Translations under genes and position numbers: made by a program
From: Pseudodesulfovibrio aespoeensis Aspo-2
GTDB lineage: Bacteria; Desulfobacterota; Desulfovibrionia; Desulfovibrionales; Desulfovibrionaceae
Assembly (NCBI RefSeq): GCF_000176915.2
Contig: NC_014844.1
Span: forward strand, 2,728,001-2,792,000
Direction of reading: 5' to 3'
Length of the DNA stretch: 64,000 nucleotides
In this document: positions 1 to 64,000 of the stretch, in pieces
Layout: every line of letters begins with the position of its first letter
Numbering within the stretch: position 1 is the stretch's first letter
Notes under the pieces: generated by a model
Seen by the model: only the letters and a program-made list of their open reading frames with translations
Told to the model about the DNA's origin: nothing
The model's database searches: none

Positions 1-954
1 AATGGCCGCGATGTGGAAATGGCCGTGGCCTCCACCAAGGCGTTCTACTCCCAGGTGGCGGCGGGCAAGCTGCTCTCCCTGTGGCTGGCCAGCGTGCTTG
101 GCACCATGGACGCGGACGCCGTGACCGCCGAGATCACCGCCCTGGAGGGGCTGCCCGCCAAGATCGATCAGGTGCTCGACGGCAAGGAGGCCATCGCCGA
201 GGTGGCGAAAAAGTACGCCCCTGTCCACCGCTACTGGGCGCTGGTTGGCAACGGAGCCAACTGCGTGGCCGCGCAGGAGGTGCGCATCAAGCTCTCGGAG
301 CTGTGCTACAAGTCCATCCCCTGCGACGTGACCGAGGACAAGAAGCACATCGACCTCTCCACCGAGCCGCTGACCCTGGTCATGGCCAGCGACCTGCCCG
401 AGCTGGTGGTCATGGACACGGTCAAGGAAGTGACCATCTTCAAGGCGCACAACGGCTCGCCCATTGTCTTCTGCGCCGAGGACGAGACCCGCTTCGACGG
501 TGTGGCCGAGGCTGTCATCAAGGTGCCTCGCGCCGGCGGCGGGCTTGACTTCGTGACCGAAACCGTGGCCGGACACTGGTGGGGCATCGCCGCGGCCAAG
601 GCCATCGACGCCCACGCCGAGCCCTTCCGCGCCGCGCGCATCGCGCTTGGCGACATGATCGCCGATCCGGCCACCTGGGACCGCACCCTGGTCCTCAACC
701 AGCTCAACAAGTGCGTGGACCGCATCGCCTCAGGCGCGACCGACTCGGCCCTGCCCGCCCGTGTGGCCGCGGCCCTGGCCAACTACATGCTCTGGCTGGT
801 CAACCAGTCGCCCTCCATCTGCGTCACCGAGACCCGTCTGGCCGACATCCTGACCATCCTCAACAAGGCCATCGAGGAAATGACCCGCCCCATCGACACC
901 ATCCGCCACCAGGCAAAAACCGTGACAGTGGGCATCAGCAGACCGCAGGGGTAG
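1..954 (+). CDS. GlmS-like SIS-domain protein, C-terminal part (attTn7 target gene)
   Basis: The reading frame is open from the first base, so only the C-terminal ~317 residues are in the window. It begins inside a sugar-isomerase (SIS) domain: the VASTKAFYSQ stretch is the phosphosugar-binding motif typical of GlmS (glucosamine-6-phosphate synthase), and a second SIS-like segment follows. The extreme C terminus (HQAKTVTVGISR) corresponds to the conserved end of GlmS (LAKSVTV), which TnsD recognises in Tn7. The C-terminal extension between the SIS domain and this tail is longer than in classical GlmS, so this may be a GlmS paralogue. A Tn7-like end begins 6 bp after the stop codon. The base composition is GC-rich, unlike the transposon next to it. 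Confidence 0.8.
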   Translation, partial: NGRDVEMAVASTKAFYSQVAAGKLLSLWLASVLGTMDADAVTAEITALEGLPAKIDQVLDGKEAIAEVAKKYAPVHRYWALVGNGANCVAAQEVRIKLSELCYKSIPCDVTEDKKHIDLSTEPLTLVMASDLPELVVMDTVKEVTIFKAHNGSPIVFCAEDETRFDGVAEAVIKVPRAGGGLDFVTETVAGHWWGIAAAKAIDAHAEPFRAARIALGDMIADPATWDRTLVLNQLNKCVDRIASGATDSALPARVAAALANYMLWLVNQSPSICVTETRLADILTILNKAIEEMTRPIDTIRHQAKTVTVGISRPQG

Positions 955-960
955 CTCTGG

Positions 961-1008
961 TGTGGGCGAGTAATAAAGTTGAGAACCAAGTAATAAAGTT
1001 GAGAACTA
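961..1008 (+). repeat. Tn7-like right (R) end of the outer transposon
   Basis: The end starts TGTGGGCGAGTAATAAAG, matching the TGTGGGCG start of Tn7, and holds two closely packed copies of the probable TnsB-binding site (AGTAATAAAGTTGAGAAC). Packed sites next to tnsA are characteristic of the Tn7 R end, which also lies next to glmS in Tn7. The matching L end is at 48011-48155. The 5 bp on the left (TCTGG) do not match the 5 bp after 48155 (ACCCG), so no target duplication is visible. Confidence 0.85.
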
Positions 1009-1056
1009 AAGCCGCTTCTGGTAATCACATTAAGTGAACCAACCAGGAGCGGCTTT
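1009..1056 (+). promoter_or_regulatory. hairpin between R end and tnsA, covering the tnsA ribosome binding site
   Basis: AAGCCGCTTCTGGT (1009-1022) pairs with ACCAGGAGCGGCTT (1042-1055). The 3' arm contains the AGGAG ribosome binding site of tnsA, and a T-rich tract follows. It could end read-through from the glmS-like gene, limit tnsA translation, or both. Similar hairpins occur at 51081-51125 and, decayed, at 18478-18520. Confidence 0.6.
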
Positions 1057-1060
1057 ATTC

Positions 1061-1885
1061 ATGGCAAAAAAGAAGTACTCCCATACGGATGTAACGTTTC
1101 AGCGATGGATCAAAGAAGGACGCGGCGCAGGCAGAGGCCGCGACTATAAACCATGGCTGACAGTAAGAGACCTCCCTTCCCTAGGGCGTTCTCACCGAAT
1201 TTTCGGGCACAAATCCCAAAGGACCCACCACCTGTTCTCCGATCTGGAGCTTGCGGTCTTCCTCCTTCTTGAATGGCAGACAACAACTCTGGAAATAAGA
1301 GAGCAATTTCCGCTTCAACGAGAACTCACTATTGAGATCGCTGAACAATGTGGCATTCCCCACCCGTCGGTGGCAGGTGTCACTCAGTACATGTCCTCAG
1401 ATTTTCTAGTGACCGCTTCTCAAGCTGAATTCCCAAAGTTTGCAATACAAGCAAAACGCTCTGAAGATCTCGTCAAACCAAGAGTGATCGAAAAGCTGGA
1501 GTTGGAACGGCAATATTGGCAGCGAAAAAACACCCCCTGGTTTCTGATCACAGAAAAAGAGATTCCCTCTGCTGTCTTTCAAAACATAGAATGGCTTTAC
1601 CCTGCTCAACGCGGCGAGATAGCAACGTCCGACCTGATTCATCGACTCAGCATCTACAATCATCATTTTGCTGAACGCCCGGATTCTACTATTATAAACA
1701 TAGCGAAATCACTTGATGTCGCATACGCACTCCCTGTGGGAGAATCACTACGCGAGATCCGCCAACTGCTCGCCCACCGCTTCTTCATTTTTGATTTGTA
1801 CAAGCCATTTCGGAAACTCACTCCAGCGGACCTTGTCCCCTTAGACACCGCAACTATGGAGGTGCTTCAGCATGTTCAGAATTAA
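1061..1885 (+). CDS. tnsA: TnsA, Tn7-type transposition endonuclease
   Basis: TnsA cuts the 5' ends of the transposon and, with TnsB, makes cut-and-paste transposition possible. Starting at the ATG at 1061 (MAKKKYSHTD, 274 aa), the catalytic residues of the PD-(D/E)XK nuclease fall at E63 (SDLE), D114 (SSDF) and K132 (QAK), the same numbers as in Tn7 TnsA; this supports the start choice. An upstream GTG at 1034 is less likely because AGGAG sits correctly for 1061. The C-terminal third is the helical region that contacts TnsC in Tn7. The end overlaps tnsB by 14 bp, which points to one tns operon. Confidence 0.95.
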   Translation: MAKKKYSHTDVTFQRWIKEGRGAGRGRDYKPWLTVRDLPSLGRSHRIFGHKSQRTHHLFSDLELAVFLLLEWQTTTLEIREQFPLQRELTIEIAEQCGIPHPSVAGVTQYMSSDFLVTASQAEFPKFAIQAKRSEDLVKPRVIEKLELERQYWQRKNTPWFLITEKEIPSAVFQNIEWLYPAQRGEIATSDLIHRLSIYNHHFAERPDSTIINIAKSLDVAYALPVGESLREIRQLLAHRFFIFDLYKPFRKLTPADLVPLDTATMEVLQHVQN

Positions 1886-3959
1886 TGAAGTCCTCACACA
1901 CGAAGGGACGCTGTTCAGGGTCCTATCTCTACTTGGAGAGCAGATCGTCTGGATCAACATCGAAGACTCCAGAGGACTCCCCTCACTTGTCTTTGTCAGC
2001 GAACTCTCGAAGGCCTTTGATGACGAAATGCTCATCCGAGCTGATGATCCATATGCAAAACTTATCCTTGCAACTCCAGAAGAAGGCAGCACGGCACAGC
2101 TCAAGCGAGATAAGAATTTCAGGCTAATTCGAGATATTATCAGTGATCCGCTTTTTTACGACCCACAAGTCAGGGGTGCCAAGATCAAGGAAGTCGCCTC
2201 AGCCAACAGTGCGTCCAAATCAAACTTATACAAACTCATTCGCCGCTATTGGCAACGAGGGCAAACCCCTAATGCGCTTTTACCTCATTATAAAAACTCC
2301 GGCGGAAAAGGGAAAAAACGCAAAGCCAACGGCAAAAAGTTTGGCCGTCCCCGCACTATTAGTCCGGGCGTAGGCGCAACCATTGACGAACAAACAGAGC
2401 GCCTTTTCAGGATAGCGATTGATAAACACCTACTCACAGAAAATAAAAGTGATTTTCCATATGCCCATCGGAGGTTTACAACACTCTACAAGAACTATTT
2501 CCCGGACACGTCTGAATCTGAAATTCCTACGAAATGGCAAATGCTGCACTTTTACAAGCGCGAGTACAGCCTTACTGAAAAGCTCAGAAAACGGACCAAC
2601 AAAATCGAATACAACAAGGATGTCAGGCAACTTTCATCCACAGCAAATGCAAAGACTCTTGGACCTGGTTCCCGCTATGAAATAGACGCCACCATTGCAG
2701 ACATATATCTGGTCTCCGACAGTGATCGGGGCAACATAGTAGGTCGTCCTGTTATCTATTTTGTCAAAGATGTGTTCAGCCGCATGATAGCTGGTTTCTA
2801 TGTTGGGTTTGAAAATCCGTCATATGCAACTGCAATCCAAGCTCTGACGATGGCTATGACCAACAAAGTTCAACTCTGCGCAGAGTACGGTGTTAAAATT
2901 TCAGAGGAAGACTGGCCCACAGTCGGGCTGCCGGATGCAATACTAGCTGACAGAGGCGAACTACTGGGCCACCAAATCGAATCCCTCGAAAACAGTTTTT
3001 CCGTCAGAATCGAAAATACTCCTCCTTACCGGGGAGACGCAAAAGGTATAGTTGAACGTAGCTTCAGGACCATTCAGGCCGAGTTTAAACCGTTTGCCCC
3101 CGGCGTTGTGGGCAAAACAAAAATCAAGAAGCACGGCGGACGCGACTATCGGCTCGATGCCAGATTCCCCGTTCAAGAATTCAAGGAGATTATCCTCTCC
3201 TCTATCCTCATGCACAATCGATTTGATGTATTGGAAAAATATGATCGCGAAGCCGATATGCCACCAGACTTAGAAATGACGCCGCTCTCCATCTGGAATT
3301 GGGGTATCCAGCACAGAACGGGACGCCTGCGGGCAGCCCCTGAAGAAGCCATACGAATTAGCTTGTTGCCAAGAACCAAGGCAACCATTTCCGATTTAGG
3401 TATTTCTGTCTTTGGCGTATACTACACTTGCCCTGAAATAATAGAGCAAGGCTGGCTCCACCGTGCCAAAGAAGTACGAAGGCCCGTTGGATTGCAAGCA
3501 GCGTTTGATCCAAGCTCCGCCGACAAGATCTACCTCTTTCCGTCAAAGGACAAAGGGGAATACTGGACATGTAGTTTGACACCAAGATCCAGAGAGTTTG
3601 CTGGCGCTTCATTCTGGGATGTGTGGCAAATAAAAAATCAACAGAAAAAGACTGTTGCCACAAGCCGACAGCGTTTAAACGAGCAAAAAAGACAGCACGA
3701 AGAATTCATCGCAAAAAAGATCAAGGCAGCTCAACAGCGATCTCCTCAACTTGACGATTTGAGCGACGCAGAGCGCATTCGGAGTATTCGCTCCAACAAA
3801 GAAAACGAAAAAAGGATAGAACGACAACAGCGCAACCCAGAAAACAGTCAAAAGACTAATGCAAGAAAGGGCAAGACCATTCCTTTCAAGGAGAATACGC
3901 TCGAAAAATATGATTACCCAAATCTCATAGAGGAACTCTTCGACAACGAGGATAACTAA
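1872..3959 (+). CDS. tnsB: TnsB, DDE transposase of the Tn7-like element
   Basis: TnsB binds the repeats in the transposon ends and carries out 3' strand cleavage and joining. The protein has 695 aa, close to Tn7 TnsB. The DDE triad is visible at D272 (YEIDAT), D360 (LADRGE) and E395 (GIVERS), one residue off the Tn7 positions. DNA-binding domains occupy about residues 1-260, with the RNase H-fold core after that. The C-terminal tail is basic and low-complexity (about 590-695), as expected for the part that contacts TnsC. The gene overlaps tnsA and its stop codon touches the tnsC start, so translation is probably coupled. Confidence 0.96.
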   Translation: MFRINEVLTHEGTLFRVLSLLGEQIVWINIEDSRGLPSLVFVSELSKAFDDEMLIRADDPYAKLILATPEEGSTAQLKRDKNFRLIRDIISDPLFYDPQVRGAKIKEVASANSASKSNLYKLIRRYWQRGQTPNALLPHYKNSGGKGKKRKANGKKFGRPRTISPGVGATIDEQTERLFRIAIDKHLLTENKSDFPYAHRRFTTLYKNYFPDTSESEIPTKWQMLHFYKREYSLTEKLRKRTNKIEYNKDVRQLSSTANAKTLGPGSRYEIDATIADIYLVSDSDRGNIVGRPVIYFVKDVFSRMIAGFYVGFENPSYATAIQALTMAMTNKVQLCAEYGVKISEEDWPTVGLPDAILADRGELLGHQIESLENSFSVRIENTPPYRGDAKGIVERSFRTIQAEFKPFAPGVVGKTKIKKHGGRDYRLDARFPVQEFKEIILSSILMHNRFDVLEKYDREADMPPDLEMTPLSIWNWGIQHRTGRLRAAPEEAIRISLLPRTKATISDLGISVFGVYYTCPEIIEQGWLHRAKEVRRPVGLQAAFDPSSADKIYLFPSKDKGEYWTCSLTPRSREFAGASFWDVWQIKNQQKKTVATSRQRLNEQKRQHEEFIAKKIKAAQQRSPQLDDLSDAERIRSIRSNKENEKRIERQQRNPENSQKTNARKGKTIPFKENTLEKYDYPNLIEELFDNEDN

Positions 3960-5600
3960 ATGGCTCTACCGAAGAACATGGTAAAAGCGGTATACCGTCC
4001 TTCCAGCATCCCACAATACAAGGGCAACCCTTTGATTGAGGCCTTACCTCCATTGATGGATACCCGGCAGGTAAGATCCGGCCTGACCGGAAACGTACAA
4101 TTCGATCCTAAAGACATCTATGCCGGGGCCCGTGAAAGGGCGCATATCATATCCTCGTTGCTTGACGACTTCTTCCAACCTCTTTCTGCTCATGTTCAGT
4201 TGGAAGAAAAAATCTCAATCATGATAAGACAGGGCTACGTTGGAAGAAATTTGGCAGATGGCTCGCTCAACACGCACATGCAAAACGGCTACGAGCGAGT
4301 GATGACTGGAGATCTGGAGGTTTGCCGTTTTGAACACGCAAAATCAACGGCCTCAAGTCTCTCCCTAATTGGCTGCTCTGGCAGCGGGAAAAGCACGACT
4401 ATCAGCCGCGTTTTTTCGACGTATCCTCAAGTTATTTACCATGAAGAACGCAACTTCACTCAGATAACTTACCTCAAAGTAGATTGTCCTCACGATGGAA
4501 CTCTGAAGAATCTATGCAGACAATTCTTCATGGCAGTAGATCGCGTCCTACACACCGATTATGAGACCAAATACACCGGCAAACGCCACGGTACCGATAA
4601 GCTGCTAGCAATGATGAGCCAAGTTGCTAACACTCACGCCATAGGAGTGCTTATCATCGACGAAATCCAGCACCTTGATCGTCGGCGTTCAGGTGGTGTG
4701 GAGAAAATGCTCAACTTCTTTGTCACATTGGTAAACACAATTGGGTTGCCGGTCATATTCGTTGGGACGCCCAAGGCCAGACCTATTTTTGAAAGAGACT
4801 TACGCTCCGCAAGGCGCGGAGCAGGATTTGGCTCATTGTTTTGGGAGCCCATGAAAGCACCTGATATCAGCCCAGGTATGAAAACAGAATGGATGGCTTT
4901 TTCTGACAAACTATGGACATACCAATGGCTCCAAAAGTGTGACGTGAGTCTTAGTGAGGACCTTAGGGCTTGTTGGTATGATCTCTCGCAAGGAGTCCTC
5001 GACATTGTCGTCAAACTATTCGTCCTGGCCCAATTAAGAGCTATTACCACGGGGGGAGAACGAATAACAACGGGGCTCTTGCAAAAGGTTTACGACGATG
5101 AATTAAAGCCAGTGCATCCCATGCTAGCCGCACTTCGTTCAGGCGATCCTGAGAGGATTGCGCAGTACTCTGACTTGATTGTTCCCAACATTGATCTAAA
5201 ACTGCTCGAACTGACAGCTTCAATCAAACTCCCGGCACCGCTAAGAACCGAAGCAACTCTCTTTGATGAGAATCCGCAGGCTCAACGCTTATACAATTTA
5301 CTCGTCGGCATGGAATGCGAAGGGAATCGAATCGTCCCTCTAGTAATAAGAGTGTTGGAAGCCCATCCAGACCTCAAAACATCCAAAATGATCGAACTCG
5401 CACTAAAATGGTATGAGTCACAGGAAGCTCCTCGCCCCCCAACGAAGGCCAAGTCTATTCCTCGAAAGGATTGGCATTCGCTAGGCTCGGAGGACCTCAG
5501 GTTCGTGTTTTCCCAGACCGACTCCAAAGACATGTACGAGCACCTGAAGCAAAACTCCATGATCTTCGACATGGAAGACTGGTTACGCAAGCCGGGGTAA
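3960..5600 (+). CDS. tnsC: TnsC, AAA+ target regulator ATPase
   Basis: TnsC is the ATP-dependent matchmaker between the TnsAB transposase and the target selectors TnsD and TnsE. The 546-aa protein (Tn7 TnsC 555 aa) has a Walker A motif GCSGSGKST at 138-146 and a Walker B VLIIDE at 230-235. The regions on either side of the AAA+ core match the usual TnsC layout (N-terminal TnsD contact, C-terminal TnsA contact). It begins directly after the tnsB stop codon and ends 4 bp before tnsD. No frameshift is seen, so it appears functional. Confidence 0.95.
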   Translation: MALPKNMVKAVYRPSSIPQYKGNPLIEALPPLMDTRQVRSGLTGNVQFDPKDIYAGARERAHIISSLLDDFFQPLSAHVQLEEKISIMIRQGYVGRNLADGSLNTHMQNGYERVMTGDLEVCRFEHAKSTASSLSLIGCSGSGKSTTISRVFSTYPQVIYHEERNFTQITYLKVDCPHDGTLKNLCRQFFMAVDRVLHTDYETKYTGKRHGTDKLLAMMSQVANTHAIGVLIIDEIQHLDRRRSGGVEKMLNFFVTLVNTIGLPVIFVGTPKARPIFERDLRSARRGAGFGSLFWEPMKAPDISPGMKTEWMAFSDKLWTYQWLQKCDVSLSEDLRACWYDLSQGVLDIVVKLFVLAQLRAITTGGERITTGLLQKVYDDELKPVHPMLAALRSGDPERIAQYSDLIVPNIDLKLLELTASIKLPAPLRTEATLFDENPQAQRLYNLLVGMECEGNRIVPLVIRVLEAHPDLKTSKMIELALKWYESQEAPRPPTKAKSIPRKDWHSLGSEDLRFVFSQTDSKDMYEHLKQNSMIFDMEDWLRKPG

Positions 5601-5604
5601 ACCC

Positions 5605-6285
5605 ATGCTCAATTTCCCCATGCCATACCCTGACGAACTATTGTACAGCACTGTGGCGCGGGCTGGTGTCCATTTCGGAATAACAAGCCCCAAACAACTT
5701 CTTGATGAAGTCTTCAACAACAGAAAGGTCGTTGCCACAGCTGACCTTCCATCTCACATTCAAGCCATATCCGAGCAGTATCCCAAATCACTAGATCTGA
5801 CAGCTGAAACTCTTGCTTACAAGCATACGCTGTTTCCGCTCTACGCCCCATTTATCCCGGAACCAAGACGACTCAAAAGCCTTAACAGGATGATGCATTG
5901 CACCAAAGGCGCAGTACATCTAGCTTTAGGTGTTACGACATCACAGATTCAACAGAAGCAACATTTCCGACTCTGCCCTGAATGTATGGAAGAGCAACTC
6001 TCAAAATATGGGGAATACTACTGGGCTCGTCAATGGCAAGCGGCAGGCTATAAATATTGCCTCAAACACGCAGAACTGAACAGCACGCGGTATGCACTGC
6101 ATAATTACCACCGACATTCTTTCATCGCCCTCGCACCTACCACAGCCTGCTTGCCTCCCCGATCAAATTCACCGCCCCGAGATAAACGCATCGAAAAGAG
6201 AGTGGAAGAGCTCCTTAGTCTGCCCCCAACACATTCTCCCAGCTTTGAACAATGGAACCTCTTGTATAAACAGGTAGCCCGCACC
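5605..6285 (+). pseudogene. tnsD: TnsD (TniQ family), N-terminal part, split by an IS3-family insertion
   Basis: TnsD directs insertion to attTn7 by binding the end of glmS. This part encodes the TniQ domain: PMPYPDELLYS at the N terminus and a zinc finger with C124, C127 (CPEC) and C152, H155 (CLKH), the same positions as in Tn7 TnsD. After residue 227 the frame enters an IS3-family element (6286-7524) flanked by CACC duplications. Removing the IS and one CACC joins this part in frame to 7529-8359, giving 503 aa (Tn7 TnsD 508 aa). The gene was therefore intact before the insertion. Confidence 0.93.
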
Positions 6286-6356
6286 TGTAAAGTCCCCGTA
6301 AACTAGGTCCATTGCCAAGTAGAGACTTCTGGCCCAAAATGGGACAGGAGTTTTGT

Positions 6357-6671
6357 ATGCGTAAATCGAAGTTCAGTGAGTACCAGATCGTCAAGATCCT
6401 GAAGGCAGTGGAAGGCGGACGGACTGTCGTCGATGTCTGCCGCGAGCACGGCGTGAGCAGCGCCACGTACTACAAGTGGAAGTCAAAGTATGGCGGCATG
6501 GAGGCATCCGATATCCAACGGATGAAGGATCTCGAAGCGGAGAACCGTAAGCTCAAGCAGATGTTCGCCGACCTCAGCCTGGAAAACATGGCGCTCAAGG
6601 ATGTAATCGAAAAAAACTCTGAGGCCAGTTCAACGCAAGGAAGTTGTCACGCACATGGTCAACGCGTTTGA
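6357..6671 (+). CDS. IS3-family transposase OrfA (IS407-like), copy 1
   Basis: OrfA is the small DNA-binding protein of IS3-type elements. It starts at ATG 6357 (MRKSKFSEYQ) after a GGACAGGAG ribosome binding site, has an N-terminal helix-turn-helix (VVDVCREHGVSSATYYKWKS) and a leucine-zipper-like helix (DLEAENRKLKQMFADL). Family members usually end with EKKL; here the frame leaves that ending at an A7 tract (6610-6616) and runs on to 6671, overlapping orfB. Slippage on this tract would restore the family C terminus or help make an OrfAB fusion. Both copies in the window share the A7 tract. Confidence 0.88.
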   Translation: MRKSKFSEYQIVKILKAVEGGRTVVDVCREHGVSSATYYKWKSKYGGMEASDIQRMKDLEAENRKLKQMFADLSLENMALKDVIEKNSEASSTQGSCHAHGQRV

Positions 6672-7533
6672 GCTGAGCTCGCGCAAGGCCTGCGCGGCCA
6701 TGGGCATCAGTAGGAGCTACTACGCCTACAAGCCGCACCCGCGGGACGATAGCGATGTCATCGCAGCCTTGACTGAACTGGCCGAGAAAAAGCCTACATG
6801 GGGCTTCAGTAAACTTTTCAACGTCCTTCGACAGCAGGGCAAGCCCTGGAACCACAAGAAGGTTTGGAGGGTTTACTGCCTCTTGAAAATGAACCTGAAG
6901 CGCAAGGCCAAGAAGCGGCTTCCGCAAGCCTCTCGGACGGCAGTGGCCCAGCCGCTTGCGCCAAACCATTGCTGGTCGATCGATTTCATGCGGGACACCC
7001 TTTACAGCGGTCGCGTCTTCAGGACTTTCAACGCTGTAGATGATTACAACCGTGAGGCCTTGGCCGTGGAAATCGATACCAATATGCCAGCAGGAAGAGT
7101 GGTAAGGGTGCTGGATCGGGTCGCCGAAGAGCGTGGCTGCTATCCCGAAAGGTTGCGAATGGACAATGGTCCGGAGTTCTCGGGGACTGTCATGGCGGCC
7201 TGGGCAGAATCGCATGGCGTGAATCTGGAGTTCATTCAGCCTGGCAAGCCCACCCAGAACTCATACATCGAGCGGTTCAACCGGACCTACAGAGAAGAAG
7301 TGCTTGATTTGTACGTGTTCAACAGCCTGAGCGAAGTTCGGGCCATTACGGAGGACTTTATCCGTGAGTACAACGAGGGACGTCCTCATGAATCCCTGGG
7401 GAATATGTCGCCGATAAATTTTGCTGCCCAGAGGGCAGGGGGTACCCCCTGCCCTCTGGGCAACCCCCCCGAAAACTGTCGGGAGTCTCTACCGTTAACT
7501 GGCCCTATGAAAGGGGACTTTACACACCGCTGA
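6655..7533 (+). CDS. IS3-family transposase OrfB (DDE), copy 1
   Basis: This is the catalytic part of the transposase, with an HTH_21-type region and an rve integrase core. The DDE residues are seen in WSIDFM, DNGPEF and YIERFN. The C-terminal conserved region ends at about SLGNMSPINFA; the extra residues after it are encoded by a 38-bp GGTACC-centred palindrome and the IS terminus. The stop codon (7531-7533) lies in flanking tnsD sequence, beyond the IS end at 7524, so this ORF has no stop of its own. The frame is probably open upstream to about 6619 for an OrfAB fusion. Confidence 0.88.
   Translation: MVNAFELSSRKACAAMGISRSYYAYKPHPRDDSDVIAALTELAEKKPTWGFSKLFNVLRQQGKPWNHKKVWRVYCLLKMNLKRKAKKRLPQASRTAVAQPLAPNHCWSIDFMRDTLYSGRVFRTFNAVDDYNREALAVEIDTNMPAGRVVRVLDRVAEERGCYPERLRMDNGPEFSGTVMAAWAESHGVNLEFIQPGKPTQNSYIERFNRTYREEVLDLYVFNSLSEVRAITEDFIREYNEGRPHESLGNMSPINFAAQRAGGTPCPLGNPPENCRESLPLTGPMKGDFTHR
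7425..7462. repeat. 38-bp perfect palindrome at the transposase 3' end (copy 1)
   Basis: Arms TGCCCAGAGGGCAGGGG and the complement meet at GGTACC. It sits just after the conserved end of OrfB. An equivalent GGTACC-centred palindrome of different sequence is found at the same place in the unrelated 1288-bp IS at 14755 and 16564. It may form a cruciform or a transcription stop. Confidence 0.85.
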
Positions 7534-8359
7534 CGTTACTAGAAAAAGCAAAGTCATCTACGCCGCCCTCAAGCACAAAGTATTGTCCAACTGGCCTACC
7601 CACAAACTCCACGAGTTAGGCATCCCTGTTACTGACAGCCAATCCAACTGGCTGCGGATATTCATGAGAAAGCAACGAAAGGCGTTCAGCTATCTGCAAC
7701 ACATTGTGGTACTGGAATCCCTACTGGGATCGGAGTGGCTTTTTGAAGAAGTGATTTCTCAGGCGCATAAGCAGACCATCCAGGAGAGCACGTCTTCATA
7801 CTCCCCATCCAAGAGCCACTCGCTATCGACTCTCCACGCCAAACGTAACGCATGGCTAGAGATGGTGAAGGTCAAGGGAACGAGAGAAGCGCGGCTGTCT
7901 GGAGGTGATCATATTTACACATGGCTTTACAGAAATGATCGAAACTGGCTAAAAAGAATCAACAGGAAGCACAGAAAAGCAACACGTTCGGAAAATCGAC
8001 GAGTTAACTGGCATGAACGCGACAAGCATATCCTTCAAAGGCTTGAAGCCATTAAGCAGAACCGTGCCAACAAGTTGGACTCACCGCGCCGAAGCAAAAA
8101 TTGGTATAGCGCGCAAGCTGGATGCCAGCACATGTCACGCAAGATGGACAAGCTCCCTCTTTCGGCAGCGTTCTTGGAAAACAACAGCGAAGACGTTGCC
8201 AATTATCAGATAAGGAGGATCATCCGAGTCATGCAAGCCTATGATGCGCCACTGGCGGAACTACCTTACTGGGAGCTCTTGCGGCTATCAGGACTAAGCG
8301 AGCAGAGAATGAAAAAGCGAACCAGACAGTTTTTGCAACATTTAGGATGGTCAGTGTGA
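7525..8359 (+). pseudogene. tnsD: TnsD, C-terminal part, after the IS insertion
   Basis: This is the remaining 276 codons of TnsD, read in the same frame as 5605-6285 once the IS and one CACC copy are removed (junction codons ACC-GCT). The region matches the TnsD C-terminal half by its W/R-rich repeats (for example YRNDRNWLKRINRKH), which binds attTn7 DNA in Tn7. As it stands it has no good start; ATG 7583 is internal. Its end overlaps tnsE by 13 bp. The split should abolish site-specific insertion unless the IS excises or the two halves complement each other. Confidence 0.92.
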
Positions 8360-9957
8360 GCAACTATCCATTTGAGGGATTTAAAGAAAACACAAAAATT
8401 CTAGGAGTTGGCTCTCTTTTTAGGCCCATCTATAGCAACAGATGGAATATTGATCTCCAACTTTCTCCGAAACAGGTCAAAGATTTTCTAAGCATCTCCA
8501 ATGCACCCGCAATAGCACGAAACCGCATTCTCAAAGCCACTAAGAAAGAAGACAAACGGGGGTGGAAACGCCGCTTCCGCATCTCTGACACAAGAGATTG
8601 GGATATAAAAACGATTGGAGAATGCCCGGTCCAAAGACTCGAAAAATGGTCGAATCCGAACCAACTATGCTTTGTCTTCACAATAGGTGAAGACATCACC
8701 ATCTATCTCCCTCAATTTGAACTGGCTCGCACTCTTTTCTTTCATGGCGGGTACCTCTCTCGAACCGCCATTGAATCTGACTGCTTAAAATCAGAGTTCG
8801 CAGTGGAGATCGACCACGAAAACAATGCCATCATTCGCGTAATGCCTTCAGCCAGCTTCACCGTAGCTCACCTCAATGAGCCAAAATGCCGCAATTATCT
8901 GTCTTGGATTTTGCTTGATGAAGACGCCAAGCAATCTTATGAGAGTATTACCAAATACCAACGTAAAGACGGGATCGACTATAAAAATTATCGCAGATGG
9001 AACTTTCAATTCGACCCGCCGCCACTGACACACGTTTGGCTACAAATACGGGGGCAATTCTCTAACGATTCAAAAAGTTGCTTCGTGCATGAAATCGATG
9101 AGATAAAAGGCATTCCCAACAAGTCATTTCGAAGTATTGAAATGGCACATCCAGATTTTGAACGCCTCATCCCGAGCGAGGGGCAGGCCATTCGCCCAGT
9201 AAGCAATAACCCTGAATCTCCATTACTCATCCACGATGACATAGCATCAAATGCCAATACGCTACCGATTGTTATGGAAGCCGACAGTGTTTCTATAGAA
9301 TTCAAAACCCCATTCCATGTGACCAAAATAACTTCCAAAGAACGAAAACAAGGGAGTACACTTTCTGGTGAGGAGAGTGAAGACAAACAGATTTCGGTCA
9401 GCACGGAAGAAGGCGTCGAGGATCGAGGCCTCCCCGGAGCAGATTGGGACACACTGAATGACGAAACGGATTATGAGCAGTTCTTTGAGAACAAGTTTGT
9501 CTGCTTTCGAGACATGGTCAAAATATTGATAGAAACCTATGGGTGCGTTCCCACCTCAAAGGCGATCCCACCACTACCCAAAATCGGCAAATGCAAAAAA
9601 CATATCCTCTCAACAACCGGCGAATCCAGATGCATGGCTATAATTGGCCTACAGGTTGGCGAAAAAACAGTTCACCTGCTCGAAGTCGATACGTCAGATG
9701 CCGACAAATCCTTATCCACGCAAGTCCTCGTAGTAAAGGATTTGGAAGCATGGGAGACAAACGTCGAAAGACTCAAACGAGAACTGCTTCAGTCTTCCCT
9801 CAGATGGCCAAAAAAACTGCTCGATGAGCTATGCGGGAAAGACCACTTCAATGGAGTCAATCACCCACAGGCTCCTTCAAGCAATAAGGGCGTGCTTGAG
9901 CTAGACTCTATTGCAGGCTGGGCCAGCCGGATCTATAGCTGGATGCTACGTTTGTGA
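8347..9957 (+). CDS. tnsE: TnsE, selector for conjugating or replicating targets
   Basis: TnsE directs Tn7 to lagging-strand replication intermediates and conjugal plasmids. The protein is 536 aa (Tn7 TnsE 538 aa) and shares recognisable blocks with it: LPQFELARTLFF near residue 120, FDPPP near 220, and NGVNHPQ plus GWASRI close to the C terminus. Acidic linkers separate the N-terminal and C-terminal (DNA-binding) domains. Start ATG 8347 overlaps the tnsD end, as expected in a tnsABCDE operon. The presence of TnsE with TnsD marks this as a true Tn7 relative rather than a Tn5053-type or CRISPR-associated element. Confidence 0.93.
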   Translation: MVSVSNYPFEGFKENTKILGVGSLFRPIYSNRWNIDLQLSPKQVKDFLSISNAPAIARNRILKATKKEDKRGWKRRFRISDTRDWDIKTIGECPVQRLEKWSNPNQLCFVFTIGEDITIYLPQFELARTLFFHGGYLSRTAIESDCLKSEFAVEIDHENNAIIRVMPSASFTVAHLNEPKCRNYLSWILLDEDAKQSYESITKYQRKDGIDYKNYRRWNFQFDPPPLTHVWLQIRGQFSNDSKSCFVHEIDEIKGIPNKSFRSIEMAHPDFERLIPSEGQAIRPVSNNPESPLLIHDDIASNANTLPIVMEADSVSIEFKTPFHVTKITSKERKQGSTLSGEESEDKQISVSTEEGVEDRGLPGADWDTLNDETDYEQFFENKFVCFRDMVKILIETYGCVPTSKAIPPLPKIGKCKKHILSTTGESRCMAIIGLQVGEKTVHLLEVDTSDADKSLSTQVLVVKDLEAWETNVERLKRELLQSSLRWPKKLLDELCGKDHFNGVNHPQAPSSNKGVLELDSIAGWASRIYSWMLRL

Positions 9958-10324
9958 TTGAGTGCCATGAATAATACCTCTAACTCCCTCTGAAGAAGAG
10001 ATAGTGGAAAAGTCAGCTATTCCACTAGATAGAAATTTTATGTATATCGCAGCCTTCTTCATATGAGTTCGGTCACTGTTTGCATCTAAACCATCTTGCG
10101 CTCTGACTTGTATATTGAGGGAAACAAAAGCTCCTAAAAACACGATGATATCCCATCATCGATGAATCTAAAGCAAAAAAGGAAACGACTAATCATGTCG
10201 TTTCCTTTTTTCTTTCGAGACCAGGACTCATCAATGGCTCATAAAAAAACATCGCATGAGTATAATACCATTTTTGACATAAAAATATCTTGAATGATAT
10301 TTAAATATCATATATTTTAAAAAA
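9958..10324. other. intergenic region after the tns operon
   Basis: AT-rich stretch of 367 bp between tnsE and the DUF6471 gene. It holds the terminator at 10175-10213 and, directly before 10325, an AT-rich segment (ATATTTAAATATCATATA) that could carry the promoter for the next operon. A 65-aa reverse ORF was seen but not supported. Confidence 0.6.
10175..10213 (+). terminator. rho-independent terminator after tnsABCDE
   Basis: GGAAACGAC (10181-10189), loop TAATCAT, GTCGTTTCC (10197-10205), followed by TTTTTTC. The A-rich left side makes it usable on both strands. It separates the tns operon from the cargo. Confidence 0.85.
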
Positions 10325-10591
10325 ATGATGCCAGATGACACAAAAAAACACTGGTGCAATGAAGCCAGAGGGATTCTTAATGCACAACTAAAGCGTCAGG
10401 GAATTACTCACGAAGAGCTAGTCCACAGACTCGCTGAAATTAGTGTTCTCGAAACGCAAGCGAGCATCGCCAACAAGCTGTGCAGAGGGACCTTCTCTGC
10501 AGCATTTCTGTTGCAAGTTCTGATGGTAACGGCCCCCAAAGAACAGAAAGTAGTTAGTATAACAATCTTAGACCAAGCCATCTGTGCTTAG
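10325..10591 (+). CDS. DUF6471 domain protein
   Basis: 88 aa. The segment LKRQGITHEELVHRLAEI followed by ETQASIANKLCRGTFSAAFLLQ has the pattern of DUF6471, a small helix-turn-helix-like domain found next to mobile and defence genes. It probably binds DNA and may regulate the methyltransferase that starts 9 bp downstream. Two ATGs at the start (10325, 10328) are equally possible. The function is not established. Confidence 0.75.
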   Translation: MMPDDTKKHWCNEARGILNAQLKRQGITHEELVHRLAEISVLETQASIANKLCRGTFSAAFLLQVLMVTAPKEQKVVSITILDQAICA

Positions 10592-10599
10592 GAGTTCAC

Positions 10600-11862
10600 A
10601 TGCAGGTAACATTTGAAGAGTGGACTCAAGGACGCGAGGTACCATTTATTGGAACCAATGCGGGGGCACAGGAACTACCATTCCAGAATTGGCGACGTTT
10701 TAAAGAAGCTTTTGCGCCAGAGCTGATCTCCAAGGCAATTGTAGAAAGCGAAAGGACTGTTGAACGATGCTTGGATCCATTCGGAGGATCTGGCACAACA
10801 GCTTTGGCCTGCCAATTCCTAGGCGTCTACCCCACCACCGTTGAAGTGAATCCCTTTTTAGCAGACCTAATCGAAGCAAAATTATCTAAATACGACTGTG
10901 ATAAGTTGGCAAACCTCTTTGGAAGGGTAGTTCGCTCAGCCCGAAGCAAATCAAACTTCAAAAGAATATTCGAGAAAACGCCACCAACATTCGTCGAACC
11001 AGGCGTAGCAGGCCGTTGGATCTTTGATCGCCCTGTAGCTGAACGAATTGCAGCATACTTAACCGCAATAGATAAGATTGCAGAAGGTAAAGAACACCGT
11101 CTTTTCCGAATCTTGTTGAGTGGAATTTTGATTAGGGTGAGCAATGTGATGATTAGTGGAAAAGGCCGTAGATATCGAAAAGATTGGGAAAAACGATACA
11201 CTGACCCCGCACTTGTAGATCGCCTTTTCGAACAGGCAGTACGTCAGGCAATAGTTGATATTCACCGCTATTCTGAACGAGCATGTTGCGACTTTGAACT
11301 GACAAGGGGAGATTGTAGGGAAGTACTAAGGGATACAAATTCGTTTGATCTTGCCGTTTTTTCACCACCCTACCCCAATTCTTTCGACTACACAGATGTC
11401 TATAACGTTGAATTGTGGGTTCTTGGCTACCTGAAGGATCCACAAAGCAACAAAGAGCTCCGCGAATCAACACTTACTTCACACGTCCAAGTCGCGCGAA
11501 AATACGCTCTGCCGCCAGCAACGTCGATTCTATTGGAAAACGTACTTGATCGATTAAACAATGCTCGTTCAGAAATGTGGAGCAAAGCTATCCCCGATAT
11601 GGTCGGTGCATATTTTTCTGACATGTCAGGTGTGATTAGTACTATAGAAAAATCTCTAGCTCCAAGAGGAGAACTATGGATGGTCGTCGGAGATAGCCAA
11701 TATGCAGGCATCCACGTCAATGTCGCAGACATATTGTGCGAGCTCTCAATCGATATGGGGTTCAGTCTTGAGAAGAAGGATCCATTCCGGTCCATGCGCT
11801 CATCAGCTCAACAAGGTGGGCGCCGGGAATTGGCAGAAACACTCATTGTATTAAAAAAGTAA
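10600..11862 (+). CDS. site-specific DNA methyltransferase (amino-methylating)
   Basis: 420 aa. The AdoMet-binding motif I is DPFGGSGTT near residue 61 and the catalytic motif IV is SPPYPNSFDYTD near residue 256. The order motif I, then a likely target-recognition region, then motif IV fits an alpha-like exocyclic-amino methyltransferase; SPPY is most often seen in N4-cytosine enzymes, though N6-adenine cannot be excluded. It forms an operon with the DUF6471 gene and converges with a three-gene operon encoding a PD-(D/E)XK-like protein. It may be the modification part of a defence system or a solitary methylase protecting the element. Confidence 0.85.
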   Translation: MQVTFEEWTQGREVPFIGTNAGAQELPFQNWRRFKEAFAPELISKAIVESERTVERCLDPFGGSGTTALACQFLGVYPTTVEVNPFLADLIEAKLSKYDCDKLANLFGRVVRSARSKSNFKRIFEKTPPTFVEPGVAGRWIFDRPVAERIAAYLTAIDKIAEGKEHRLFRILLSGILIRVSNVMISGKGRRYRKDWEKRYTDPALVDRLFEQAVRQAIVDIHRYSERACCDFELTRGDCREVLRDTNSFDLAVFSPPYPNSFDYTDVYNVELWVLGYLKDPQSNKELRESTLTSHVQVARKYALPPATSILLENVLDRLNNARSEMWSKAIPDMVGAYFSDMSGVISTIEKSLAPRGELWMVVGDSQYAGIHVNVADILCELSIDMGFSLEKKDPFRSMRSSAQQGGRRELAETLIVLKK

Positions 11863-11870
11863 AACGCTTC

Positions 11871-12920
11871 TTAATAACGAGCATGCCTGCTTTCGGAGGC
11901 TGATGAATATAAAACCCATTGACCAAGCTTAATGTCGTAATACTCGGCCAAACACAACGCTGACCCAAAACAATCACTTCGCTCTTTGGCTATTCGCATA
12001 TCAAAACAATATAATGCGCCAATTCTGCTATTTCGGTCGTCCTTATATGCTATTGCTTGCTTGACCCCCTCAACAACAATCTTCTTATAGCTCAATTTGG
12101 GTTTAGGACTACCAGAAACAGTATGGCTTCGTAGCACTTTGAGTTCCAAAACGGCATGCATCACATTGCACTGCACTGGGCTAGTGAACGGTTCTTCTAA
12201 CAATATATCTAACCGTCCAGATTCACTTGTTTGCTCGGAGTATATGTGAAAACCTAGAAAATGCCCACCAAGATAATTTATTAAGGTCTCTTGAATCATA
12301 CTTTCAGCCCGACTTGAAGGGAACCCATCAACCCACAAGCCAGATAATGAGCCTGGACGGAGCAAGCGCTGCCTATAGGTACTATTAACGACAGCTTCGA
12401 TCCGTTCTGGGGTAATGTCAGTTGCGCCCACAGAATGCTTTGTACAATTCTCAACGTCAGCCACTCCGTTACCATAAAAACGAATTTGTCTTCCTAGTGC
12501 ACTTGGATTGTATATAATCGCAGGCACATCACCACACCCCAAATGTCCACTTATCCATTCAATCAGTTGATTCCCAGTAAATGCAGAGATATCAGTATAG
12601 CTGCCCTTAATAACAGCTGGTGTAACCATCCAAAGGCGAGAGGTTAATCTGCGCAACCCATCATCAAGGGCATACTCTTCGTGAAATTCGACCCCACATG
12701 CATCTTTCGAAAATGAGGATTTAAGCAAAAAAACCGCCATGCCGTCACTCTCTAACTCAGAAGCAACGGCCTGCCGCCGAGTCACGAGTTTGTGAACCTC
12801 TCGTAAGAATCGGGTGCTCGTGGTGTGCCCGGCATCATTCCCTTTACCTGAATGAGTCGCAACAGTTTCAGCGAAGTCATCGTTTTTCCAAAGACCTAGC
12901 TGTTTATTATCCTGCGACAT
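11871..12920 (-). CDS. PD-(D/E)XK nuclease-like protein of a three-gene ATPase system
   Basis: 349 aa from ATG 12920 (MSQDNKQLGL), preceded by GGAGAG. Near residues 235-270 there is GRLDILLEEP followed by AVLELKVL, which fits the D...ExK core of a PD-(D/E)XK nuclease; a GVKQAIAYKD helix after it resembles the nuclease family's QxxxY helix. The N-terminal part is not recognised. It is the last gene of the operon ATPase - 219-aa protein - this gene, the place where an effector would be. It overlaps the 219-aa gene by 14 bp. Nuclease activity is inferred from the motif only. Confidence 0.6.
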   Translation of the reverse strand: MSQDNKQLGLWKNDDFAETVATHSGKGNDAGHTTSTRFLREVHKLVTRRQAVASELESDGMAVFLLKSSFSKDACGVEFHEEYALDDGLRRLTSRLWMVTPAVIKGSYTDISAFTGNQLIEWISGHLGCGDVPAIIYNPSALGRQIRFYGNGVADVENCTKHSVGATDITPERIEAVVNSTYRQRLLRPGSLSGLWVDGFPSSRAESMIQETLINYLGGHFLGFHIYSEQTSESGRLDILLEEPFTSPVQCNVMHAVLELKVLRSHTVSGSPKPKLSYKKIVVEGVKQAIAYKDDRNSRIGALYCFDMRIAKERSDCFGSALCLAEYYDIKLGQWVLYSSASESRHARY

Positions 12921-13566
12921 GGGCTCTCCGGTAGAGATGATGAACATACAGGTGAATCTTCCGACCAGGAGTTATAATCGAATCTTCCGGCATAAAATTC
13001 GCAAAATTTTCTGCAGCATTCACACTACAATTAACCTCTTTCCATTCTGCAAAATCAATAACTTCCCCTACATTTATCTGGTCACCATAGGTCGCATCTT
13101 CGTCAATAAAGGCACCAAGTTCCTCGCTGCCAAGGGCAGACAAAGCATAAGCAAGTTCTTCCAGAAAATTAAACATCTGCCTCTCATCGGCATAATCTTG
13201 AACTGAATCAAGAATAGGTTGCGCCAATCCTTCATTGATCCCGTACCGACCTTCTAGCTCCCATTGCCCATCGCTGTTTTGCATGTATTTAATATCCGAG
13301 ACAGTCGCTATACCTTTCCCCACAAGTCGATCTAAGTCGTGCTGAACGTTGATATATAGTGGACCACCTTTTCGTTTGAGCAGTATCTTATCGAATGGTT
13401 CTAACTCCCAAACAGGAGCAAGTACATTTGACAAATAAGAAAACGCATGGAAATTCCGTATCGGGATTGGGGTCATGCCCGCATTGGCTGAGGCATGAAG
13501 CAACAAAACCAAACGCACATGCCGCTTAATCTCATCAATTACATGGGCATCAGTTAAACTCTTCAT
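12907..13566 (-). CDS. middle component of a three-gene ATPase system (hypothetical)
   Basis: 219 aa, mostly alpha-helical, with an N-terminal segment (IDEIKRHVRLVLLLHASA) followed by a winged-helix-like region (GPLYINVQHDLDRLVGKGIATV). This resembles the small 'middle component' proteins of ABC-three-component (ABC-3C) systems, but the likeness is by shape rather than a firm family match. It lies 8 bp after the ATPase stop and overlaps the nuclease-like gene. The C-terminal third is acidic. No catalytic motif is seen. Confidence 0.55.
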   Translation of the reverse strand: MKSLTDAHVIDEIKRHVRLVLLLHASANAGMTPIPIRNFHAFSYLSNVLAPVWELEPFDKILLKRKGGPLYINVQHDLDRLVGKGIATVSDIKYMQNSDGQWELEGRYGINEGLAQPILDSVQDYADERQMFNFLEELAYALSALGSEELGAFIDEDATYGDQINVGEVIDFAEWKEVNCSVNAAENFANFMPEDSIITPGRKIHLYVHHLYRRAHVAG

Positions 13567-13574
13567 GTTGCCCT

Positions 13575-14754
13575 TTAATCCACATTAATTAGGTCATTTA
13601 ATTTTTCAACATACAACTTAATATTCTGTTTAACTGCAGCAGTTTTGGCTGCGAGAGAGAACAGATCTACAATACGAGAACTACGATCTTCCTTTTCATA
13701 ATCCGTCAACAAGTTTGGAATCAGCTTACCGTCCACTATATTTGACGTAATTATTAAACAATTTTTTTTATCCGGTGAACCTATTTGACTCAGAACTAGG
13801 GCTGCCTTATCAACAAATATTGCATCCAATGAAGATTCCGGCGCATCAATGATCAAACTAGTTCCGCCACCTCCAGCCGTTTCCATCAAAGCCATCCGAA
13901 ATGACAAATCAATAAACTCCCGCTGACTTTCCGACACCTCATCTGGGCCACTTCGCCGACTTGCCTCAGGAAAATCGGCTCCGGTCATATCTAATGCAAA
14001 AGCAGGATACTCAATTTCTTTTTGCTGCAGTTGTCCTAACTTGGAGAACTGTGGAGACCAACTCAGGGTACAGGTTTCAAATAAAAACTCCTTAGCATAT
14101 CCATCAAATGATTTCTGTATACTATCAACATGTTTATACAGAGAGTTTTTCCATGTTTCTACTAAGAAGCTAAATTTTTCCCTCATGGTGGCCACTATAA
14201 TTTTTTTTGTTTCATACTTAGCTCTAAGAGAGGAAAGTTCTTCATCTCTCTTATTCAACTCCTCGTCGTCCAAAGGAATACTGTTCTTAATTTCAATTAT
14301 CCGCCGAACTCGCACACCCATTGCTTCATCGAGTTGCTCTATCTCTGCCTTCTGCAAGTCATAGGCCTTTTTCACTCTTTTTAGTTCATCTTTCCTGTGG
14401 GTCAAAAAATCCTTTTTTTCGGCATAAGCGTCTCTTATTTGTTCTGCTTTTCTTCCCACAAAATCAACGACCCCATCATGAGAATCTCGATGAATACTAG
14501 AAGCACAGATAACACACTGATTGTTCTTTAGGCGATCTTGCAACACCTGTGCAGCTTTAGGGGCATCCTGCCCACATACTAAACAGAAGCCATCTGTGGC
14601 TAACTGGCCGAGTATATATTGAGCGGTCTCAGTTTGTTCTGGAAATCTTGATTGAAGTGTAAGGTATTTCATGCGTTCATATTCACGTAATGCTGACTCA
14701 AAGGAATCCTGCGCATGTAGCTCAGCACGCCGTGCCTTATTCCTTTCAAAGGAT
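13575..14754 (-). pseudogene. SMC-like ATPase, C-terminal part, split by IS insertion
   Basis: Largest of three pieces of one ATPase gene. It has two CxxC pairs (CLVCGQDA and QCVICASS), as in a zinc hook or ribbon, a long coiled coil, and the ATPase C-terminal motifs with Walker B LIIDAPESSLD, similar to Rad50/SMC-type or ABC-3C ATPases. Removing both 1288-bp IS copies and one GAT from each insertion joins 18136-17852, 16560-16043 and 14751-13575 into a single uninterrupted frame of 659 aa. The ATPase was therefore intact until the insertions. It heads the operon with the 219-aa and nuclease-like genes. Confidence 0.85.
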
Positions 14755-14821
14755 AGAGGTGGCCCCAGAAAACTGGACCACTCGTTAAGGTGGACGTATA
14801 AGAGCCCAAGGAGGCTTGAAC

Positions 14822-15106
14822 ATGTCCAACAGAAGACGTTTTTCAGCAGAATTTAAAGCCCGTGTAGCACTTGATGCATTATCCGGTGAACACACGATTT
14901 CTGAACTAGCCAGCAAGCACGGTGTTCATCCTAATCAGATCTCCACGTGGAAAAAACAGGCCAAGGAAGGAATCGTCGAATTGTTTTCCGGTAAGACTAA
15001 AAACACTCCGCAGAACAATGAAGCCCAAATCAAAGACCTCCACGCAAAGATCGGCCAGTTGCTTGTGGAGAAGGATTTTTTGCAACAAGCCTTCGCCAAA
15101 ATATGA
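14822..15106 (+). CDS. IS3-family transposase OrfA (1288-bp IS), copy 1
   Basis: 94 aa from ATG 14822 (MSNRRRFSAEF). N-terminal helix-turn-helix of the IS3/IS150 type (TISELASKHGVHPNQISTWK), then a helical zipper (KIGQLLVEKDFLQQAF). It ends in an ATGA overlap with orfB, the usual place for a -1 frameshift that makes the OrfAB transposase. Confidence 0.92.
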   Translation: MSNRRRFSAEFKARVALDALSGEHTISELASKHGVHPNQISTWKKQAKEGIVELFSGKTKNTPQNNEAQIKDLHAKIGQLLVEKDFLQQAFAKI

Positions 15107-15981
15107 GCTGCGGGCGAAGGCGCGAAATCGTCGATAACGAGCATCCAAATCTCAGCGTCCGACGACAATGCAAAGTTCTGCAATTACAACGGTCAACATA
15201 CTATTATAAGCCCATCGGCGAGTCTTCGCTCAATCTGGAATTGATGCGGAAGATCGATGAGTTGTTTATGGAATTGCCGTTTTTTGGCTCCAGACAGATG
15301 CGGAATATCCTGCAAGATACGGGATATTTTGTCGGTCGAGAGCGTGTGAGACGGTTGATGCGCAAAATGGGGTTAATGGCGGTTTATCAGAAGCCACGAA
15401 CGAGCCAACCGCATCCCGGTCACAAGGTGTATCCATATCTGCTTCGAAATATACCAATTACAAAACCGAACCAAGTTTGGTGCACGGATATTACGTATAT
15501 CCCCATGAAACGCGGTTTTTTGTACCTCGTTGCTATCATGGACTGGCATAGCCGCGCAGTCTTATCCTGGCGGCTGTCGAACACAATGGATACGGATTTC
15601 TGCGTCGCAGCCTTGGAAGAGGCCATTAGTTGCTATGGAGTTCCTGAAATATTCAATACTGATCAGGGATCACAATTCACCAGTTATGAGTTCACAAAGA
15701 CTCTCAGAGATGCTGGCATACGGATATCAATGGATGGTCGCGGTCGCTGGATGGATAACGTCATGATCGAACGGCTCTGGCGTTCCTTGAAATATGAATG
15801 TGTGTATTTACATGAGTTGAGCACAGGAAGTGAGCTGCGTGAGGCATTGGCGTGGTGGTTTGATTTCTACAACAATCGTCGGCCTCATTTCACTTTTGAC
15901 GGAATGAAGCCAATGGATGTATATCAAAGTTCCAAGCCAGAGGGGGTACCCCCTCTGGCTTGGAGTCAAAAGGCGGCGTAA
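15103..15981 (+). CDS. IS3-family transposase OrfB (1288-bp IS), copy 1
   Basis: 292 aa. HTH_21 region ([12 protein letters not shown]) and integrase core with DDE residues in [18 protein letters not shown] and VMIERLW. The C terminus after [10 protein letters not shown] is encoded by a 34-bp GGTACC-centred palindrome (15931-15964). Overlaps orfA by 4 bp. Confidence 0.93.
15931..15964. repeat. 34-bp perfect palindrome at the transposase 3' end
   Basis: TCCAAGCCAGAGGGGGT and its complement meet at GGTACC. Same position and same GGTACC core as the palindrome in the 1239-bp IS, but the arms differ. A second copy lies in the inverted IS at about 16642-16675. Confidence 0.85.
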
Positions 15982-16042
15982 CCTGTAAACTTGTCCACCT
16001 TATATTCGCCGCTCAGTGGTCCGAAGAACCGAGGCCACCTCT

Positions 16043-16563
16043 GATATTCCCTCAATCGATTCCAGGTAACGCTCTATTTTTTCGCTATCAGCTTGTTGTA
16101 AATCTGAAAGAGATTCAAGCTCCTGACGAAGGCCGCCCGAATCTTTAACTTGAGTTTTATCAACTGCAAGCTCTTTCTCCTCTTTGAATAAGGCAGCAAT
16201 GGCATTACGAATTTCTGAATCTTTCTCTAAAATTTCCCTTTCAGCTTCATACCATTTCTGAGCATCACCTTTTGATAAAAACAGTACTCTGATAAGCTGT
16301 TTTTGAGCAGTATGATCCCAAACGAGAGCCTTTCTATCTTCAAAGTAAAAAACAAGATAACGAAGTATTAATATCCAATCACCGAAGGACCATACATCAA
16401 CAAGTCGAGCTATTTCATTTTGATAGAAATCCTCATCGCCACCGACCTCTCTCCCATCAATTTTGAAACTTATAAGTCTCAAATCTCCAAGGCTTCTTGT
16501 AATACAAATAGCACTCTCACCTATGCTAAGGGAAAGAGTCGCTTCAGCGTCATCAGCATTATC
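16043..16563 (-). pseudogene. SMC-like ATPase, middle part, between two IS copies
   Basis: About 172 codons of the ATPase lie between the inverted IS copies. The segment begins DNADDAEATLSLSIGE and ends in a coiled coil (SLSDLQQADSEKIERYLESI). It stays in frame with the N-terminal part (RVAD | NADD) and the C-terminal part (EGIS | FERN) when the IS copies are removed, so it is original gene sequence and not imported IS cargo. Confidence 0.85.
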
Positions 16564-16624
16564 AGAGGTGGCCTCGGTTCTTCGGACCACTGAGCGGCGA
16601 ATATAAGGTGGACAAGTTTACAGG

Positions 16625-17503
16625 TTACGCCGCCTTTTGACTCCAAGCCAGAGGGGGTACCCCCTCTGGCTTGGAACTTTGATATACATCCATTGGCTTC
16701 ATTCCGTCAAAAGTGAAATGAGGCCGACGATTGTTGTAGAAATCAAACCACCACGCCAATGCCTCACGCAGCTCACTTCCTGTGCTCAACTCATGTAAAT
16801 ACACACATTCATATTTCAAGGAACGCCAGAGCCGTTCGATCATGACGTTATCCATCCAGCGACCGCGACCATCCATTGATATCCGTATGCCAGCATCTCT
16901 GAGAGTCTTTGTGAACTCATAACTGGTGAATTGTGATCCCTGATCAGTATTGAATATTTCAGGAACTCCATAGCAACTAATGGCCTCTTCCAAGGCTGCG
17001 ACGCAGAAATCCGTATCCATTGTGTTCGACAGCCGCCAGGATAAGACTGCGCGGCTATGCCAGTCCATGATAGCAACGAGGTACAAAAAACCGCGTTTCA
17101 TGGGGATATACGTAATATCCGTGCACCAAACTTGGTTCGGTTTTGTAATTGGTATATTTCGAAGCAGATATGGATACACCTTGTGACCGGGATGCGGTTG
17201 GCTCGTTCGTGGCTTCTGATAAACCGCCATTAACCCCATTTTGCGCATCAACCGTCTCACACGCTCTCGACCGACAAAATATCCCGTATCTTGCAGGATA
17301 TTCCGCATCTGTCTGGAGCCAAAAAACGGCAATTCCATAAACAACTCATCGATCTTCCGCATCAATTCCAGATTGAGCGAAGACTCGCCGATGGGCTTAT
17401 AATAGTATGTTGACCGTTGTAATTGCAGAACTTTGCATTGTCGTCGGACGCTGAGATTTGGATGCTCGTTATCGACGATTTCGCGCCTTCGCCCGCAGCT
17501 CAT
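16625..17503 (-). CDS. IS3-family transposase OrfB (1288-bp IS), copy 2
   Basis: 292 aa, identical in sequence to the OrfB at 15103-15981, including the DDE residues and the palindrome-encoded C terminus. Confidence 0.93.
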
Positions 17504-17784
17504 ATTTTGGCGAAGGCTTGTTGCAAAAAATCCTTCTCCACAAGCAACTGGCCGATCTTTGCGTGGAGGTCTTTGATTTGGGCTTCATTGTTCTGCGGAG
17601 TGTTTTTAGTCTTACCGGAAAACAATTCGACGATTCCTTCCTTGGCCTGTTTTTTCCACGTGGAGATCTGATTAGGATGAACACCGTGCTTGCTGGCTAG
17701 TTCAGAAATCGTGTGTTCACCGGATAATGCATCAAGTGCTACACGGGCTTTAAATTCTGCTGAAAAACGTCTTCTGTTGGACAT
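17500..17784 (-). CDS. IS3-family transposase OrfA (1288-bp IS), copy 2
   Basis: 94 aa from ATG 17784, identical to the OrfA at 14822-15106, with the same ATGA overlap with OrfB. Confidence 0.92.
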   Translation of the reverse strand: MSNRRRFSAEFKARVALDALSGEHTISELASKHGVHPNQISTWKKQAKEGIVELFSGKTKNTPQNNEAQIKDLHAKIGQLLVEKDFLQQAFAKI

Positions 17785-17851
17785 GTTCAAGCCTCCTTGG
17801 GCTCTTATACGTCCACCTTAACGAGTGGTCCAGTTTTCTGGGGCCACCTCT

Positions 17852-18136
17852 ATCTGCTACTCTTTTTGAGAAACTAAGCTTGTCGGCCCGAGAAAGCTGA
17901 GTAGCTTTAAGTTTAGCATTCCCTAGACTCCCAGACTTCGTAAGGGCAGAAATGTCGTATGCTCCTGTCAGAAGACGAAACATGATATTAATAAGCGTCG
18001 TCTTGCCCAAACCGTTTGCCCCCAATATGAGGGTGAGTCCTGGCTTAAATATTATACATAACCCTTCACCGCTTTTGCCCGGATAAAGACCATAATCTTG
18101 AACAGTGAGCTTCTCGAATACGGGGAAATTGATCAT
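17852..18136 (-). pseudogene. SMC-like ATPase, N-terminal part
   Basis: First 95 codons of the ATPase, from ATG 18136 (MINFPVFEKLTVQDYGLYPG). Contains Walker A ILGANGLGKTTL at about residues 37-48, followed by an FRLLTGAYDIS stretch. The frame then enters the IS at 17851. An upstream extension to 18187 is possible but gives no recognisable residues. The CTCTCT-rich stretch before 18136 reads GAGAGAGAT on the coding strand and can act as the ribosome binding site. Confidence 0.85.
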
Positions 18137-18507
18137 ATCTCTCTCATGGTTCAGATAAGTAAACAACAAGCAAGCATTTTCACACAATCATACTTCCGAA
18201 TACGGCTAATCGATTATAGGCATAAACTCATATTTGACCGTTTTCAAGAGGGGGAGAGGTAATAAAAGGGTTTCAAATGCTACCATCCATTTTTTTAGTT
18301 CTTAAGATGTAGACGTTATGCCGCCTTCCACGGACTTTAAAATCTTGACGATCTGATACTCACTGAATTTTGATTTACGCATGTGAAACTCCTGCTCCTA
18401 GTTTGGGGCAGAAGTCTCTACTTTGCAATGGACCTATTATACGGGCACTTTACACAAACCACCGCCAGCAATCATACCGCTTCTGGTAATCTTATTAGAA
18501 GAATTAA
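18137..18507. other. region between the ATPase gene and the Calvin-cycle block
   Basis: Contains the start region of the ATPase operon, a decayed IS fragment (18321-18454) and the left arm of a decayed Tn7-type hairpin (from 18478). No gene is supported here. Confidence 0.6.
18321..18454 (-). mobile_element. IS3-family (IS407-like) fragment, left end only
   Basis: About 134 bp that align with the first part of the 1239-bp IS (compare 35911-36037): the orfA start region (tactcactgaa, then acgcat) and the terminal CTTTACA are kept, with many substitutions and the rest missing. It is an older relic than the two full copies. Confidence 0.8.
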
Positions 18508-18520
18508 CTAGGAGTGGCTT
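18478..18520 (-). repeat. decayed Tn7-type subterminal hairpin next to cbbY
   Basis: CCGCTTCTGGTAATCTTA ... ACTAGGAGTGGCTT is clearly related to the hairpin at 1009-1056 next to the R end. TnsB sites expected beside it are missing and an IS relic sits there instead. The last codons and stop of cbbY lie inside this repeat. Confidence 0.65.
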
Positions 18521-19281
18521 GAAGAGGTAATGGGATGGACCCGCCCCTTGACAAGATGTCTTGCGGCGGCGTGCCATGCTTCAAAATGGTTTATGGTGAT
18601 CGGTGTCTTTAATCCCTCCAGCGTTGTCAATCCGTGCTTCAGGCAATGAACCAATGCGATCTCCTTTCCGAATTCCTGATAACGTGTATAACCATTAGTC
18701 GTTATGATTGTCGGCACTCCTGCAGTGACAGCAGATTCCATTCCATTCTCGGAGTCTTCAACCGCGATGCAATCCATGGGGTCCAGTTCCAGCCTTCTCA
18801 GAACTTCGAGATAAACGTCTGGAGCAGGCTTCTTGCATGTAACATGTTCTCCTGACACAATAATTTCCCAATGCTCGGATTGCAGTACTCCCGAGGAGAA
18901 TAAGGCTTCAACATTCGACATGGACGTTGTCGTGGCGATGGCAAGACGAATTCCTTTCTCCAGCGCCCTGTTCAAAATCTCTTTCACACCATTGCGAAGA
19001 TGCAGTTTCCCAAGTCGAATGCTCTCATGATAGATTTCTGTTTTTCGAGCATGCATATCCTCGATAGAGGAAGGGAACGATTTCTCCATGCCGGAGAGCT
19101 TGGCGTAATAACGAATCCGTTCCTTGCCGCCAGTCACCTTGAGAAGCTTGCTGTATGCTTTTCGACTCCAGCGACAATCGAGACCATATTCATCAAAAAC
19201 AGTATTGAAAGCTGCCCGGTGCAATTCCTCGCTATCCACAAGGGTTCCATCGACATCCCAGATTATAGCTTCAAGTGACAT
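18508..19281 (-). CDS. cbbY: CbbY-type HAD phosphatase (xylulose-1,5-bisphosphate phosphatase)
   Basis: 257 aa from ATG 19281 (MSLEAIIWDVDGT), with AGGAGGACAC before it. CbbY hydrolyses xylulose-1,5-bisphosphate, a misfire product that inhibits RuBisCO. The HAD motifs are DVDGT near the N terminus, TTTSMS, K in CKKPAPD, and EDSENG. The cap segment LLKVTGGKERI is typical of CbbY. It is the last gene of the fbp-prk-cbbM block and lies behind a strong terminator (19297-19321). The C terminus (about ITSSSHS) is read from a decayed Tn7-type hairpin, so the original end was probably lost. Older names for such proteins are phosphoglycolate-phosphatase-like. Confidence 0.85.
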   Translation of the reverse strand: MSLEAIIWDVDGTLVDSEELHRAAFNTVFDEYGLDCRWSRKAYSKLLKVTGGKERIRYYAKLSGMEKSFPSSIEDMHARKTEIYHESIRLGKLHLRNGVKEILNRALEKGIRLAIATTTSMSNVEALFSSGVLQSEHWEIIVSGEHVTCKKPAPDVYLEVLRRLELDPMDCIAVEDSENGMESAVTAGVPTIITTNGYTRYQEFGKEIALVHCLKHGLTTLEGLKTPITINHFEAWHAAARHLVKGRVHPITSSSHS

Positions 19282-19296
19282 GTGTCCTCCTCCACG

Positions 19297-19321
19297 AAAA
19301 AGGAGGGGCAATTGCCCCTCC
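19297..19321 (-). terminator. intrinsic terminator between cbbM and cbbY
   Basis: Perfect palindrome GGAGGGGCAATTGCCCCTCC (19302-19321) followed on the minus strand by TTTTTCG. It lies 11 bp after the cbbM stop and should cut most transcripts there, giving more RuBisCO than CbbY. Confidence 0.85.
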
Positions 19322-19331
19322 AATATAATCA

Positions 19332-20723
19332 TTACAGGCAAAGCTGGTGGCGCCAAGTCGGGTAGAACCTGTCCGCATCCCCCGGAAAGGATTCGAATGC
19401 CCGGGCCAGTTCATTGTGCTCCTTGGCGTAGTCCAAAAGGTTCACGCCCTGTATCCAAGCGTCATGGGACTGCCTCAGCGAGAGCGCCCCGGCCGTGGGT
19501 CCATCCAAGTGCCCGAAGGCCCCACCACCAGATGTCTGGCAGATGTTTGAATGACCCAAATTATCGAAGAAGCCTGGCAGCCGCAGTGCATTCATCCCAC
19601 CGGAAATCATCGGGGTTGTGGCCTTCATACCATACCATTTCTGCTTGAAGTACGGTCCCTGGGCCTCCTCCCGCTCAATCATGTAGGCCATGCTTTTGTC
19701 AGCCATTTCGCCTTCCATCTTGCCAAAACCCATGGTGCCCGTATGGATGCCCGACGCCCCTTGGAGGCGAGACATCTTACTCAGGACAAAGGCGGTGTAA
19801 CCGCGTTTGGCCTGCGGCGACGTGACTGCGCCGTGACCGGCACGGTGGTAATGCAGGAACTGGTTTGGGAAGTTCCTGCGGGCGGTAGTAATAGCGGTCG
19901 GTCCGGCCACATAGCCATCGACGAGGAAAGCGACCCGACTGGCATTCTCTCCAAAGGCATTGAGGATAAATTCACCGCGGGCAATCATTTCCCTGGGGTC
20001 GTCAGCTGTGATGTTGGCGGAGAAGATCTTGGCTTCTCCAGTCTCGTCCTGAGCACGCCGCATGGCATCAGCAACGGCTGTGATGGTCTCTTTGAGGGGG
20101 GCGAACACCTGGTTACCCTGTGGTTCATCGTTCTTTACGAAGTCGCCCCCCAACCAGAAATGGTAGCAGGCATCAGCAAATGGTTTCGGGCGCAGACCCA
20201 GCTTGGGCTTGACGATGGTGCCGGCGATCATGCCACCGTTCTCGGTGGGACGTCCGAGCATGCGCCAGAAATCAGCGATGTTCTTGGAAGGCCCATCAAA
20301 GAGTTCCAAGTATTGTCGCGGCACATAGAAATCGTGCATTTTGGCGTAGGCAACATCTCCCATGCCCTGGTTGTTTCCTATGCACAATGTCAGAAAGGAG
20401 GCGAGCATGGCGCGGCCATCGATGATGTTACGATCGAAAAGCTCCACAGGATAGGCGATCTTCATCAGAGAGTCGCCGTTGCTGGCGTCACTGACTTCGT
20501 AGACCAGCGCATCGACGCCTTTGGTGAAGTCATCAGTAGTGCAGACCTCGACGTTGGTGCCGGTGGAAGACTCGGCTGCGAAGTGGGCAGCAACCTCGAC
20601 ATTACCGTACCCGTTGGCAGGCTTATAGATATAGGCGCACAGGACGTGATTTCCATCAGCGATCAGCTGGTCTTCCTTGAGATCAAAATTCACGTAGCGG
20701 CTTGTCTGGTCATATGCGGACAT
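19332..20723 (-). CDS. cbbM: ribulose-1,5-bisphosphate carboxylase, form II
   Basis: 463 aa from ATG 20723 ([20 protein letters not shown]). It fixes CO2 onto ribulose-1,5-bisphosphate. The sequence is very like form II CbbM of purple bacteria (for example the [16 protein letters not shown] and [12 protein letters not shown] blocks). The catalytic lysine is K172 (KPKLG) and the carbamylated lysine K197 with metal ligands D199 and E200 (GGDFVKNDE). The loop 6 region ([13 protein letters not shown]) is present. No small subunit gene is needed for form II, and none is seen. It follows prk by 34 bp and precedes a strong terminator. Form II enzymes work best at high CO2 and low O2, which fits an anaerobe. 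Confidence 0.97.
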
Positions 20724-20757
20724 GATTGTCTCCTTTATCAAGGCACTCTCGTGCGTC

Positions 20758-21684
20758 TTATGCGTTCATTTTGGCGTTCATCAGGTGGTAGCAGGTCAAC
20801 AATTGCGTGATGCCAAGGGGATAACTTGTTTTCTCCTCATCGCCTTCGAAGTAGCAGCCGACACCGTCGATAGTCAGGTCGTCACACTTGTCCAGATGGT
20901 CGATGATAATGTCCATGAGCGTTTCCGCGGTCATTTGCTTGATATTGCCGGTGATCTGAAGGATATCAACGGGCAGCCCCTCATCGCGCCCCAGGGTAAA
21001 GGTAAGGCACTTCTCCTTGGTTCCCGGGCGATGGTCGATGAACTCGGCAAAGTCCGGGTGATGAATAGTCGGCCTCAGAATGAGGTTCGTGTTGAGATTG
21101 GTGCCGGTCTCTTCCTCAGCCCCATCCGGGCGGTAGAAGTTGCAGACGATATCAGCAAACTTCCGTTGCGGCCTGATGTAGTTGGTTGAAACGTCGATCC
21201 TCTTGTCGAGGGAAGCCTGCACTTGATCACGGGTATAGCCACGCTTGACCGTATCCCGTTTGAACTTCCAGTCCACCCGAAGTTCCTCGTCGGGATCAAG
21301 GTAGATTTTGACATCAAATGCGTCACGCATCTTTTTGGTGTAGAAACCAAGCAGTCCCTCGACGATGACAAATTCCTTGGGCTCAATGTAAACCGGTGGA
21401 TCGAAGTCACCTGTGTGGTGGTTGTAGACGGGCTTGAGAATTGCCTCCCCACGACGCAGTTGGTAGAAATTATGCTGCATAATGTCGATGTAATTGCAGT
21501 CAGGATGTAGGGCGGAAATGTTTTTTTCAGCCCGTTGCACCCGATTGAACTTATGATAATCGTCCGAACAGATGTTCGTGACCCTATCCGGGCCCAAAAT
21601 CTTCTCGATACCGGCCGAGATGGTGGTTTTCCCGGCGGCTGAATCGCCCACTATACCAAGCAGTATCGGTCTGTTGCGCTGCAT
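20758..21684 (-). CDS. prk: phosphoribulokinase
   Basis: 308 aa. It phosphorylates ribulose-5-phosphate to ribulose-1,5-bisphosphate, the step specific to the Calvin cycle. P-loop GDSAAGKTT at residues 13-21; the catalytic-base region ([10 protein letters not shown]) and EGLLGFY follow. The [13 protein letters not shown] segment is typical of PRK of the bacterial type. AAGGAG lies 6 bp before the ATG. Located between fbp and cbbM in one transcription unit. Confidence 0.96.
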
Positions 21685-21716
21685 GGGATTCTCCTTTTAT
21701 TGCTTAAAATACTGTT

Positions 21717-22706
21717 TTAGTCGTAATCGATGGAACTGATGCGCATGAGCTTATCGAAGCGATGGCTCGATTCGATCTTGCGTACGGTGCCGGTTAGGCC
21801 TCGCATGACCAGCGATGTGGTCTTCGCCCCCTTGCCCGTGAAGTCGACGCCCTTGAGGAAGACTCCATCGGTAATGCCTGTGGCTGCAAAGAAGATGTCA
21901 TCGCTACTTACCAAGTCGTCCATCTTGAGGACCTGTTTGAGATCGCGACCGTCTTCCAGAACTCGCTCCCTTTCCATTTCTGACTGTGGGTCGAGCATGG
22001 CCTGCATCTCACCGCCGAGTACGCGAATTGCGACTGCGGCCAGAACCCCTTCCGGAGTGCCGCCTGTACCCATCATAACGTCTATGCCGGTGTCAGGAAT
22101 CACGGCCATGAGCGCACCGGCCACGTCTCCGTCAGTATGTAGTTGAATACGAGCACCGGCTGTTCGAATGTCGGCAATGAGGTCTTGATGACGTTCCTTG
22201 TCCAGGACGAACACTACGAGGTCTCTGACCTCCTTGTTCAGGGATTGGGCCACCTTTCGGAGCGTGCGCTCCACCGGTTCCTCGATGTCGACCATGCCCG
22301 CTGCTTCAGGCGGGACAACCAGTTTTTTCATGTAGAAGGCTGGCCCCGGGCTGTACATGCTTCCCTCCGGGGTCATGGCCACCACAGAGATGGCATTGGG
22401 ACGTCCATGGGCGAGAAGGCGTGTGCCCTCGACTGGATCAACGGCAATGTCCATTCGAGGGCCCACGCCTGAACCAACTGATTCTCCATTATAGAGCATG
22501 GGGGCTTCATCCTTTTCCCCTTCGCCGATGACAACCCGCCCATTGATGGCCATGGCGTTGAAACTGATGCGCATAGCATCAACGGCGGCGCCATCCCCAT
22601 CTTCCTTGTTCCCGAGTCCAAGCCAACGTGCCGAGGCAAGCGCGGCGGCTTCAGTAACACGTGCAAGGTCCAGGGCAAGATTTCTGTCCGGCTGTCTTCT
22701 AGTCAT
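21717..22706 (-). CDS. glpX: class II fructose-1,6-/sedoheptulose-1,7-bisphosphatase (GlpX type)
   Basis: 329 aa from ATG 22706 (MTRRQPDRNLALDL). GlpX-type enzymes remove the 1-phosphate of fructose-1,6-bisphosphate and in several autotrophs also of sedoheptulose-1,7-bisphosphate, which would supply both phosphatase steps of the cycle. Metal- and substrate-binding motifs: GEGEKDEAPML, DPVEGT, GTGGTPEGVLAA. First gene of the fbp-prk-cbbM-cbbY unit, behind a sigma-54 promoter match at 22864-22879. No other FBPase is seen in the window. Confidence 0.94.
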   Translation of the reverse strand: MTRRQPDRNLALDLARVTEAAALASARWLGLGNKEDGDGAAVDAMRISFNAMAINGRVVIGEGEKDEAPMLYNGESVGSGVGPRMDIAVDPVEGTRLLAHGRPNAISVVAMTPEGSMYSPGPAFYMKKLVVPPEAAGMVDIEEPVERTLRKVAQSLNKEVRDLVVFVLDKERHQDLIADIRTAGARIQLHTDGDVAGALMAVIPDTGIDVMMGTGGTPEGVLAAVAIRVLGGEMQAMLDPQSEMERERVLEDGRDLKQVLKMDDLVSSDDIFFAATGITDGVFLKGVDFTGKGAKTTSLVMRGLTGTVRKIESSHRFDKLMRISSIDYD

Positions 22707-22863
22707 ATTTGTTTTCTCCCACAAAGGTTGTTCTTCTTACTGTTTTGAAAGAGAGACAAGGGATGGTGAATTGCGGTCACTTGATTGATTGCAGTCAATT
22801 CCCTTGCCTCTCCCTCGGAGAGGTTTTCGGCCTGCGATGTGGCCGTATCCATGACCTTGTAAT

Positions 22864-22879
22864 TACAACTCCCGTGCCA
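22864..22879 (-). promoter_or_regulatory. sigma-54 promoter before glpX-prk-cbbM
   Basis: On the minus strand TGGCAC-GGGAG-TTGTA, close to the TGGCAC-N5-TTGCW consensus with exact spacing. It lies about 160 bp upstream of the glpX start. A sigma-54 activator gene lies just upstream. Confidence 0.75.
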
Positions 22880-22951
22880 CATGGAACAAATCGCATTATA
22901 ATACGAATAAGTGCATTATTATGGAGTGTTATGGCACAATCGTTTTGTGAT

Positions 22952-23025
22952 CATGGCGTCACCATGTGCCGTGGAAGTCTCAATAGGGTGAGCTGTCAGT
23001 TGGTAAGTGTGCCGCGCATGGCACA
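22952..23025. promoter_or_regulatory. candidate activator-binding palindromes upstream of the sigma-54 promoter
   Basis: CATGG-CGTCA-CCATG (22952-22966) and TGTGCC-GCGCAT-GGCACA (23008-23025) are inverted repeats 75-160 bp upstream of the -24 element, the normal distance for enhancer sites. A further GGCACA half-site occurs at 22932. The larger palindrome touches the end of the PHP gene. Confidence 0.5.
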
Positions 23026-23027
23026 AG

Positions 23028-23927
23028 TCACTGAAATACAGAACCGAAAAGATCCGCTTCCTGTGAGGTGATACCATACTCTCCGGGGAGCATCGGGCGA
23101 AGACCATCAAACGGGCTGACCGGATATTTGCAATCCGAGCCACCGGAAAAGAGTATCTCGACGTTCTTGGTCAGTGACAGTGTCCTGGCCTGCAGCACTT
23201 CATTGCTTTCAGTGCCGAAATACCCATTCTCCCTATAGGGATAGACAACCTCCACCGCATCAAGGTCCGCCGCGACCAGTTTTGCCATGAGGGGCTGCTG
23301 CCTCTCGAGGGGAGTCATCATCGGGTGAGCCCATATGGCGATGCCACCTGCTCTGTGAATCAAGTCGACGACCTCGACAGGATGAAATGGGTCAGCCAGA
23401 GACATATCCCGATCGAGATTCTCATCGGCAATGAATTGCAGTGCGTTTAGCAGGGATGGGAACATCCGGCGTTCCTGAACCAGGTATTGCAGGACAAATG
23501 TCGGATGTGGGGCCTTACCGGCAAAAGCCGCGACCCTCTCCAGGTTGACGGTGGAATCCCAGACATGGAGACGGTCGACAAACAGCGAGACGATCTCATC
23601 CATCTGCTTTTTTATGAGAGCAAAGTGCTTTTCTAGGGCCTTCCGTTGCGTATAGGAAAAGTCCATACCGAAACCTATGATTTGGGAGTCTTTGCATGAA
23701 AATTCGATGCCCAGCGCCAGCCGCAGGCGAAGTTTCGCCGCGTGTGCATAGAGCGTCTCGTCCGGGAAGGCGTCCTGCTCACAAATCCCGATGCCCTGCA
23801 AGCCGTTCTGCTTGGCCAGACTCAGCAGCAATCTGCCAGGTATCTTACTCTCCCTTGAGCGGTCCGAGTGCGTGTGCATATCATAGTGCACTGATTGTCG
23901 TGTCGTTCGAGAAAACATGCCATTCAC
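23028..23927 (-). CDS. PHP-domain metal-dependent phosphoesterase
   Basis: 299 aa. The N-terminal HTHSDRS motif and later EQD, EFSC, WAHP and GGSDCK motifs are those of the PHP family (histidine/aspartate metal ligands), near the YciV/RNase AM type. The substrate is unknown. The start is GTG 23927 or ATG 23918, directly after the stop of the sigma-54 activator, so the two are co-translated. A role in clearing a sugar bisphosphate or nucleotide by-product, or in signalling to the activator, is only a guess from the position. Confidence 0.8.
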   Translation of the reverse strand: MNGMFSRTTRQSVHYDMHTHSDRSRESKIPGRLLLSLAKQNGLQGIGICEQDAFPDETLYAHAAKLRLRLALGIEFSCKDSQIIGFGMDFSYTQRKALEKHFALIKKQMDEIVSLFVDRLHVWDSTVNLERVAAFAGKAPHPTFVLQYLVQERRMFPSLLNALQFIADENLDRDMSLADPFHPVEVVDLIHRAGGIAIWAHPMMTPLERQQPLMAKLVAADLDAVEVVYPYRENGYFGTESNEVLQARTLSLTKNVEILFSGGSDCKYPVSPFDGLRPMLPGEYGITSQEADLFGSVFQ

Positions 23928-25301
23928 TTAAATCCCGTATTTATTCATCTTTCTATAGAAAGTGCGACGAGGAACCCCCGAGATCCTAGACGCCTCACTT
24001 ACATTTCCTCCAGCCTTGTCGAGAAAACGCATGAGCTCCTTTTTCTCGAAGTTCTCCATGACCTGATCCTTCTTGGACTGGAAGACGTCTCCTGTATCAG
24101 AAGGTGGAGGAACTGACTTGCCAATGGGACAACTGAAAGCACTTGAACCATCGATGCGTAAGGCCAGATCTTCAGGCCTGATGACATCATCCTTACACAA
24201 GATAGCGGCCCGTTCGATGACGTTTTCAAGTTCCCTGACGTTGCCCGGCCAATCGTACCGACTCATGCATTCCATTGCATCATCAGTTATACCGCACAAC
24301 TTCTTGTTCAGCTTTGCTTCGGCCTTGGTGATGAGGTGATAGACCAGATACGGGATATCCATCATCCGTTCACGAAGCGGAGGGATTTCGATGGTGAACG
24401 TATTGAATCTGTAGAAGAGATCACGACGGAAGGTCTCGTTGTTCATGGCATATTCAAGATCTCTGTTTGTGGCTGCAATGACTCTTACATCAACGATCTT
24501 TATCTCGGTACTGCCGACAGGACGGATCTCGCCTGTCTGAAGGAAACGCAGCAGTTTGGCCTGAAGCTCTGGCAACATATCCCCGATTTCATCCAGGAAA
24601 AGAGTCCCGCCGTCCGCTTCCTCGAACAATCCCTTGCGATCGCTCTCGGCTCCGGTAAAGGCACCCTTCTTGTATCCAAAGAGTTCACTTTCCATGAGCG
24701 AAGAGGTCAGTGCCGTACAGTTGATAGATATATACGGCCGACTTTTCAGATGGCTTTGCTGATGAATGGCTCGGGCGATCAGGTCCTTCCCCACGCCCGT
24801 CTCACCGAGGAGAAGGACGGTTGTCGGGGTCGGTCCAACCCGTTCGATGAGATCAGATATTTCATACATCTGAGGGGACTTGCCGATGATGATGGTCTCC
24901 CCACCTGTTCGCTGATCGATTTCCCGCTTGGCAGCGCGATAACGATCTCGAAACCTGGCTTCCTTGCGTATGGATACCGTCAGGAGACGGACGAGCCTGG
25001 CGGCAGCCTTTTCCAGAATTATGACGTGTTCAGCCTTGTACATCCTGATATGTTCAGTGACAGCCTCATTGCGTGAGGCGTTGACGATGACATCCAGATT
25101 GCGAGCATTGCCAAAGGAAGGTAACGCGTTGACCAAGGGGATGCCGATGTCTTTTGCGAGCGCTATGCTCGACGGATCTGCCTGCATATCCAGCAGACAG
25201 ACAATCTCGACACCGTGCACATCCTTGACCGCCTTCATGAACGGGGCACATGTCTTCCCCGAACCTGCAACCAGGACCTGTATCTTGGTGTCTTTCCACA
25301 T
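23928..25301 (-). CDS. sigma-54-dependent activator with N-terminal Rossmann-like domain
   Basis: 457 aa from ATG 25301 (MWKDTKIQVLVAG, GGAGGG before it). Residues about 5-105 look like a dinucleotide-binding fold (VLVAGSGKT, then VEIVCLLDM and LDVIVNAS), not a response-regulator receiver. The AAA+ domain has Walker A GETGVGKD (166-173), the sigma-54 contact loop GAFTGA (213-218) and Walker B GGTLFLDEIGD (231-241). A Fis-type helix-turn-helix (GNVSEASRISGVPRRTFYRK) closes the protein. It lies inside the Calvin-cycle cluster, between two sigma-54 promoter matches, and is the likely regulator in place of CbbR. Sensing of NAD(P)(H) or another nucleotide is inferred only from the fold. Confidence 0.9.
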   Translation of the reverse strand: MWKDTKIQVLVAGSGKTCAPFMKAVKDVHGVEIVCLLDMQADPSSIALAKDIGIPLVNALPSFGNARNLDVIVNASRNEAVTEHIRMYKAEHVIILEKAAARLVRLLTVSIRKEARFRDRYRAAKREIDQRTGGETIIIGKSPQMYEISDLIERVGPTPTTVLLLGETGVGKDLIARAIHQQSHLKSRPYISINCTALTSSLMESELFGYKKGAFTGAESDRKGLFEEADGGTLFLDEIGDMLPELQAKLLRFLQTGEIRPVGSTEIKIVDVRVIAATNRDLEYAMNNETFRRDLFYRFNTFTIEIPPLRERMMDIPYLVYHLITKAEAKLNKKLCGITDDAMECMSRYDWPGNVRELENVIERAAILCKDDVIRPEDLALRIDGSSAFSCPIGKSVPPPSDTGDVFQSKKDQVMENFEKKELMRFLDKAGGNVSEASRISGVPRRTFYRKMNKYGI

Positions 25302-25377
25302 ATTCCCTCCGCCGAATGGCGGGTCTTGAAGGGACCGCGCCAACGCCGAATGTTCGGGAATGCGGTACCTCGGTTTT

Positions 25378-26376
25378 CTATAGAGTTGCTCCTACCTTGC
25401 GAATGAGACGGAGAAGCTGGTTGGTGAAACTCGATTCATTGTCGTACCAGATGATGCACTTGACCATTCTGGAGGACATCACGGACGTACATAGACCATC
25501 AACAACACCGCCGTAGGTCGACCCAATGTAATCGGTGGATACGAGCGGCAGTTCGGTATAGCCCATGACATTCAGGAGCGCCCCTTCCGACGCCGACTTA
25601 AACGCCGCGTTGACGTCGGCGACAGAGACATCACGACCGACATTGGCCACGAAATCCACCAGCGATACATTGGGCGTAGGCACTCGGACAGCCATGCCGT
25701 CCAGCTTGCCTTCGAGTTCTGGAATGACCTGTGTCACGGCGCGCGCCGCCCCGGTGGTCGTCGGCAGCATATTGACTGCTCCGGCTCTGGCCCGACGCAA
25801 ATCCTTGTGTGTCCCGTCCAGAATACGCTGGCTCATCGTATATGAATGGATGGTGGTCATGAGCCCGTGCTCAATGCCGAAAGTCTCGTGAAGGATCTTG
25901 GCCACTGGGGCCAGACAGTTGGTCGTGCAGGATGCGTTTGAAATGATAGTATCTGATAATTTAAGTTGGTGGTCGTTGACGCCCATGACGATGGTCGCGT
26001 CACAATCAGAACTAGGTGCACTGACAATGACCTTATGACAACCACAGTCGATCATCTGTTCACAGCTGAGACGATCACGGAAAGCTCCGGTGCTTTCGAT
26101 AACGATGTCGACATCCCAGGCTCCCCAGCTCCATTCGCCGGGTTTGTCGCGCGTGACGACAACCTGATGACCATTGATGGTGAATCCGTTTTCATTAGCT
26201 TCCACATCTTCGGCAAAGCGGCCGTGGACGGAATCGTACTTGAGCAGATGCGCCAATTGCGCATTGTCGGCCCGGGCATTGACCACAACGAGTTCATACC
26301 CGTCTTCATTGACAAGAAGTCTGGCAAGATAACGCCCGATGCGTCCGAATCCATTGATGCCTATCCTGATGCTCAT
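25378..26376 (-). CDS. gap: glyceraldehyde-3-phosphate dehydrogenase, type I
   Basis: 332 aa from ATG 26376 (MSIRIGINGFGRIGR), with GGGAG before it. It reduces 1,3-bisphosphoglycerate to glyceraldehyde-3-phosphate in the Calvin direction. NAD(P)-binding GINGFGRIGR at the N terminus and the active-site SNASCTTNC are intact. It stands 190 bp after rpe, with a palindrome in between, and precedes the activator gene. The residue after the second beta strand (VVNARAD) differs from the D of strictly NAD-dependent enzymes, so NADP use is possible. Confidence 0.95.
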   Translation of the reverse strand: MSIRIGINGFGRIGRYLARLLVNEDGYELVVVNARADNAQLAHLLKYDSVHGRFAEDVEANENGFTINGHQVVVTRDKPGEWSWGAWDVDIVIESTGAFRDRLSCEQMIDCGCHKVIVSAPSSDCDATIVMGVNDHQLKLSDTIISNASCTTNCLAPVAKILHETFGIEHGLMTTIHSYTMSQRILDGTHKDLRRARAGAVNMLPTTTGAARAVTQVIPELEGKLDGMAVRVPTPNVSLVDFVANVGRDVSVADVNAAFKSASEGALLNVMGYTELPLVSTDYIGSTYGGVVDGLCTSVMSSRMVKCIIWYDNESSFTNQLLRLIRKVGATL

Positions 26377-26422
26377 GTTGGTCTCCCTGGCAGCAATCAC
26401 CGCCATCGCTTTGCCCGTATTG

Positions 26423-26439
26423 GATGAACATAGTTCATC
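26423..26439. promoter_or_regulatory. palindrome upstream of gap
   Basis: GATGAAC-ATA-GTTCATC, a perfect 7-bp inverted repeat with 3-bp spacer, 47 bp before the gap start in the 219-bp gap between rpe and gap. It may be an operator. An AT-rich stretch (26510-26545) further upstream could hold a promoter. Confidence 0.45.
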
Positions 26440-26595
26440 AGGGCTTTTTTCAGATCGAATACTCTTTCAATGGCATTTCCCGCTGGGTAGACGGTTTGAC
26501 CCCATCTCTAAAAAAATATAAATCTAGTTTATATCAATTTATTCCAGTAACTTAATCGTTGTCTTCGGGTGTATCATCTCTTTCCGGACCAGTAG

Positions 26596-27354
26596 CTACC
26601 GCTCATCTCCTGATTTTCCCCGTTCACTTTGAATTGCGCCCCATCCGCACGTTGCCGTGGAGGTGTTTCCTGCCTTCGAAGACGGTGAGCAGGCCGCTGC
26701 CATGAATGTTTTGAGTCTCTCATCGTATGGAGGATGGCCAAAGAACGCTGAGCCTGAGACAAAGACATCAGCCCCTGCCTGATGCAGTTCGGCAACATTA
26801 TCAGGAGTGACACCTCCATCCACCTGAATCAGGGTGTCTGCCCCGGTCAGCTTGATCATGTGAGAAAGGCCCCTGATCTTATCAATGGAAAAGGGGATGA
26901 ACGACTGGCCTCCGAATCCGGGGTTCACGCTCATAATCAGAACCATATAGAGCTGCGGAAGCAGATGTTGGACGACGCTCAGCGGCGTATGCGGATTGAT
27001 AGCAACGGCCGGTCGTGCGCCAAGCCTAGCGATCTCGGCCACGGTCCGCTCAAGATGGATTTCGGATTCGGCGTGCACGCAAATAAGATCGGCTCCGGCA
27101 TCGACAAATTCCTGGATATATCGACCGGGTTTATCGATCATCAGGTGGACATCGAAGAAGAGATTGCTCACCTTGCGACAACGACCGATAACTGGTGGCC
27201 CGAAGGTGATGTTGGGGACGAAGTTTCCGTCCATGACATCCCAGTGAACCCATTCTACTCCTGCCTGTTCAAGCGAGGAGAGCTCCTCGGCCAGCCGACT
27301 GAAATCAGACGACAAAAGAGATGGAGATATAATGACTGTGTTCAGATTACTCAT
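26596..27354 (-). CDS. rpe: ribulose-phosphate 3-epimerase
   Basis: 252 aa from ATG 27354 (MSNLNTVIISPSLL), GAGGAG before it. Interconverts xylulose-5-phosphate and ribulose-5-phosphate in the regeneration phase. TIM-barrel residues: SLLSSDF, HWDVMDGNFVPNITFGP, HLMI, MSVNPGFGGQ, QVDGGV. The C-terminal ~30 residues (after MAAA) are low-complexity and not typical of the family, so the end may have been altered. 10 bp separate it from the aldolase gene. Confidence 0.95.
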   Translation of the reverse strand: MSNLNTVIISPSLLSSDFSRLAEELSSLEQAGVEWVHWDVMDGNFVPNITFGPPVIGRCRKVSNLFFDVHLMIDKPGRYIQEFVDAGADLICVHAESEIHLERTVAEIARLGARPAVAINPHTPLSVVQHLLPQLYMVLIMSVNPGFGGQSFIPFSIDKIRGLSHMIKLTGADTLIQVDGGVTPDNVAELHQAGADVFVSGSAFFGHPPYDERLKTFMAAACSPSSKAGNTSTATCGWGAIQSERGKSGDER

Positions 27355-27363
27355 GATCACTCC

Positions 27364-28437
27364 TCATTGTTGGGTATTGGCAAGCGGAGCATAGGCGCCT
27401 TTGGCATAGCCAGCAGCCATGCCTTCATGTGTGGATGGCTTGATGGAGTGTGCCCAACCGGCCGATCCGAAGGCCAGAAAGCGTGAGCGGCAGACCTCTT
27501 TCATGGCTTTGGTTGCCTCGGTCAGGAACTTGCGGGGATCGAAGTTACCGGGATTCTCCACCAAGTGTTTGCGAACCGCACCTGTGGCGGCAAGACGCAA
27601 GTCGGTATCGATGTTGACCTTGCGAACACCGTGCTTGATCCCCTCTTGAATCTCGGTCACGGGAACACCGTAAGTCTGTCCGAGGTCTCCGCCGTATTCG
27701 TTTATGATCTTGAGCCATTCCTGGGGAACGGAAGACGAGCCATGCATGACCAGATGGGTGTCTGGTATGCGGGCATGGATCTCCTTGACGCGGTCAATGG
27801 AGAGAACCTCGCCTGACGGCGGAGAAGAAAACTTGTATGCGCCATGGCTGGTGCCGATAGCGATGGCTAGGGCGTCCACATGGGTTTTTGCTACAAAGTC
27901 GGCGGCTTGATCTGGGTCGGTCAACATCTGTTCACGACTGAGCTTCCCCTCGGCTCCCACGCCGTCTTCCTTTCCGGCAGTCGCTGTTTCCAAAGAGCCC
28001 AACACGCCGAGTTCGCCCTCAACAGAGACACCGCAGGCATGAGCCATGTCAGCGACCTTTCTCGTTACAGCGACATTATACTCATAGCTCGACGGCGTGC
28101 TTGAATCTTCCATAAGGGATCCATCCATCATGACGGAGCTGAACCCGTTCTGAATGGCCTGAACGCATAAACCCGGCGAAGCACCATGATCAAGATGTAG
28201 GCAGACAGGAGTGGAGGGCCACTCCTCGATTGCTGCTTGGATGAGGTGACGAAGAAAGGTCGACCCTGCGTATTTTCTGGCTCCTGCAGAGCTTTGCAGG
28301 ATGACCGGGCTGTCTGTTTCAACCGCTGCCTCCATAATTGCCCGGATTTGTTCCATGTTGTTGACGTTGAATGCGGGCACGCCGTAGCCGTTTGTCGCGG
28401 CGTGGTCCAAAAGTTGTCTCAAAGAAATAAGAGCCAT
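27364..28437 (-). CDS. fba: class II fructose-bisphosphate aldolase
   Basis: 357 aa from ATG 28437 ([13 protein letters not shown]), with GGAGGATACTCCC upstream. Joins triose phosphates to fructose-1,6-bisphosphate, and can make sedoheptulose-1,7-bisphosphate. Zn ligands are visible in CLHLDHGAS and EGELGVLG, and in the GTSHGAYKF and HGSSSVP stretches; NIDTDLRLA marks the phosphate site. It is the CbbA-type subgroup (about 350 aa). An upstream extension to 28527 overlaps pyk and is unlikely. Confidence 0.95.
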
Positions 28438-28456
28438 GGGAGTATCCTCCTGTTGG

Positions 28457-29902
28457 TTACCGTGTGTATTTTTCGACTCTACAGATGCGCATGGAGTTTG
28501 TTCCACCACGCTCTCCGGCAGTGTCACCGCTTGTTGTAATCACGAGATCACCGGGCTTGACCACGCCGAGCCTGACCAGTTCAGCCGCAGCAGCTTCATG
28601 CTGCTGTGATGCGCAGACCGAGGCCGGGTTGAAATTGATTGGATACACTCCCCGGTACAGCGAGACCCTACGACGGGTTTGTTCATTTTGGGACAGGGCA
28701 AAAATTGGAATGCCTGAACTGATCCTGGACATCCAAAGCGGCGTCCCGCCCGATTCGGTGAAGGCTCCGATGGCCACAGTCTCAGTATGATTGGCCGCAT
28801 ACATGGCCGACATGGCGACGGTCTCGTCAACATGAGTAAATTCCATGTCCACCCTGTGTCGCGAATGTCTTACCTGTTCCTGTTTCTCCGCTTCAAGGCA
28901 GATGACGTCCATTGCCGCAACCACTTCTACCGGATATTTACCAACAGCCGTCTCTGCCGACAGCATGACACCGTCAGTGCCGTCCAGGACGGCATTGGCT
29001 ACATCGAACACCTCGGCCCGTGTGGGTATAGGATTGGTAATCATCGAGTCCATCATCTGCGTGGCGGTGATAACCACGCGATTGAGGCTTCGGGCTCGCT
29101 TGATGAGCATCTTTTGTACGGCGGGCAATTTGGCATCGCCGATTTCCACACCAAGGTCGCCGCGGGCCACCATGATTCCGTCAGAAACCATAATGATCGT
29201 TTCGATGTATTCCAGTGCTTCGGCCCTTTCGATCTTGGCAAGAATTGAGCCGTGCCAACCAAGCCCTGCGAGAATATCCCTGGCTTCGTCTACATCGGCT
29301 GCGTTGCGAACAAAGGAAAGTGCAAGATAATCGGCCTGCATGGTCGCCACAGCCGTCATGTCCTCCCGGTCCTTATCCGTGAGCGCCCCGGCAGAAAGAC
29401 CGCCGGACAGCACGTTGACGCCTTTGCCACCGGATAGGACGCCGCCTGTGATTACAATGCAACGGACTTGGTTGCCGAGGATATCGTCAACTTCGAGGAT
29501 GCATTTGCCGTCATCAAGAAGAAGGATCGTGCCAGATGATACATCCTCGGCCAGCGATGGGTACGTTATGCCGACCCTATTCGAAGTGCCGTTCTGTACG
29601 GCAACAGAGGGATCAATGATGAATGATTGACCTTCTTTTAAAACGACAGAACCGGATTCAAATCCTCGAATCCTGATCTTTGGCCCCTGCAGGTCGGCCA
29701 ATACGCCAACGGTTCGGTTCAACTCGGACGCCAGTTCACGAACTCGAACAGCCATTTGGATATGATCCTGCGCAGTGCCATGAGAAAAATTGAGCCTGAC
29801 AACATCGACGCCAGCCTGGATCAGATTGCGCAGGGTTGCCCTATCAGAAGTTGCCGGTCCAAGGGTTGCCACGATTTTGGTACGTCGAAGAGTATTTTTC
29901 AT
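28457..29902 (-). CDS. pyk: pyruvate kinase
   Basis: 481 aa. Converts phosphoenolpyruvate and ADP to pyruvate and ATP. Typical motifs: [11 protein letters not shown] at the N terminus, [17 protein letters not shown], the active site [26 protein letters not shown] and [11 protein letters not shown]-terminal alternating domain is present. It lies between pgk and fba with short gaps. A pyruvate kinase in a Calvin-cycle cluster is known from some chemolithotrophs (for example a cbb operon of Acidithiobacillus) and would draw fixed carbon to pyruvate. Confidence 0.96.
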
Positions 29903-29907
29903 AATAT

Positions 29908-31080
29908 TTATTGATGAGCCCGTGTTTCAAGTATGCTCACAGCCGGAAGTGTCTTCCCTTCCAAAAATTCAAGAAAGGCTCCGCCACCCGTGGAGATATA
30001 TGTTATCATTTCGGATACGTTATACTTTTCTATAGCGGCAAGGGTATCGCCACCTCCGGCAATGGAAAAAGCCGGGCTTTCGGCTATGGACAGCGAAAGA
30101 TTTCTTGTCCCCTGTCCAAACTGGTCAAATTCGAACACGCCTACAGGTCCGTTCCAGACAATGGTCCCGGCTTCTTCAAGAATTCTGGAGTAGAGAGAAG
30201 AGGTCATCGGGCCAATATCGAGGATCATTTCGTTGGCAGCAACGCGGTTGACGGAACGGAGAATCGGAGTCGCAGTCTGCGAAAACTCCCTTGCGCAGAC
30301 GACATCAAGGGGGATCGGAATCTCAACACCGAGCATCTCGGCTTCATCCATCAGCTCCCGTGTGGCCTGAACCAAGTCCTGTTCAAAGAGTGACGAGCAG
30401 ACATCAAACCCTGCAGCGGCGATGAAGTTGTTGGCGATACCGCCGCCGACGATGAGTTTATCCACCATAGGGAGTAGTGATTTGAGGACCGTAAGTTTTG
30501 TCGAGACTTTTGATCCGCCCACAACGGCCACGATCGGGGCCTCTGGATTCTCAAGACCCTGTTTCAATGCCTTCAGCTCCTGCACGAGAAGCGGACCGGC
30601 GCAAGCCTGTGGCGCGTATTGTGCTACAGCATATGTGGACGCCTGAGCCCGGTGGGCCGTTCCGAATGCGTCCATGACAAACACATCGCACAAGGAAGCC
30701 ATGGCTCTGCCAAGTTCATGGTCGTTCGACATCTCCCCCGGAAGGAAACGGACATTTTCGACCATGATGACTTCGCCCGGATGCGGTTCGAGCCCGTGGG
30801 CCCAATCACGCTCGAACCTGACAGGAATACCAAGGAGTTCAGACAACCGGTCTGCGACGGGTTCAAGAGACAATCTCATTTCGAAAACACCAGACGTGGG
30901 TCTCCCAAGATGAGACATGAGTATCACCATAGCCCCGCGATTGAGTGCCGTGCGAATTGACGGCAGGGCAGCACGTAGTCGCTTGTCACTTGTGATAATC
31001 CCATTGTTGATGGGGACATTGAAGTCTTCCCGCATCAGCACTCGTTTTCCCATGAGATCGAGTTCGGTCATTTTCAGCAT
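29908..31080 (-). CDS. pgk: phosphoglycerate kinase
   Basis: 390 aa. Phosphorylates 3-phosphoglycerate, the product of RuBisCO. N-terminal [28 protein letters not shown], the [11 protein letters not shown] hinge and C-terminal GGGDTLAAI and [13 protein letters not shown] are the standard PGK motifs. It is followed 5 bp later by pyk and lies 32 bp after tkt. Confidence 0.96.
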
Positions 31081-31112
31081 TGTCTTCCCCTATTACGATT
31101 CACAAGATCACA

Positions 31113-33128
31113 TCAGGCAGCCATACTTGTTTTTTCCATCACCTGTTCAACCAGCGCCATCACGTTGTCGGGCGTAAAGCCGAAGTAGTCGAAGAGCTCA
31201 TTGCCCGGAGCGGATTCGCCGAAACGATCAATTCCCATGACAGCTCCGTTCAGGCCTACATAGCGATACCAACCAAGGGTGGTTCCGGCCTCAATCGCGA
31301 CACGGGCCGTGACACGCGGCGGCAGGACAGCGCGGCGGTAGGCCTGATCCTGCCGATCAAAGGCTTCGACGCAAGGTATAGAAACGACACGGACCTGCGT
31401 CCCCTTGGACTCCAGGGTCATGGCAGCCTCCACGGCCAACCCTACCTCGGAACCGGTCGCTATAAGAATAGCATCCGGGGTCCCGTCGCAATCCCGTAAG
31501 ACATAGCCACCCCGTGAAATCTGGTCCATGGTCTCTGTTGACCTTGATTGGTACGGGAGATTCTGTCGGGACATGACCAGTGTGGATGGTCCGTCACCTC
31601 GTGTGACAGCTTGCTCCCATGCCACGGCAGTTTCGACGCTGTCACAGGGGCGCCACACGTCCATGTTGGGGATGAGCCGCAGGGAGGCGACATGCTCGAC
31701 CGGTTGGTGGGTCGGCCCATCCTCACCAACACCGATGGAATCATGGGTCATCACGTAGAGGACCTTCAGTCCCATCAATGCAGACATGCGCATGGCGTTT
31801 CGCGCATAATCGGAAAATACGAGGAATGTGCCGCCATACGGGATGAAACCGCCGTGCAGGGACATACCGTTCATCATCACGGACATAGCGAATTCACGGA
31901 CACCGTAGTTCATGTAGTTGCCATCCCACTCAGCAGAGGAAGCCGTCTTAGAGCCGGACCATCGAGTCAGGTTCGACCCAGCCAGATCTGCCGACCCTCC
32001 GAAGAATTCAGGAAGGACCGGCGCAAGACCTTCAATGGCATTCTGTGAGGACTTGCGGGTAGCCAGACTCTCAGCTTTGACATCGACGGAATCGATAAAA
32101 TTGGATGTATGAGATGCAAAATCTTCAGGCAGCGTTCCCGTCATGCGACGAGTAAACTCGGTCGCCAGATGCGGGTAGGCCTTTTCATACTCCTTAAAGC
32201 GAGCGTTCCAACTGTCTTCGGCCATGAATCCATTCCCCTTTGCGCTCCATCTGGAATAGATCATCTTCGGAATTTCAAAAGGAGGATGGGGCCAATCCAT
32301 GTTCTCGCGTGCACAGGCTATTTCATCATTCCCGAGGGGGGAACCGTGACATTTCTCGGAGCCGCAGATATTGGGCGCGCCCTGTCCGATGACAGTCTTG
32401 CAGCAGATCAGGCTTGGCTTGTCCTTATTTGCTCTGGCCTCTTCAATGGCCGCCTTGATGGATGAGGCATCATGTCCATCGACGTCACGGACGACATGCC
32501 ATCCATAGGCTTCAAACCGTCCGGGAGTATCATCGGTGAACCAACCGTCAACACAGCCGTCGATGGAGATACCGTTGTCGTCGTAAAAAGCGAAAAGCTT
32601 GCCCAGCTTCAGCGTCCCAGCCAGAGAGCAGGCTTCATGGGAGACGCCTTCCATCATGCACCCATCCCCCATGAAGACATAGGTGTGGTGATCCATGATG
32701 GAGTGTCCGTCCCTGTTGAACTGGGCCGCAAACACTTTTTCCGCCACAGCCATGCCTACGGCACACGCAATGCCTTGTCCGAGCGGACCGGAAGTGGACT
32801 CCACGCCGGGTGTCATCCCATATTCAGGGTGTCCCGGCGTCCTGGAGTGGAGTTGTCTAAAGTTCTTGATATCGTCGATGGTGACGTCATACCCACTCAG
32901 ATGAAGCAGCGAGTAAAGCAGCATCGACCCGTGGCCATTGGATAAAACAAAGCGATCACGATTGGCCCAGTCGGGGTTGGCAGGATTGTGGACCATGTAA
33001 TCGTTCCAGAGCACTTCGGCGATGTCGGCCATGCCCATGGGAGCGCCGGGATGTCCGGATTTGGCCTTCTGGATGGCGTCCATGCTCAGGGCGCGAATGG
33101 CGTTTGCAAGTTCCTTACGTTTCGGCAT
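31113..33128 (-). CDS. tkt: transketolase
   Basis: 671 aa from ATG 33128 (GGGAGG before it). Moves two-carbon units in the regeneration phase of the Calvin cycle. Thiamine diphosphate site: [14 protein letters not shown]...YDDNGIS; substrate residues in [11 protein letters not shown] and the C-terminal [19 protein letters not shown] block. Length is typical of bacterial TktA. It begins the central block of enzyme genes after the small ORF at 33159. Confidence 0.97.
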
Positions 33129-33158
33129 GGTGCCTCCCTTCGATGTTTTCGTTAACAG

Positions 33159-33290
33159 TTAGAGAATCCAGGAGTAGATCCGCTCATACATTCCGCACAG
33201 ATTCCTGGCGGTGGCGTTGGGCATTCCGCAACTTTTCATGCGGCAATAGATGTGCAACGGATTCAAGTAGTGACGTAACGTCTCTTTCAT
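33159..33290 (-). CDS. small protein (43 aa), hypothetical
   Basis: ATG 33290 is preceded by GGGAGGTCATC, a strong ribosome binding site. The product starts MKETLRHYLNPLHIYC and continues with Cys- and Arg-containing helices to YERIYSWIL. It recalls small uncharacterised Desulfovibrio proteins with an LNPLH(V/I)YCR motif, which I give only as an impression. It lies between the flavoprotein and tkt, in the same direction. Confidence 0.55.
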   Translation of the reverse strand: MKETLRHYLNPLHIYCRMKSCGMPNATARNLCGMYERIYSWIL

Positions 33291-33503
33291 GATGACCTCC
33301 CGGTTCTATGCTTGACACCGGGACTACATCAAAAGACGTGCCGCAAGAGACCCCACGAAGGATCACTGCTTTTAGTTTAGTTATTGCGTGTGGTTAATAG
33401 TGGGAAATGAGTCTAAGAAAAAAGATCAGACTGTGCCAGACCTGACCCAAAAACAGTGAAGATGTGTGCGTACTGGGCCGGGAGTGGCACAGCTATCGGG
33501 GAA

Positions 33504-34721
33504 TTATTTGGAGAAGAAATTGATGTACGACAGGAAATCGTCCAGATCTGTAGAGGGTAAGGCAGATCCAAGAAGAACACCGGATATCCATCCGGCATTG
33601 TGCGGACGGCGAGACGCACTACGGATCAAACTGCCAATGGCCTTAGGGGTTCTCAAACCCAGAAGACGTCCACCCATTTCAAGTGAAGGTCCGATCTCCT
33701 TCCATAAATAATATGGGTATTCACGTAAGGCAGCCTCATCCCAGCTCTCGCCCTTACAGGTTTTGGCAAGGACTTCTCCGGCGATTCGAGCAGAGATGAT
33801 GGCATTGGTTGTTCCGTCAGAACTACATGGATTGACCAGCCCGGCGGCATCACCTACGAGAATAAAACCGTTTCCATGAATCTCCCGTATGGGATTCCCC
33901 ACCGGCAAGACACCCGCTTCAATCTCACCCATCTGTTCCGCAAAGGCGAACCGTTCCTTCAATTCGGGAGAGGCCAGCGCACGCTTGAGCGCTTGCTTGG
34001 GCTTGATATTGGTGTCCTTGACTACATCCATGGGAATGGTCAACCCGACATTGGTCTGACTCGTTTCTGTGGGATGGAACCAGACGTAACCAGGAAGCAC
34101 TTCTTCCGGAAAATGGACTTCAATGTTGCCCCGTATGCCAAGCACTTGGCGAAAATAACCACGGACAGCCAGGGCGCGATACTCAGGGTATCTGGGCATG
34201 TTCATCTGCCTTGCCACGAGGGAATCACTGCCGTCGGCACCGACCACGACCTTGGCGGTCCAGGACACTCCGCGACCGCCACCACGTTCACCCTTCACTC
34301 CGTATGCTTGCCCGCCTTTGACCAGCACTTCAGTTATCCGGCACCAGTCGACGACCTCAACTTCCTCTTCGGCCGCAATTTCCATCAAGAGAGCGTCGAG
34401 GAGAATCCTCCGGCAGATGATGCCCGCCTCTGATGCGGTGTCATCAATCTTGAGAATCGGCACTGTAACGGAACTAGTATCGGCTCCGTGGTAAGTAATT
34501 TTCTGAACAGGGGTATGGGGAATTTCTAGGAGGCGAGGCAAAAGCCCCAGAGAGTTTAATTCTGCGATTGCCAGGGAGGACAAGGCGTCACCGCAAGTTT
34601 TTTCCCGCGGAAATTTCTTTTGATCGAGCAGCAAAACGTGCAATCCTTGTCGGGCTGCATGGATCGCCGTACATGTCCCCGCAGGCCCTGCTCCGACCAC
34701 TATTACGTCATAATCCGACAT
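33504..34721 (-). CDS. geranylgeranyl-reductase-family FAD-dependent oxidoreductase
   Basis: 405 aa from ATG 34721 (MSDYDVIVVGAGPAG, AGGGAG before it). FAD-binding GAGPAG at the N terminus, CGDALS, and the second flavin motif GDAAGLVNPCSSDGT mark the geranylgeranyl reductase / digeranylgeranylglycerophospholipid reductase group of flavoproteins. The substrate is unknown; many bacterial members act on isoprenoid or quinone-like double bonds. It is the first gene after a sigma-54 promoter match (34763-34778) and leads into tkt-pgk-pyk-fba-rpe-gap, so it is expressed with the carbon-fixation genes. A link to CO2 fixation is not known. Confidence 0.85.
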   Translation of the reverse strand: MSDYDVIVVGAGPAGTCTAIHAARQGLHVLLLDQKKFPREKTCGDALSSLAIAELNSLGLLPRLLEIPHTPVQKITYHGADTSSVTVPILKIDDTASEAGIICRRILLDALLMEIAAEEEVEVVDWCRITEVLVKGGQAYGVKGERGGGRGVSWTAKVVVGADGSDSLVARQMNMPRYPEYRALAVRGYFRQVLGIRGNIEVHFPEEVLPGYVWFHPTETSQTNVGLTIPMDVVKDTNIKPKQALKRALASPELKERFAFAEQMGEIEAGVLPVGNPIREIHGNGFILVGDAAGLVNPCSSDGTTNAIISARIAGEVLAKTCKGESWDEAALREYPYYLWKEIGPSLEMGGRLLGLRTPKAIGSLIRSASRRPHNAGWISGVLLGSALPSTDLDDFLSYINFFSK

Positions 34722-34762
34722 GAAAAACTCCCTTGATGAGTCTGAAGCATCATGTATACTTT

Positions 34763-34778
34763 CACAACTCACGAGCCA
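34763..34778 (-). promoter_or_regulatory. sigma-54 promoter before the flavoprotein-tkt-pgk operon
   Basis: On the minus strand TGGCTC-GTGAG-TTGTG, with the same spacing as the match before glpX (TGGCAC-GGGAG-TTGTA). It places the transcription start roughly 30 bp before the flavoprotein start. An IS is inserted at 34799, about 20 bp upstream of the -24 element. Confidence 0.65.
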
Positions 34779-35668
34779 AGTGAAGAAGATAATACCTGTG
34801 TAAAGTCCCCTTTCATAGGGCCAGTTAACGGTAGAGACTCCCGACAGTTTTCGGGGGGGTTGCCCAGAGGGCAGGGGGTACCCCCTGCCCTCTGGGCAGC
34901 AAAATTTATCGGCGACATATTCCCCAGGGATTCATGAGGACGTCCCTCGTTGTACTCACGGATAAAGTCCTCCGTAATGGCCCGAACTTCGCTCAGGCTG
35001 TTGAACACGTACAAATCAAGCACTTCTTCTCTGTAGGTCCGGTTGAACCGCTCGATGTATGAGTTCTGGGTGGGCTTGCCAGGCTGAATGAACTCCAGAT
35101 TCACGCCATGCGATTCTGCCCAGGCCGCCATGACAGTCCCCGAGAACTCCGGACCATTGTCCATTCGCAACCTTTCGGGATAGCAGCCACGCTCTTCGGC
35201 GACCCGATCCAGCACCCTTACCACTCTTCCTGCTGGCATATTGGTATCGATTTCCACGGCCAAGGCCTCACGGTTGTAATCATCTACAGCGTTGAAAGTC
35301 CTGAAGACGCGACCGCTGTAAAGGGTGTCCCGCATGAAATCGATCGACCAGCAATGGTTTGGCGCAAGCGGCTGGGCCACTGCCGTCCGAGAGGCTTGCG
35401 GAAGCCGCTTCTTGGCCTTGCGCTTCAGGTTCATTTTCAAGAGGCAGTAAACCCTCCAAACCTTCTTGTGGTTCCAGGGCTTGCCCTGCTGTCGAAGGAC
35501 GTTGAAAAGTTTACTGAAGCCCCATGTAGGCTTTTTCTCGGCCAGTTCAGTCAAGGCTGCGATGACATCGCTATCGTCCCGCGGGTGCGGCTTGTAGGCG
35601 TAGTAGCTCCTACTGATGCCCATGGCCGCGCAGGCCTTGCGCGAGCTCAGCTCAAACGCGTTGACCAT
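34769..35668 (-). CDS. IS3-family transposase OrfB (DDE), copy 2
   Basis: 299 aa, the same protein as the OrfB at 6655-7533 up to the IS end. The ORF has no stop inside the IS and runs 30 bp into the flank, so the last residues (VLSSSLGS) differ from copy 1. DDE residues in WSIDFM, DNGPEF and YIERFN. Confidence 0.88.
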   Translation of the reverse strand: MVNAFELSSRKACAAMGISRSYYAYKPHPRDDSDVIAALTELAEKKPTWGFSKLFNVLRQQGKPWNHKKVWRVYCLLKMNLKRKAKKRLPQASRTAVAQPLAPNHCWSIDFMRDTLYSGRVFRTFNAVDDYNREALAVEIDTNMPAGRVVRVLDRVAEERGCYPERLRMDNGPEFSGTVMAAWAESHGVNLEFIQPGKPTQNSYIERFNRTYREEVLDLYVFNSLSEVRAITEDFIREYNEGRPHESLGNMSPINFAAQRAGGTPCPLGNPPENCRESLPLTGPMKGDFTQVLSSSLGS

Positions 35669-36037
35669 GTGCGTGACAACTTCCTTGCGTTGAACTGGCC
35701 TCAGAGTTTTTTTCGATTACATCCTTGAGCGCCATGTTTTCCAGGCTGAGGTCGGCGAACATCTGCTTGAGCTTACGGTTCTCCGCTTCGAGATCCTTCA
35801 TCCGTTGGATATCGGATGCCTCCATGCCGCCATACTTTGACTTCCACTTGTAGTACGTGGCGCTGCTCACGCCGTGCTCGCGGCAGACATCGACGACAGT
35901 CCGTCCGCCTTCCACTGCCTTCAGGATCTTGACGATCTGGTACTCACTGAACTTCGATTTACGCATACAAAACTCCTGTCCCATTTTGGGCCAGAAGTCT
36001 CTACTTGGCAATGGACCTAGTTTACGGGGACTTTACA
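34799..36037 (-). mobile_element. IS3-family element (IS407-like), copy 2
   Basis: 1239 bp, same ends as copy 1 (TGTAAAGTCCCC), flanked by CCTG duplications (34795-34798 and 36038-36041). Carries orfA, orfB and the 38-bp GGTACC palindrome (34861-34898). Inserted directly upstream of the sigma-54 promoter of the first Calvin-cycle operon. Confidence 0.94.
35652..35966 (-). CDS. IS3-family transposase OrfA (IS407-like), copy 2
   Basis: 104 aa from ATG 35966, identical to the OrfA at 6357-6671, including the A7 tract (T7 on the + strand) near the end. Confidence 0.88.
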   Translation of the reverse strand: MRKSKFSEYQIVKILKAVEGGRTVVDVCREHGVSSATYYKWKSKYGGMEASDIQRMKDLEAENRKLKQMFADLSLENMALKDVIEKNSEASSTQGSCHAHGQRV

Positions 36038-36073
36038 CCTGTCGTAAACGAATGTTCTTATGGGCCTACCTAT

Positions 36074-36139
36074 TGTGGGAGAGTAATAAAGTTTTTAAGT
36101 GAGTAATAAAGCTCTTTAGCAAGTAATAAAGTTGTTAAG
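36074..36139 (+). repeat. R-type end of the nested Tn7-like element
   Basis: Three adjacent copies of the TnsB-site pattern GAGTAATAAAG-(T/C)TNTTNAG at about 24-bp spacing, beginning at the TGTGGG terminus. Packed sites are typical of Tn7 R ends. Confidence 0.85.
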
Positions 36140-36371
36140 AGAGGTAATGGCCTCGGTGTCGATTGGCGACTAAAGAAACCCGAAAGAAAGAAGAAAGAAT
36201 TGGGATGGTGTCCCCGTTTTTTACGCTGATATCGACTTGTTCCTTGCCGATGATGGAGGTCTGCTGGTTCACCCAGGCGGTGGAGCCGGAGTCTTTGCCC
36301 ATGCCGATGCTGGCGGAGTCGCAGGTCTCGGCAGGGGCGTCCATTCCGACCGAAGCCCCTGAATAATTAGG
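36140..36371 (-). pseudogene. filamentous-haemagglutinin-like fragment
   Basis: On the minus strand an open stretch reads SIGMGKDSGSTAWVNQQTSI and IGKEQVDISV, a pattern of FhaB/TpsA C-terminal regions. It has no start, and is bounded on both sides by GGG(A/T)GGTGTCCCC-type repeats (36202-36216 and 36370-36382). It is a loose piece of a TpsA gene, as is the fragment at 38604-38695. Confidence 0.5.
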
Positions 36372-36392
36372 GAGGTGTCCCCTTAATTCCGT

Positions 36393-36542
36393 GAGCTAAA
36401 AGGAAAACTGAATGAAGCCCTTGCCACAAGTGGTATCAATGAAATCTTTGGTAAGCTGGATCTGATTGTCACCAAGCTGGTTGCATTAGCCAAAATCCGA
36501 CATGGTGACCTCCTCGCACTGGTCGAAGAGAAAGACGACTAA
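36393..36542 (+). pseudogene. C-terminal fragment of an unidentified gene upstream of the YgjP-like gene
   Basis: An open frame without start (about 49 codons, ELKGKLNEALATSGIN and so on to LLALVEEKDD) ends 5 bp before the YgjP-like gene. YgjP-type genes often follow type I restriction genes, so this may be the tail of a lost restriction subunit, but no motif proves it. Confidence 0.4.
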
Positions 36543-36547
36543 CAGCA

Positions 36548-36964
36548 ATGCCAACCTACAAGGACATAGAGTATATCCTCACCCGCAGGAAGAGGAAGAC
36601 TGCCAGTATCCATATTGAAAGGGATGGCTCGGTTTCGCTGATCGTACCAGACGAACTTTCCGACAATGACGTAGATACCCTCATCGAAAGCAAGCGGTAC
36701 TGGATCTACAAAAGCCTTGCGGAGTGGACTGACCTGAACGCTACCCGTATCCAACGCGAGTTCGTCAGTGGTGAAGGTTTCCTTTACCTTGGTCGCTCCT
36801 ACCGCCTCATGTTCGTAGAAGAACAGCGTAAGCCTCTCATGTTAAAGAATGGGTTCTTCTGCCTGCGCACCAAGAAGAATGGCAAGACTGTCTCTCCCCA
36901 TGAGGCCTTCAAAGAATTCTATCGAGAAAGAGGTAAGGACAGAATCCCAGAGCGGGTGGCCCTG
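36548..36964 (+). pseudogene. YgjP-like metalloprotease (DUF45/M48-type), N-terminal part
   Basis: 139 codons, starting MPTYKDIEYILTRRKRKTAS. This is the N-terminal beta-rich part of YgjP-like (DUF45) zinc metallohydrolases. At 36965 the frame meets a 1205-bp IS with CCTG duplications; without the IS it continues in frame at 38174 to give 230 aa. The gene therefore was complete before the insertion. Such genes are commonly neighbours of restriction-modification genes. Confidence 0.85.
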
Positions 36965-36969
36965 TGACC

Positions 36970-37845
36970 TTACCCCGCCGAGTATACCACCCGTAAGTTT
37001 GGGTTCTGGCTGGTCCGGTTTTCTTCATTCATGGTTCTTCCGTATTCCTCTGGGGCCAATCCGCCAAGTGCGCTGTGTGGTCGGGCTGTGTTGTAGTCCT
37101 GCCTCCACGCCTCGAGGATGTCCCTAGCCTCTGCGAGTGACTGGAACGCATGGGCGTTCAGGCACTCCTCACGGAATTTGCCGTTGAAGCTCTCCACATG
37201 CCCATTCTCCATCGGCCTGCCAGGCCGGATGAATTCCAACTGCACCCCCACGCTGGTCGCCCACTGATCCAGGGCCCTACCCGTGAACTCTGGCCCATTG
37301 TCAGAACGCAGATGCTTCGGGTATTCGCCGCGCTGGCGCAATTGCTCCAGCACCCGGACCACGCCCTCGCCCGGAATCGATGAGTCCGCTTCGAGCTTGG
37401 GGCAGCGGCGGTCCCACAGGTCAATGATCGTCAGCACCTTGATTCTGCGGCCATTGTCCAGGCTGTCACTCACGAAGTCCATGGCCCACTGCTCATTTGG
37501 GCCTGTGGGCGCGGGTTGGACCACCCGCAGGTGGCTCTGGCGCTTGCGCTTTGGCCGCAAGCGCAACGACAGTGCCTCTTCCCTGTACAGCCGCTCAACG
37601 CGCTTGTGGTTCACCACCAGACCCTCGCGGCGCAGCAGCAGATAGAGTCGGGGGCATCCGAACCGCCTACGCTCCTCGGCTAGCTCGCGTAATCGCATGC
37701 GAAGATCCTTATCGCGATCTGGCGAAGGGACGCGCCGCAACGTCCTGCGATTGAGGTCGGTCAATTGACAAGCCCGCCGCTCGGAGTAGCCGTACACCTC
37801 AATAATCTGGCGTGCGGCATGACGGCGAAGGGCGGGCTCAGTCAT
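36970..37845 (-). CDS. IS3-family transposase OrfB (1205-bp IS)
   Basis: 291 aa. HTH_21 region (ERRRFGCPRLYLLLRREG) and integrase core; DDE residues in WAMDFVSD, SDNGPEF and HVESFNG. It reaches to within 5 bp of the IS end and overlaps orfA by 4 bp. Confidence 0.93.
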   Translation of the reverse strand: MTEPALRRHAARQIIEVYGYSERRACQLTDLNRRTLRRVPSPDRDKDLRMRLRELAEERRRFGCPRLYLLLRREGLVVNHKRVERLYREEALSLRLRPKRKRQSHLRVVQPAPTGPNEQWAMDFVSDSLDNGRRIKVLTIIDLWDRRCPKLEADSSIPGEGVVRVLEQLRQRGEYPKHLRSDNGPEFTGRALDQWATSVGVQLEFIRPGRPMENGHVESFNGKFREECLNAHAFQSLAEARDILEAWRQDYNTARPHSALGGLAPEEYGRTMNEENRTSQNPNLRVVYSAG

Positions 37846-38105
37846 TTTCGGCCCAGCACCTCTTTGAGCACCTGTATGTCAAGCGCCTGATCGGCCACAA
37901 GGCCCTTGAGGCGCCGATTCTCTTCCTCAAGCTGCCGCAACCGTCGGGCCTCGGATACCTCAAGGCCCGCGAATTTGCTGCGCCACTTGTAGAACGTCGT
38001 GTCCGTGATGCCGATCTGGCGGCACAGTTCTGCCACAGGACGTCCAGCCTCCGCCTGCTTTAAAAGCCCGATGATCTGCTCTTCCGTGAACCTGCTCTTT
38101 CTCAT
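37842..38105 (-). CDS. IS3-family transposase OrfA (1205-bp IS)
   Basis: 87 aa from ATG 38105 (MRKSRFTEEQI) with GGAGATC upstream. Helix-turn-helix (PVAELCRQIGITDTTFYKWR) and coiled-coil zipper (LRQLEEENRRLKGLVADQAL), as in IS407-like OrfA proteins. Confidence 0.92.
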   Translation of the reverse strand: MRKSRFTEEQIIGLLKQAEAGRPVAELCRQIGITDTTFYKWRSKFAGLEVSEARRLRQLEEENRRLKGLVADQALDIQVLKEVLGRK

Positions 38106-38169
38106 CTTCGTGATCTCCTTTGCCGGAGTCACAAACTTATAGCTGGGATACCAAACGGGGGGAAGGTCA

Positions 38170-38449
38170 CCTGTACCAAAAAATGCTTGATGTGCAGCCT
38201 TCAGAGATCAGAGTCATGGAACTACATCACCGCTGGGCATCATGTTCAGAGAACGGTGCTCTCAATTTCCATTGGAAGTGTATGATGGCCCCGATCACGA
38301 TAATCGACTACATCGTCGTCCACGAACTTGCCCACCTCATTCAGCCACGCCACACAGATGCCTTCTGGAATGTAGTGGATAAGATTCTTCCGGATTATCG
38401 AGAACGTAAGGAGTGGCTTAAGCAACATGGTGCGGAGATGGATTTGTAA
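38170..38449 (+). pseudogene. YgjP-like metalloprotease, C-terminal part
   Basis: Remaining 91 codons plus stop, in frame with 36548-36964 after removal of the IS and one CCTG. Contains the zinc site HELAH and a downstream H (QPRHTDAFW), the signature of the DUF45/YgjP family. Confidence 0.87.
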
Positions 38450-38695
38450 GTTGGGCTAGAGGCACACCCATGTCTATCTCTACATCAAAGAAAAGACCCG
38501 GCCAAGCCGAGCCTTTTGGGGACGTAGATAATTGGTGTCGGGGTATTAAAGGTGGGGAATTAAGGGGGCATCTCCCTAATTTCTGAAGAGTTAGGGAGGC
38601 CTTTAGGTGATGGTCAGGCCGCCAGCTGCGTTGATTTCGGTGTATTGGGCGGTCTCGTCGACATTGCATTCATCCTTGGAGGACCAGGAAAAGAA
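38450..38695 (-). pseudogene. remnant region with TpsA-like fragment and repeat
   Basis: On the minus strand 38695-38604 reads FFSWSSKDECNVDETAQYTE then INAAGGLTIT and a stop, which parallels the FLTWSSSDVGAIDETVIHTL segment of the TpsA gene at 39992. A repeat (GGGGGCATCTCCCTAAT, 38562-38578) like those near 36370 follows. The rest of the stretch has no gene. The adjoining ISL3 element separates this fragment from the truncated TpsA gene. Confidence 0.5.
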
Positions 38696-40006
38696 GGGTC
38701 ATCCGGCTAAAGCGTACTTCGCTTCATGAATGCCCATGATTCTGAGCTTGAAGAATTCCAGATCGCGGTAGCCGTAGGCTTGACGCTTGAGCGTTTTGAT
38801 CTTGTTGTTCGTTCCTTCCATTGGCCCCGATGAGATGGGGTGGTCGTACCAGGCGAGGATGCCGGAGCGATATGCTGCCATGGTTTTGCCCATCTGCATC
38901 AATGGGCCAATTCCTGACTCCATTGCCCGTTCTATCCAGCCTTGCAGAAAGCCTTCTGCTGCCATCTTGTCTGCCTGGTTCCATATCTGCCGCAGATCCT
39001 CCTTGAGGTAGTAGGACTTGGCCAGCGGCTCGTTCATCCGCAACGCCTCCTCAAGCCGACCATCCTCGCCCCGCTCCTTGTTCAGGTTCTCCGGGTTCTT
39101 CAGCAGAATCCACCGGCTACCCTTGAGCACGTTCCTGGCCAGCGTGCAGCTTAGCTCTTGGTAGAGTTTGCGCCGGACCTCAGTGAGTTTGTCGTTCATC
39201 AGCTTGACCACATGGAAATGGTCAAAAACCAAGGGCACCCCAGGCAGGTTCTCCAACACCGATCCGATGTAGGCAGTACTCATATCCGTTGCCACAGCAC
39301 GGATTTTGATCCGTGAACGCTTCAGTCGTGCCCAAAACGGAATCAGCGCATCGGCTCCCTTACCGTCTCCAACGAACACGACAGCACCGCTTTGCAGGTC
39401 CATGACCAGGCTCAGGTACTTGTGCCCCTTGCGGACGCTGATCTCGTCGATGGCGATGTACTTGAGCCTGGATAGTCGCGGTCTACCGAAGCGAACTTGC
39501 AGATGGCGTTTGAGGATGTCCTTGACCCCATCCCAGCCAATGCCAAGCAGATTTGAGACATCAAGCATCGTCATCACCTTGCTCAAGGCCAACGCAAAAC
39601 GCTCGAAAGCTCTGGTGTACCAGCGTCTGGGCTCGGCTATCTTGATGTCGATTCGACGAACACAGCCACAGGCTCTGCATTCCACCCGAGGAACTTCGAT
39701 GGCAAGCCATACTGGCTTGAAACCGATGGGAACCGTTCGTAGCCATCGCTCCGACTGGCCCCGTCGAAGGACATCGCGACTCCCGCAGCAAGAGCAAATA
39801 ACCATCTTGGGCTTTGGCCGGACAGAAAAAATCAAACTCCCGGCGACATACGACTGCCGGATGTAGTCATAGCCTTGCAGTCCGAAGGCATGGTACAGAA
39901 GACTCGTGGACATGGCGGTTCATCCTCCCGATTTTCATTGGTGTGATAATCGGTTGGACGCCATGTCCCTTCATTTTGTCAAAAGTACGCTTCACCCGGA
40001 TGAACC
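38696..40006 (-). mobile_element. ISL3-family element, 1.3 kb
   Basis: Imperfect terminal repeats (GGGTCATCCGGCTAAAGCG and GGTTCATCCGGGTGAAGCG), one transposase gene. The 8 bp on the two sides (GAAAAGAA and TTTGTTCT) do not match, so a deletion or rearrangement followed insertion. It cuts the 3' end of the TpsA gene. Confidence 0.88.
38699..39913 (-). CDS. ISL3-family transposase
   Basis: 404 aa. N-terminal zinc ribbon (CSCCGSRDV and CRACGC), then the transposase_12/ISL3 core with YIAIDEISVRKGHKY, VATDMS and FDHFHVVKLMN. The C-terminal segment (SSGPMEGTNNKIKTLKRQAYG) holds the last acidic residue. Nearly fills the element. Confidence 0.94.
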   Translation of the reverse strand: MSTSLLYHAFGLQGYDYIRQSYVAGSLIFSVRPKPKMVICSCCGSRDVLRRGQSERWLRTVPIGFKPVWLAIEVPRVECRACGCVRRIDIKIAEPRRWYTRAFERFALALSKVMTMLDVSNLLGIGWDGVKDILKRHLQVRFGRPRLSRLKYIAIDEISVRKGHKYLSLVMDLQSGAVVFVGDGKGADALIPFWARLKRSRIKIRAVATDMSTAYIGSVLENLPGVPLVFDHFHVVKLMNDKLTEVRRKLYQELSCTLARNVLKGSRWILLKNPENLNKERGEDGRLEEALRMNEPLAKSYYLKEDLRQIWNQADKMAAEGFLQGWIERAMESGIGPLMQMGKTMAAYRSGILAWYDHPISSGPMEGTNNKIKTLKRQAYGYRDLEFFKLRIMGIHEAKYALAG

Positions 40007-43000
40007 TTTGTTCTGATACAGCCTAGACTGTAAGCCCGAGCTGGTAGTCTCCATGATTTCTGACTTTATTCCCTTAGCAGCCAAATCTACTTCCTCAAGA
40101 TTTTCAGGCAGCTTATCGCCATCTCCATACACAGCCTTGCTTGCCTCTGCATACGGTTTGGCTTCAGCCTTCTGCTCTTCCGTCAAATCCGGAGCTTTGA
40201 TCTGATCCGCAAGTTCAGCCACAATGGCACTCAAGGCTCCCTGCATGGGATCGCCGCCTGCAATGGCTGAGCCAGCTGCGCCGGTTGCGCCGGTGAGGAT
40301 GAGATTGACCGTATCGTTCAACTGATTGGAGGTTATCTCACCTTTTGCGTAGCTTGCAAAGGTGGAACCCAGAGCAGTGCGGAAGGATTGCTCAAGGTCT
40401 TCGCCGCCGACTATGGTGCTTGTAAGAGTTTTTACGGTTGTCTTTGCCATGATTTCGCCGGGAGCGCCCATTTTAGCAAAGTCACCGGCATAGGTACTGA
40501 GCGTCCCGGCCATGATCATGGTGGCAGCCAGGGAGCGCAGACCGTCGATGGAAGCAATGCCGGATAGGTTGTTGCCCAGATCGCCACCTGCGGCAGCATC
40601 GACAAGGCTGACAGATATCTGAGCACTGAGAGACGTAACCCCGGCAGAGATGGCTGTATACATCGCCATTTCCATGCTGCTGGCCAGGATCGCCCCATTG
40701 GAGCCAGCGACTGCGAGCGTCGAAACCCCGTTGATCGTAACAAATTCGAGTCCAGTCGCTGCCAAAGCCAAACCTGACGCCGCACCCGCCGTCACCGCAG
40801 ACGCGATGAGAGCGATGATGAGCATCCCGCCCGCGCCGAGGCCACCGTCCGATTTATCCCATGAATCGTGGATTTCCTGAACTGCCACCCAGTCAACATC
40901 GTCACGCTCAAGGAGGTCTTCCATCCATTTGAGGCCTTCGACGTTGGAGAGCAGTTCGGCGTCCTTGCGGACATCGCCGGTGGATTCCTTGAACTCCACG
41001 ATCACGCCTTCGGGCGTGGTTATTGTCAGCGCACCGCCAGACTCTATGAGCGTGTGGATGACGGTTTCGTCGATGGCACCGACATCACTGGACGACCATG
41101 TGAGGAAGCCCATATCGGTGTCCATTTTGCGCTCATATTTCTTGTCCTTGGTCACCAGCATGGCGACCTTGCCTTCCTCGGCAATGATCTCCGTGGTATC
41201 GCCGGACTTGATGCGTGCGGACTGGAGGACGACGTCATTTTTGGCGTTGAGAACCACCTTCTCTCCCGCCTCGATTTCCGGGCGAACATTGGTGGTCGTG
41301 CTGCTCTCATCAAGAGTCATGGATTTTGCACCCATGAAGCCAGTGCTCGTAGATTCATATTTGGCGTAATTCTCAATCTGATTCGGTGCGACCTGAATGT
41401 CTCCCTCAGCTTTGAGGGTGACATTTTGAGTCGCCTTGATCTGGCTGCCTTGGAGCAAAAGACTACCCGCGCCGCTCGCCCCGGCCTCTGCCGTGACCGA
41501 GCCACCGGACTTGATGGTGGAAGCAACATTCCGTTGTTCCTTCACATCGATGGTCGTGGATTTCTTGCCACCAAAGAAGCCACCACCGCCGCCGGAGTTG
41601 TGGGAATAGAAGTCGGTCTTGTCCGTAGCTGCCGTGACGGACACGTTGCCGCCCGCCTTAATATCAACGTTGCCGTCTGCTTCGATCTGGCTACCGTGGA
41701 CCGCTACATCCTGGCCTGCTTCGACAGTCAAAGCACCGCCAGTATTGATGTCACTGCGACGGTTGGTCGTGGTGTCAGTGTGGCTGTTGTAGCCGGAGCC
41801 GGATGTCGCGCTCTGCGTCTTTGTTTCCACGGTGGAGATGGCGACGTTGCCACCAGCCTTGAGCGTGGCGTCACCGCCTGCGGTCACCTCTGCACCGAGG
41901 ATGCCGATATCGCGGCCAGCCTCAATGGTGAGCCCGTTCGCGGCCTCGACTTTTCCGGCCATGGCGACCTGAGTGGCGGTGGTGTCCGTGTCCTTGAACT
42001 CGACCGTGTCAGAGGCGATCACGACATCATTGCCCGCCGTGAGCGCGACAGAATCACCCCTGATGAAGCCGCCCATGACGCGGACGGAATCCGTGGCAGT
42101 CAGCCCCACATTCTGCCCGGAGATCGTGCCCTGGCGGTTGAAGATGGTATCGGCATTGATCTCGATATCATTGGCCGCAACCATCAGCCCCTGGTTGAAG
42201 ACCTCACCCGATGCCTCGATCAAGGTGTCCTTGCCAATGATGACCGAGCCGCCCTGCGCGATGCGGTTCAGACTGTTCGAACCGAGGTAGACCACCGGCA
42301 CAAGCACTTCCTGGCCGTTCACCGTCTGCCGCTCAAACCAAACGATATCGGCACCGAGCGCCGCCACCTGCTCGGCGCTCAGGGCGAGGCCCACGCTCAG
42401 ATTGAGATCAGTCCTGGCCTGGATGGCGTTATCCATGAGCGCGACCATCTGGGCCGTGTCTGTGGCGATGCCGTCCTCGAAAAATCTGCGCCCGGTCAGC
42501 TCAAGGATCTGATTGCGCACCAATTGGGTTTCATAAAAGGCATCGCCGAGTCGCTTGTTCGCCTCGTCATTGGGATTGAACCCCATGCGGGTCAGGGCGT
42601 AATCCGAGCCATAGAAAGTGTCCAGATTGGTGAGACTCGGATCTGTCTCAATGGCGTAGTTGTGCGCCGGATTCGTATTCTCCCGGAACAGACCGTTAAC
42701 CGGGATGACAGAGGTCAGGGCGGTGACGTCCGTCACTTTCTGCTGCTGCGTGGCCGGATCTGGCGCGACGATGATGCCGTTACGCTCGGTCACGCCGTTA
42801 GCCACGGCCCCGGAAGAGATGGTGACCTTGTTGCCCGCGTCAATGGTGCCGTAGGCGTAGTCGATAGGCGTGAGATACACCTCGGTACCGCCGCCCGTGG
42901 GGATATAATTGGGCGACTCGTGACTGTGGAAAATACCGCGCCCGTACTTGATGGTCGTGCGCTCGTATATTCCGCTGCCCACGTTCTCAAACGTGTTGGC

Positions 43001-44851
43001 ATTTATGGTAATGTCGCCTGTGGCGGTCGTTATATTGCTGACCGTGTTTTTTGCATCGCCCGCTTCGATGAGGATATTGTTCTGCGCCGCGATGGTGCCG
43101 CCTAGATCATGGCCTGTGGCGGTGTCGCGGGTTACGGTGGCACGAAGGGCAAACCCGTCAGTACGGCCTATGGTGCGACCGAAGTAAACATACCGAGGGT
43201 TGTTTGCGTATGATCTGATGCTGCTCAGTTGCCCCTTTTGCGAAGCGTTCAGATAGTTAGGATTAATTGCCAGCTCGGCATCTGTCTGGGCTATGGCTGC
43301 CTGAATCTCGGCGCGGGTGTAAGCATGTTTGTCCGCCGCCAGCCCAATGGCATCCATCTGCAGCGGATAAATGAACATAATGTTTCCGCCGATACCGCTT
43401 GCAGGAGTAGGACCGATATACTGATTAAAAAGCCGAGTTGCCTGACCGGCCTGATCGTTGTACCACCACATGCAGCCTTCATCCATCTTGAGAATGTCCG
43501 CACCCTCGACCAAGGTAAATTGCGAGTTGTTGTTATGAAAACTCGTTGCCCTGAACGTCAGGCTGCCGTCCAAGGATTCGATGGAGCCCGAATCATTTTG
43601 CAGCGTGCCCATTTTCAAGCCCGCTGTCGTGCCTTCAAGGGTCATGTCGTTCTTGGACAGGATAATACCGCGATTATTGAGCAGAGTGTTAGCAACACGA
43701 AGAGTGGCGGTATCGCTAGAGTAGATAGTGCCGGTGTTATTGATATTGGTGGCAGCGATGGCAACGGTGCTGTCGCCCGCGATGAGTGCCTGATTGTCCA
43801 GTGTCCCGGCATTAATCACGACATTGCCCGCGTTCACCTTGGGTGTATCTGCCGGATCGAGCTTGGCCACGGTCACGGTTTGGCCGGTCAGGGTCGCTGT
43901 ACCAACCGCCTTGACCGTGCCGGAAACTTCCACACTGTCATTTGTGGATGTCAGGGCCAGGGTCTGCGCAGACGAGGCCGCATTCTTGATCTGAATCTTA
44001 CCGTCCGCCGTCATCTCCAGATGTTCGGTGGCCTGGACAATACCCTGGATATTGACGCCCACGCCCGCCTCGGTGCCGACGAGCGTGATGCGGCCCGCGT
44101 ACATGCCGCCAAGGGCTGCGGAATCGATGGAGACGGTAGGCACGACAGAACCGTCCGGGACAAGCGGCGTGGTTGTGCCGGAAACAGGATTGTGACGGTT
44201 CTGACCGGTGATGATGTCCAGCCGTTTGGCATAGATGTCGGCATTGATCTGCGCCGCGCGGGTGACTAGCTCGAAGGCGTCGATGTTGTTGGTGTTGATG
44301 CCCGCACCCTCGACAAGGATGTCGCCGCCGCGAACGTCCAGACCCTGGAACGCGCCGCCGCTGAACTGGGGTGTTCCGGTGGTCAGCGTGGCCTTGGGTG
44401 TATTGATGAACCCGCCGCCGTTGATGGAAATGCCGTTGGGGTTGGCCAGAATATAGTTGGCTGACTGACCGAATATCTCGGTGTGGCCCTGAATGCTGGA
44501 ACGCCCGCCGCCGGTCACCTCGTTAAGGATGGTACTCGCCGCACTGCCACCGAGATTGGCGTTGGGGGCCAAGACTCCGCCGAGCTGCGAGACGCCGGGA
44601 TTGACGCTGTTGTTGAGGATGACGCCCTGTGAGGTGACATTGAAGTCGGTAAACATGTTGTGTGACATGCCGTTTTGCGGTGTCGCAATGTTGACCACGG
44701 GCACACCGTTAGGTGCCGCGTCCATGGTCGCCTGGTTCGCAGCCGGTGCACCGCCGTCCACTTGGATGCCAGCAGCATATACCATAGAAGGCGGGCACAA
44801 AATCAGCCCGATCATGAAGGCAATCAGCAGTTGTTTCAAAGATTCAAGCAT
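39992..44851 (-). CDS. TpsA haemagglutinin-like exoprotein, 3'-truncated by ISL3
   Basis: 1619 aa from ATG 44851 (GGGAGTTTGTC before it). Signal peptide (LIAFMIGLILCPPSMVYAA), then the TPS secretion domain with the NPNGI motif, then long beta-helix repeats (GGDATLKAGGNV and similar) of the FhaB type. It would be exported by the TpsB partner directly upstream. The last native codon is at 40007; the final GSSG and stop come from the ISL3 end. The sequence just before (KAVYGDG...SGLQSRLYQNK) resembles the start of a class-3-lipase-like toxin domain seen at the C terminus of related exoproteins, so the effector domain was probably cut off. Confidence 0.9.
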   Translation of the reverse strand: MLESLKQLLIAFMIGLILCPPSMVYAAGIQVDGGAPAANQATMDAAPNGVPVVNIATPQNGMSHNMFTDFNVTSQGVILNNSVNPGVSQLGGVLAPNANLGGSAASTILNEVTGGGRSSIQGHTEIFGQSANYILANPNGISINGGGFINTPKATLTTGTPQFSGGAFQGLDVRGGDILVEGAGINTNNIDAFELVTRAAQINADIYAKRLDIITGQNRHNPVSGTTTPLVPDGSVVPTVSIDSAALGGMYAGRITLVGTEAGVGVNIQGIVQATEHLEMTADGKIQIKNAASSAQTLALTSTNDSVEVSGTVKAVGTATLTGQTVTVAKLDPADTPKVNAGNVVINAGTLDNQALIAGDSTVAIAATNINNTGTIYSSDTATLRVANTLLNNRGIILSKNDMTLEGTTAGLKMGTLQNDSGSIESLDGSLTFRATSFHNNNSQFTLVEGADILKMDEGCMWWYNDQAGQATRLFNQYIGPTPASGIGGNIMFIYPLQMDAIGLAADKHAYTRAEIQAAIAQTDAELAINPNYLNASQKGQLSSIRSYANNPRYVYFGRTIGRTDGFALRATVTRDTATGHDLGGTIAAQNNILIEAGDAKNTVSNITTATGDITINANTFENVGSGIYERTTIKYGRGIFHSHESPNYIPTGGGTEVYLTPIDYAYGTIDAGNKVTISSGAVANGVTERNGIIVAPDPATQQQKVTDVTALTSVIPVNGLFRENTNPAHNYAIETDPSLTNLDTFYGSDYALTRMGFNPNDEANKRLGDAFYETQLVRNQILELTGRRFFEDGIATDTAQMVALMDNAIQARTDLNLSVGLALSAEQVAALGADIVWFERQTVNGQEVLVPVVYLGSNSLNRIAQGGSVIIGKDTLIEASGEVFNQGLMVAANDIEINADTIFNRQGTISGQNVGLTATDSVRVMGGFIRGDSVALTAGNDVVIASDTVEFKDTDTTATQVAMAGKVEAANGLTIEAGRDIGILGAEVTAGGDATLKAGGNVAISTVETKTQSATSGSGYNSHTDTTTNRRSDINTGGALTVEAGQDVAVHGSQIEADGNVDIKAGGNVSVTAATDKTDFYSHNSGGGGGFFGGKKSTTIDVKEQRNVASTIKSGGSVTAEAGASGAGSLLLQGSQIKATQNVTLKAEGDIQVAPNQIENYAKYESTSTGFMGAKSMTLDESSTTTNVRPEIEAGEKVVLNAKNDVVLQSARIKSGDTTEIIAEEGKVAMLVTKDKKYERKMDTDMGFLTWSSSDVGAIDETVIHTLIESGGALTITTPEGVIVEFKESTGDVRKDAELLSNVEGLKWMEDLLERDDVDWVAVQEIHDSWDKSDGGLGAGGMLIIALIASAVTAGAASGLALAATGLEFVTINGVSTLAVAGSNGAILASSMEMAMYTAISAGVTSLSAQISVSLVDAAAGGDLGNNLSGIASIDGLRSLAATMIMAGTLSTYAGDFAKMGAPGEIMAKTTVKTLTSTIVGGEDLEQSFRTALGSTFASYAKGEITSNQLNDTVNLILTGATGAAGSAIAGGDPMQGALSAIVAELADQIKAPDLTEEQKAEAKPYAEASKAVYGDGDKLPENLEEVDLAAKGIKSEIMETTSSGLQSRLYQNKGSSG

Positions 44852-44866
44852 GACAAACTCCCGCAA

Positions 44867-46663
44867 CTAGAAAGAATATTTGATGGAAGAATAAAATTCG
44901 AGTTCACTCGTTTTCAGAAACGCTGGCGCATCCAGAGGGCGTGACACGGTAAAGTCCATAATCAGGCTACCGCCGGATGTACGGAAGCCAAGAGCAGCAC
45001 CCTGGAGCGAGCCCTGCTCTTCTGCCTCTTTCGTGTCGCGGCGGATTGCCCCGAAATCATACCCGGCATAGAACTGCACCTGGCCCAACCACTGGGTTGT
45101 CGCTGGATATTTCGCCTTCACATCCGGCATGGTCAGAGCCAGCTCGTTACGCACATAGCCCCCGATGTCGCCGCTCAGGCTGTCGTCGTGAAATCCACGT
45201 ACCGTGTAGCGGCTGCCGATACTGATGCGTTCGGAGCTGTAAAGCGTGTGTGGTGCCCATTGCCCAGAAAGCTGGGTGTTCCACGAAAAATTGGCTTGGC
45301 CCAGTTGAAAGGGCCGGAAGAAGCTGCCGTATGCGGTGAATTTGCTGAACTGAGCACGCGGCTCATCCCGCTCAGGATTTTTGTCACGCTTTGCGCCCAG
45401 GATGGGGATGCCATGGCTGTAGCCGATCTGGCCTGAAGCATACCCGCCGAGAATCCGGTGGCTGTGATTCAGGGACGCGCCAAGCGATGACAAGACCTGA
45501 CTGGTGGAAGCCAACCGTGCGCCATTGAAATAGTTCTGCGTATCGCGAAGAACATGGGAAAGCGTCAGCGCGGTCTTGCTGTTGGCATCACGGTGAAGCA
45601 CCCGATCGGCGGACAGGGTAGTCGTGGTCGTGTCCCCGTATGAGCTGTAATTGATACCGCCGCTTGAAACGGTGGTGCGGTAATCATAGTAACTGAGCGC
45701 ACCGGAAAAGGTCCAATATCCCAGTGGTACGGAGTAAAACCCGTTGAAAGTGGCGCTCTTTTGATGTTCGCCTGTCAGCCACGCATCGGAGTCGGCGTTC
45801 ATGTAGAGGTTGAGCAGGTCGTTCACCCCCACCAGATTGTCCTTGGAAAAGGAAAAGAGATATTGATTGCGTCCGGTGGAATCCTGACCGGAGTTGTCCA
45901 TTCCAAAGGAGGCCCGCCATGTTTTAGACGGGGTATTGTCGACCACGATACAACTTGTGCCCGGTTTCGTGCCGGGGAGCAGTTCCATCTTCGCGTTATT
46001 GGAGGGGAGCCGGTTCATCTGATCCAGCCCCTGCTCGATATCGCGCAGGTTCAGGAAATCGCCGGTTATCAACGGGAATGCAGCCTTCAGTTCACGGATT
46101 CGTCCCTGACCGTCCTTGAACTCAATGCTTTCCACCCGTCCTTCGACAACCAGAATAACCAGTTTACCATTGGAAAAATCCTGTTCGGGAATGGCGGCTC
46201 TGGTGGTGACATATCCCTTGTCAATATACGCATTGGTAATGTCACGAATGAGATTGTTCGCATCGTTGAAGGTCAGGCATTGCCCGAGATACGGCGCTAT
46301 GAGCTGGTTGATTTCCGCTCTGCTGAGGAGTGTGGCACCGGACAATTCAATGGAATGGGCCGTAAAGCAGGGTGCATCCGGCGCGGCTTTCGGCATTTCA
46401 GGAAGGCGTAAGTCCTCACCAGAGGGCGGCTTGTCCATTTCCTCCCTGTGCTGGCGTTCCAGGTCCAAACGCCGTTGTTCCTGCTGCTGCTGAATCTGGT
46501 TCTGTTGCCGAATGGCATCATCGACCGGTGCACCATGCCCCAAAACAGGTGTCAGTAGCAGAACAATAAATCCAAGAAAATAGGCAGATTTTTGAAGACG
46601 ACTGAATGATCCCCCGACTGCTGAGACCACAGTCGGAGAAAGTATCCCTTTCCCATTCCCCAC
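44867..46663 (-). CDS. TpsB outer-membrane transporter (ShlB/FhaC family)
   Basis: 598 aa from GTG 46663, which follows GAGGGGG; a longer frame reaches 46783. A signal peptide (AYFLGFIVLLLTPVLGHGA) is followed by a Gln/Arg-rich helix, two POTRA domains (POTRA_2 from about FTAHSIELSGATLL) and a 16-strand barrel with the VRGF motif (YTVRGFHDDSL) of loop 6. It ends in F (SSIKYSF), as outer-membrane barrels do. It exports the TpsA protein encoded 15 bp downstream. Confidence 0.92.
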   Translation of the reverse strand: MGNGKGILSPTVVSAVGGSFSRLQKSAYFLGFIVLLLTPVLGHGAPVDDAIRQQNQIQQQQEQRRLDLERQHREEMDKPPSGEDLRLPEMPKAAPDAPCFTAHSIELSGATLLSRAEINQLIAPYLGQCLTFNDANNLIRDITNAYIDKGYVTTRAAIPEQDFSNGKLVILVVEGRVESIEFKDGQGRIRELKAAFPLITGDFLNLRDIEQGLDQMNRLPSNNAKMELLPGTKPGTSCIVVDNTPSKTWRASFGMDNSGQDSTGRNQYLFSFSKDNLVGVNDLLNLYMNADSDAWLTGEHQKSATFNGFYSVPLGYWTFSGALSYYDYRTTVSSGGINYSSYGDTTTTTLSADRVLHRDANSKTALTLSHVLRDTQNYFNGARLASTSQVLSSLGASLNHSHRILGGYASGQIGYSHGIPILGAKRDKNPERDEPRAQFSKFTAYGSFFRPFQLGQANFSWNTQLSGQWAPHTLYSSERISIGSRYTVRGFHDDSLSGDIGGYVRNELALTMPDVKAKYPATTQWLGQVQFYAGYDFGAIRRDTKEAEEQGSLQGAALGFRTSGGSLIMDFTVSRPLDAPAFLKTSELEFYSSIKYSF

Positions 46664-47115
46664 GTTAACCCCCTCGAAATACACACGGAAAAGGACTTCG
46701 CAAACCAACGTGCGATAGCAACAATCCGCAGGCTCTACACCAAAACATGCAAGAAGAGAGTTGGAGTTGTGACGATACTCCAATCGGTAACCCGGCTATC
46801 TCTTCTGAGATCCGTGGTTTTCCGTCTCCGCCTCACGACGAATTTGGCTTTAATAACAATCAGATATCATTTGGTTGAAGTTCCACCCCAGGAATCACCG
46901 CCAGATGAGTTGGAAGTCTATAACAAACAAAGCATAGATGAGCAAATAAATATTCATCATAGGCTTTTTCTCGAAATTTCTAACGAGTTCATCTATAATT
47001 TCTATAGTAAGACAATCTGAAGGAGAATTTAATCGGAAGGAATAGGCGTGAAGAGTACGTAGTTTAACCGTGTCAGTCTGCTGAAACGGTAATGGGATAG
47101 TAAGCTCTACTTAAA
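46664..47115. other. region upstream of the TpsB gene
   Basis: About 450 bp, AT-rich to the right. It probably carries the tps promoter. No gene with support; the reverse extension of TpsB to 46783 and an 83-aa forward ORF lack family likeness. Confidence 0.5.
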
Positions 47116-47123
47116 AACTTTAT

Positions 47124-47832
47124 GGGGCTGTACCAGATAACTAGCCCATATGTTTCTTAACCAACTGTTTCAATTGTTTAAACTGACTTCGTGGATTACT
47201 GTTGTTAAAACGCCACTCACATTCCTTTAAAAATAGAGGAAAATGTTTGGCTGGGATACCATTAAATTTCCTCATATGGCGCTTGGCCTGGTTCCAAAAG
47301 TTCTCAATGCCATTGATGTGATTGTGGCTGTCTGCGAACAGTTTTGAGTGGTTGATCCTGAAGTGCTTGAACTCAGAAACATCCAATACGTTATAGCCAC
47401 GCCAGCAGTCAGAGTACACGATGCTATCAGGTTGAACCTTTTCCTGAATAATTGGCAACAAGGTTTTGCTTTTGGCATCAGGAATCACCTGTGCGTATAC
47501 CTTCCCGCCCCTTTTAAGAATTCCAAAAACGGGAACCTTGCCCGCTGTACCACGCCCTCTCTTGCCTTTTCGCCTGCCTCCAAAATAGCTTTCATCCACC
47601 TCGAATTCGCCAGAAAGTAACCCTTCATTATTGGTCTCTTCTGTGATGACTTCTCGGAGCCGATGAAAGTAATAAGCGGCAGTTTTAATATTCACACCAA
47701 CCAGATTAGCAGCACAACGCGCTGTGGTACCAGCCACAAAATGCTCTATCAAGCGGAGCTGCTTTTCTTTCCCTAAACGGCTTTTTTTCATTGTCATAAT
47801 GATAACCCAGAGGAGTTATCTGGTACAGCCCC
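47124..47832 (-). mobile_element. IS1595-family element inserted in a TnsB-type site
   Basis: 709 bp, terminal repeats GGGGCTGTACCAGATAACT, 8-bp duplication AACTTTAT (47116-47123 and 47833-47840). The duplicated bases are the core of a Tn7-type end repeat (CTTAAAAACTTTATTATTC), so the IS interrupts the L end of the nested element. Confidence 0.94.
47141..47797 (-). CDS. IS1595-family transposase (ISXO2-like)
   Basis: 218 aa. Helix-turn-helix region (CAANLVGVNIKTAAYYFHRL), then the DDE-type ISXO2 domain: EVDESYFGG, VYSDCWRGY and the late N/H-E motif (GIENFWNQAKRH). Complete, so the element may be active. Confidence 0.93.
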   Translation of the reverse strand: MTMKKSRLGKEKQLRLIEHFVAGTTARCAANLVGVNIKTAAYYFHRLREVITEETNNEGLLSGEFEVDESYFGGRRKGKRGRGTAGKVPVFGILKRGGKVYAQVIPDAKSKTLLPIIQEKVQPDSIVYSDCWRGYNVLDVSEFKHFRINHSKLFADSHNHINGIENFWNQAKRHMRKFNGIPAKHFPLFLKECEWRFNNSNPRSQFKQLKQLVKKHMG

Positions 47833-47840
47833 AACTTTAT

Positions 47841-47972
47841 TATTCAAAAAAGTAACCAAATTTGACAATAAAAACTGACGACTTAAAAACCATACTATTC
47901 AAATCTCCTTTTTTACCTCAAAAAGTTGGCTATTTTGACCTGTTCACTAAAAAACTTTATTATTCACCTACA
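47841..47972 (-). repeat. L-type end of the nested Tn7-like element
   Basis: Spaced sites of the CTTTATTATTCA kind: the one split by IS1595 (47111-47123 plus 47841-47846), a weaker one near 47880-47902, and the terminal one CTAAAAAACTTTATTATTCACCTACA-like stretch at 47947-47972. Spaced sites are typical of Tn7 L ends. Confidence 0.8.
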
Positions 47973-48010
47973 CCTATGAACATTGACCATGGTCAGGCCA
48001 TGGAGATCAG

Positions 48011-48155
48011 TTCTCAACTTTATTACTCAATTTATATATAAGTGAAATCTGGACTTCATCTAGTTCTCGACTTTATTGTTTTTGAGGGGAAAAGGTTACC
48101 AGTAACTATGCGAGTTAGCGAGCGATACAGTTCTCAACTTTATTACTCACCGACA
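48011..48155 (-). repeat. Tn7-like left (L) end of the outer transposon
   Basis: Three separated sites of the TTCTCAACTTTATTACTC type at 48011-48030, 48063-48082 and 48131-48150. The terminus, read inward, is TGTCGGTGAGTAATAAAG, matching the R end at 961, including the GTTGAGAAC half. Three spaced sites over about 150 bp match the Tn7 L end. Confidence 0.85.
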
Positions 48156-48592
48156 ACCCGCAGACGACAAGTCCTGCAGTCCTCGGAATGGCAAGCGACA
48201 CATGCGATGGAGTCAACCTTTCATCATTGCTGTAAAATTCCCCTTGTACGTGTTTTGCCGGACAGACGGACAGCCATGAATGGATTAAGTGGGGGCAATA
48301 GTATCCATGCGCAGAGAGGTCAGGGAAAACGAACCGATCTTTAGCGTATCCCAAGGGGGTCGTCATGCCTCTAACATACTCAGTTGGTTGTGCTTTTTTC
48401 ATAGACGGGCTGTTCCGCTGTCCGCCCTGTTATCCCTTGGCTTGGAATAAAGGTGCAACGCAGACTGGGGGCTGTCCAAGCTCGAGAAAAAGGCTTTTCA
48501 CGACGGACTAGAGTCGCTTCAACGGCATGGTAAGCGCACATTTTGGATCCGAAATATAAATAGAAAAATCAAAATAGTATCTGGAGCATTAC
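48156..48592. other. region between the outer L end and the autotransporter gene
   Basis: About 440 bp. No supported gene; short ORFs on both strands show no family likeness. The right side is AT-rich and probably carries the autotransporter promoter. It may hold the decayed start of an older Tn7-like element, but no TGTGGG terminus is visible. Confidence 0.5.
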
Positions 48593-50848
48593 ATGTTTTT
48601 TTCCCAAGGATTGACTGACACCTTGTGCAGCGCAAGGCTTTCTTCGCCGCCTCGTGTTGCTCTGTTGTTTTGCGCCGTGTTTTCGCTTGGATTCATTCTC
48701 TTGCTGCCACAAAATGGCGTTGCCGCTTCCGTGACGTATGACGGGACTGACACCAATCCTGATGTGATAGGCAACCCCACGACCGAAGGCGGGGCTATAA
48801 GCATTGGTGGGTCAAGTATCGATGCGCATAAAGAGAACACTTTTTCATCAGACAATAGCGTGACCATCATTAGCGGGAGCGTCACTAAAGGAATATACGG
48901 TGGGTATTTTTTCGGAGAAACCACCGAGGGGGATGTGGCGTCCAGTCGCAACACAGTAACCATAGATCCTGGCGGTGCAACACCATATGCAGGAGGTATT
49001 AGTGTCCGTATATATGGAGGATATGCTGAATCTGAAAAGTCTTCGTCAATGACTGCCTCAGATAATACGGTGACGATCAACGGGGGGCAAGGGTATTCCG
49101 CATATGGCGGCTCGGCTAAGATCGAAAGTTACGGCAGTTACACCGCTACGGCCTCCGGCAATAGTGTCAACTTCAACGGAGGTTCCCTAGCTGACCTTGT
49201 CGGCGGGATAGCAATTTCTGCGCATGGCGGGTCAACACACGCTGCTGCCTCCGGCAATACCGTTGCTATCAGCGGCGGTACCGTTTCGCAAGTTTGGGGC
49301 GGGTATGCCGATGCAAACTCCGGCAGTGCAGACGCCAGAAACAATATTGTGACCATCAGCGGTGGCACTATCCTCTGGGATGTTAACGGCGGGCAGGCCT
49401 CTGGAGGAACCACCGGACAGGCCACACACAATACCGTGACCATCAGCGGTTCCCCGAATCTGACAGCCGCAAGCCTCTACGGGGGGAGTGCAAACTCTGA
49501 GGCTTTCAGCGGCAACACCTTGAATGTTAAAACCTCTGGGCTGACGGCGAAAGCGATTAGCAATTTTGAGCATCTTAACTTCTACCTGCCTTCCACATTG
49601 TCTGCGGACGATACCGTGCTGACAGTGACCGGCACGGCAGACCTGACAGGCAGCGGCGGGCGGTCTTCCATCGTTAATGTGGGCATTGACGGCAGTTCCT
49701 CACCCCTGCTGAAAGGCGACAGCATAACGCTCATCAACGCCGCGGCGTTGGTCACCAATGGCAGCCTCAACGCCGGGGCGAGCGGCACGGGCATGCAGGG
49801 CGTGACCCTGGTGTACAACTTTGACCTCACAGTCGAAAACAACAAGCTGTTGGCCAAGGTCTCCTCAACCGGGGCTGCAGTGAATGAACAGTCCAAGGCG
49901 CTTTCAGAGGGCTTTGTTTCCGGCCTGGGCATGGTCACGCAAGGTGCGGACGTGGCCGCCGGGCAGGGCATGGATTCTGCCGTTTCCGCGGCCAAGGCCG
50001 GGGTTGCCGGCGGCGCCGGTGCCCCTGCCGGATTTGGTGCGGTTTCCGGCGGTTCCATGCGGTATAATTCCGGCTCGCATGTAGATATCAACAGTGTCTC
50101 CCTGATGGCCGGTCTGGCCTGGGGAGCCGACAGTTCCCTCGGCCGTCTGACTGTCGGGCCGTTTGTCGAATTCGGCAGCGGCTCGTACAATACCTACAAT
50201 TCCTTCAGCGCTGCCGCTTCGGTCAAGGGAGACGGCAGCACCCGCTATGTTGGCGGCGGTGTCCTTGGCCGTGTGGATCTAGCCAATGCCGGCCCCGGCA
50301 ATTTCTATGTCGAAGCCTCGGGCCGGGCGGGTGGCCTGGAAAACGAATATGACTCGTACGATCTGCGCAATGCAGCCGGACGCAGCGCGGAATACGATTC
50401 GTCATCCACGTATTACGGTTGGCATTTGGGAACCGGATATGTCTGGAGCATGGCGGAGAATACCTCGCTTGACCTCTACGGCAAATACTTCTGGACGCGG
50501 CAGGAGGGCGACTCCGTCACGCTGTCTACCGGCGACAACATCAGTTTCAAGGATGTGGACTCCAGCCGTGTGCGTCTCGGCTCGCGCTTCAGCCACGCGG
50601 TGAGTGAGTATATCACTCCCTACATTGGCGCGGCCTATGAGCATGAGTTTGACGGCATGGCCCGCGCCACCACCAACGGGCTTGACATGGCTGTTCCATC
50701 CATGAGGGGCGACACCGGCACCTGTGAGCTGGGGCTTGTGTCCGCACCGTGGGCATCGGTGCCATTGTCCCTGGACCTCGGCGTACAGGGGTATGTGGGC
50801 AAACGCGAGGGCGTGACCGGCAGCTTGAAGTTAACCTATGAATTCTAG
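48593..50848 (+). CDS. autotransporter (type V secretion) protein
   Basis: 751 aa, GGAGC before the ATG. Signal peptide region VALLFCAVFSLGFILLLPQN then VAAS; the passenger has degenerate repeats of the type NTVTISGG with GG(Y/S)A motifs (residues about 75-330), typical of a beta-helix. The C-terminal ~280 residues form an autotransporter barrel (from about SVSLMAGLAWG) and end in KLTYEF with terminal Phe. No protease motif is seen in the passenger; an adhesin-like or surface role is likely. Confidence 0.9.
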   Translation: MFFSQGLTDTLCSARLSSPPRVALLFCAVFSLGFILLLPQNGVAASVTYDGTDTNPDVIGNPTTEGGAISIGGSSIDAHKENTFSSDNSVTIISGSVTKGIYGGYFFGETTEGDVASSRNTVTIDPGGATPYAGGISVRIYGGYAESEKSSSMTASDNTVTINGGQGYSAYGGSAKIESYGSYTATASGNSVNFNGGSLADLVGGIAISAHGGSTHAAASGNTVAISGGTVSQVWGGYADANSGSADARNNIVTISGGTILWDVNGGQASGGTTGQATHNTVTISGSPNLTAASLYGGSANSEAFSGNTLNVKTSGLTAKAISNFEHLNFYLPSTLSADDTVLTVTGTADLTGSGGRSSIVNVGIDGSSSPLLKGDSITLINAAALVTNGSLNAGASGTGMQGVTLVYNFDLTVENNKLLAKVSSTGAAVNEQSKALSEGFVSGLGMVTQGADVAAGQGMDSAVSAAKAGVAGGAGAPAGFGAVSGGSMRYNSGSHVDINSVSLMAGLAWGADSSLGRLTVGPFVEFGSGSYNTYNSFSAAASVKGDGSTRYVGGGVLGRVDLANAGPGNFYVEASGRAGGLENEYDSYDLRNAAGRSAEYDSSSTYYGWHLGTGYVWSMAENTSLDLYGKYFWTRQEGDSVTLSTGDNISFKDVDSSRVRLGSRFSHAVSEYITPYIGAAYEHEFDGMARATTNGLDMAVPSMRGDTGTCELGLVSAPWASVPLSLDLGVQGYVGKREGVTGSLKLTYEF

Positions 50849-50946
50849 CCGCAGGAAGGCTCTGCGGCCCAGAAGAAGCCCTGCGCCTGTACAGTGTGAA
50901 GTGACCCGTCGGTGAAGCTGATTTTCGATATTCACAATGAGCGCGC

Positions 50947-51046
50947 AGGCCAATTGAAGCTGCTTGACGCTTTTTTGATGCGAACAGCCCGAGTCGGGGA
51001 CTTGATGCTTGCTGTCTTCAGTTAACAACTTTACTGTTCGCCGACA
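50947..51046 (-). repeat. L-type end of a second, partial Tn7-like element
   Basis: Ends at 51046 with, read inward, TGTCGGCGAACAGTAAAG followed by TTGTTAAC. The 95-bp segment 50947-51041 is about 85% identical to 51476-51569. It is separated from an R end at 51052 by only ATGTT. Confidence 0.78.
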
Positions 51047-51051
51047 ATGTT

Positions 51052-51125
51052 TGTGGGAGAACAATAAAGTTGTTAACAAAAGCCGCTTCTGGTCGCTATA
51101 AACGCAGCAAACCAGAAGCGGCTTT
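51052..51125 (+). repeat. R-type end and hairpin of a third, remnant Tn7-like element
   Basis: TGTGGGAGAACAATAAAG at 51052 followed by TTGTTAAC, then the hairpin AGCCGCTTCTGGT / ACCAGAAGCGGCTT (51081-51124) with a T tract, the same layout as at the R end at 961. No tns genes follow. Confidence 0.8.
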
Positions 51126-51131
51126 TCTGTC

Positions 51132-51389
51132 AACCGCAACCGGGTGGAGCTGGCCCCGGCCTACGGCATCGTGCCCACGTCCCTGACCTCCAGTCCGTAC
51201 CGTCTGGCACTCAGGTGCGGCACCTCAGGCGGTGTGGCCAGCCTGGACAACGCCCTGAGCGATGTCGCGCCCTTTGGACTCTCTCAAGCGAAGGCGGAGC
51301 AGATCGTGGAGGAGATGCTGACGACATGCCGGGAGTGGCCCCAACACTTTGCCGATTGCGGGATTCAAGAACAAGAAACGGAGGAGTAG
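51132..51389 (+). pseudogene. HipA C-terminal fragment
   Basis: The frame VELAPAYGIVPTSL then GLSQAKAEQIVEEML and WPQHFADCGI has the form of the HipA kinase C terminus (toxin of HipBA systems). No start and no kinase core are present, so it is a remnant between the R end at 51052 and the degenerate L end near 51569. Confidence 0.65.
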
Positions 51390-51475
51390 TAGAGGCGGTT
51401 CAGGCTGATTTCCTCCTGACTCCACCCCTCGCCTGGAGATCCTGGCATGGATTTGACTATTCTGAGTTTCAACTC

Positions 51476-51569
51476 AGGCCAAATGAAACTGCTTCGCGCT
51501 TTTTGATGCAAAAAGCCCGAGTCAGGGACTTGAGGCTTGCCGTCTCCAGCGAACAACTTTATTGTGCGC
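51476..51569 (-). repeat. degenerate L-type end segment of the third Tn7-like remnant
   Basis: About 85% identical to 50947-51041, ending GAACAACTTTATTGTGCGC. The outermost bases (TGTGG) no longer match a Tn7 terminus. With 51052 it frames a remnant of about 0.5 kb. Confidence 0.65.
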
Positions 51570-51741
51570 TGTGGATTGTCAAACCAGACTGAACACCGAG
51601 CTCAGACCACCTGTAAGCACACTCGTCGACAGGGCAGCATGACGGCATGTCTTCCTGATCCGCCCGCCGCATGAAGACAACCCGGCAACGGCCCCTGAAC
51701 CAAGTCCGATTGGTGTCCAAACAAACGCAAGGCAATACACA

Positions 51742-52515
51742 ATGGATATCCTCGTCATCTGTCTGGTGAGTCTCGCCGTGTCCGGGTTGACGCTCTTTTC
51801 CGGCTTCGGCCTTGGAACCGTGCTCATGCCGGTCATGGCCGTCTTCTTCCCCATCGAAACCGCCGTGGCCATGACCGCCGTGGTTCACCTCGCCAACAAC
51901 GCCTTCAAGCTGCTCCTGTTCGGCAGGCAGGCCGACTACCGGGTTGTTCTCCGCTTCGGGATTCCGGCCTTTTTCGCCAGCCTCGCCGGAGCGTGGCTGC
52001 TGATCCATGTCGCCGGGCTGCCCAGCCTGTTTCGATACGAATTGTTCGGAGCCGACTTCGAGGTCTCTCCGATCAAGCTGCTGATCGGCCTGCTCATCCT
52101 CTTCTTCGCCTGTCTCGAAATCCGCTCGAAAGGTTCGGGGTACCGCTTTGCGCCGTCATGGCTCCCGGTGGGCGGTGCGGTGAGCGGCTTTTTCGGAGGC
52201 CTCTCCGGCAACCAGGGCGCGTTCCGAAGCGCCTTTCTCCTGGGCGCAGGGCTGTCCAAGGAGGCCTTTGTCGCCACAGGCGTTGTCCTGGCATGCGTCG
52301 TGGACATCTCGCGGCTGAGCATATACGGCGGAGTGGCAGGCTCCCGGTTGATCTCGGACAATCTGCCGCTTCTTGCCGCGGCAACGGCCTCGGCCTTTGC
52401 CGGCTCGTTTGCCGGGAGCCGCCTGCTCAAGAAGGTCACCCTGACCACGGTCAGACTCCTGGTGAGCGTGCTCCTGCTCATGCTCGGAGCGGCCCTGAGC
52501 CTCGGCCTCATCTAA
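51742..52515 (+). CDS. TauE/SafE-family membrane transporter
   Basis: 257 aa with about eight hydrophobic segments and the family glycine motifs (SGFGLGTVLMPV near the N terminus, GAVSGFFGGLSGNQG near the middle). Members are proposed to export sulfite, sulfonates or other organic anions. First normal chromosomal gene to the right of the mobile region; GC-rich. Substrate unknown. Confidence 0.88.
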   Translation: MDILVICLVSLAVSGLTLFSGFGLGTVLMPVMAVFFPIETAVAMTAVVHLANNAFKLLLFGRQADYRVVLRFGIPAFFASLAGAWLLIHVAGLPSLFRYELFGADFEVSPIKLLIGLLILFFACLEIRSKGSGYRFAPSWLPVGGAVSGFFGGLSGNQGAFRSAFLLGAGLSKEAFVATGVVLACVVDISRLSIYGGVAGSRLISDNLPLLAAATASAFAGSFAGSRLLKKVTLTTVRLLVSVLLLMLGAALSLGLI

Positions 52516-52618
52516 CCAACGGTTTCATTTAGGTTTCAACCCCTGGCAGCGACGAGTCCCTGGCGCGCGACAGTGATCCCCCGACTCCTTGCCCCGGCCA
52601 ATGCCACAGGAGGCACGC

Positions 52619-53017
52619 ATGCAGATTTCCGTCACCACCCCGGCCCTGCTCTTTCCGGCCATTTCGCTGTTCATGCTCGCTTTCACCAACCGGTTTTTGT
52701 CCCTTGGCGCGCGCATCCGCACCCTGCATGACAAGTATCGGGGCGAGAAGGACGAATCCACCCGCAAGCAGATCGAGAACCTGCGCGTGCGGGTCCACAT
52801 GATCCGGCGCATGCAGGGCTACGGCGTCCTCTCCATGCTCACCTGCATCTTCTCCATGGTCTGCCTGTTTCAGGAGTGGGAACTGACCGGGGCCGGACTG
52901 TTCGGCCTGAGTCTGCTCTTCCTCGTCATCTCGCTCTGGATATCCTTCCTCGAAATCCGCATCTCGGTCCAGGCCCTGGACATCCTGCTGGCGGACATGG
53001 AGCGCAGTCCGGAGTAA
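52619..53017 (+). CDS. DUF2721 membrane protein
   Basis: 132 aa from ATG 52619 (MQISVTTPALLFPAISLFML). Two or three hydrophobic segments surround a charged helix (SLGARIRTLHDKY, then RKQIENLRVRVHMIRRM), the pattern of DUF2721. AGGAGGC lies before this ATG, so the earlier ATG at 52589 is less likely. Function unknown. Confidence 0.85.
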   Translation: MQISVTTPALLFPAISLFMLAFTNRFLSLGARIRTLHDKYRGEKDESTRKQIENLRVRVHMIRRMQGYGVLSMLTCIFSMVCLFQEWELTGAGLFGLSLLFLVISLWISFLEIRISVQALDILLADMERSPE

Positions 53018-53067
53018 GGTGCGGCCATCAGCCCGCGCTTTTCCCCTCAAGGCACTCGCACGAAAAA

Positions 53068-53111
53068 CATCCGGAGCCGACGCGTGGAAACCACCACGTC
53101 GGCTCCGGATG
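53068..53111 (-). terminator. intrinsic terminator after the mnmE operon
   Basis: CATCCGGAGCCGACG (53068-53082) pairs with CGTCGGCTCCGGATG (53097-53111). On the minus strand TTTTTCG follows. It lies downstream of the 94-aa gene at 53148. Confidence 0.85.
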
Positions 53112-53147
53112 GTGTCATGGCACGTCCGAAGAAATGAATCGGAACCG

Positions 53148-53432
53148 CTAGAATTCGAGCAGCCCCAGCGGGTCAAGGCTGTCCTGCTCCACCCGGACAA
53201 AGCGGGCCACGTCGGTAAAGAGATCCTTAGATATCTCCACCAGTCGCCAGTCGCGGCCCGTGCCGAACGAGCTCCACAGCTCGGTCTCTATGCCCTGACG
53301 GATTCTGAAGGCCACGCTCTCGACCTCGGGCAGGGTACCGCCCAGGTGGGTTTGCATGAGCGGGATGAGTCCGCAGGTGACGTGGGCGACATCAATGATT
53401 TCAGTGGATTCCGGTGCGTTGTTCATGATCAT
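53148..53432 (-). CDS. conserved hypothetical protein (94 aa)
   Basis: Starts in an ATGA overlap with the mnmE stop (ATG 53432, or ATG 53426), so it is co-translated with mnmE. The sequence (IIDVAHVTCGLIPLMQTHL and VESVAFRIRQGIETELW) is not recognised; mixed alpha/beta, no membrane segment. Followed by a terminator. Confidence 0.7.
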   Translation of the reverse strand: MIMNNAPESTEIIDVAHVTCGLIPLMQTHLGGTLPEVESVAFRIRQGIETELWSSFGTGRDWRLVEISKDLFTDVARFVRVEQDSLDPLGLLEF

Positions 53433-54838
53433 TTCCCTATGCAGAAGGTGTCGAAGATGGAAGCCAGCACCTCCTGGGAGGTGATTTCGCCGGTGATGGA
53501 CGAGAGTGTGACGCAGGCCGTCTCCAGCCGCACGCCGAGCAAATCGTATGGGACGGCGGCCAGGGCGTCTGCCTCAAGCTGCCGCAGCTCCTCGGCAGCC
53601 TCGGCCAGGATGGCGGCTTGGCGCGCATTGGGGGCCAGCTCGTCGGGATCGGGCTGGCCCGCGCCCGCCAGCACCCGCTCGCGGACCCGCGCACACAGGG
53701 TGTCCAGGCCATGGCCCGTGACAGACGATATCTCCACCAGTTCAAAGCCCAACCCGGCCAGGGGCGCGCCGTGGGCCGGATCGAACCCCGGCAGGTCGCG
53801 CCGGGTCAGGACCGCCAGGGTACGCTCCGGGGAGAGTACGGTGGCAAGGCTCAGAGTCCCGCTGTCCAAGGGGGCGGTGCCGTCGGCCAAGAGCAGCACG
53901 AGGTCGGCCCGGTCCATCAGCTCGCGGCCCATGGCCATCCCGGCGGCCTCGACCGCGTCTATGCGTGGAGCAGCAGCGGTGTCGGCACGCATGCCCGCCG
54001 TATCCACCAGACGGACGCTCAGGCCGTCGAGGGTGACGGTCTCCTCAAGATAATCGCGGGTGGTGCCGGGCTGGTCGGTGACAATGGCCCTGGTGCGTCC
54101 CAAAAGACCGTTCATCAGGCTCGACTTGCCCGCGTTGACCCGGCCCGCCAGGACCACCAGCGCGCCCTCGCGCCACGTCCTGGTACGGTCCACGGCCCGA
54201 AGCAGGTCCATGATGTCAACCCGGACCCCGGCCACCCCCCCGGCCAGCGCTTCGGGCGGCAGACACTCCACCTCGTCGTCCGGGAAATCCACGGCCACGG
54301 CGAGCGCTGCGCGCAAGGCTTCAAGCCGCGTCCGCAGGGCGGCGATGCGCTGGCCGAGCAGGCCAGAGAGCTTGGCCTGGGCCAGGTGCGCGGCGCTTCG
54401 GGTGGGCGCGTGGATCATCTCGGCCACGGCCTCGGCCTGGGTCAGGTCGAGGCGGCCATGCATGAAGGCGCGGTAGGTGAACTCGCCGCGCTCGGCCAGC
54501 CTGGCTCCGCAGCGCAACACTTCTTCGAGCACGGCGGCCAGCACGGCGCGGCCACCGTGACAGTTGATCTCCACCACATCCTCGCCGGTGTAGGAGCCAG
54601 GGCCGGGCATGCAGGCCACGAGAACGTCGTCAAGGACTGCGTCCCGGCCATCAACGATGCGGCCATAGTGCAGGGTGTAGGGGATGAACTCGGTGAAGGA
54701 GGCGCGGGCGGGCCTGAAGATGCGGGCGGCAATGGCCCGGCTCCTGTCGCCGCTGATGCGGACGATGCCTACCCCGCCGTCGCCTGGCGGGGTGGCGATG
54801 GCGGCGATGGTGTCTCGGGAGCGTCGGGGATCGAGCAT
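53429..54838 (-). CDS. mnmE: tRNA modification GTPase MnmE
   Basis: 469 aa. With MnmG it makes the cmnm5U34 modification in tRNA. N-terminal folate-binding domain (DTIAAIATPPGDGGVGIVRI), helical domain, G domain with P-loop GRVNAGKSS, G3 DTAG and the C-terminal CIGK with the catalytic cysteine. Lies behind the jag terminator, so it may have its own promoter. Confidence 0.96.
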   Translation of the reverse strand: MLDPRRSRDTIAAIATPPGDGGVGIVRISGDRSRAIAARIFRPARASFTEFIPYTLHYGRIVDGRDAVLDDVLVACMPGPGSYTGEDVVEINCHGGRAVLAAVLEEVLRCGARLAERGEFTYRAFMHGRLDLTQAEAVAEMIHAPTRSAAHLAQAKLSGLLGQRIAALRTRLEALRAALAVAVDFPDDEVECLPPEALAGGVAGVRVDIMDLLRAVDRTRTWREGALVVLAGRVNAGKSSLMNGLLGRTRAIVTDQPGTTRDYLEETVTLDGLSVRLVDTAGMRADTAAAPRIDAVEAAGMAMGRELMDRADLVLLLADGTAPLDSGTLSLATVLSPERTLAVLTRRDLPGFDPAHGAPLAGLGFELVEISSVTGHGLDTLCARVRERVLAGAGQPDPDELAPNARQAAILAEAAEELRQLEADALAAVPYDLLGVRLETACVTLSSITGEITSQEVLASIFDTFCIGK

Positions 54839-54949
54839 GCCGCACTCCGGGGCACGGATCGTGCCGGTGGGGTTCTTGTGACCGCTACGCCCCGGTCCTG
54901 CCCGGTCTGGTCTGCCTGGGCGCGATCCGGGCAGGGGTGCGCGGCGAGG

Positions 54950-54985
54950 AAAAAAGGGGCCGGGAGGACGTGCCCACCCGGCCCC
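54950..54985 (-). terminator. intrinsic terminator after jag
   Basis: On the minus strand GGGGCCGGG...CCCGGCCCC followed by TTTTTT, 10 bp after the jag stop. Ends the rpmH-rnpA-yidD-yidC-jag unit. Confidence 0.88.
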
Positions 54986-54994
54986 GGCGGATCG

Positions 54995-56299
54995 CTAGTC
55001 GCGCGAGGAGCGGTTGCCGCTTTTGCGGGTCTTGGGAACGATGAGCACGCGCTTCATGGGGCCGTCGCCCTTGGAGCGGGTGAAGACATCCTCGTTGTCC
55101 TGCAAGGCCAGATGCACCACGCGCCGGTGATAGGAAGACAGGGGCTTGGTGGACTGGGTGCGGCCCATGGACCCGGCCTTTTCAGCAAGGTGCCAGGCCA
55201 CCTGACGCAGCTTGTCGTCCTGGCGCTCGCGGTAGTCGCCGGTATCCACCTGGATGCGCACCGAGGCTTCCATCTTGCGGGAGACAAGGCGGTTGACCAG
55301 ATACTGGATGGAGGAAAGGGTCTGCCCTTCACGTCCGATGATCAGGCCGCTGTTCTCCTCGTCGTCGATGAAGACCTTGACCCGGTCGGATTCAAGGGTG
55401 ATGTCGAGCTTGGTCTCGCCGATGATGGGGGTGAGCAGCTGGACCATGACCTCGTGCACGATCTTTTCAAGGATGACCGGATCAAAATCGGCCATGTTGG
55501 CGCGCGGCTGGTCGTCGAATTCTTCCATATCACGGACAACGGGTTCGCGGGGTATGGCGTCGCGGGGCATGGACTCGCGGGGTCCGCGATCAGGCCGGTC
55601 GCCGTTGCGCACCCTGTCCTGACGGGGTTTTTCCGGACGAGTCCTGTCCTGACGGGGCTTCTCGGAGCGCGGCCTGTCCGAGCGGGCTTTCTCGGAACGC
55701 TGGCCGTTGCCGCGCTGTCCGTCAGGCCGCTGACCTTCGCGCTGACCTTCGCGCTGTCCTTCGCGCTGGCCTTCGCGCTGGCCTTCACGTTGCCCTTCGG
55801 GACGGCCTTCGCGCTGCCCTTCGGGACGGGGCTTGCGCTCGCGGGGCTTGCGAGGAGGTTTGGCCGTCTGGTCCACGTTGCCGTTGATATCGTCTTCGGG
55901 CTCGGCTGAGAGGAAGGCGGGCTGCCTGTCGGGATCGGGCTGACTGTCAGGATCGGGCTGCCGCTCCGGGGCGGGCTCGGGGCGACGGGGCTTTCTCCCC
56001 TCCCCATCGGGGCGCGGTGCGGGCTTGGCCTTGGGCTCGGGCTTGCGGTCCTCGGCCTTGGGGGTGGTCTCCCGCTGTTCCCGCTCGGCCTCGCCGTTGA
56101 GGATGTCCGTGGTGTTGACCTGGGCGCGAGGGCGCGCCTTGACCATGGCCTTCTTGACACCCATGATGCCGAAGATGCCGGTGGAGCCGCCGCCAACAAT
56201 CTCTATCTCCAGGCGGTCACGCTTGAGGTTGAAGTAGTCGCAGGCGTTTTCGATGGCTTCGTCCAGGTTCTTGCCCTGGAATTCCTTGAAGTCACTCAT
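54995..56299 (-). CDS. jag: Jag/KhpB RNA-binding protein
   Basis: 434 aa. Jag_N domain at the N terminus (GKNLDEAIENACDYFNL), a long charged disordered linker, then a KH domain (GLIIGREGQTLSSIQYLVNR) and an R3H domain (STKPLSSYHRRVVHLAL). Usual Jag proteins are about 200-300 aa; the extra length is the linker (about residues 75-265) with EGQREGQREG-type repeats encoded by 12-bp DNA repeats (about 55736-55820). Found next to yidC as in most bacteria. Confidence 0.94.
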   Translation of the reverse strand: MSDFKEFQGKNLDEAIENACDYFNLKRDRLEIEIVGGGSTGIFGIMGVKKAMVKARPRAQVNTTDILNGEAEREQRETTPKAEDRKPEPKAKPAPRPDGEGRKPRRPEPAPERQPDPDSQPDPDRQPAFLSAEPEDDINGNVDQTAKPPRKPRERKPRPEGQREGRPEGQREGQREGQREGQREGQREGQRPDGQRGNGQRSEKARSDRPRSEKPRQDRTRPEKPRQDRVRNGDRPDRGPRESMPRDAIPREPVVRDMEEFDDQPRANMADFDPVILEKIVHEVMVQLLTPIIGETKLDITLESDRVKVFIDDEENSGLIIGREGQTLSSIQYLVNRLVSRKMEASVRIQVDTGDYRERQDDKLRQVAWHLAEKAGSMGRTQSTKPLSSYHRRVVHLALQDNEDVFTRSKGDGPMKRVLIVPKTRKSGNRSSRD

Positions 56300-56344
56300 G
56301 TGTCTATCCTTCAGTGCCGGGGATGGAGGCCCCCGGGGGCGGTA

Positions 56345-58009
56345 TTAGGCTTTTGCGGCCGCTTTCTTTTTTGAGGATCTGACGATCAGCAGCTGCTGTC
56401 CGATGGAGAGGACGTTGTTGAGCAGCCAGTAGATGACCAGACCGGACGGAAACTGCAGGAACATGAAGGTGAAGACGACCGGCATAAGCATCATGATCTT
56501 CTGCTGGGTCGGATCGCCCGCGCTGGGGGTCATCTTCTGCTGCAGGAACATGGTCGCGCCCATGATCAGGGGCGTTACATAGTACGGGTCCTTGGCCGAG
56601 AGGTCGGCCAGCCAGGGCAGGTCGGTGAAGGGCACATTGGCGATGAACGGGGCGTGCCGCAGCTCGACCGCGCCGAGCAGGGCCTTGTACAGGCCAAAGA
56701 AAACCGGAATCTGGACGACCATGGGCAGGCAGCCACCCATGGGGTTGACCTTGTAGGTCTTGTACAGGGCCATGGTCTCCTGGTTGAGCCGCTGCTTGTC
56801 GTCGCCGTACTTCTCGCGCAGCTTCTGGACCATGGGCTGGAGCTTCTTCATCTGCTCCATGGAGGCGTAGCTGCGCTGGGACAGGGGCCAGAAGATGAGC
56901 TTGATGACGATGGTCAGCAGGATGATGGCAATGCCGTAGTTGTGGACGTAGTCGTAGAAGAAGTTCAGGCCGATGAGCAGCGGCTTGGCCAGGAAGTCGA
57001 ACCAGCCGAAATCCACGGCTTTCTCAAGCTGGTTGGGCATGGTGGCCAGCATGTCGCGGTCCGTGGGTCCGAGAAAGTAGGACGCCTTGACCGTCTTGGT
57101 GACGTTGGGCAGGAAGGTGGCGTCCTCGTTGACGGCCATGCGGAAGATGTCGTCCTGAACTCCGGCGGAAAGGGTCGCGCTCTCGCTGGCCGGGATGATG
57201 GCAAACAGGAAGTAGTTGGACTCCACGGCCCCCCACTTGAGCCCCGATGGAGAGGTTATCCCTGTTTCCTTGAGGTCGTCGCGGTCGCTCATCTCTTCGC
57301 GGCCATCGGCGCTCAGGTAGGCCACCTTGGTCGGGTTGTAGCTGTCGTCCTCGGCAGACATGGACTTGGCTGCCGCAGTGAAGGACACGGCTCCCTCGAC
57401 GCCCGTGTTCCCCAGGGTGGTGACCATGGCCGACTCGGTGATGTGGTAGGTGGCCGGGTCGAATGTCAGGGTGCGCTCGATGCGGAAATCGCCGGACTGG
57501 CCGGAGAAGGTCAGGGTCTTGACACCATCGCCCTCGCCCAGGGCGAGGTTTGACCCGGCAAAGGCCCACTCACCGCGCTGCCAGGTGTGGAATTCCTTGT
57601 CGCCCGCGGTCAGGATCAGCCCGAGCGGTCCCTTGGCAAAGGCGTTGGCACCGATCAGATCGACGTTGGGGGAATCGGGCTTGATGGTCTCCCGATAGTT
57701 CTTGAGGATGAATTTTTCGAGAATGCCGCCCTGGGAGTTGAAGACCGCCGTATACAGGGGCGTGTCCACGGTTACGGCAACGCCTGCGGTGGCGATGAAA
57801 TCACCGGCTGGGACGCCATGCGCCTGAGTGACGCCGGCGGCGTCGCTCTGGCTGGAGAGCGCTACGGCCCTGCGCTCGGCCTCGACCGCCTTGCGTGCCA
57901 CCTCCGCCTGCTCTTCAGCCGAAGGAGCCATGAGGTACTGCCACCCGAAGATGACGATAAAGCTCAGGGCCAGGGCAATGACAAGACGGATTTGCTCCTT
58001 CTTTTCCAT
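56345..58009 (-). CDS. yidC: membrane protein insertase YidC
   Basis: 554 aa from ATG 58009 ([20 protein letters not shown]). Inserts proteins into the inner membrane with SecYEG or alone. N-terminal anchor, large periplasmic beta domain (about 60-340), then the five-helix insertase core ([38 protein letters not shown]). Basic C-terminal tail ([11 protein letters not shown]). Overlaps the end of yidD by 46 bp. Confidence 0.95.
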
Positions 58010-58260
58010 GGAATGATTCTCGCTTTGAGTTTGTCGGTGGGCCAAATGGCCGGGACGGGGTCATAGCCCCCGCGACACAGAGGCTGGCAACGAAGGAGGC
58101 GCCACGACACAAGAAGGCCGCCCTTGAACGCCCCGTGGCGGGTGACAGCTTCCCTGGCGTACTCTGAGCACGTCGGAGAGAACCTGCACGCCGGGGGCAA
58201 CAGGGGGGAGATGAGTTTTTGATAAAACCAAATGAGCGCCAGAAAAAGTGAGCGCATCAT
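57964..58260 (-). CDS. yidD: membrane protein insertion efficiency factor YidD
   Basis: 98 aa from ATG 58260 ([20 protein letters not shown]). The family signature [19 protein letters not shown] and GGYDPVP are present. The C terminus is longer than in many YidD proteins because the frame runs on over the yidC start. It lies 7 bp after rnpA. Confidence 0.92.
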
Positions 58261-58267
58261 TTCCTCT

Positions 58268-58735
58268 CTAAGAGGCCGCCGCTTCCGCCTTGGCGCGGGA
58301 TAAAAGCGGAGAGAACTCTTCTGTGGCAAGGGCGAGGGTCAGCTGGCTGGCCTCAAGGTTCCGCTTGGGAACGACAACGATATCAAGAGGCAGTTCGAAG
58401 TCGTACTGATGCAGCCTGAAGTACTCGCGCACCACCCTTTTGATCCGGTTGCGCGCCACCGCGTTCCCCATTTTCCGACTGACGGTCAGGCCGAGACGCA
58501 GGCCACTGGGGCCGTCGTCGCGTCGCAGCACGAACAGAATGAAACGCTTGGTGAACCGCTTCCTGCCGTGCTCGTAACATGCCGTGAATTGGGGGCTGCC
58601 AAGCAGTCGGCGCTCCTTGTCCCAGACTAGACGGTTAATCTCTTGCGCCCTTTGGCGCGACGGCGACGGAGCACCGCGCGACCGTTTTTGGTGCGGGAGC
58701 GCACCAGGAAACCGTGGGTCCGCTTGCGACGGCAT
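58268..58735 (-). CDS. rnpA: ribonuclease P protein component
   Basis: Protein subunit of RNase P. Conserved region: [40 protein letters not shown] (RNR motif). The frame has no ATG, GTG or TTG between the rpmH stop and the conserved region; the only usual start is ATG 58735, inside rpmH, giving 155 aa with an Arg/Pro-rich N-terminal extension that overlaps rpmH in another frame. A start at ATT (58639) would give a normal-length protein of about 123 aa. Both are possible. Confidence 0.9.
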
Positions 58736-58761
58736 TTGCTGGGCTGGTAGGTACGTTTCAT
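58627..58761 (-). CDS. rpmH: 50S ribosomal protein L34
   Basis: 44 aa, [20 protein letters not shown] to KGRKRLTV, a classical bL34. GGAGATATTGAT lies before the ATG. First gene of the rpmH-rnpA-yidD-yidC-jag unit. Confidence 0.96.
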
Positions 58762-59005
58762 ATCAATATCTCCTGAGAGTAGAATTTCATGGGAAAAAAC
58801 TCTGTCGAACGGAAGCATATAACCGGAGCCACCACGCCAGTCAAGACCAAAATCGGCGGGCGTCCCGGTTTCGCGGCCTGACAGGGCTTCCTCGCGACCG
58901 CGGAATCTGCTACAGGTTTTTGCATCGGATGGCGAGACTTTTCTTGCGCCTCTTTCACCGGCCCTGGCGGGCGTCCACCCATTACATAAGATTATAGGAG
59001 CAACC

Positions 59006-59659
59006 ATGGACAAGCCCATAGACGCATACTGGGACCTCGCGCTTCGCGAACTCAAGCTGCAACTCTCAGGCAACGGCTTTGACGTGTATCTGGCCGATAC
59101 GGCCCTGGCCGCCGGGGATCTGGTGGTCAAAGAAATACTGCCGGAACTGAGCCCCAAGACCGTGTCCTGGGGCGGATCCGCCACTCTGCTGGCCACCGGC
59201 CTCTACGACCGGCTGCGCGCCAGCAGCGACCATGCGGCCATGGACCCGTGGGACCAGAGCCTCTCTGCCGACGAAAAATACGAACTGCGCCGCCGCGCCC
59301 TGCTGGTGGACTGTTATTTCACGGGCACCAACGCGGTCACCGCCGACGGCTGTCTGGTCAACCTCGACATGTACGGCAACCGCTGCGGGGCCATCACCTT
59401 TGGCCCCAAGAATGTCATCGTGCTCGTGGGCCGCAACAAACTGGTGCCCGATCTGGAGCGCGCCATGAACCGGATCAAGGAATACTCCGCCCCGATCAAC
59501 GCCATGCGCCTGGACATGAAGACCCCGTGCGCCAAGACCGGCACCTGCATGGACTGCGATTCGCCCCAGCGCATCTGCAATGTCTGGACGATCACCGAGA
59601 AATGTCTGCCCAAGGGACGCATCAAGGTGGTGCTCATCAACGAGGACCTCGGCTTGTAG
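59006..59659 (+). CDS. LUD-domain protein (LutC/YkgG-like)
   Basis: 217 aa with AGGAGCAACC before the ATG. The pattern [35 protein letters not shown] and [16 protein letters not shown] is that of the LUD (DUF162) superfamily. A C-terminal Cys cluster ([17 protein letters not shown]) may bind metal. Function not known; related proteins take part in lactate use. Confidence 0.88.
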
Positions 59660-59769
59660 GCTGTGGAAAACATGTTCCAAACCCTGTTCCAAACCCTGTG
59701 CGCACGCCTGTTCCTTGTCGTGTTCAAACCGTGTTCCTTTCCGCTCCGGCGGGCCGGGAACCCGCGCCG

Positions 59770-60516
59770 ATGACCAAGCGCCATCTTTCCGCAGACCGCG
59801 CCTACCGCGACAGCGTCCAGCCCCGGACAGGCGAGGTCCGCTTCCAGGTGGCCGTGGAGCAGACCGACCTGCTGGTGGTGGCCGAGGCGGACATGCGCCA
59901 TGAGATGGCGGCCTTCGTGGCCCTGGCGCGCGGCGAGATCAAGACCTGGATCATGTTCCACCCGGAGTTCGCAGCCAGCCTGACCCCTGTCCACGTGCCC
60001 GATACCGCGCCCGACATCATCCGCGCCATGGCCGGGGCCGCCGCCCTGTGCGGGGTCGGCCCCATGGCCGCGGTGGCCGGAGCCGTGGCCCAGGCCGTGG
60101 CCGAGCGGTTTGTCGCTCGCAGCCCGAACCTGATTGTGGAAAACGGGGGCGACATCCACCTGTGCTCGACCCGCGAGCGCGTGGTGGCCCTGCTGGCCGA
60201 GCCGGATTCCGGGGCGCGCCTGGGCATCAGGCTTGAGGCCGGTGCCTTCCCGGTCTCCATCTGCTCGTCCAGCGGCACCATCGGCCACTCCCTCAGCCTG
60301 GGCAGCGGCGATCTGGTAGCCGTGCGCGCCAAGGACGCCCGACTGGCGGACGCGGCGGCCACGGCCCTTGGCAACCTGTTGCGCGGGCCGGGCGACATTC
60401 AGCGCGTGCTCGATCGCGCCGCCCAACTGGCCCAGTGCGGTCTCGGCGGGGTCTTTGCCCAGTGCGACTCGAAAATCGTTGCCTGGGGGGATTTGGAGTT
60501 GGTGGCCCTGGACTAA
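59770..60516 (+). CDS. UPF0280 family protein (ApbE-like fold)
   Basis: 248 aa from ATG 59770. The blocks GVGPMAAVAGAVAQAVAE, NLIVENGGDIHL, SSSGTIGHSLSLG and DAAATALGN are those of UPF0280, distantly related to the flavin transferase ApbE. Function unknown. The 110 bp before it contain a short direct repeat (GTTCCAAACCCT, near 59676 and 59688). Confidence 0.9.
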   Translation: MTKRHLSADRAYRDSVQPRTGEVRFQVAVEQTDLLVVAEADMRHEMAAFVALARGEIKTWIMFHPEFAASLTPVHVPDTAPDIIRAMAGAAALCGVGPMAAVAGAVAQAVAERFVARSPNLIVENGGDIHLCSTRERVVALLAEPDSGARLGIRLEAGAFPVSICSSSGTIGHSLSLGSGDLVAVRAKDARLADAAATALGNLLRGPGDIQRVLDRAAQLAQCGLGGVFAQCDSKIVAWGDLELVALD

Positions 60517-60534
60517 GAGGGACAGTTCACCGGA

Positions 60535-61188
60535 TCAATCCTTGCGCTTCATGACCTCGTGGACCAGATTGCGTTCAAGCAGCGTGATGATCCGGCCATC
60601 GTGTTCGTCGCGGCCCACGGCCAGCAGCCCCTGCCCGGCCAGCCCATGAATGTATTGCTCGATGCGGTCCGTGGTGGTGACAAAAGTGTCGGCCATGGAC
60701 TTGATGGCCGTGTCATAGCGCAGGGTCATGGTCCCGTTGGACGCGAAAAGGTCGAGGATACGGACCACGCCCATGCCGGTGCTCGGCACTTTCATGGCCT
60801 TCTTGGTGGTGGATTTGAGCCGGCTGACCAGCACGGTGATAATGGATGAGATGACCTTGGGCGAGTCGCGCATGTACTCCTCGAGGTCGTCCTTGGTGAC
60901 CACGATGACCTTGGAGTCCTCCAGGGCGATGGCCGTGGCCGTGCGGGAGTTGTCGTCGAGAAAGAGCGCCATCTCTCCAAAAATGGAAATGGGCTTGAGG
61001 ATGGCGAAGACCTTCTTGTGTCCCTCGATGATGCCGGATATCTCGATCTTGCCCTCGGTCAGGATGTAGGCCGCGTCGCCCCTGGTCCCCTCATTGAAGA
61101 CCACGTTGTGCTTGAGCACGTTGCGCATCAGGAAGTTGCCGTGGGAAACCTGCTTCATCTGGACGGTCTGCTGGTGGACGATGGTCAC
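60535..61188 (-). CDS. cyclic-nucleotide-binding regulator (Crp/Fnr-like)
   Basis: About 217 aa from GTG 61188 (AGGAGCAAC before it); the frame extends to 61233. N-terminal cNMP-binding domain (GDAAYILTEGKIEISG; ILKPISIFGEMALFLDDNSRTATAIA), long dimer helix, then a C-terminal segment resembling a winged helix (DTFVTTTDRIEQYIHGLAGQ). It may bind DNA, but the recognition helix is not typical of Crp. Confidence 0.85.
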   Translation of the reverse strand: MTIVHQQTVQMKQVSHGNFLMRNVLKHNVVFNEGTRGDAAYILTEGKIEISGIIEGHKKVFAILKPISIFGEMALFLDDNSRTATAIALEDSKVIVVTKDDLEEYMRDSPKVISSIITVLVSRLKSTTKKAMKVPSTGMGVVRILDLFASNGTMTLRYDTAIKSMADTFVTTTDRIEQYIHGLAGQGLLAVGRDEHDGRIITLLERNLVHEVMKRKD

Positions 61189-61261
61189 GTCGTTGCTCCT
61201 GTGATGAATCGTTGCCTGAAAACCCGGAACCACTGGCCTTTGAGGGTGCCGCGCACCGACA

Positions 61262-61567
61262 TCAGGACTTGTCGCGCGTTTGGCCCAGGACCGAGGCCAC
61301 CTTGGAAGCCATGCCGTCCTGTCGGCCCCGGCGACTGTCCGCCGTGAAGCTGACGTATATGCGGTCGAAATCCGGCTCCAGCTCCCGGTAGCAGGCGTTG
61401 ATCACGGCCATGACCTCGCCCCACTCCCCCTCCACCACCGTGCCCATGGGGCCGAGCTGAAAAGGCAGGCCCGACGCGCGGACAACCTCCACGGCACGGG
61501 CCACATAGGGCGCGAGCGACCCCGTCGCATGCAGTGGAAAGATGCTGAACTGGACGACGACGCTCAC
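61262..61567 (-). CDS. MTH1187 family thiamine-binding protein
   Basis: 101 aa, GTG start at 61567 overlapping the preceding small ORF by 4 bp. The pattern VVVQFSIFPL, PFQLGPMGTVVEGEWGEV is that of the MTH1187/YkoF-related thiamine-binding family (DUF77). Confidence 0.88.
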   Translation of the reverse strand: MSVVVQFSIFPLHATGSLAPYVARAVEVVRASGLPFQLGPMGTVVEGEWGEVMAVINACYRELEPDFDRIYVSFTADSRRGRQDGMASKVASVLGQTRDKS

Positions 61568-61698
61568 TGGCCACCTCCGGGTCTATTAATGAGAATGGCG
61601 TCCGGAATGGTCAGGGTCGTGACCCGGCCTGGGCCCGGCGCACCGGCCAGACACTGGACCAGGACAATCGGCGCGGACTCGAGGAAAATGCTTGGCAT
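61564..61698 (-). CDS. small protein (44 aa), hypothetical
   Basis: ATG 61698 (MPSIFLESAPIVLVQCLAG) is preceded by AAGGAGCGGCTC, a strong ribosome binding site, and the stop overlaps the next start in GTGA. The layout suggests translation coupled to the MTH1187 gene. No family recognised. Confidence 0.45.
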   Translation of the reverse strand: MPSIFLESAPIVLVQCLAGAPGPGRVTTLTIPDAILINRPGGGQ

Positions 61699-61825
61699 GA
61701 GCCGCTCCTTGCGCTGGCAGCGCGGCACCGAGGTTTCTCCACTCAGCCTTTTCTGCATCGCTGGCCGCAAAGAGTCAAGGCGGCACCCGCCCAGCCGACA
61801 GGGGAAAACGCAATGAGAGGGGAGT

Positions 61826-62584
61826 TCAACCGGCTCGTGAAAAACAGTCGTTCAGGAGGCACAGGAATCGGCCCATCATCTGCGGCCCAGGCAGGACGGG
61901 CAGCGGCCTGGCCCTGGCGGATCGCTCGGCAAGCAGGCTGAACACGAGGGGGACCACGCGCGAGTGCACCATTCCCTCGCCCGAAAAGGCCGCCAGCGCG
62001 CCGCCCGTGTCCACCGGATGCATGACCACCTCGTGGTCCTGATCCTCGGTGTACAAGGCAGCGCAACGGTCCGGCGCTGAGGTGACGAGGTATTGGCGGC
62101 AGGCCAGTGGCCGTTGGGCATGGATCAGGCAGGAGCCGTCGTGCAGGAACGGACAGGGAATGCCCAGCCCCCAGTATTGGCGGGCAAGGCGGCCCAGGGC
62201 GGCCCGATCCGTGGCCCCGGCGGAGAAGGTTGCGGTCAGCGGCGCGACCAGCCCGGCTCGGTCCAGGGCCAGGATCGCCCCGGTGAACCGCCTGACGATG
62301 CGGCTGCGCTGTGCAGCGGGCATGGCCCTGACCACATCGGCCAGATGAACGGCCTCATGCTCGCTGATGGGCACGAGTTGATGGCAACATCTGCCGCAGC
62401 CGGGGCCGCAACCGATGGCCTTGCCCGTGACGGCAAGGGTGCGCGCCGAATGGTCGTGGACCGCATCGGCCAGCGCGAAAATTGAGGGCAGCAGGCTGCG
62501 CACCGTGACAGTGCCGCCGGGCAGGGGCAGGTCCACCCGGATGGAATCGCCCAATCCGAAATCGAGCATGATCGAAGTCGCCAT
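61826..62584 (-). CDS. YkgJ-family cysteine cluster protein
   Basis: 252 aa from ATG 62584 (MATSIMLDFGLGD), GAGGCGG upstream. Cysteine cluster CGPGCGRCCHQL, then CPFL, CLIH and CRQY, the pattern of YkgJ-type putative zinc- or iron-binding proteins. Function unknown. The longer frame to 62671 is less likely. Confidence 0.87.
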   Translation of the reverse strand: MATSIMLDFGLGDSIRVDLPLPGGTVTVRSLLPSIFALADAVHDHSARTLAVTGKAIGCGPGCGRCCHQLVPISEHEAVHLADVVRAMPAAQRSRIVRRFTGAILALDRAGLVAPLTATFSAGATDRAALGRLARQYWGLGIPCPFLHDGSCLIHAQRPLACRQYLVTSAPDRCAALYTEDQDHEVVMHPVDTGGALAAFSGEGMVHSRVVPLVFSLLAERSARARPLPVLPGPQMMGRFLCLLNDCFSRAG

Positions 62585-63004
62585 AATTGCCGCCTCTTCG
62601 GGCACCGAGTGGTTCGTTGTGGTGCTCTTCATGGGGTCAAGACGTTTCCTGCGCCAATTGGCGGGCATCATTCAGGCTTTGCCCGGATGGTGTTGCGTGC
62701 GAAGCCAGCGGGTCATTTCTGCCTCTGGGACAACGGAATGCATCTAGCGTGCCGGGACACTTGAAAGATAATTGCAGATGCCTATTGATTTTGTTTGTAA
62801 AGCGGGATACTACATTGTTAATTAATTTTTCCGGGGGGTTATAGCACGAACTCGGAAAAAGGATGCCAAAGATGTCACGTTTACGGTATTCGTGCCATCA
62901 TTGATGGTTTAGGTCCGAGTTCGGGCGTGTGCCCGGCGGTTATGATTGAGGATAACGGTGTTCTCGTAAGTCATAACAGACTCATTTTATTACGGAGGTG
63001 TTCT
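62585..63004. other. divergent upstream region of the YkgJ-like and hydrogenase genes
   Basis: About 420 bp, AT-rich in the middle (62765-62835), and it should hold promoters for both directions. No clear sigma-54 or Fnr site was found by eye. The hydrogenase gene has GGAGGT 8 bp before its ATG. Confidence 0.5.
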
Positions 63005-63991
63005 ATGAAATTTTCCGTAGGTCATGGCAGGGACGGAGCCGTGGAACGGCTGGAAAAACGCGGCGTCACGCGCCGTGATTTCATGAAGTTCTGCGGAACC
63101 GTGGCCGCAGTGATGGGCATGGGACCGGCTTTCGCCCCGAAAGTCGCAGAAGCCCTCACCAGCGATACCCGGCCCGACGTTGTCTGGCTGCACAACGCTG
63201 AGTGTACCGGGTGTTCCGAGTCCATCCTGAGGACTGTCGAGCCTTACATCGACGCGCTGATCCTGGATTACATCTCGCTCAACTACCACGAGACCCTCAT
63301 GGCCGCTGCCGGTCATGCCGCCGAAAAGGCGCTGTGGGACACCGTTGCTGCGGGCAAATACGTTGCGGTCATCGAGGGTGGCGTGCCCACCGCTCCGGCC
63401 GGAACGGCCAACGAGCCCGGCGGACACGGCAAGGTCGGCGGTCACACCATGCTTGAAAACACCACCAAGGTTGTTGAAAAAGCCCTGGCGACCATCACCT
63501 ACGGCACCTGCGCCTCCTACGGCGGCGTGCAGAAGGCCGCACCGAACCCGACTGCCTGCAAAGGCGTCGACGAGCTGTTCCCCGGCAAGCCGATCATCAA
63601 CGTGCCCGGCTGCCCGCCCAACCCGTACTCCCTGGTCGGCACCATCGTGTACTATGTGACCAAGGGCGTGCCCGAGCTGGATTCCGTCGGTCGTCCTGTC
63701 GCCTTCTATGGCGAGTCCGTCCACGACAACTGCCCCAGGCAGGAATTCTTCAACATGGACCAGTTCGCCCCCTCCTTTGGTTCCGAGGAGGCTCGCAAGG
63801 GCTGGTGTCTGCGCAAACTCGGCTGCCGCGGTGTGGAGACGTACAACAACTGCCCCACCGTGAAGTTCAACCAGTACAACTGGCCCGTTCAGGCCGGCCA
63901 CCCCTGCATTGGCTGCTCGCAGCCCAATTTCTGGGACGGAGAGGACTGGGACGGCAAGACCTACTTCTATGCGGATCTCACCGATCTGTAA
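63005..63991 (+). CDS. hynB: periplasmic [NiFe] hydrogenase small subunit
   Basis: 328 aa from ATG 63005. Twin-arginine signal ([10 protein letters not shown]) for export with the large subunit. Cysteines of the proximal cluster in [18 protein letters not shown] and NVPGCPPNP; the medial/distal clusters in [26 protein letters not shown] and [13 protein letters not shown]. Length and motifs fit the Desulfovibrio-type periplasmic uptake hydrogenase. The large subunit gene should follow beyond the window. H2 oxidation would supply electrons for sulfate reduction and, if functional, for CO2 fixation. Confidence 0.95.
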
Positions 63992-64000
63992 GACTGAGTC

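Follow-up and report, generated by a model that had tools for sequence, protein, structure and literature searches.

Calvin-cycle genes beside a glmS-like gene

Pseudodesulfovibrio aespoeensis Aspo-2 is a deep-groundwater sulfate-reducing bacterium. We analysed 64,000 nucleotides of its chromosome (the window), in which an island next to a glmS-like gene holds a block of Calvin-cycle genes. The features are as follows.

13–954, plus: glmS-like gene, 3' part, the island's target gene (matched by glmS models along part of its length at 60–64 bits, short of their cut-off)
961–1055, plus: right end, with terminus TGTGGGCG, TnsB sites at 969 and 989, and a hairpin at 1012–1055
1034–5600, plus: tnsA, tnsB and tnsC (Pfam)
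5605–8359, plus: tnsD, split by an IS3 copy (6286–7524, duplication CACC)
8347–9957, plus: tnsE (PF18623)
10600–18187, no single strand: other cargo, namely a type II methyltransferase-like gene, a PDDEXK-like gene, SMC/LmuB-like and AAA-type ORFs, and two inverted IS3 copies (14752–17854)
18321–18454, minus: IS3-relative remnant at the joint, 85–88% identical to the other copies
18477–18520, plus: remnant of a right-end hairpin, extending into the end of cbbY
18508–19356, minus: cbbY-like HAD phosphatase
19332–20741, minus: cbbM, form II RuBisCO
20758–21684, minus: prk, phosphoribulokinase (PRK)
21717–22724, minus: glpX, class II fructose bisphosphatase
22864–22879, minus: predicted sigma-54 type promoter TGGCACGGGAGTTGTA, upstream of glpX-prk-cbbM-cbbY (prediction and conservation)
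23028–23927, minus: PHP-domain protein (weak match)
23928–25343, minus: NifA/NtrC-type sigma-54 activator
25378–33128, minus: gap, rpe, fba, pyk, pgk and tkt
33504–34721, minus: geranylgeranyl-reductase-family FAD oxidoreductase (start codon at 34721)
34799–36037, minus: IS3 copy with CCTG duplications
36074–47972, no single strand: nested Tn7-like element, right end at 36074 and left end at 47972, with exact CCTAT duplications; carries tpsA/tpsB two-partner secretion genes and IS copies
48010–48155, minus: outer left end, sites at 48010, 48063 and 48130, of the GAGAAC type also seen at 961
51020–51117, no single strand: further array junction, with a left end to 51046, ATGTT, and a right end with hairpin from 51052

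The block from cbbY to the FAD oxidoreductase (18508–34721) comprises 13 genes, every one on the minus strand and all with open reading frames. This gene content, observed directly, includes each gene named in the initial annotation (cbbM, prk, glpX, gap, pgk, tkt, rpe, fba, pyk and cbbY), and cbbM proved to be form II as proposed (NF010002, 846 bits, cut-off 489). That annotation lacked the hairpin remnant at 18477–18520 and the nested element, as well as the PHP and sigma-54 activator genes. RuBisCO, PRK and regeneration enzymes are all encoded in the cluster, as a Calvin-Benson-Bassham cycle requires, and the expectation that only host-type enzymes would be missing was borne out by TPI and RpiB genes elsewhere on the host chromosome. 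By count in the window alone, the sigma-54 motif was not above chance. We accept the candidate promoter upstream of glpX because it is conserved between clusters: the site is kept in three other genomes (G293, G261 and G303) and is found in all four close clusters that hold the region.

To our knowledge, RuBisCO is not the usual attribution for CO2 fixation in the host's lineage of sulfate reducers. The initial annotation had treated the Calvin cycle as unexpected there; its genes had already been published for near kin. Wu et al. 2017 (PMC5364579) describe Calvin-cycle genes in P. aespoeensis-like MAGs, and for a Pseudodesulfovibrio MAG, Bell et al. 2018 (PMC6137086) list both RuBisCO and PRK as part of what they call the proteome. 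Those MAGs represent the same species or near kin and the same pathway; they differ from the present case in that the portions of the two papers drawn on here give neither genomic context nor mobility of the genes.

A search of the host genome for the acetyl-CoA synthase CdhC/AcsB gave no match. The block would supply RuBisCO, PRK, most regeneration enzymes and its own sigma-54 activator and promoter, and the host would supply TPI and RpiB. In this sulfate reducer, with no acetyl-CoA synthase match, its role is probably to fix CO2 with H2 as the driver, or else to balance redox. The many IS copies in the island and the broken tnsD are what one might see around a functionless, decaying relic, but we regard such a relic as highly improbable: 13 of 13 cluster ORFs are open, CbbM residues 11–467 align to a solved form II enzyme with the 10-residue motif included, the sigma-54 site is kept in the four close clusters, and both RuBisCO and PRK are reported from the MAG proteome of Bell et al. 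2018 (PMC6137086).

Tn7-like ends and nested insertions

The same glmS-like gene precedes Tn7-like right ends in congeners. In the window, the terminus TGTGGGCG at 961 lies six bases past the glmS-like stop. TnsB-type sites follow this stop in 20 of the 31 sites parsed (window included, the G298 site left out, the G293 stop read within the end of the element), and the terminus, where found, is 4–7 bp past the stop. Tn7 itself inserts about 25 bp after the glmS stop, and in this the two systems differ. They would be alike in insertion after a glmS gene, the one here being glmS-like and matched below cut-off, and they are alike in TGT...ACA termini, in TnsB sites that are spaced at the left end and close together at the right, and in the presence of TnsA, TnsC, TniQ/TnsD and TnsE beside a TnsB that aligns over nearly its full length with that of Tn7 (7pik; residues 1–692 of 695, E 1.1e-214).

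The window has thirteen TnsB-type sites, whereas 20 shuffles gave 0.30 on average and never more than 2. The matrix used came from ends in relatives, and one of those ends shares its site sequence with the window's. The hairpin pattern matched twice in the window, never in 100 shuffles, and in 15 of 269 loci. Both outer ends (961 and 48155) carry inverted TnsB sites of the common GAGAAC type. No 5-bp target duplication was found at these outer ends, TCTGG preceding 961 and ACCCG following 48155; by eye, duplications are exact in four of the six relatives with both ends readable.

The initial annotation placed tnsABCDE inside these ends. This stands for tnsA, tnsB, tnsC and tnsE, which are uninterrupted ORFs. 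The tnsD gene is not intact: an IS3 copy, bounded by the 4-bp duplication CACC, lies between its TniQ half (5605–6306) and its TnsD C-terminal half (7583–8359); in the six relatives read, tnsD is one open frame of 501–509 aa. An element from 961 to 48155, taken as one, thus has the TnsA/TnsB/TnsC core and lacks an intact TniQ/TnsD target selector. The remaining cargo gave weak Padloc matches except for a methyltransferase.

Between the cbb cluster and the outer left end lie the nested element (36074–47972) and an IS3 copy. Once these are removed at their CCTAT and CCTG duplications, 141 bp separate the FAD-oxidoreductase start codon from the innermost left-end site. At its other edge, the cluster runs into the right-end hairpin remnant at the cbbY stop. 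Scanning of the window revealed no TnsB sites at this remnant. A tns-less cbb element spanning 18477–48155 would have TnsB sites at its left end (48010–48155) and only the hairpin at its right. No tns genes were present among the ORFs scanned in the nested element, and with 36074–47972 as a case, this Tn7-like family seems to include tns-less members. We also considered an IS3-mediated inversion through the identical copies at 6286 and 34799 and rejected it, as each copy has its own 4-bp duplication.

The ends and nested insertions, which are directly observed, bear on whether 961–48155 is one autonomous Tn7-like transposon in which tnsABCDE and the Calvin cluster travel together as one payload, with the 18477 hairpin left over from a lost nested element. 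The shared GAGAAC type of the outer sites and the four uninterrupted tns genes are consistent with such a transposon, and the duplication could be missing because a right end that once adjoined 48155 on the outer side has been lost. Nevertheless we judge it quite unlikely. TCTGG and ACCCG disagree although exact duplications prevail among relatives, the hairpin remnant falls exactly at the cluster edge, tnsD is broken, and G+C differs between the two parts, ranging per kb from 0.507 to 0.566 at 19001–35000 (the cbb part) against 0.418 to 0.536 at 1001–18000 (genome, 62.6%; PMC4038888). The initial picture of one clean TnsABCDE transposon, bounded by two ends that belong together, finds no support in that form: the island is a nested array with a broken tnsD and outer ends that lack a duplication. 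Relative to Tn7, then, the island differs in its interrupted tnsD, its nested array, its outer ends without duplication and its cargo of a metabolic pathway.

The cluster in relatives

RuBisCO is patchy in these sulfate reducers, occurring in 12 of 348 genomes of the class, and CbbM had no match in the nearest kin tested (G290 and G280, RpoB 94.2 and 94.6%). CbbM proteins from the form II clusters of Desulfovibrionia and Desulforamulus putei, the window's among them, form one supported clade (100/99). The initial annotation had called for a comparison of cbb trees with the species tree, and with RpoB as species marker a conflict emerged. In the cluster tree, G261, a member of another genus (RpoB 75.6% identical), is nested within Pseudodesulfovibrio (99/99), and 0 of 200 bootstraps unite that genus, whereas the RpoB tree unites it at 100/100; G302 fills 34% of the cluster-tree columns. 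This directly observed conflict indicates that the cbb cluster was transferred between genera.

A Tn7-like end adjoins the cluster in two of the three other congeners that carry it (G302 and G303, but not G293). Both are draft genomes, and each end is directly observed on one side only. In G303, a left-type end with sites at 4456, 4521 and 4576 of its locus (L227) faces the FAD-oxidoreductase side of the cluster, and its site spacing is 65/55 compared with 67/53 in the window. Next to this end is another of Tn7-like type, degenerate and accompanied by a tnsA fragment. The G303 glmS-like gene bears a different right end; a gene found downstream of the array in several relatives shares the contig with the cluster's end at a distance of 60 kb, and in G282 the kinase gene that neighbours this end is remote from glmS. 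In G302, the terminus is 195 bp past the cbbY stop and scores as a single site. The orientation to the outer end is opposite to the window's, with cbbY beside the terminus. A gene 2.8 kb beyond this terminus has orthologues 2–7 kb downstream of glmS in G287, G286, G310, G311 and G292; as a counter-sign to placing the cluster in a glmS island, this marker is far from glmS in G282, G293 and G298. The G302 draft gave no match to the glmS-like gene.

The G293 cluster, which like that of G303 is accompanied by a FAD-oxidoreductase homologue, lies about 230 kb from that genome's glmS-site element and between IS1595 copies, with no TnsB-type sites in 60 kb around it. We rejected a composite IS1595 transposon there: an 8-bp duplication (TAAATCTA) flanks the right copy by itself, and by eye the left-copy flanks match neither each other nor those of the right copy.

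Outside Pseudodesulfovibrio, form II clusters differ in that no convincing Tn7-like end was seen beside the cluster in the DNA scanned from eight genomes of the class. G261 had one site match, inside glpX, and G224, G219, G217, G030, G199, G197 and G026 had none in the 16–40 kb scanned. The window's Tns proteins had no matches at 1e-5 in 80 cbbM loci (flanks up to 10 kb), nor did tns queries on the 9.2-kb contig of D. putei. No common chromosomal place of the cluster was seen between genera, except for a 45% identical protein near the G261 and G217 clusters; G030 and G026, of one genus, have a cluster neighbour in common. Carriage of CbbM on Desulfovibrio-type plasmids was likewise rejected, as among 347 matching plasmid records the best was from Cereibacter (78% identity) and the best 15 of the 347 included no sulfate reducer.

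These comparisons bear on a second alternative, that IS-mediated capture or homologous recombination brought the cluster into the glmS island, where the adjoining Tn7-like ends are bystanders at an insertion hot spot. It is consistent with the nine genomes (G293, G261 and seven more) in which no Tn7-like end was detected beside the cluster, with the IS3 remnant at the cbbY-side joint, with the missing outer duplication, with the reversed orientation in G302 and with the degenerate end in G303. The one-sided ends in draft genomes and the degenerate neighbour leave it some probability. We consider it unlikely, since both cluster edges lie within about 150 bp of Tn7-like end features once the two later insertions are discounted, and since ends also stand beside the cluster in G302 and G303.

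Proposed transfer of a carbon-fixation pathway

We lean, with slightly better than even confidence, toward the cbb cluster being cargo of a Tn7-like family that inserts repeatedly just after the glmS-like gene in Pseudodesulfovibrio, a tns-less cbb element having merged with a tns-bearing one. Most likely, the cluster would have arrived as a trans-mobilised, tns-less element of ~16.5 kb, consisting of a right end, the genes from cbbY to the FAD oxidoreductase, and the left end at 48155. Of the tns-bearing neighbour, the right end would be the one at 961 and the left end would have disappeared; on merging with this neighbour, the cbb element may have lost its right-end TnsB sites and kept the hairpin alone. 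Afterwards, insertion of the IS3 copy and of a second Tn7-like element would have moved the cluster away from its left end. The initial claim of a near-complete Calvin set as Tn7 payload is upheld in that Tn7-like ends next to a glmS-like gene enclose the set; its movement as one payload is our inference.

Central-carbon-metabolism genes are known as Tn7-like cargo, and few complete pathways are carried by such elements, according to Benler et al. 2021 (PMC8649781); words beginning with "ribulose" or "desulfo" do not occur in its main text. The present case differs from the metabolic cargo described there in that a Calvin set is carried almost whole, together with a regulator of its own. Tn7 linkage of Calvin-cycle genes in this lineage was not found in the literature searched.

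These data suggest that a whole carbon-fixation pathway is transferable as transposon cargo. More tentatively, and as a possibility we hold short of probable, a self-regulated, near-complete Calvin cassette (13 genes with their own sigma-54 activator and promoter) may move between sulfate reducers as tns-less Tn7-like cargo, landing beside glmS and perhaps elsewhere, so that hydrogenotrophs without acetyl-CoA synthase would become potential Calvin-cycle autotrophs in one step. If so, a nearly complete central pathway would be a transposon payload in a lineage not usually credited with CO2 fixation by RuBisCO. This would help explain the patchy RuBisCO of these sulfate reducers (12 of 348 genomes), would connect the glmS hot spot of Tn7-like elements with primary metabolism, not defence, and would offer a cultured deep-biosphere strain in which the gain of autotrophy through one insertion can be tested.

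Calvin-cycle gene content

The Aspo-2 genome is a single 3,629,109-bp contig (window, C1:2728001-2792000) with a G+C content of 62.6%; RuBisCO is unmentioned in the genome paper (PMC4038888). The window holds a cluster of 13 Calvin-cycle and associated genes:

18508-34721, minus: cbbY, cbbM, prk, glpX, PHP-domain gene, NifA/NtrC-type activator, gap, rpe, fba, pyk, pgk, tkt and FAD oxidoreductase, in this order
23028-23927, minus: PHP-domain gene
33504-34721, minus: FAD oxidoreductase, geranylgeranyl-reductase family

The cluster is real and probably functional. CbbM scored 846 bits with the form II model (cut-off 489), and its residues 11-467 align to a solved enzyme (7t1j) with ten protein letters (not shown) kept intact; PRK and a cyanobacterial phosphoribulokinase of solved structure align with an E-value of 8.5e-95. 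The initial annotation expected the host to supply the missing isomerases, and genes for TPI and RpiB do lie elsewhere on the chromosome, so that by gene content the Calvin pathway set of Aspo-2 is complete on paper. Also elsewhere on the chromosome is a second transketolase, 48% identical to that of the cluster. PF03598 (CdhC/AcsB) had zero matches across the genome; the same model matched 2 of 14 control genomes.

A putative sigma-54 type site (TGGCACG-N4-TTGTA) lies 5' of glpX in all four close clusters that hold this region (the window's, those of the congeners G293 and G303, and that of G261, from another genus), and a TGGCATG variant occurs near cluster genes of G224, G219 and G217. Counted alone, putative sigma-54 sites in the window were not more frequent than expected by chance. 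Because such a site and an activator gene both lie within it, the cluster's sequence suggests a self-regulated block. Of ten other genomes with which the cluster was compared, seven have an FAD oxidoreductase of this family along with it, and a PHP-domain protein accompanies it in G293 and G303.

Tn7-like ends and the nested array

The cluster is flanked on both sides by Tn7-like end features, in an island (a Tn7-like array after a glmS-like gene) with these parts:

from 961: right end, 6 bases after the stop of the glmS-like gene
following the right end: tnsA, tnsB, tnsC, split tnsD and tnsE, in this order
6286-7524: IS3 copy splitting tnsD, with CACC duplications
18477-18520: right-end-type hairpin copy, 44 bases, with the cbbY stop inside it
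34799-36037: IS3 copy between cluster and left end, with its own CCTG duplications
36074-47972: second Tn7-like element, flanked by an exact duplication of CCTAT; its site type is not that of the outer ends
48010-48155: left end, with TnsB sites of the GAGAAC type, as in the right end
51046/51052: further array junction beyond 48155 (left end up to 51046, ATGTT, right end from 51052)

The initial annotation had made the cluster the cargo of one transposon bearing tnsABCDE. Within the island tnsA, tnsB, tnsC and tnsE are present, and residues 1-692 of TnsB resemble TnsB of Tn7 (7pik, E 1.1e-214), but tnsD is interrupted by the IS3 copy. Similarly, end features do stand on both sides, but the five bases outside the outer ends are unlike (TCTGG at the right end, ACCCG at the left), and the two are therefore not demonstrated to come from one clean insertion.

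Hairpins of the 18477-18520 kind lie just inside right ends of this Tn7-like family. The window has two hits to the two-part pattern, and 100 shuffles have none; among 269 fetched loci it was found in 15, three of which overlap the window, the other 12 being loci that surround or adjoin a tnsB or glmS-like match. The site scan gave no TnsB site at 18477. With IS3 copy 34799-36037 and element 36074-47972 subtracted, the DNA spanning hairpin to left terminus amounts to 16,532 bp, and 141 bp separate the FAD-oxidoreductase start codon from the innermost site of the left end.

Element 36074-47972 sits inside another Tn7-like element, not at glmS. Its cargo is a two-partner secretion pair (adhesin) and IS copies, with no tns genes among the ORFs scanned. 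Directly 5' of the tpsB-like gene is a c-di-GMP-I riboswitch (46782-46857; 59.3 bits, gathering score 59), and perhaps c-di-GMP controls this surface adhesin cargo. Additional array members are seen at 51020-51580, after an autotransporter gene, as the ATGTT-separated left/right junction and a degenerate left end. Two identical 1,295-nt IS3-family copies lie inverted, 513 nt apart, at 14752-17854.

The island's right flank appears to be the ancestral one, because DNA at ~52618-53004 matches (72-79%) sequence on the downstream side of the glmS site in eight relatives (G284, G292, G311, G310, G291, G286, G287 and G294, the last over 246 bp only). mnmE (53429-54838 and beyond the window) is opposite to glmS here, but the two genes point the same way in 15 of the 18 congeners with both on one contig (by eye), probably through a chromosomal inversion with its breakpoint just past the island.

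The glmS hot spot and the cluster in relatives

Twenty of the 348 Desulfovibrionia genomes, among them the window's, have a TnsB match at E <= 1e-30. We took 32 glmS-like 3' ends, again including the window's (second copies and several contig-end sites were omitted; G298 was unparsed). A TnsB-type site lay within 120 bases of the glmS-like stop at 20 of 31 parsed sites, a count that is descriptive and not a test, the site matrix having been built from the relatives' own ends; G280 and G300 have a terminus without a site. Target duplications of the glmS-proximal element, read by eye, were exact in four of six relatives with both ends readable (ACGGC in G284, GTTGC in G295, AAAAT in G314, CTTTT in G294) and inexact in G291 and G310. 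Head-to-tail tandem Tn7-like elements, ~5 bp apart, occur at the glmS-like 3' ends of G294, G291, G310 and G295.

CbbM is present in 12 of the 348 genomes, the window's included (partial matches in G302 and G026). Beside the cluster, Tn7-like ends were seen in the congeners G302 and G303 but not in G293 or in other genera, which makes 3 of 4 clusters within Pseudodesulfovibrio (counting the window's) and 0 of 8 beyond it. In G303, a left-type end faces the cluster (terminus ~4449, sites at 4456, 4521 and 4576 of locus L227), 3.2 kb from the FAD oxidoreductase; the interval holds genes for an IS1595-family transposase and a P63C-domain protein. A degenerate right end carrying part of tnsA points away from the cluster. 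In G302, a terminus ending CTCCCACA lies 195 bp past the cbbY stop, with a single site by score and its left or right type uncertain. At 2.8 kb past this terminus lies a gene that looks HD-GYP-like by eye (L226:4252-5535); its orthologues follow glmS at a distance of 2-7 kb in G287, G286, G310, G311 and G292, but are far from glmS in G282, G293 and G298. No glmS-like gene was found in the G302 draft genome. Given the five orthologues at 2-7 kb from glmS, the G302 cluster is probably also in the glmS island, oriented opposite to the window's. The G293 cluster lies ~230 kb from that genome's own glmS-site element, between IS1595 copies, with no TnsB-type site in 60 kb; for G261 the single hit in 60 kb falls within glpX, and none was found in the 16-40 kb scanned around the clusters of G224, G219, G217, G030, G199, G197 and G026.

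That the cluster was moved by these ends, and does not just lie between them, is suggested by the edge positions and by the one-sided ends in the two draft genomes (G302, G303). The best reading of these sequences is that a tns-less Tn7-like cbb element would have merged with a tns-bearing neighbor. Tn7-like cargo is reported to include central-carbon genes but few complete pathways (Benler et al. 2021, PMC8649781), and among the open-licence papers searched none was seen to describe Calvin-cycle genes in that role.

Transfer of the cluster

The RpoB tree (usable rows from 14 of 16 genomes) unites eight Pseudodesulfovibrio rows, 100/100. The initial annotation had called for comparing cbbM/prk trees with the species tree; here the cluster tree conflicts with that of RpoB: nine cluster proteins from 11 genomes (column fill 34% in G302, 45% in G224 and 43% in G219; G026 omitted) place G261 inside Pseudodesulfovibrio beside G302, 99/99, and the genus is united in 0 of 200 bootstrap trees. 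By RpoB, G261 is less similar to the window's genome than G224 is (75.6% versus 77.0%), whereas by CbbM it is more so (91% versus 83%). These comparisons give good support to the cluster having passed from genus to genus, the trees being silent on the vehicle.

Calvin-cycle CO2 fixation was inferred for a MAG nearest D. aespoeensis (Wu et al. 2017, PMC5364579), and a Pseudodesulfovibrio MAG is reported to have RuBisCO and PRK in its proteome, its Wood-Ljungdahl pathway being incomplete (Bell et al. 2018, PMC6137086). In the CbbM tree (86 rows from 87 sources, one being under the length limit; G302 and G026 left out), ten Desulfovibrionia and Desulforamulus putei form one clade, 100/99; the form II CbbM of this Bacillota sulfate reducer (locus L016) groups within the Desulfovibrionia. 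The cluster is horizontally moved, and the CbbM grouping suggests transfer across phyla among sulfate reducers.
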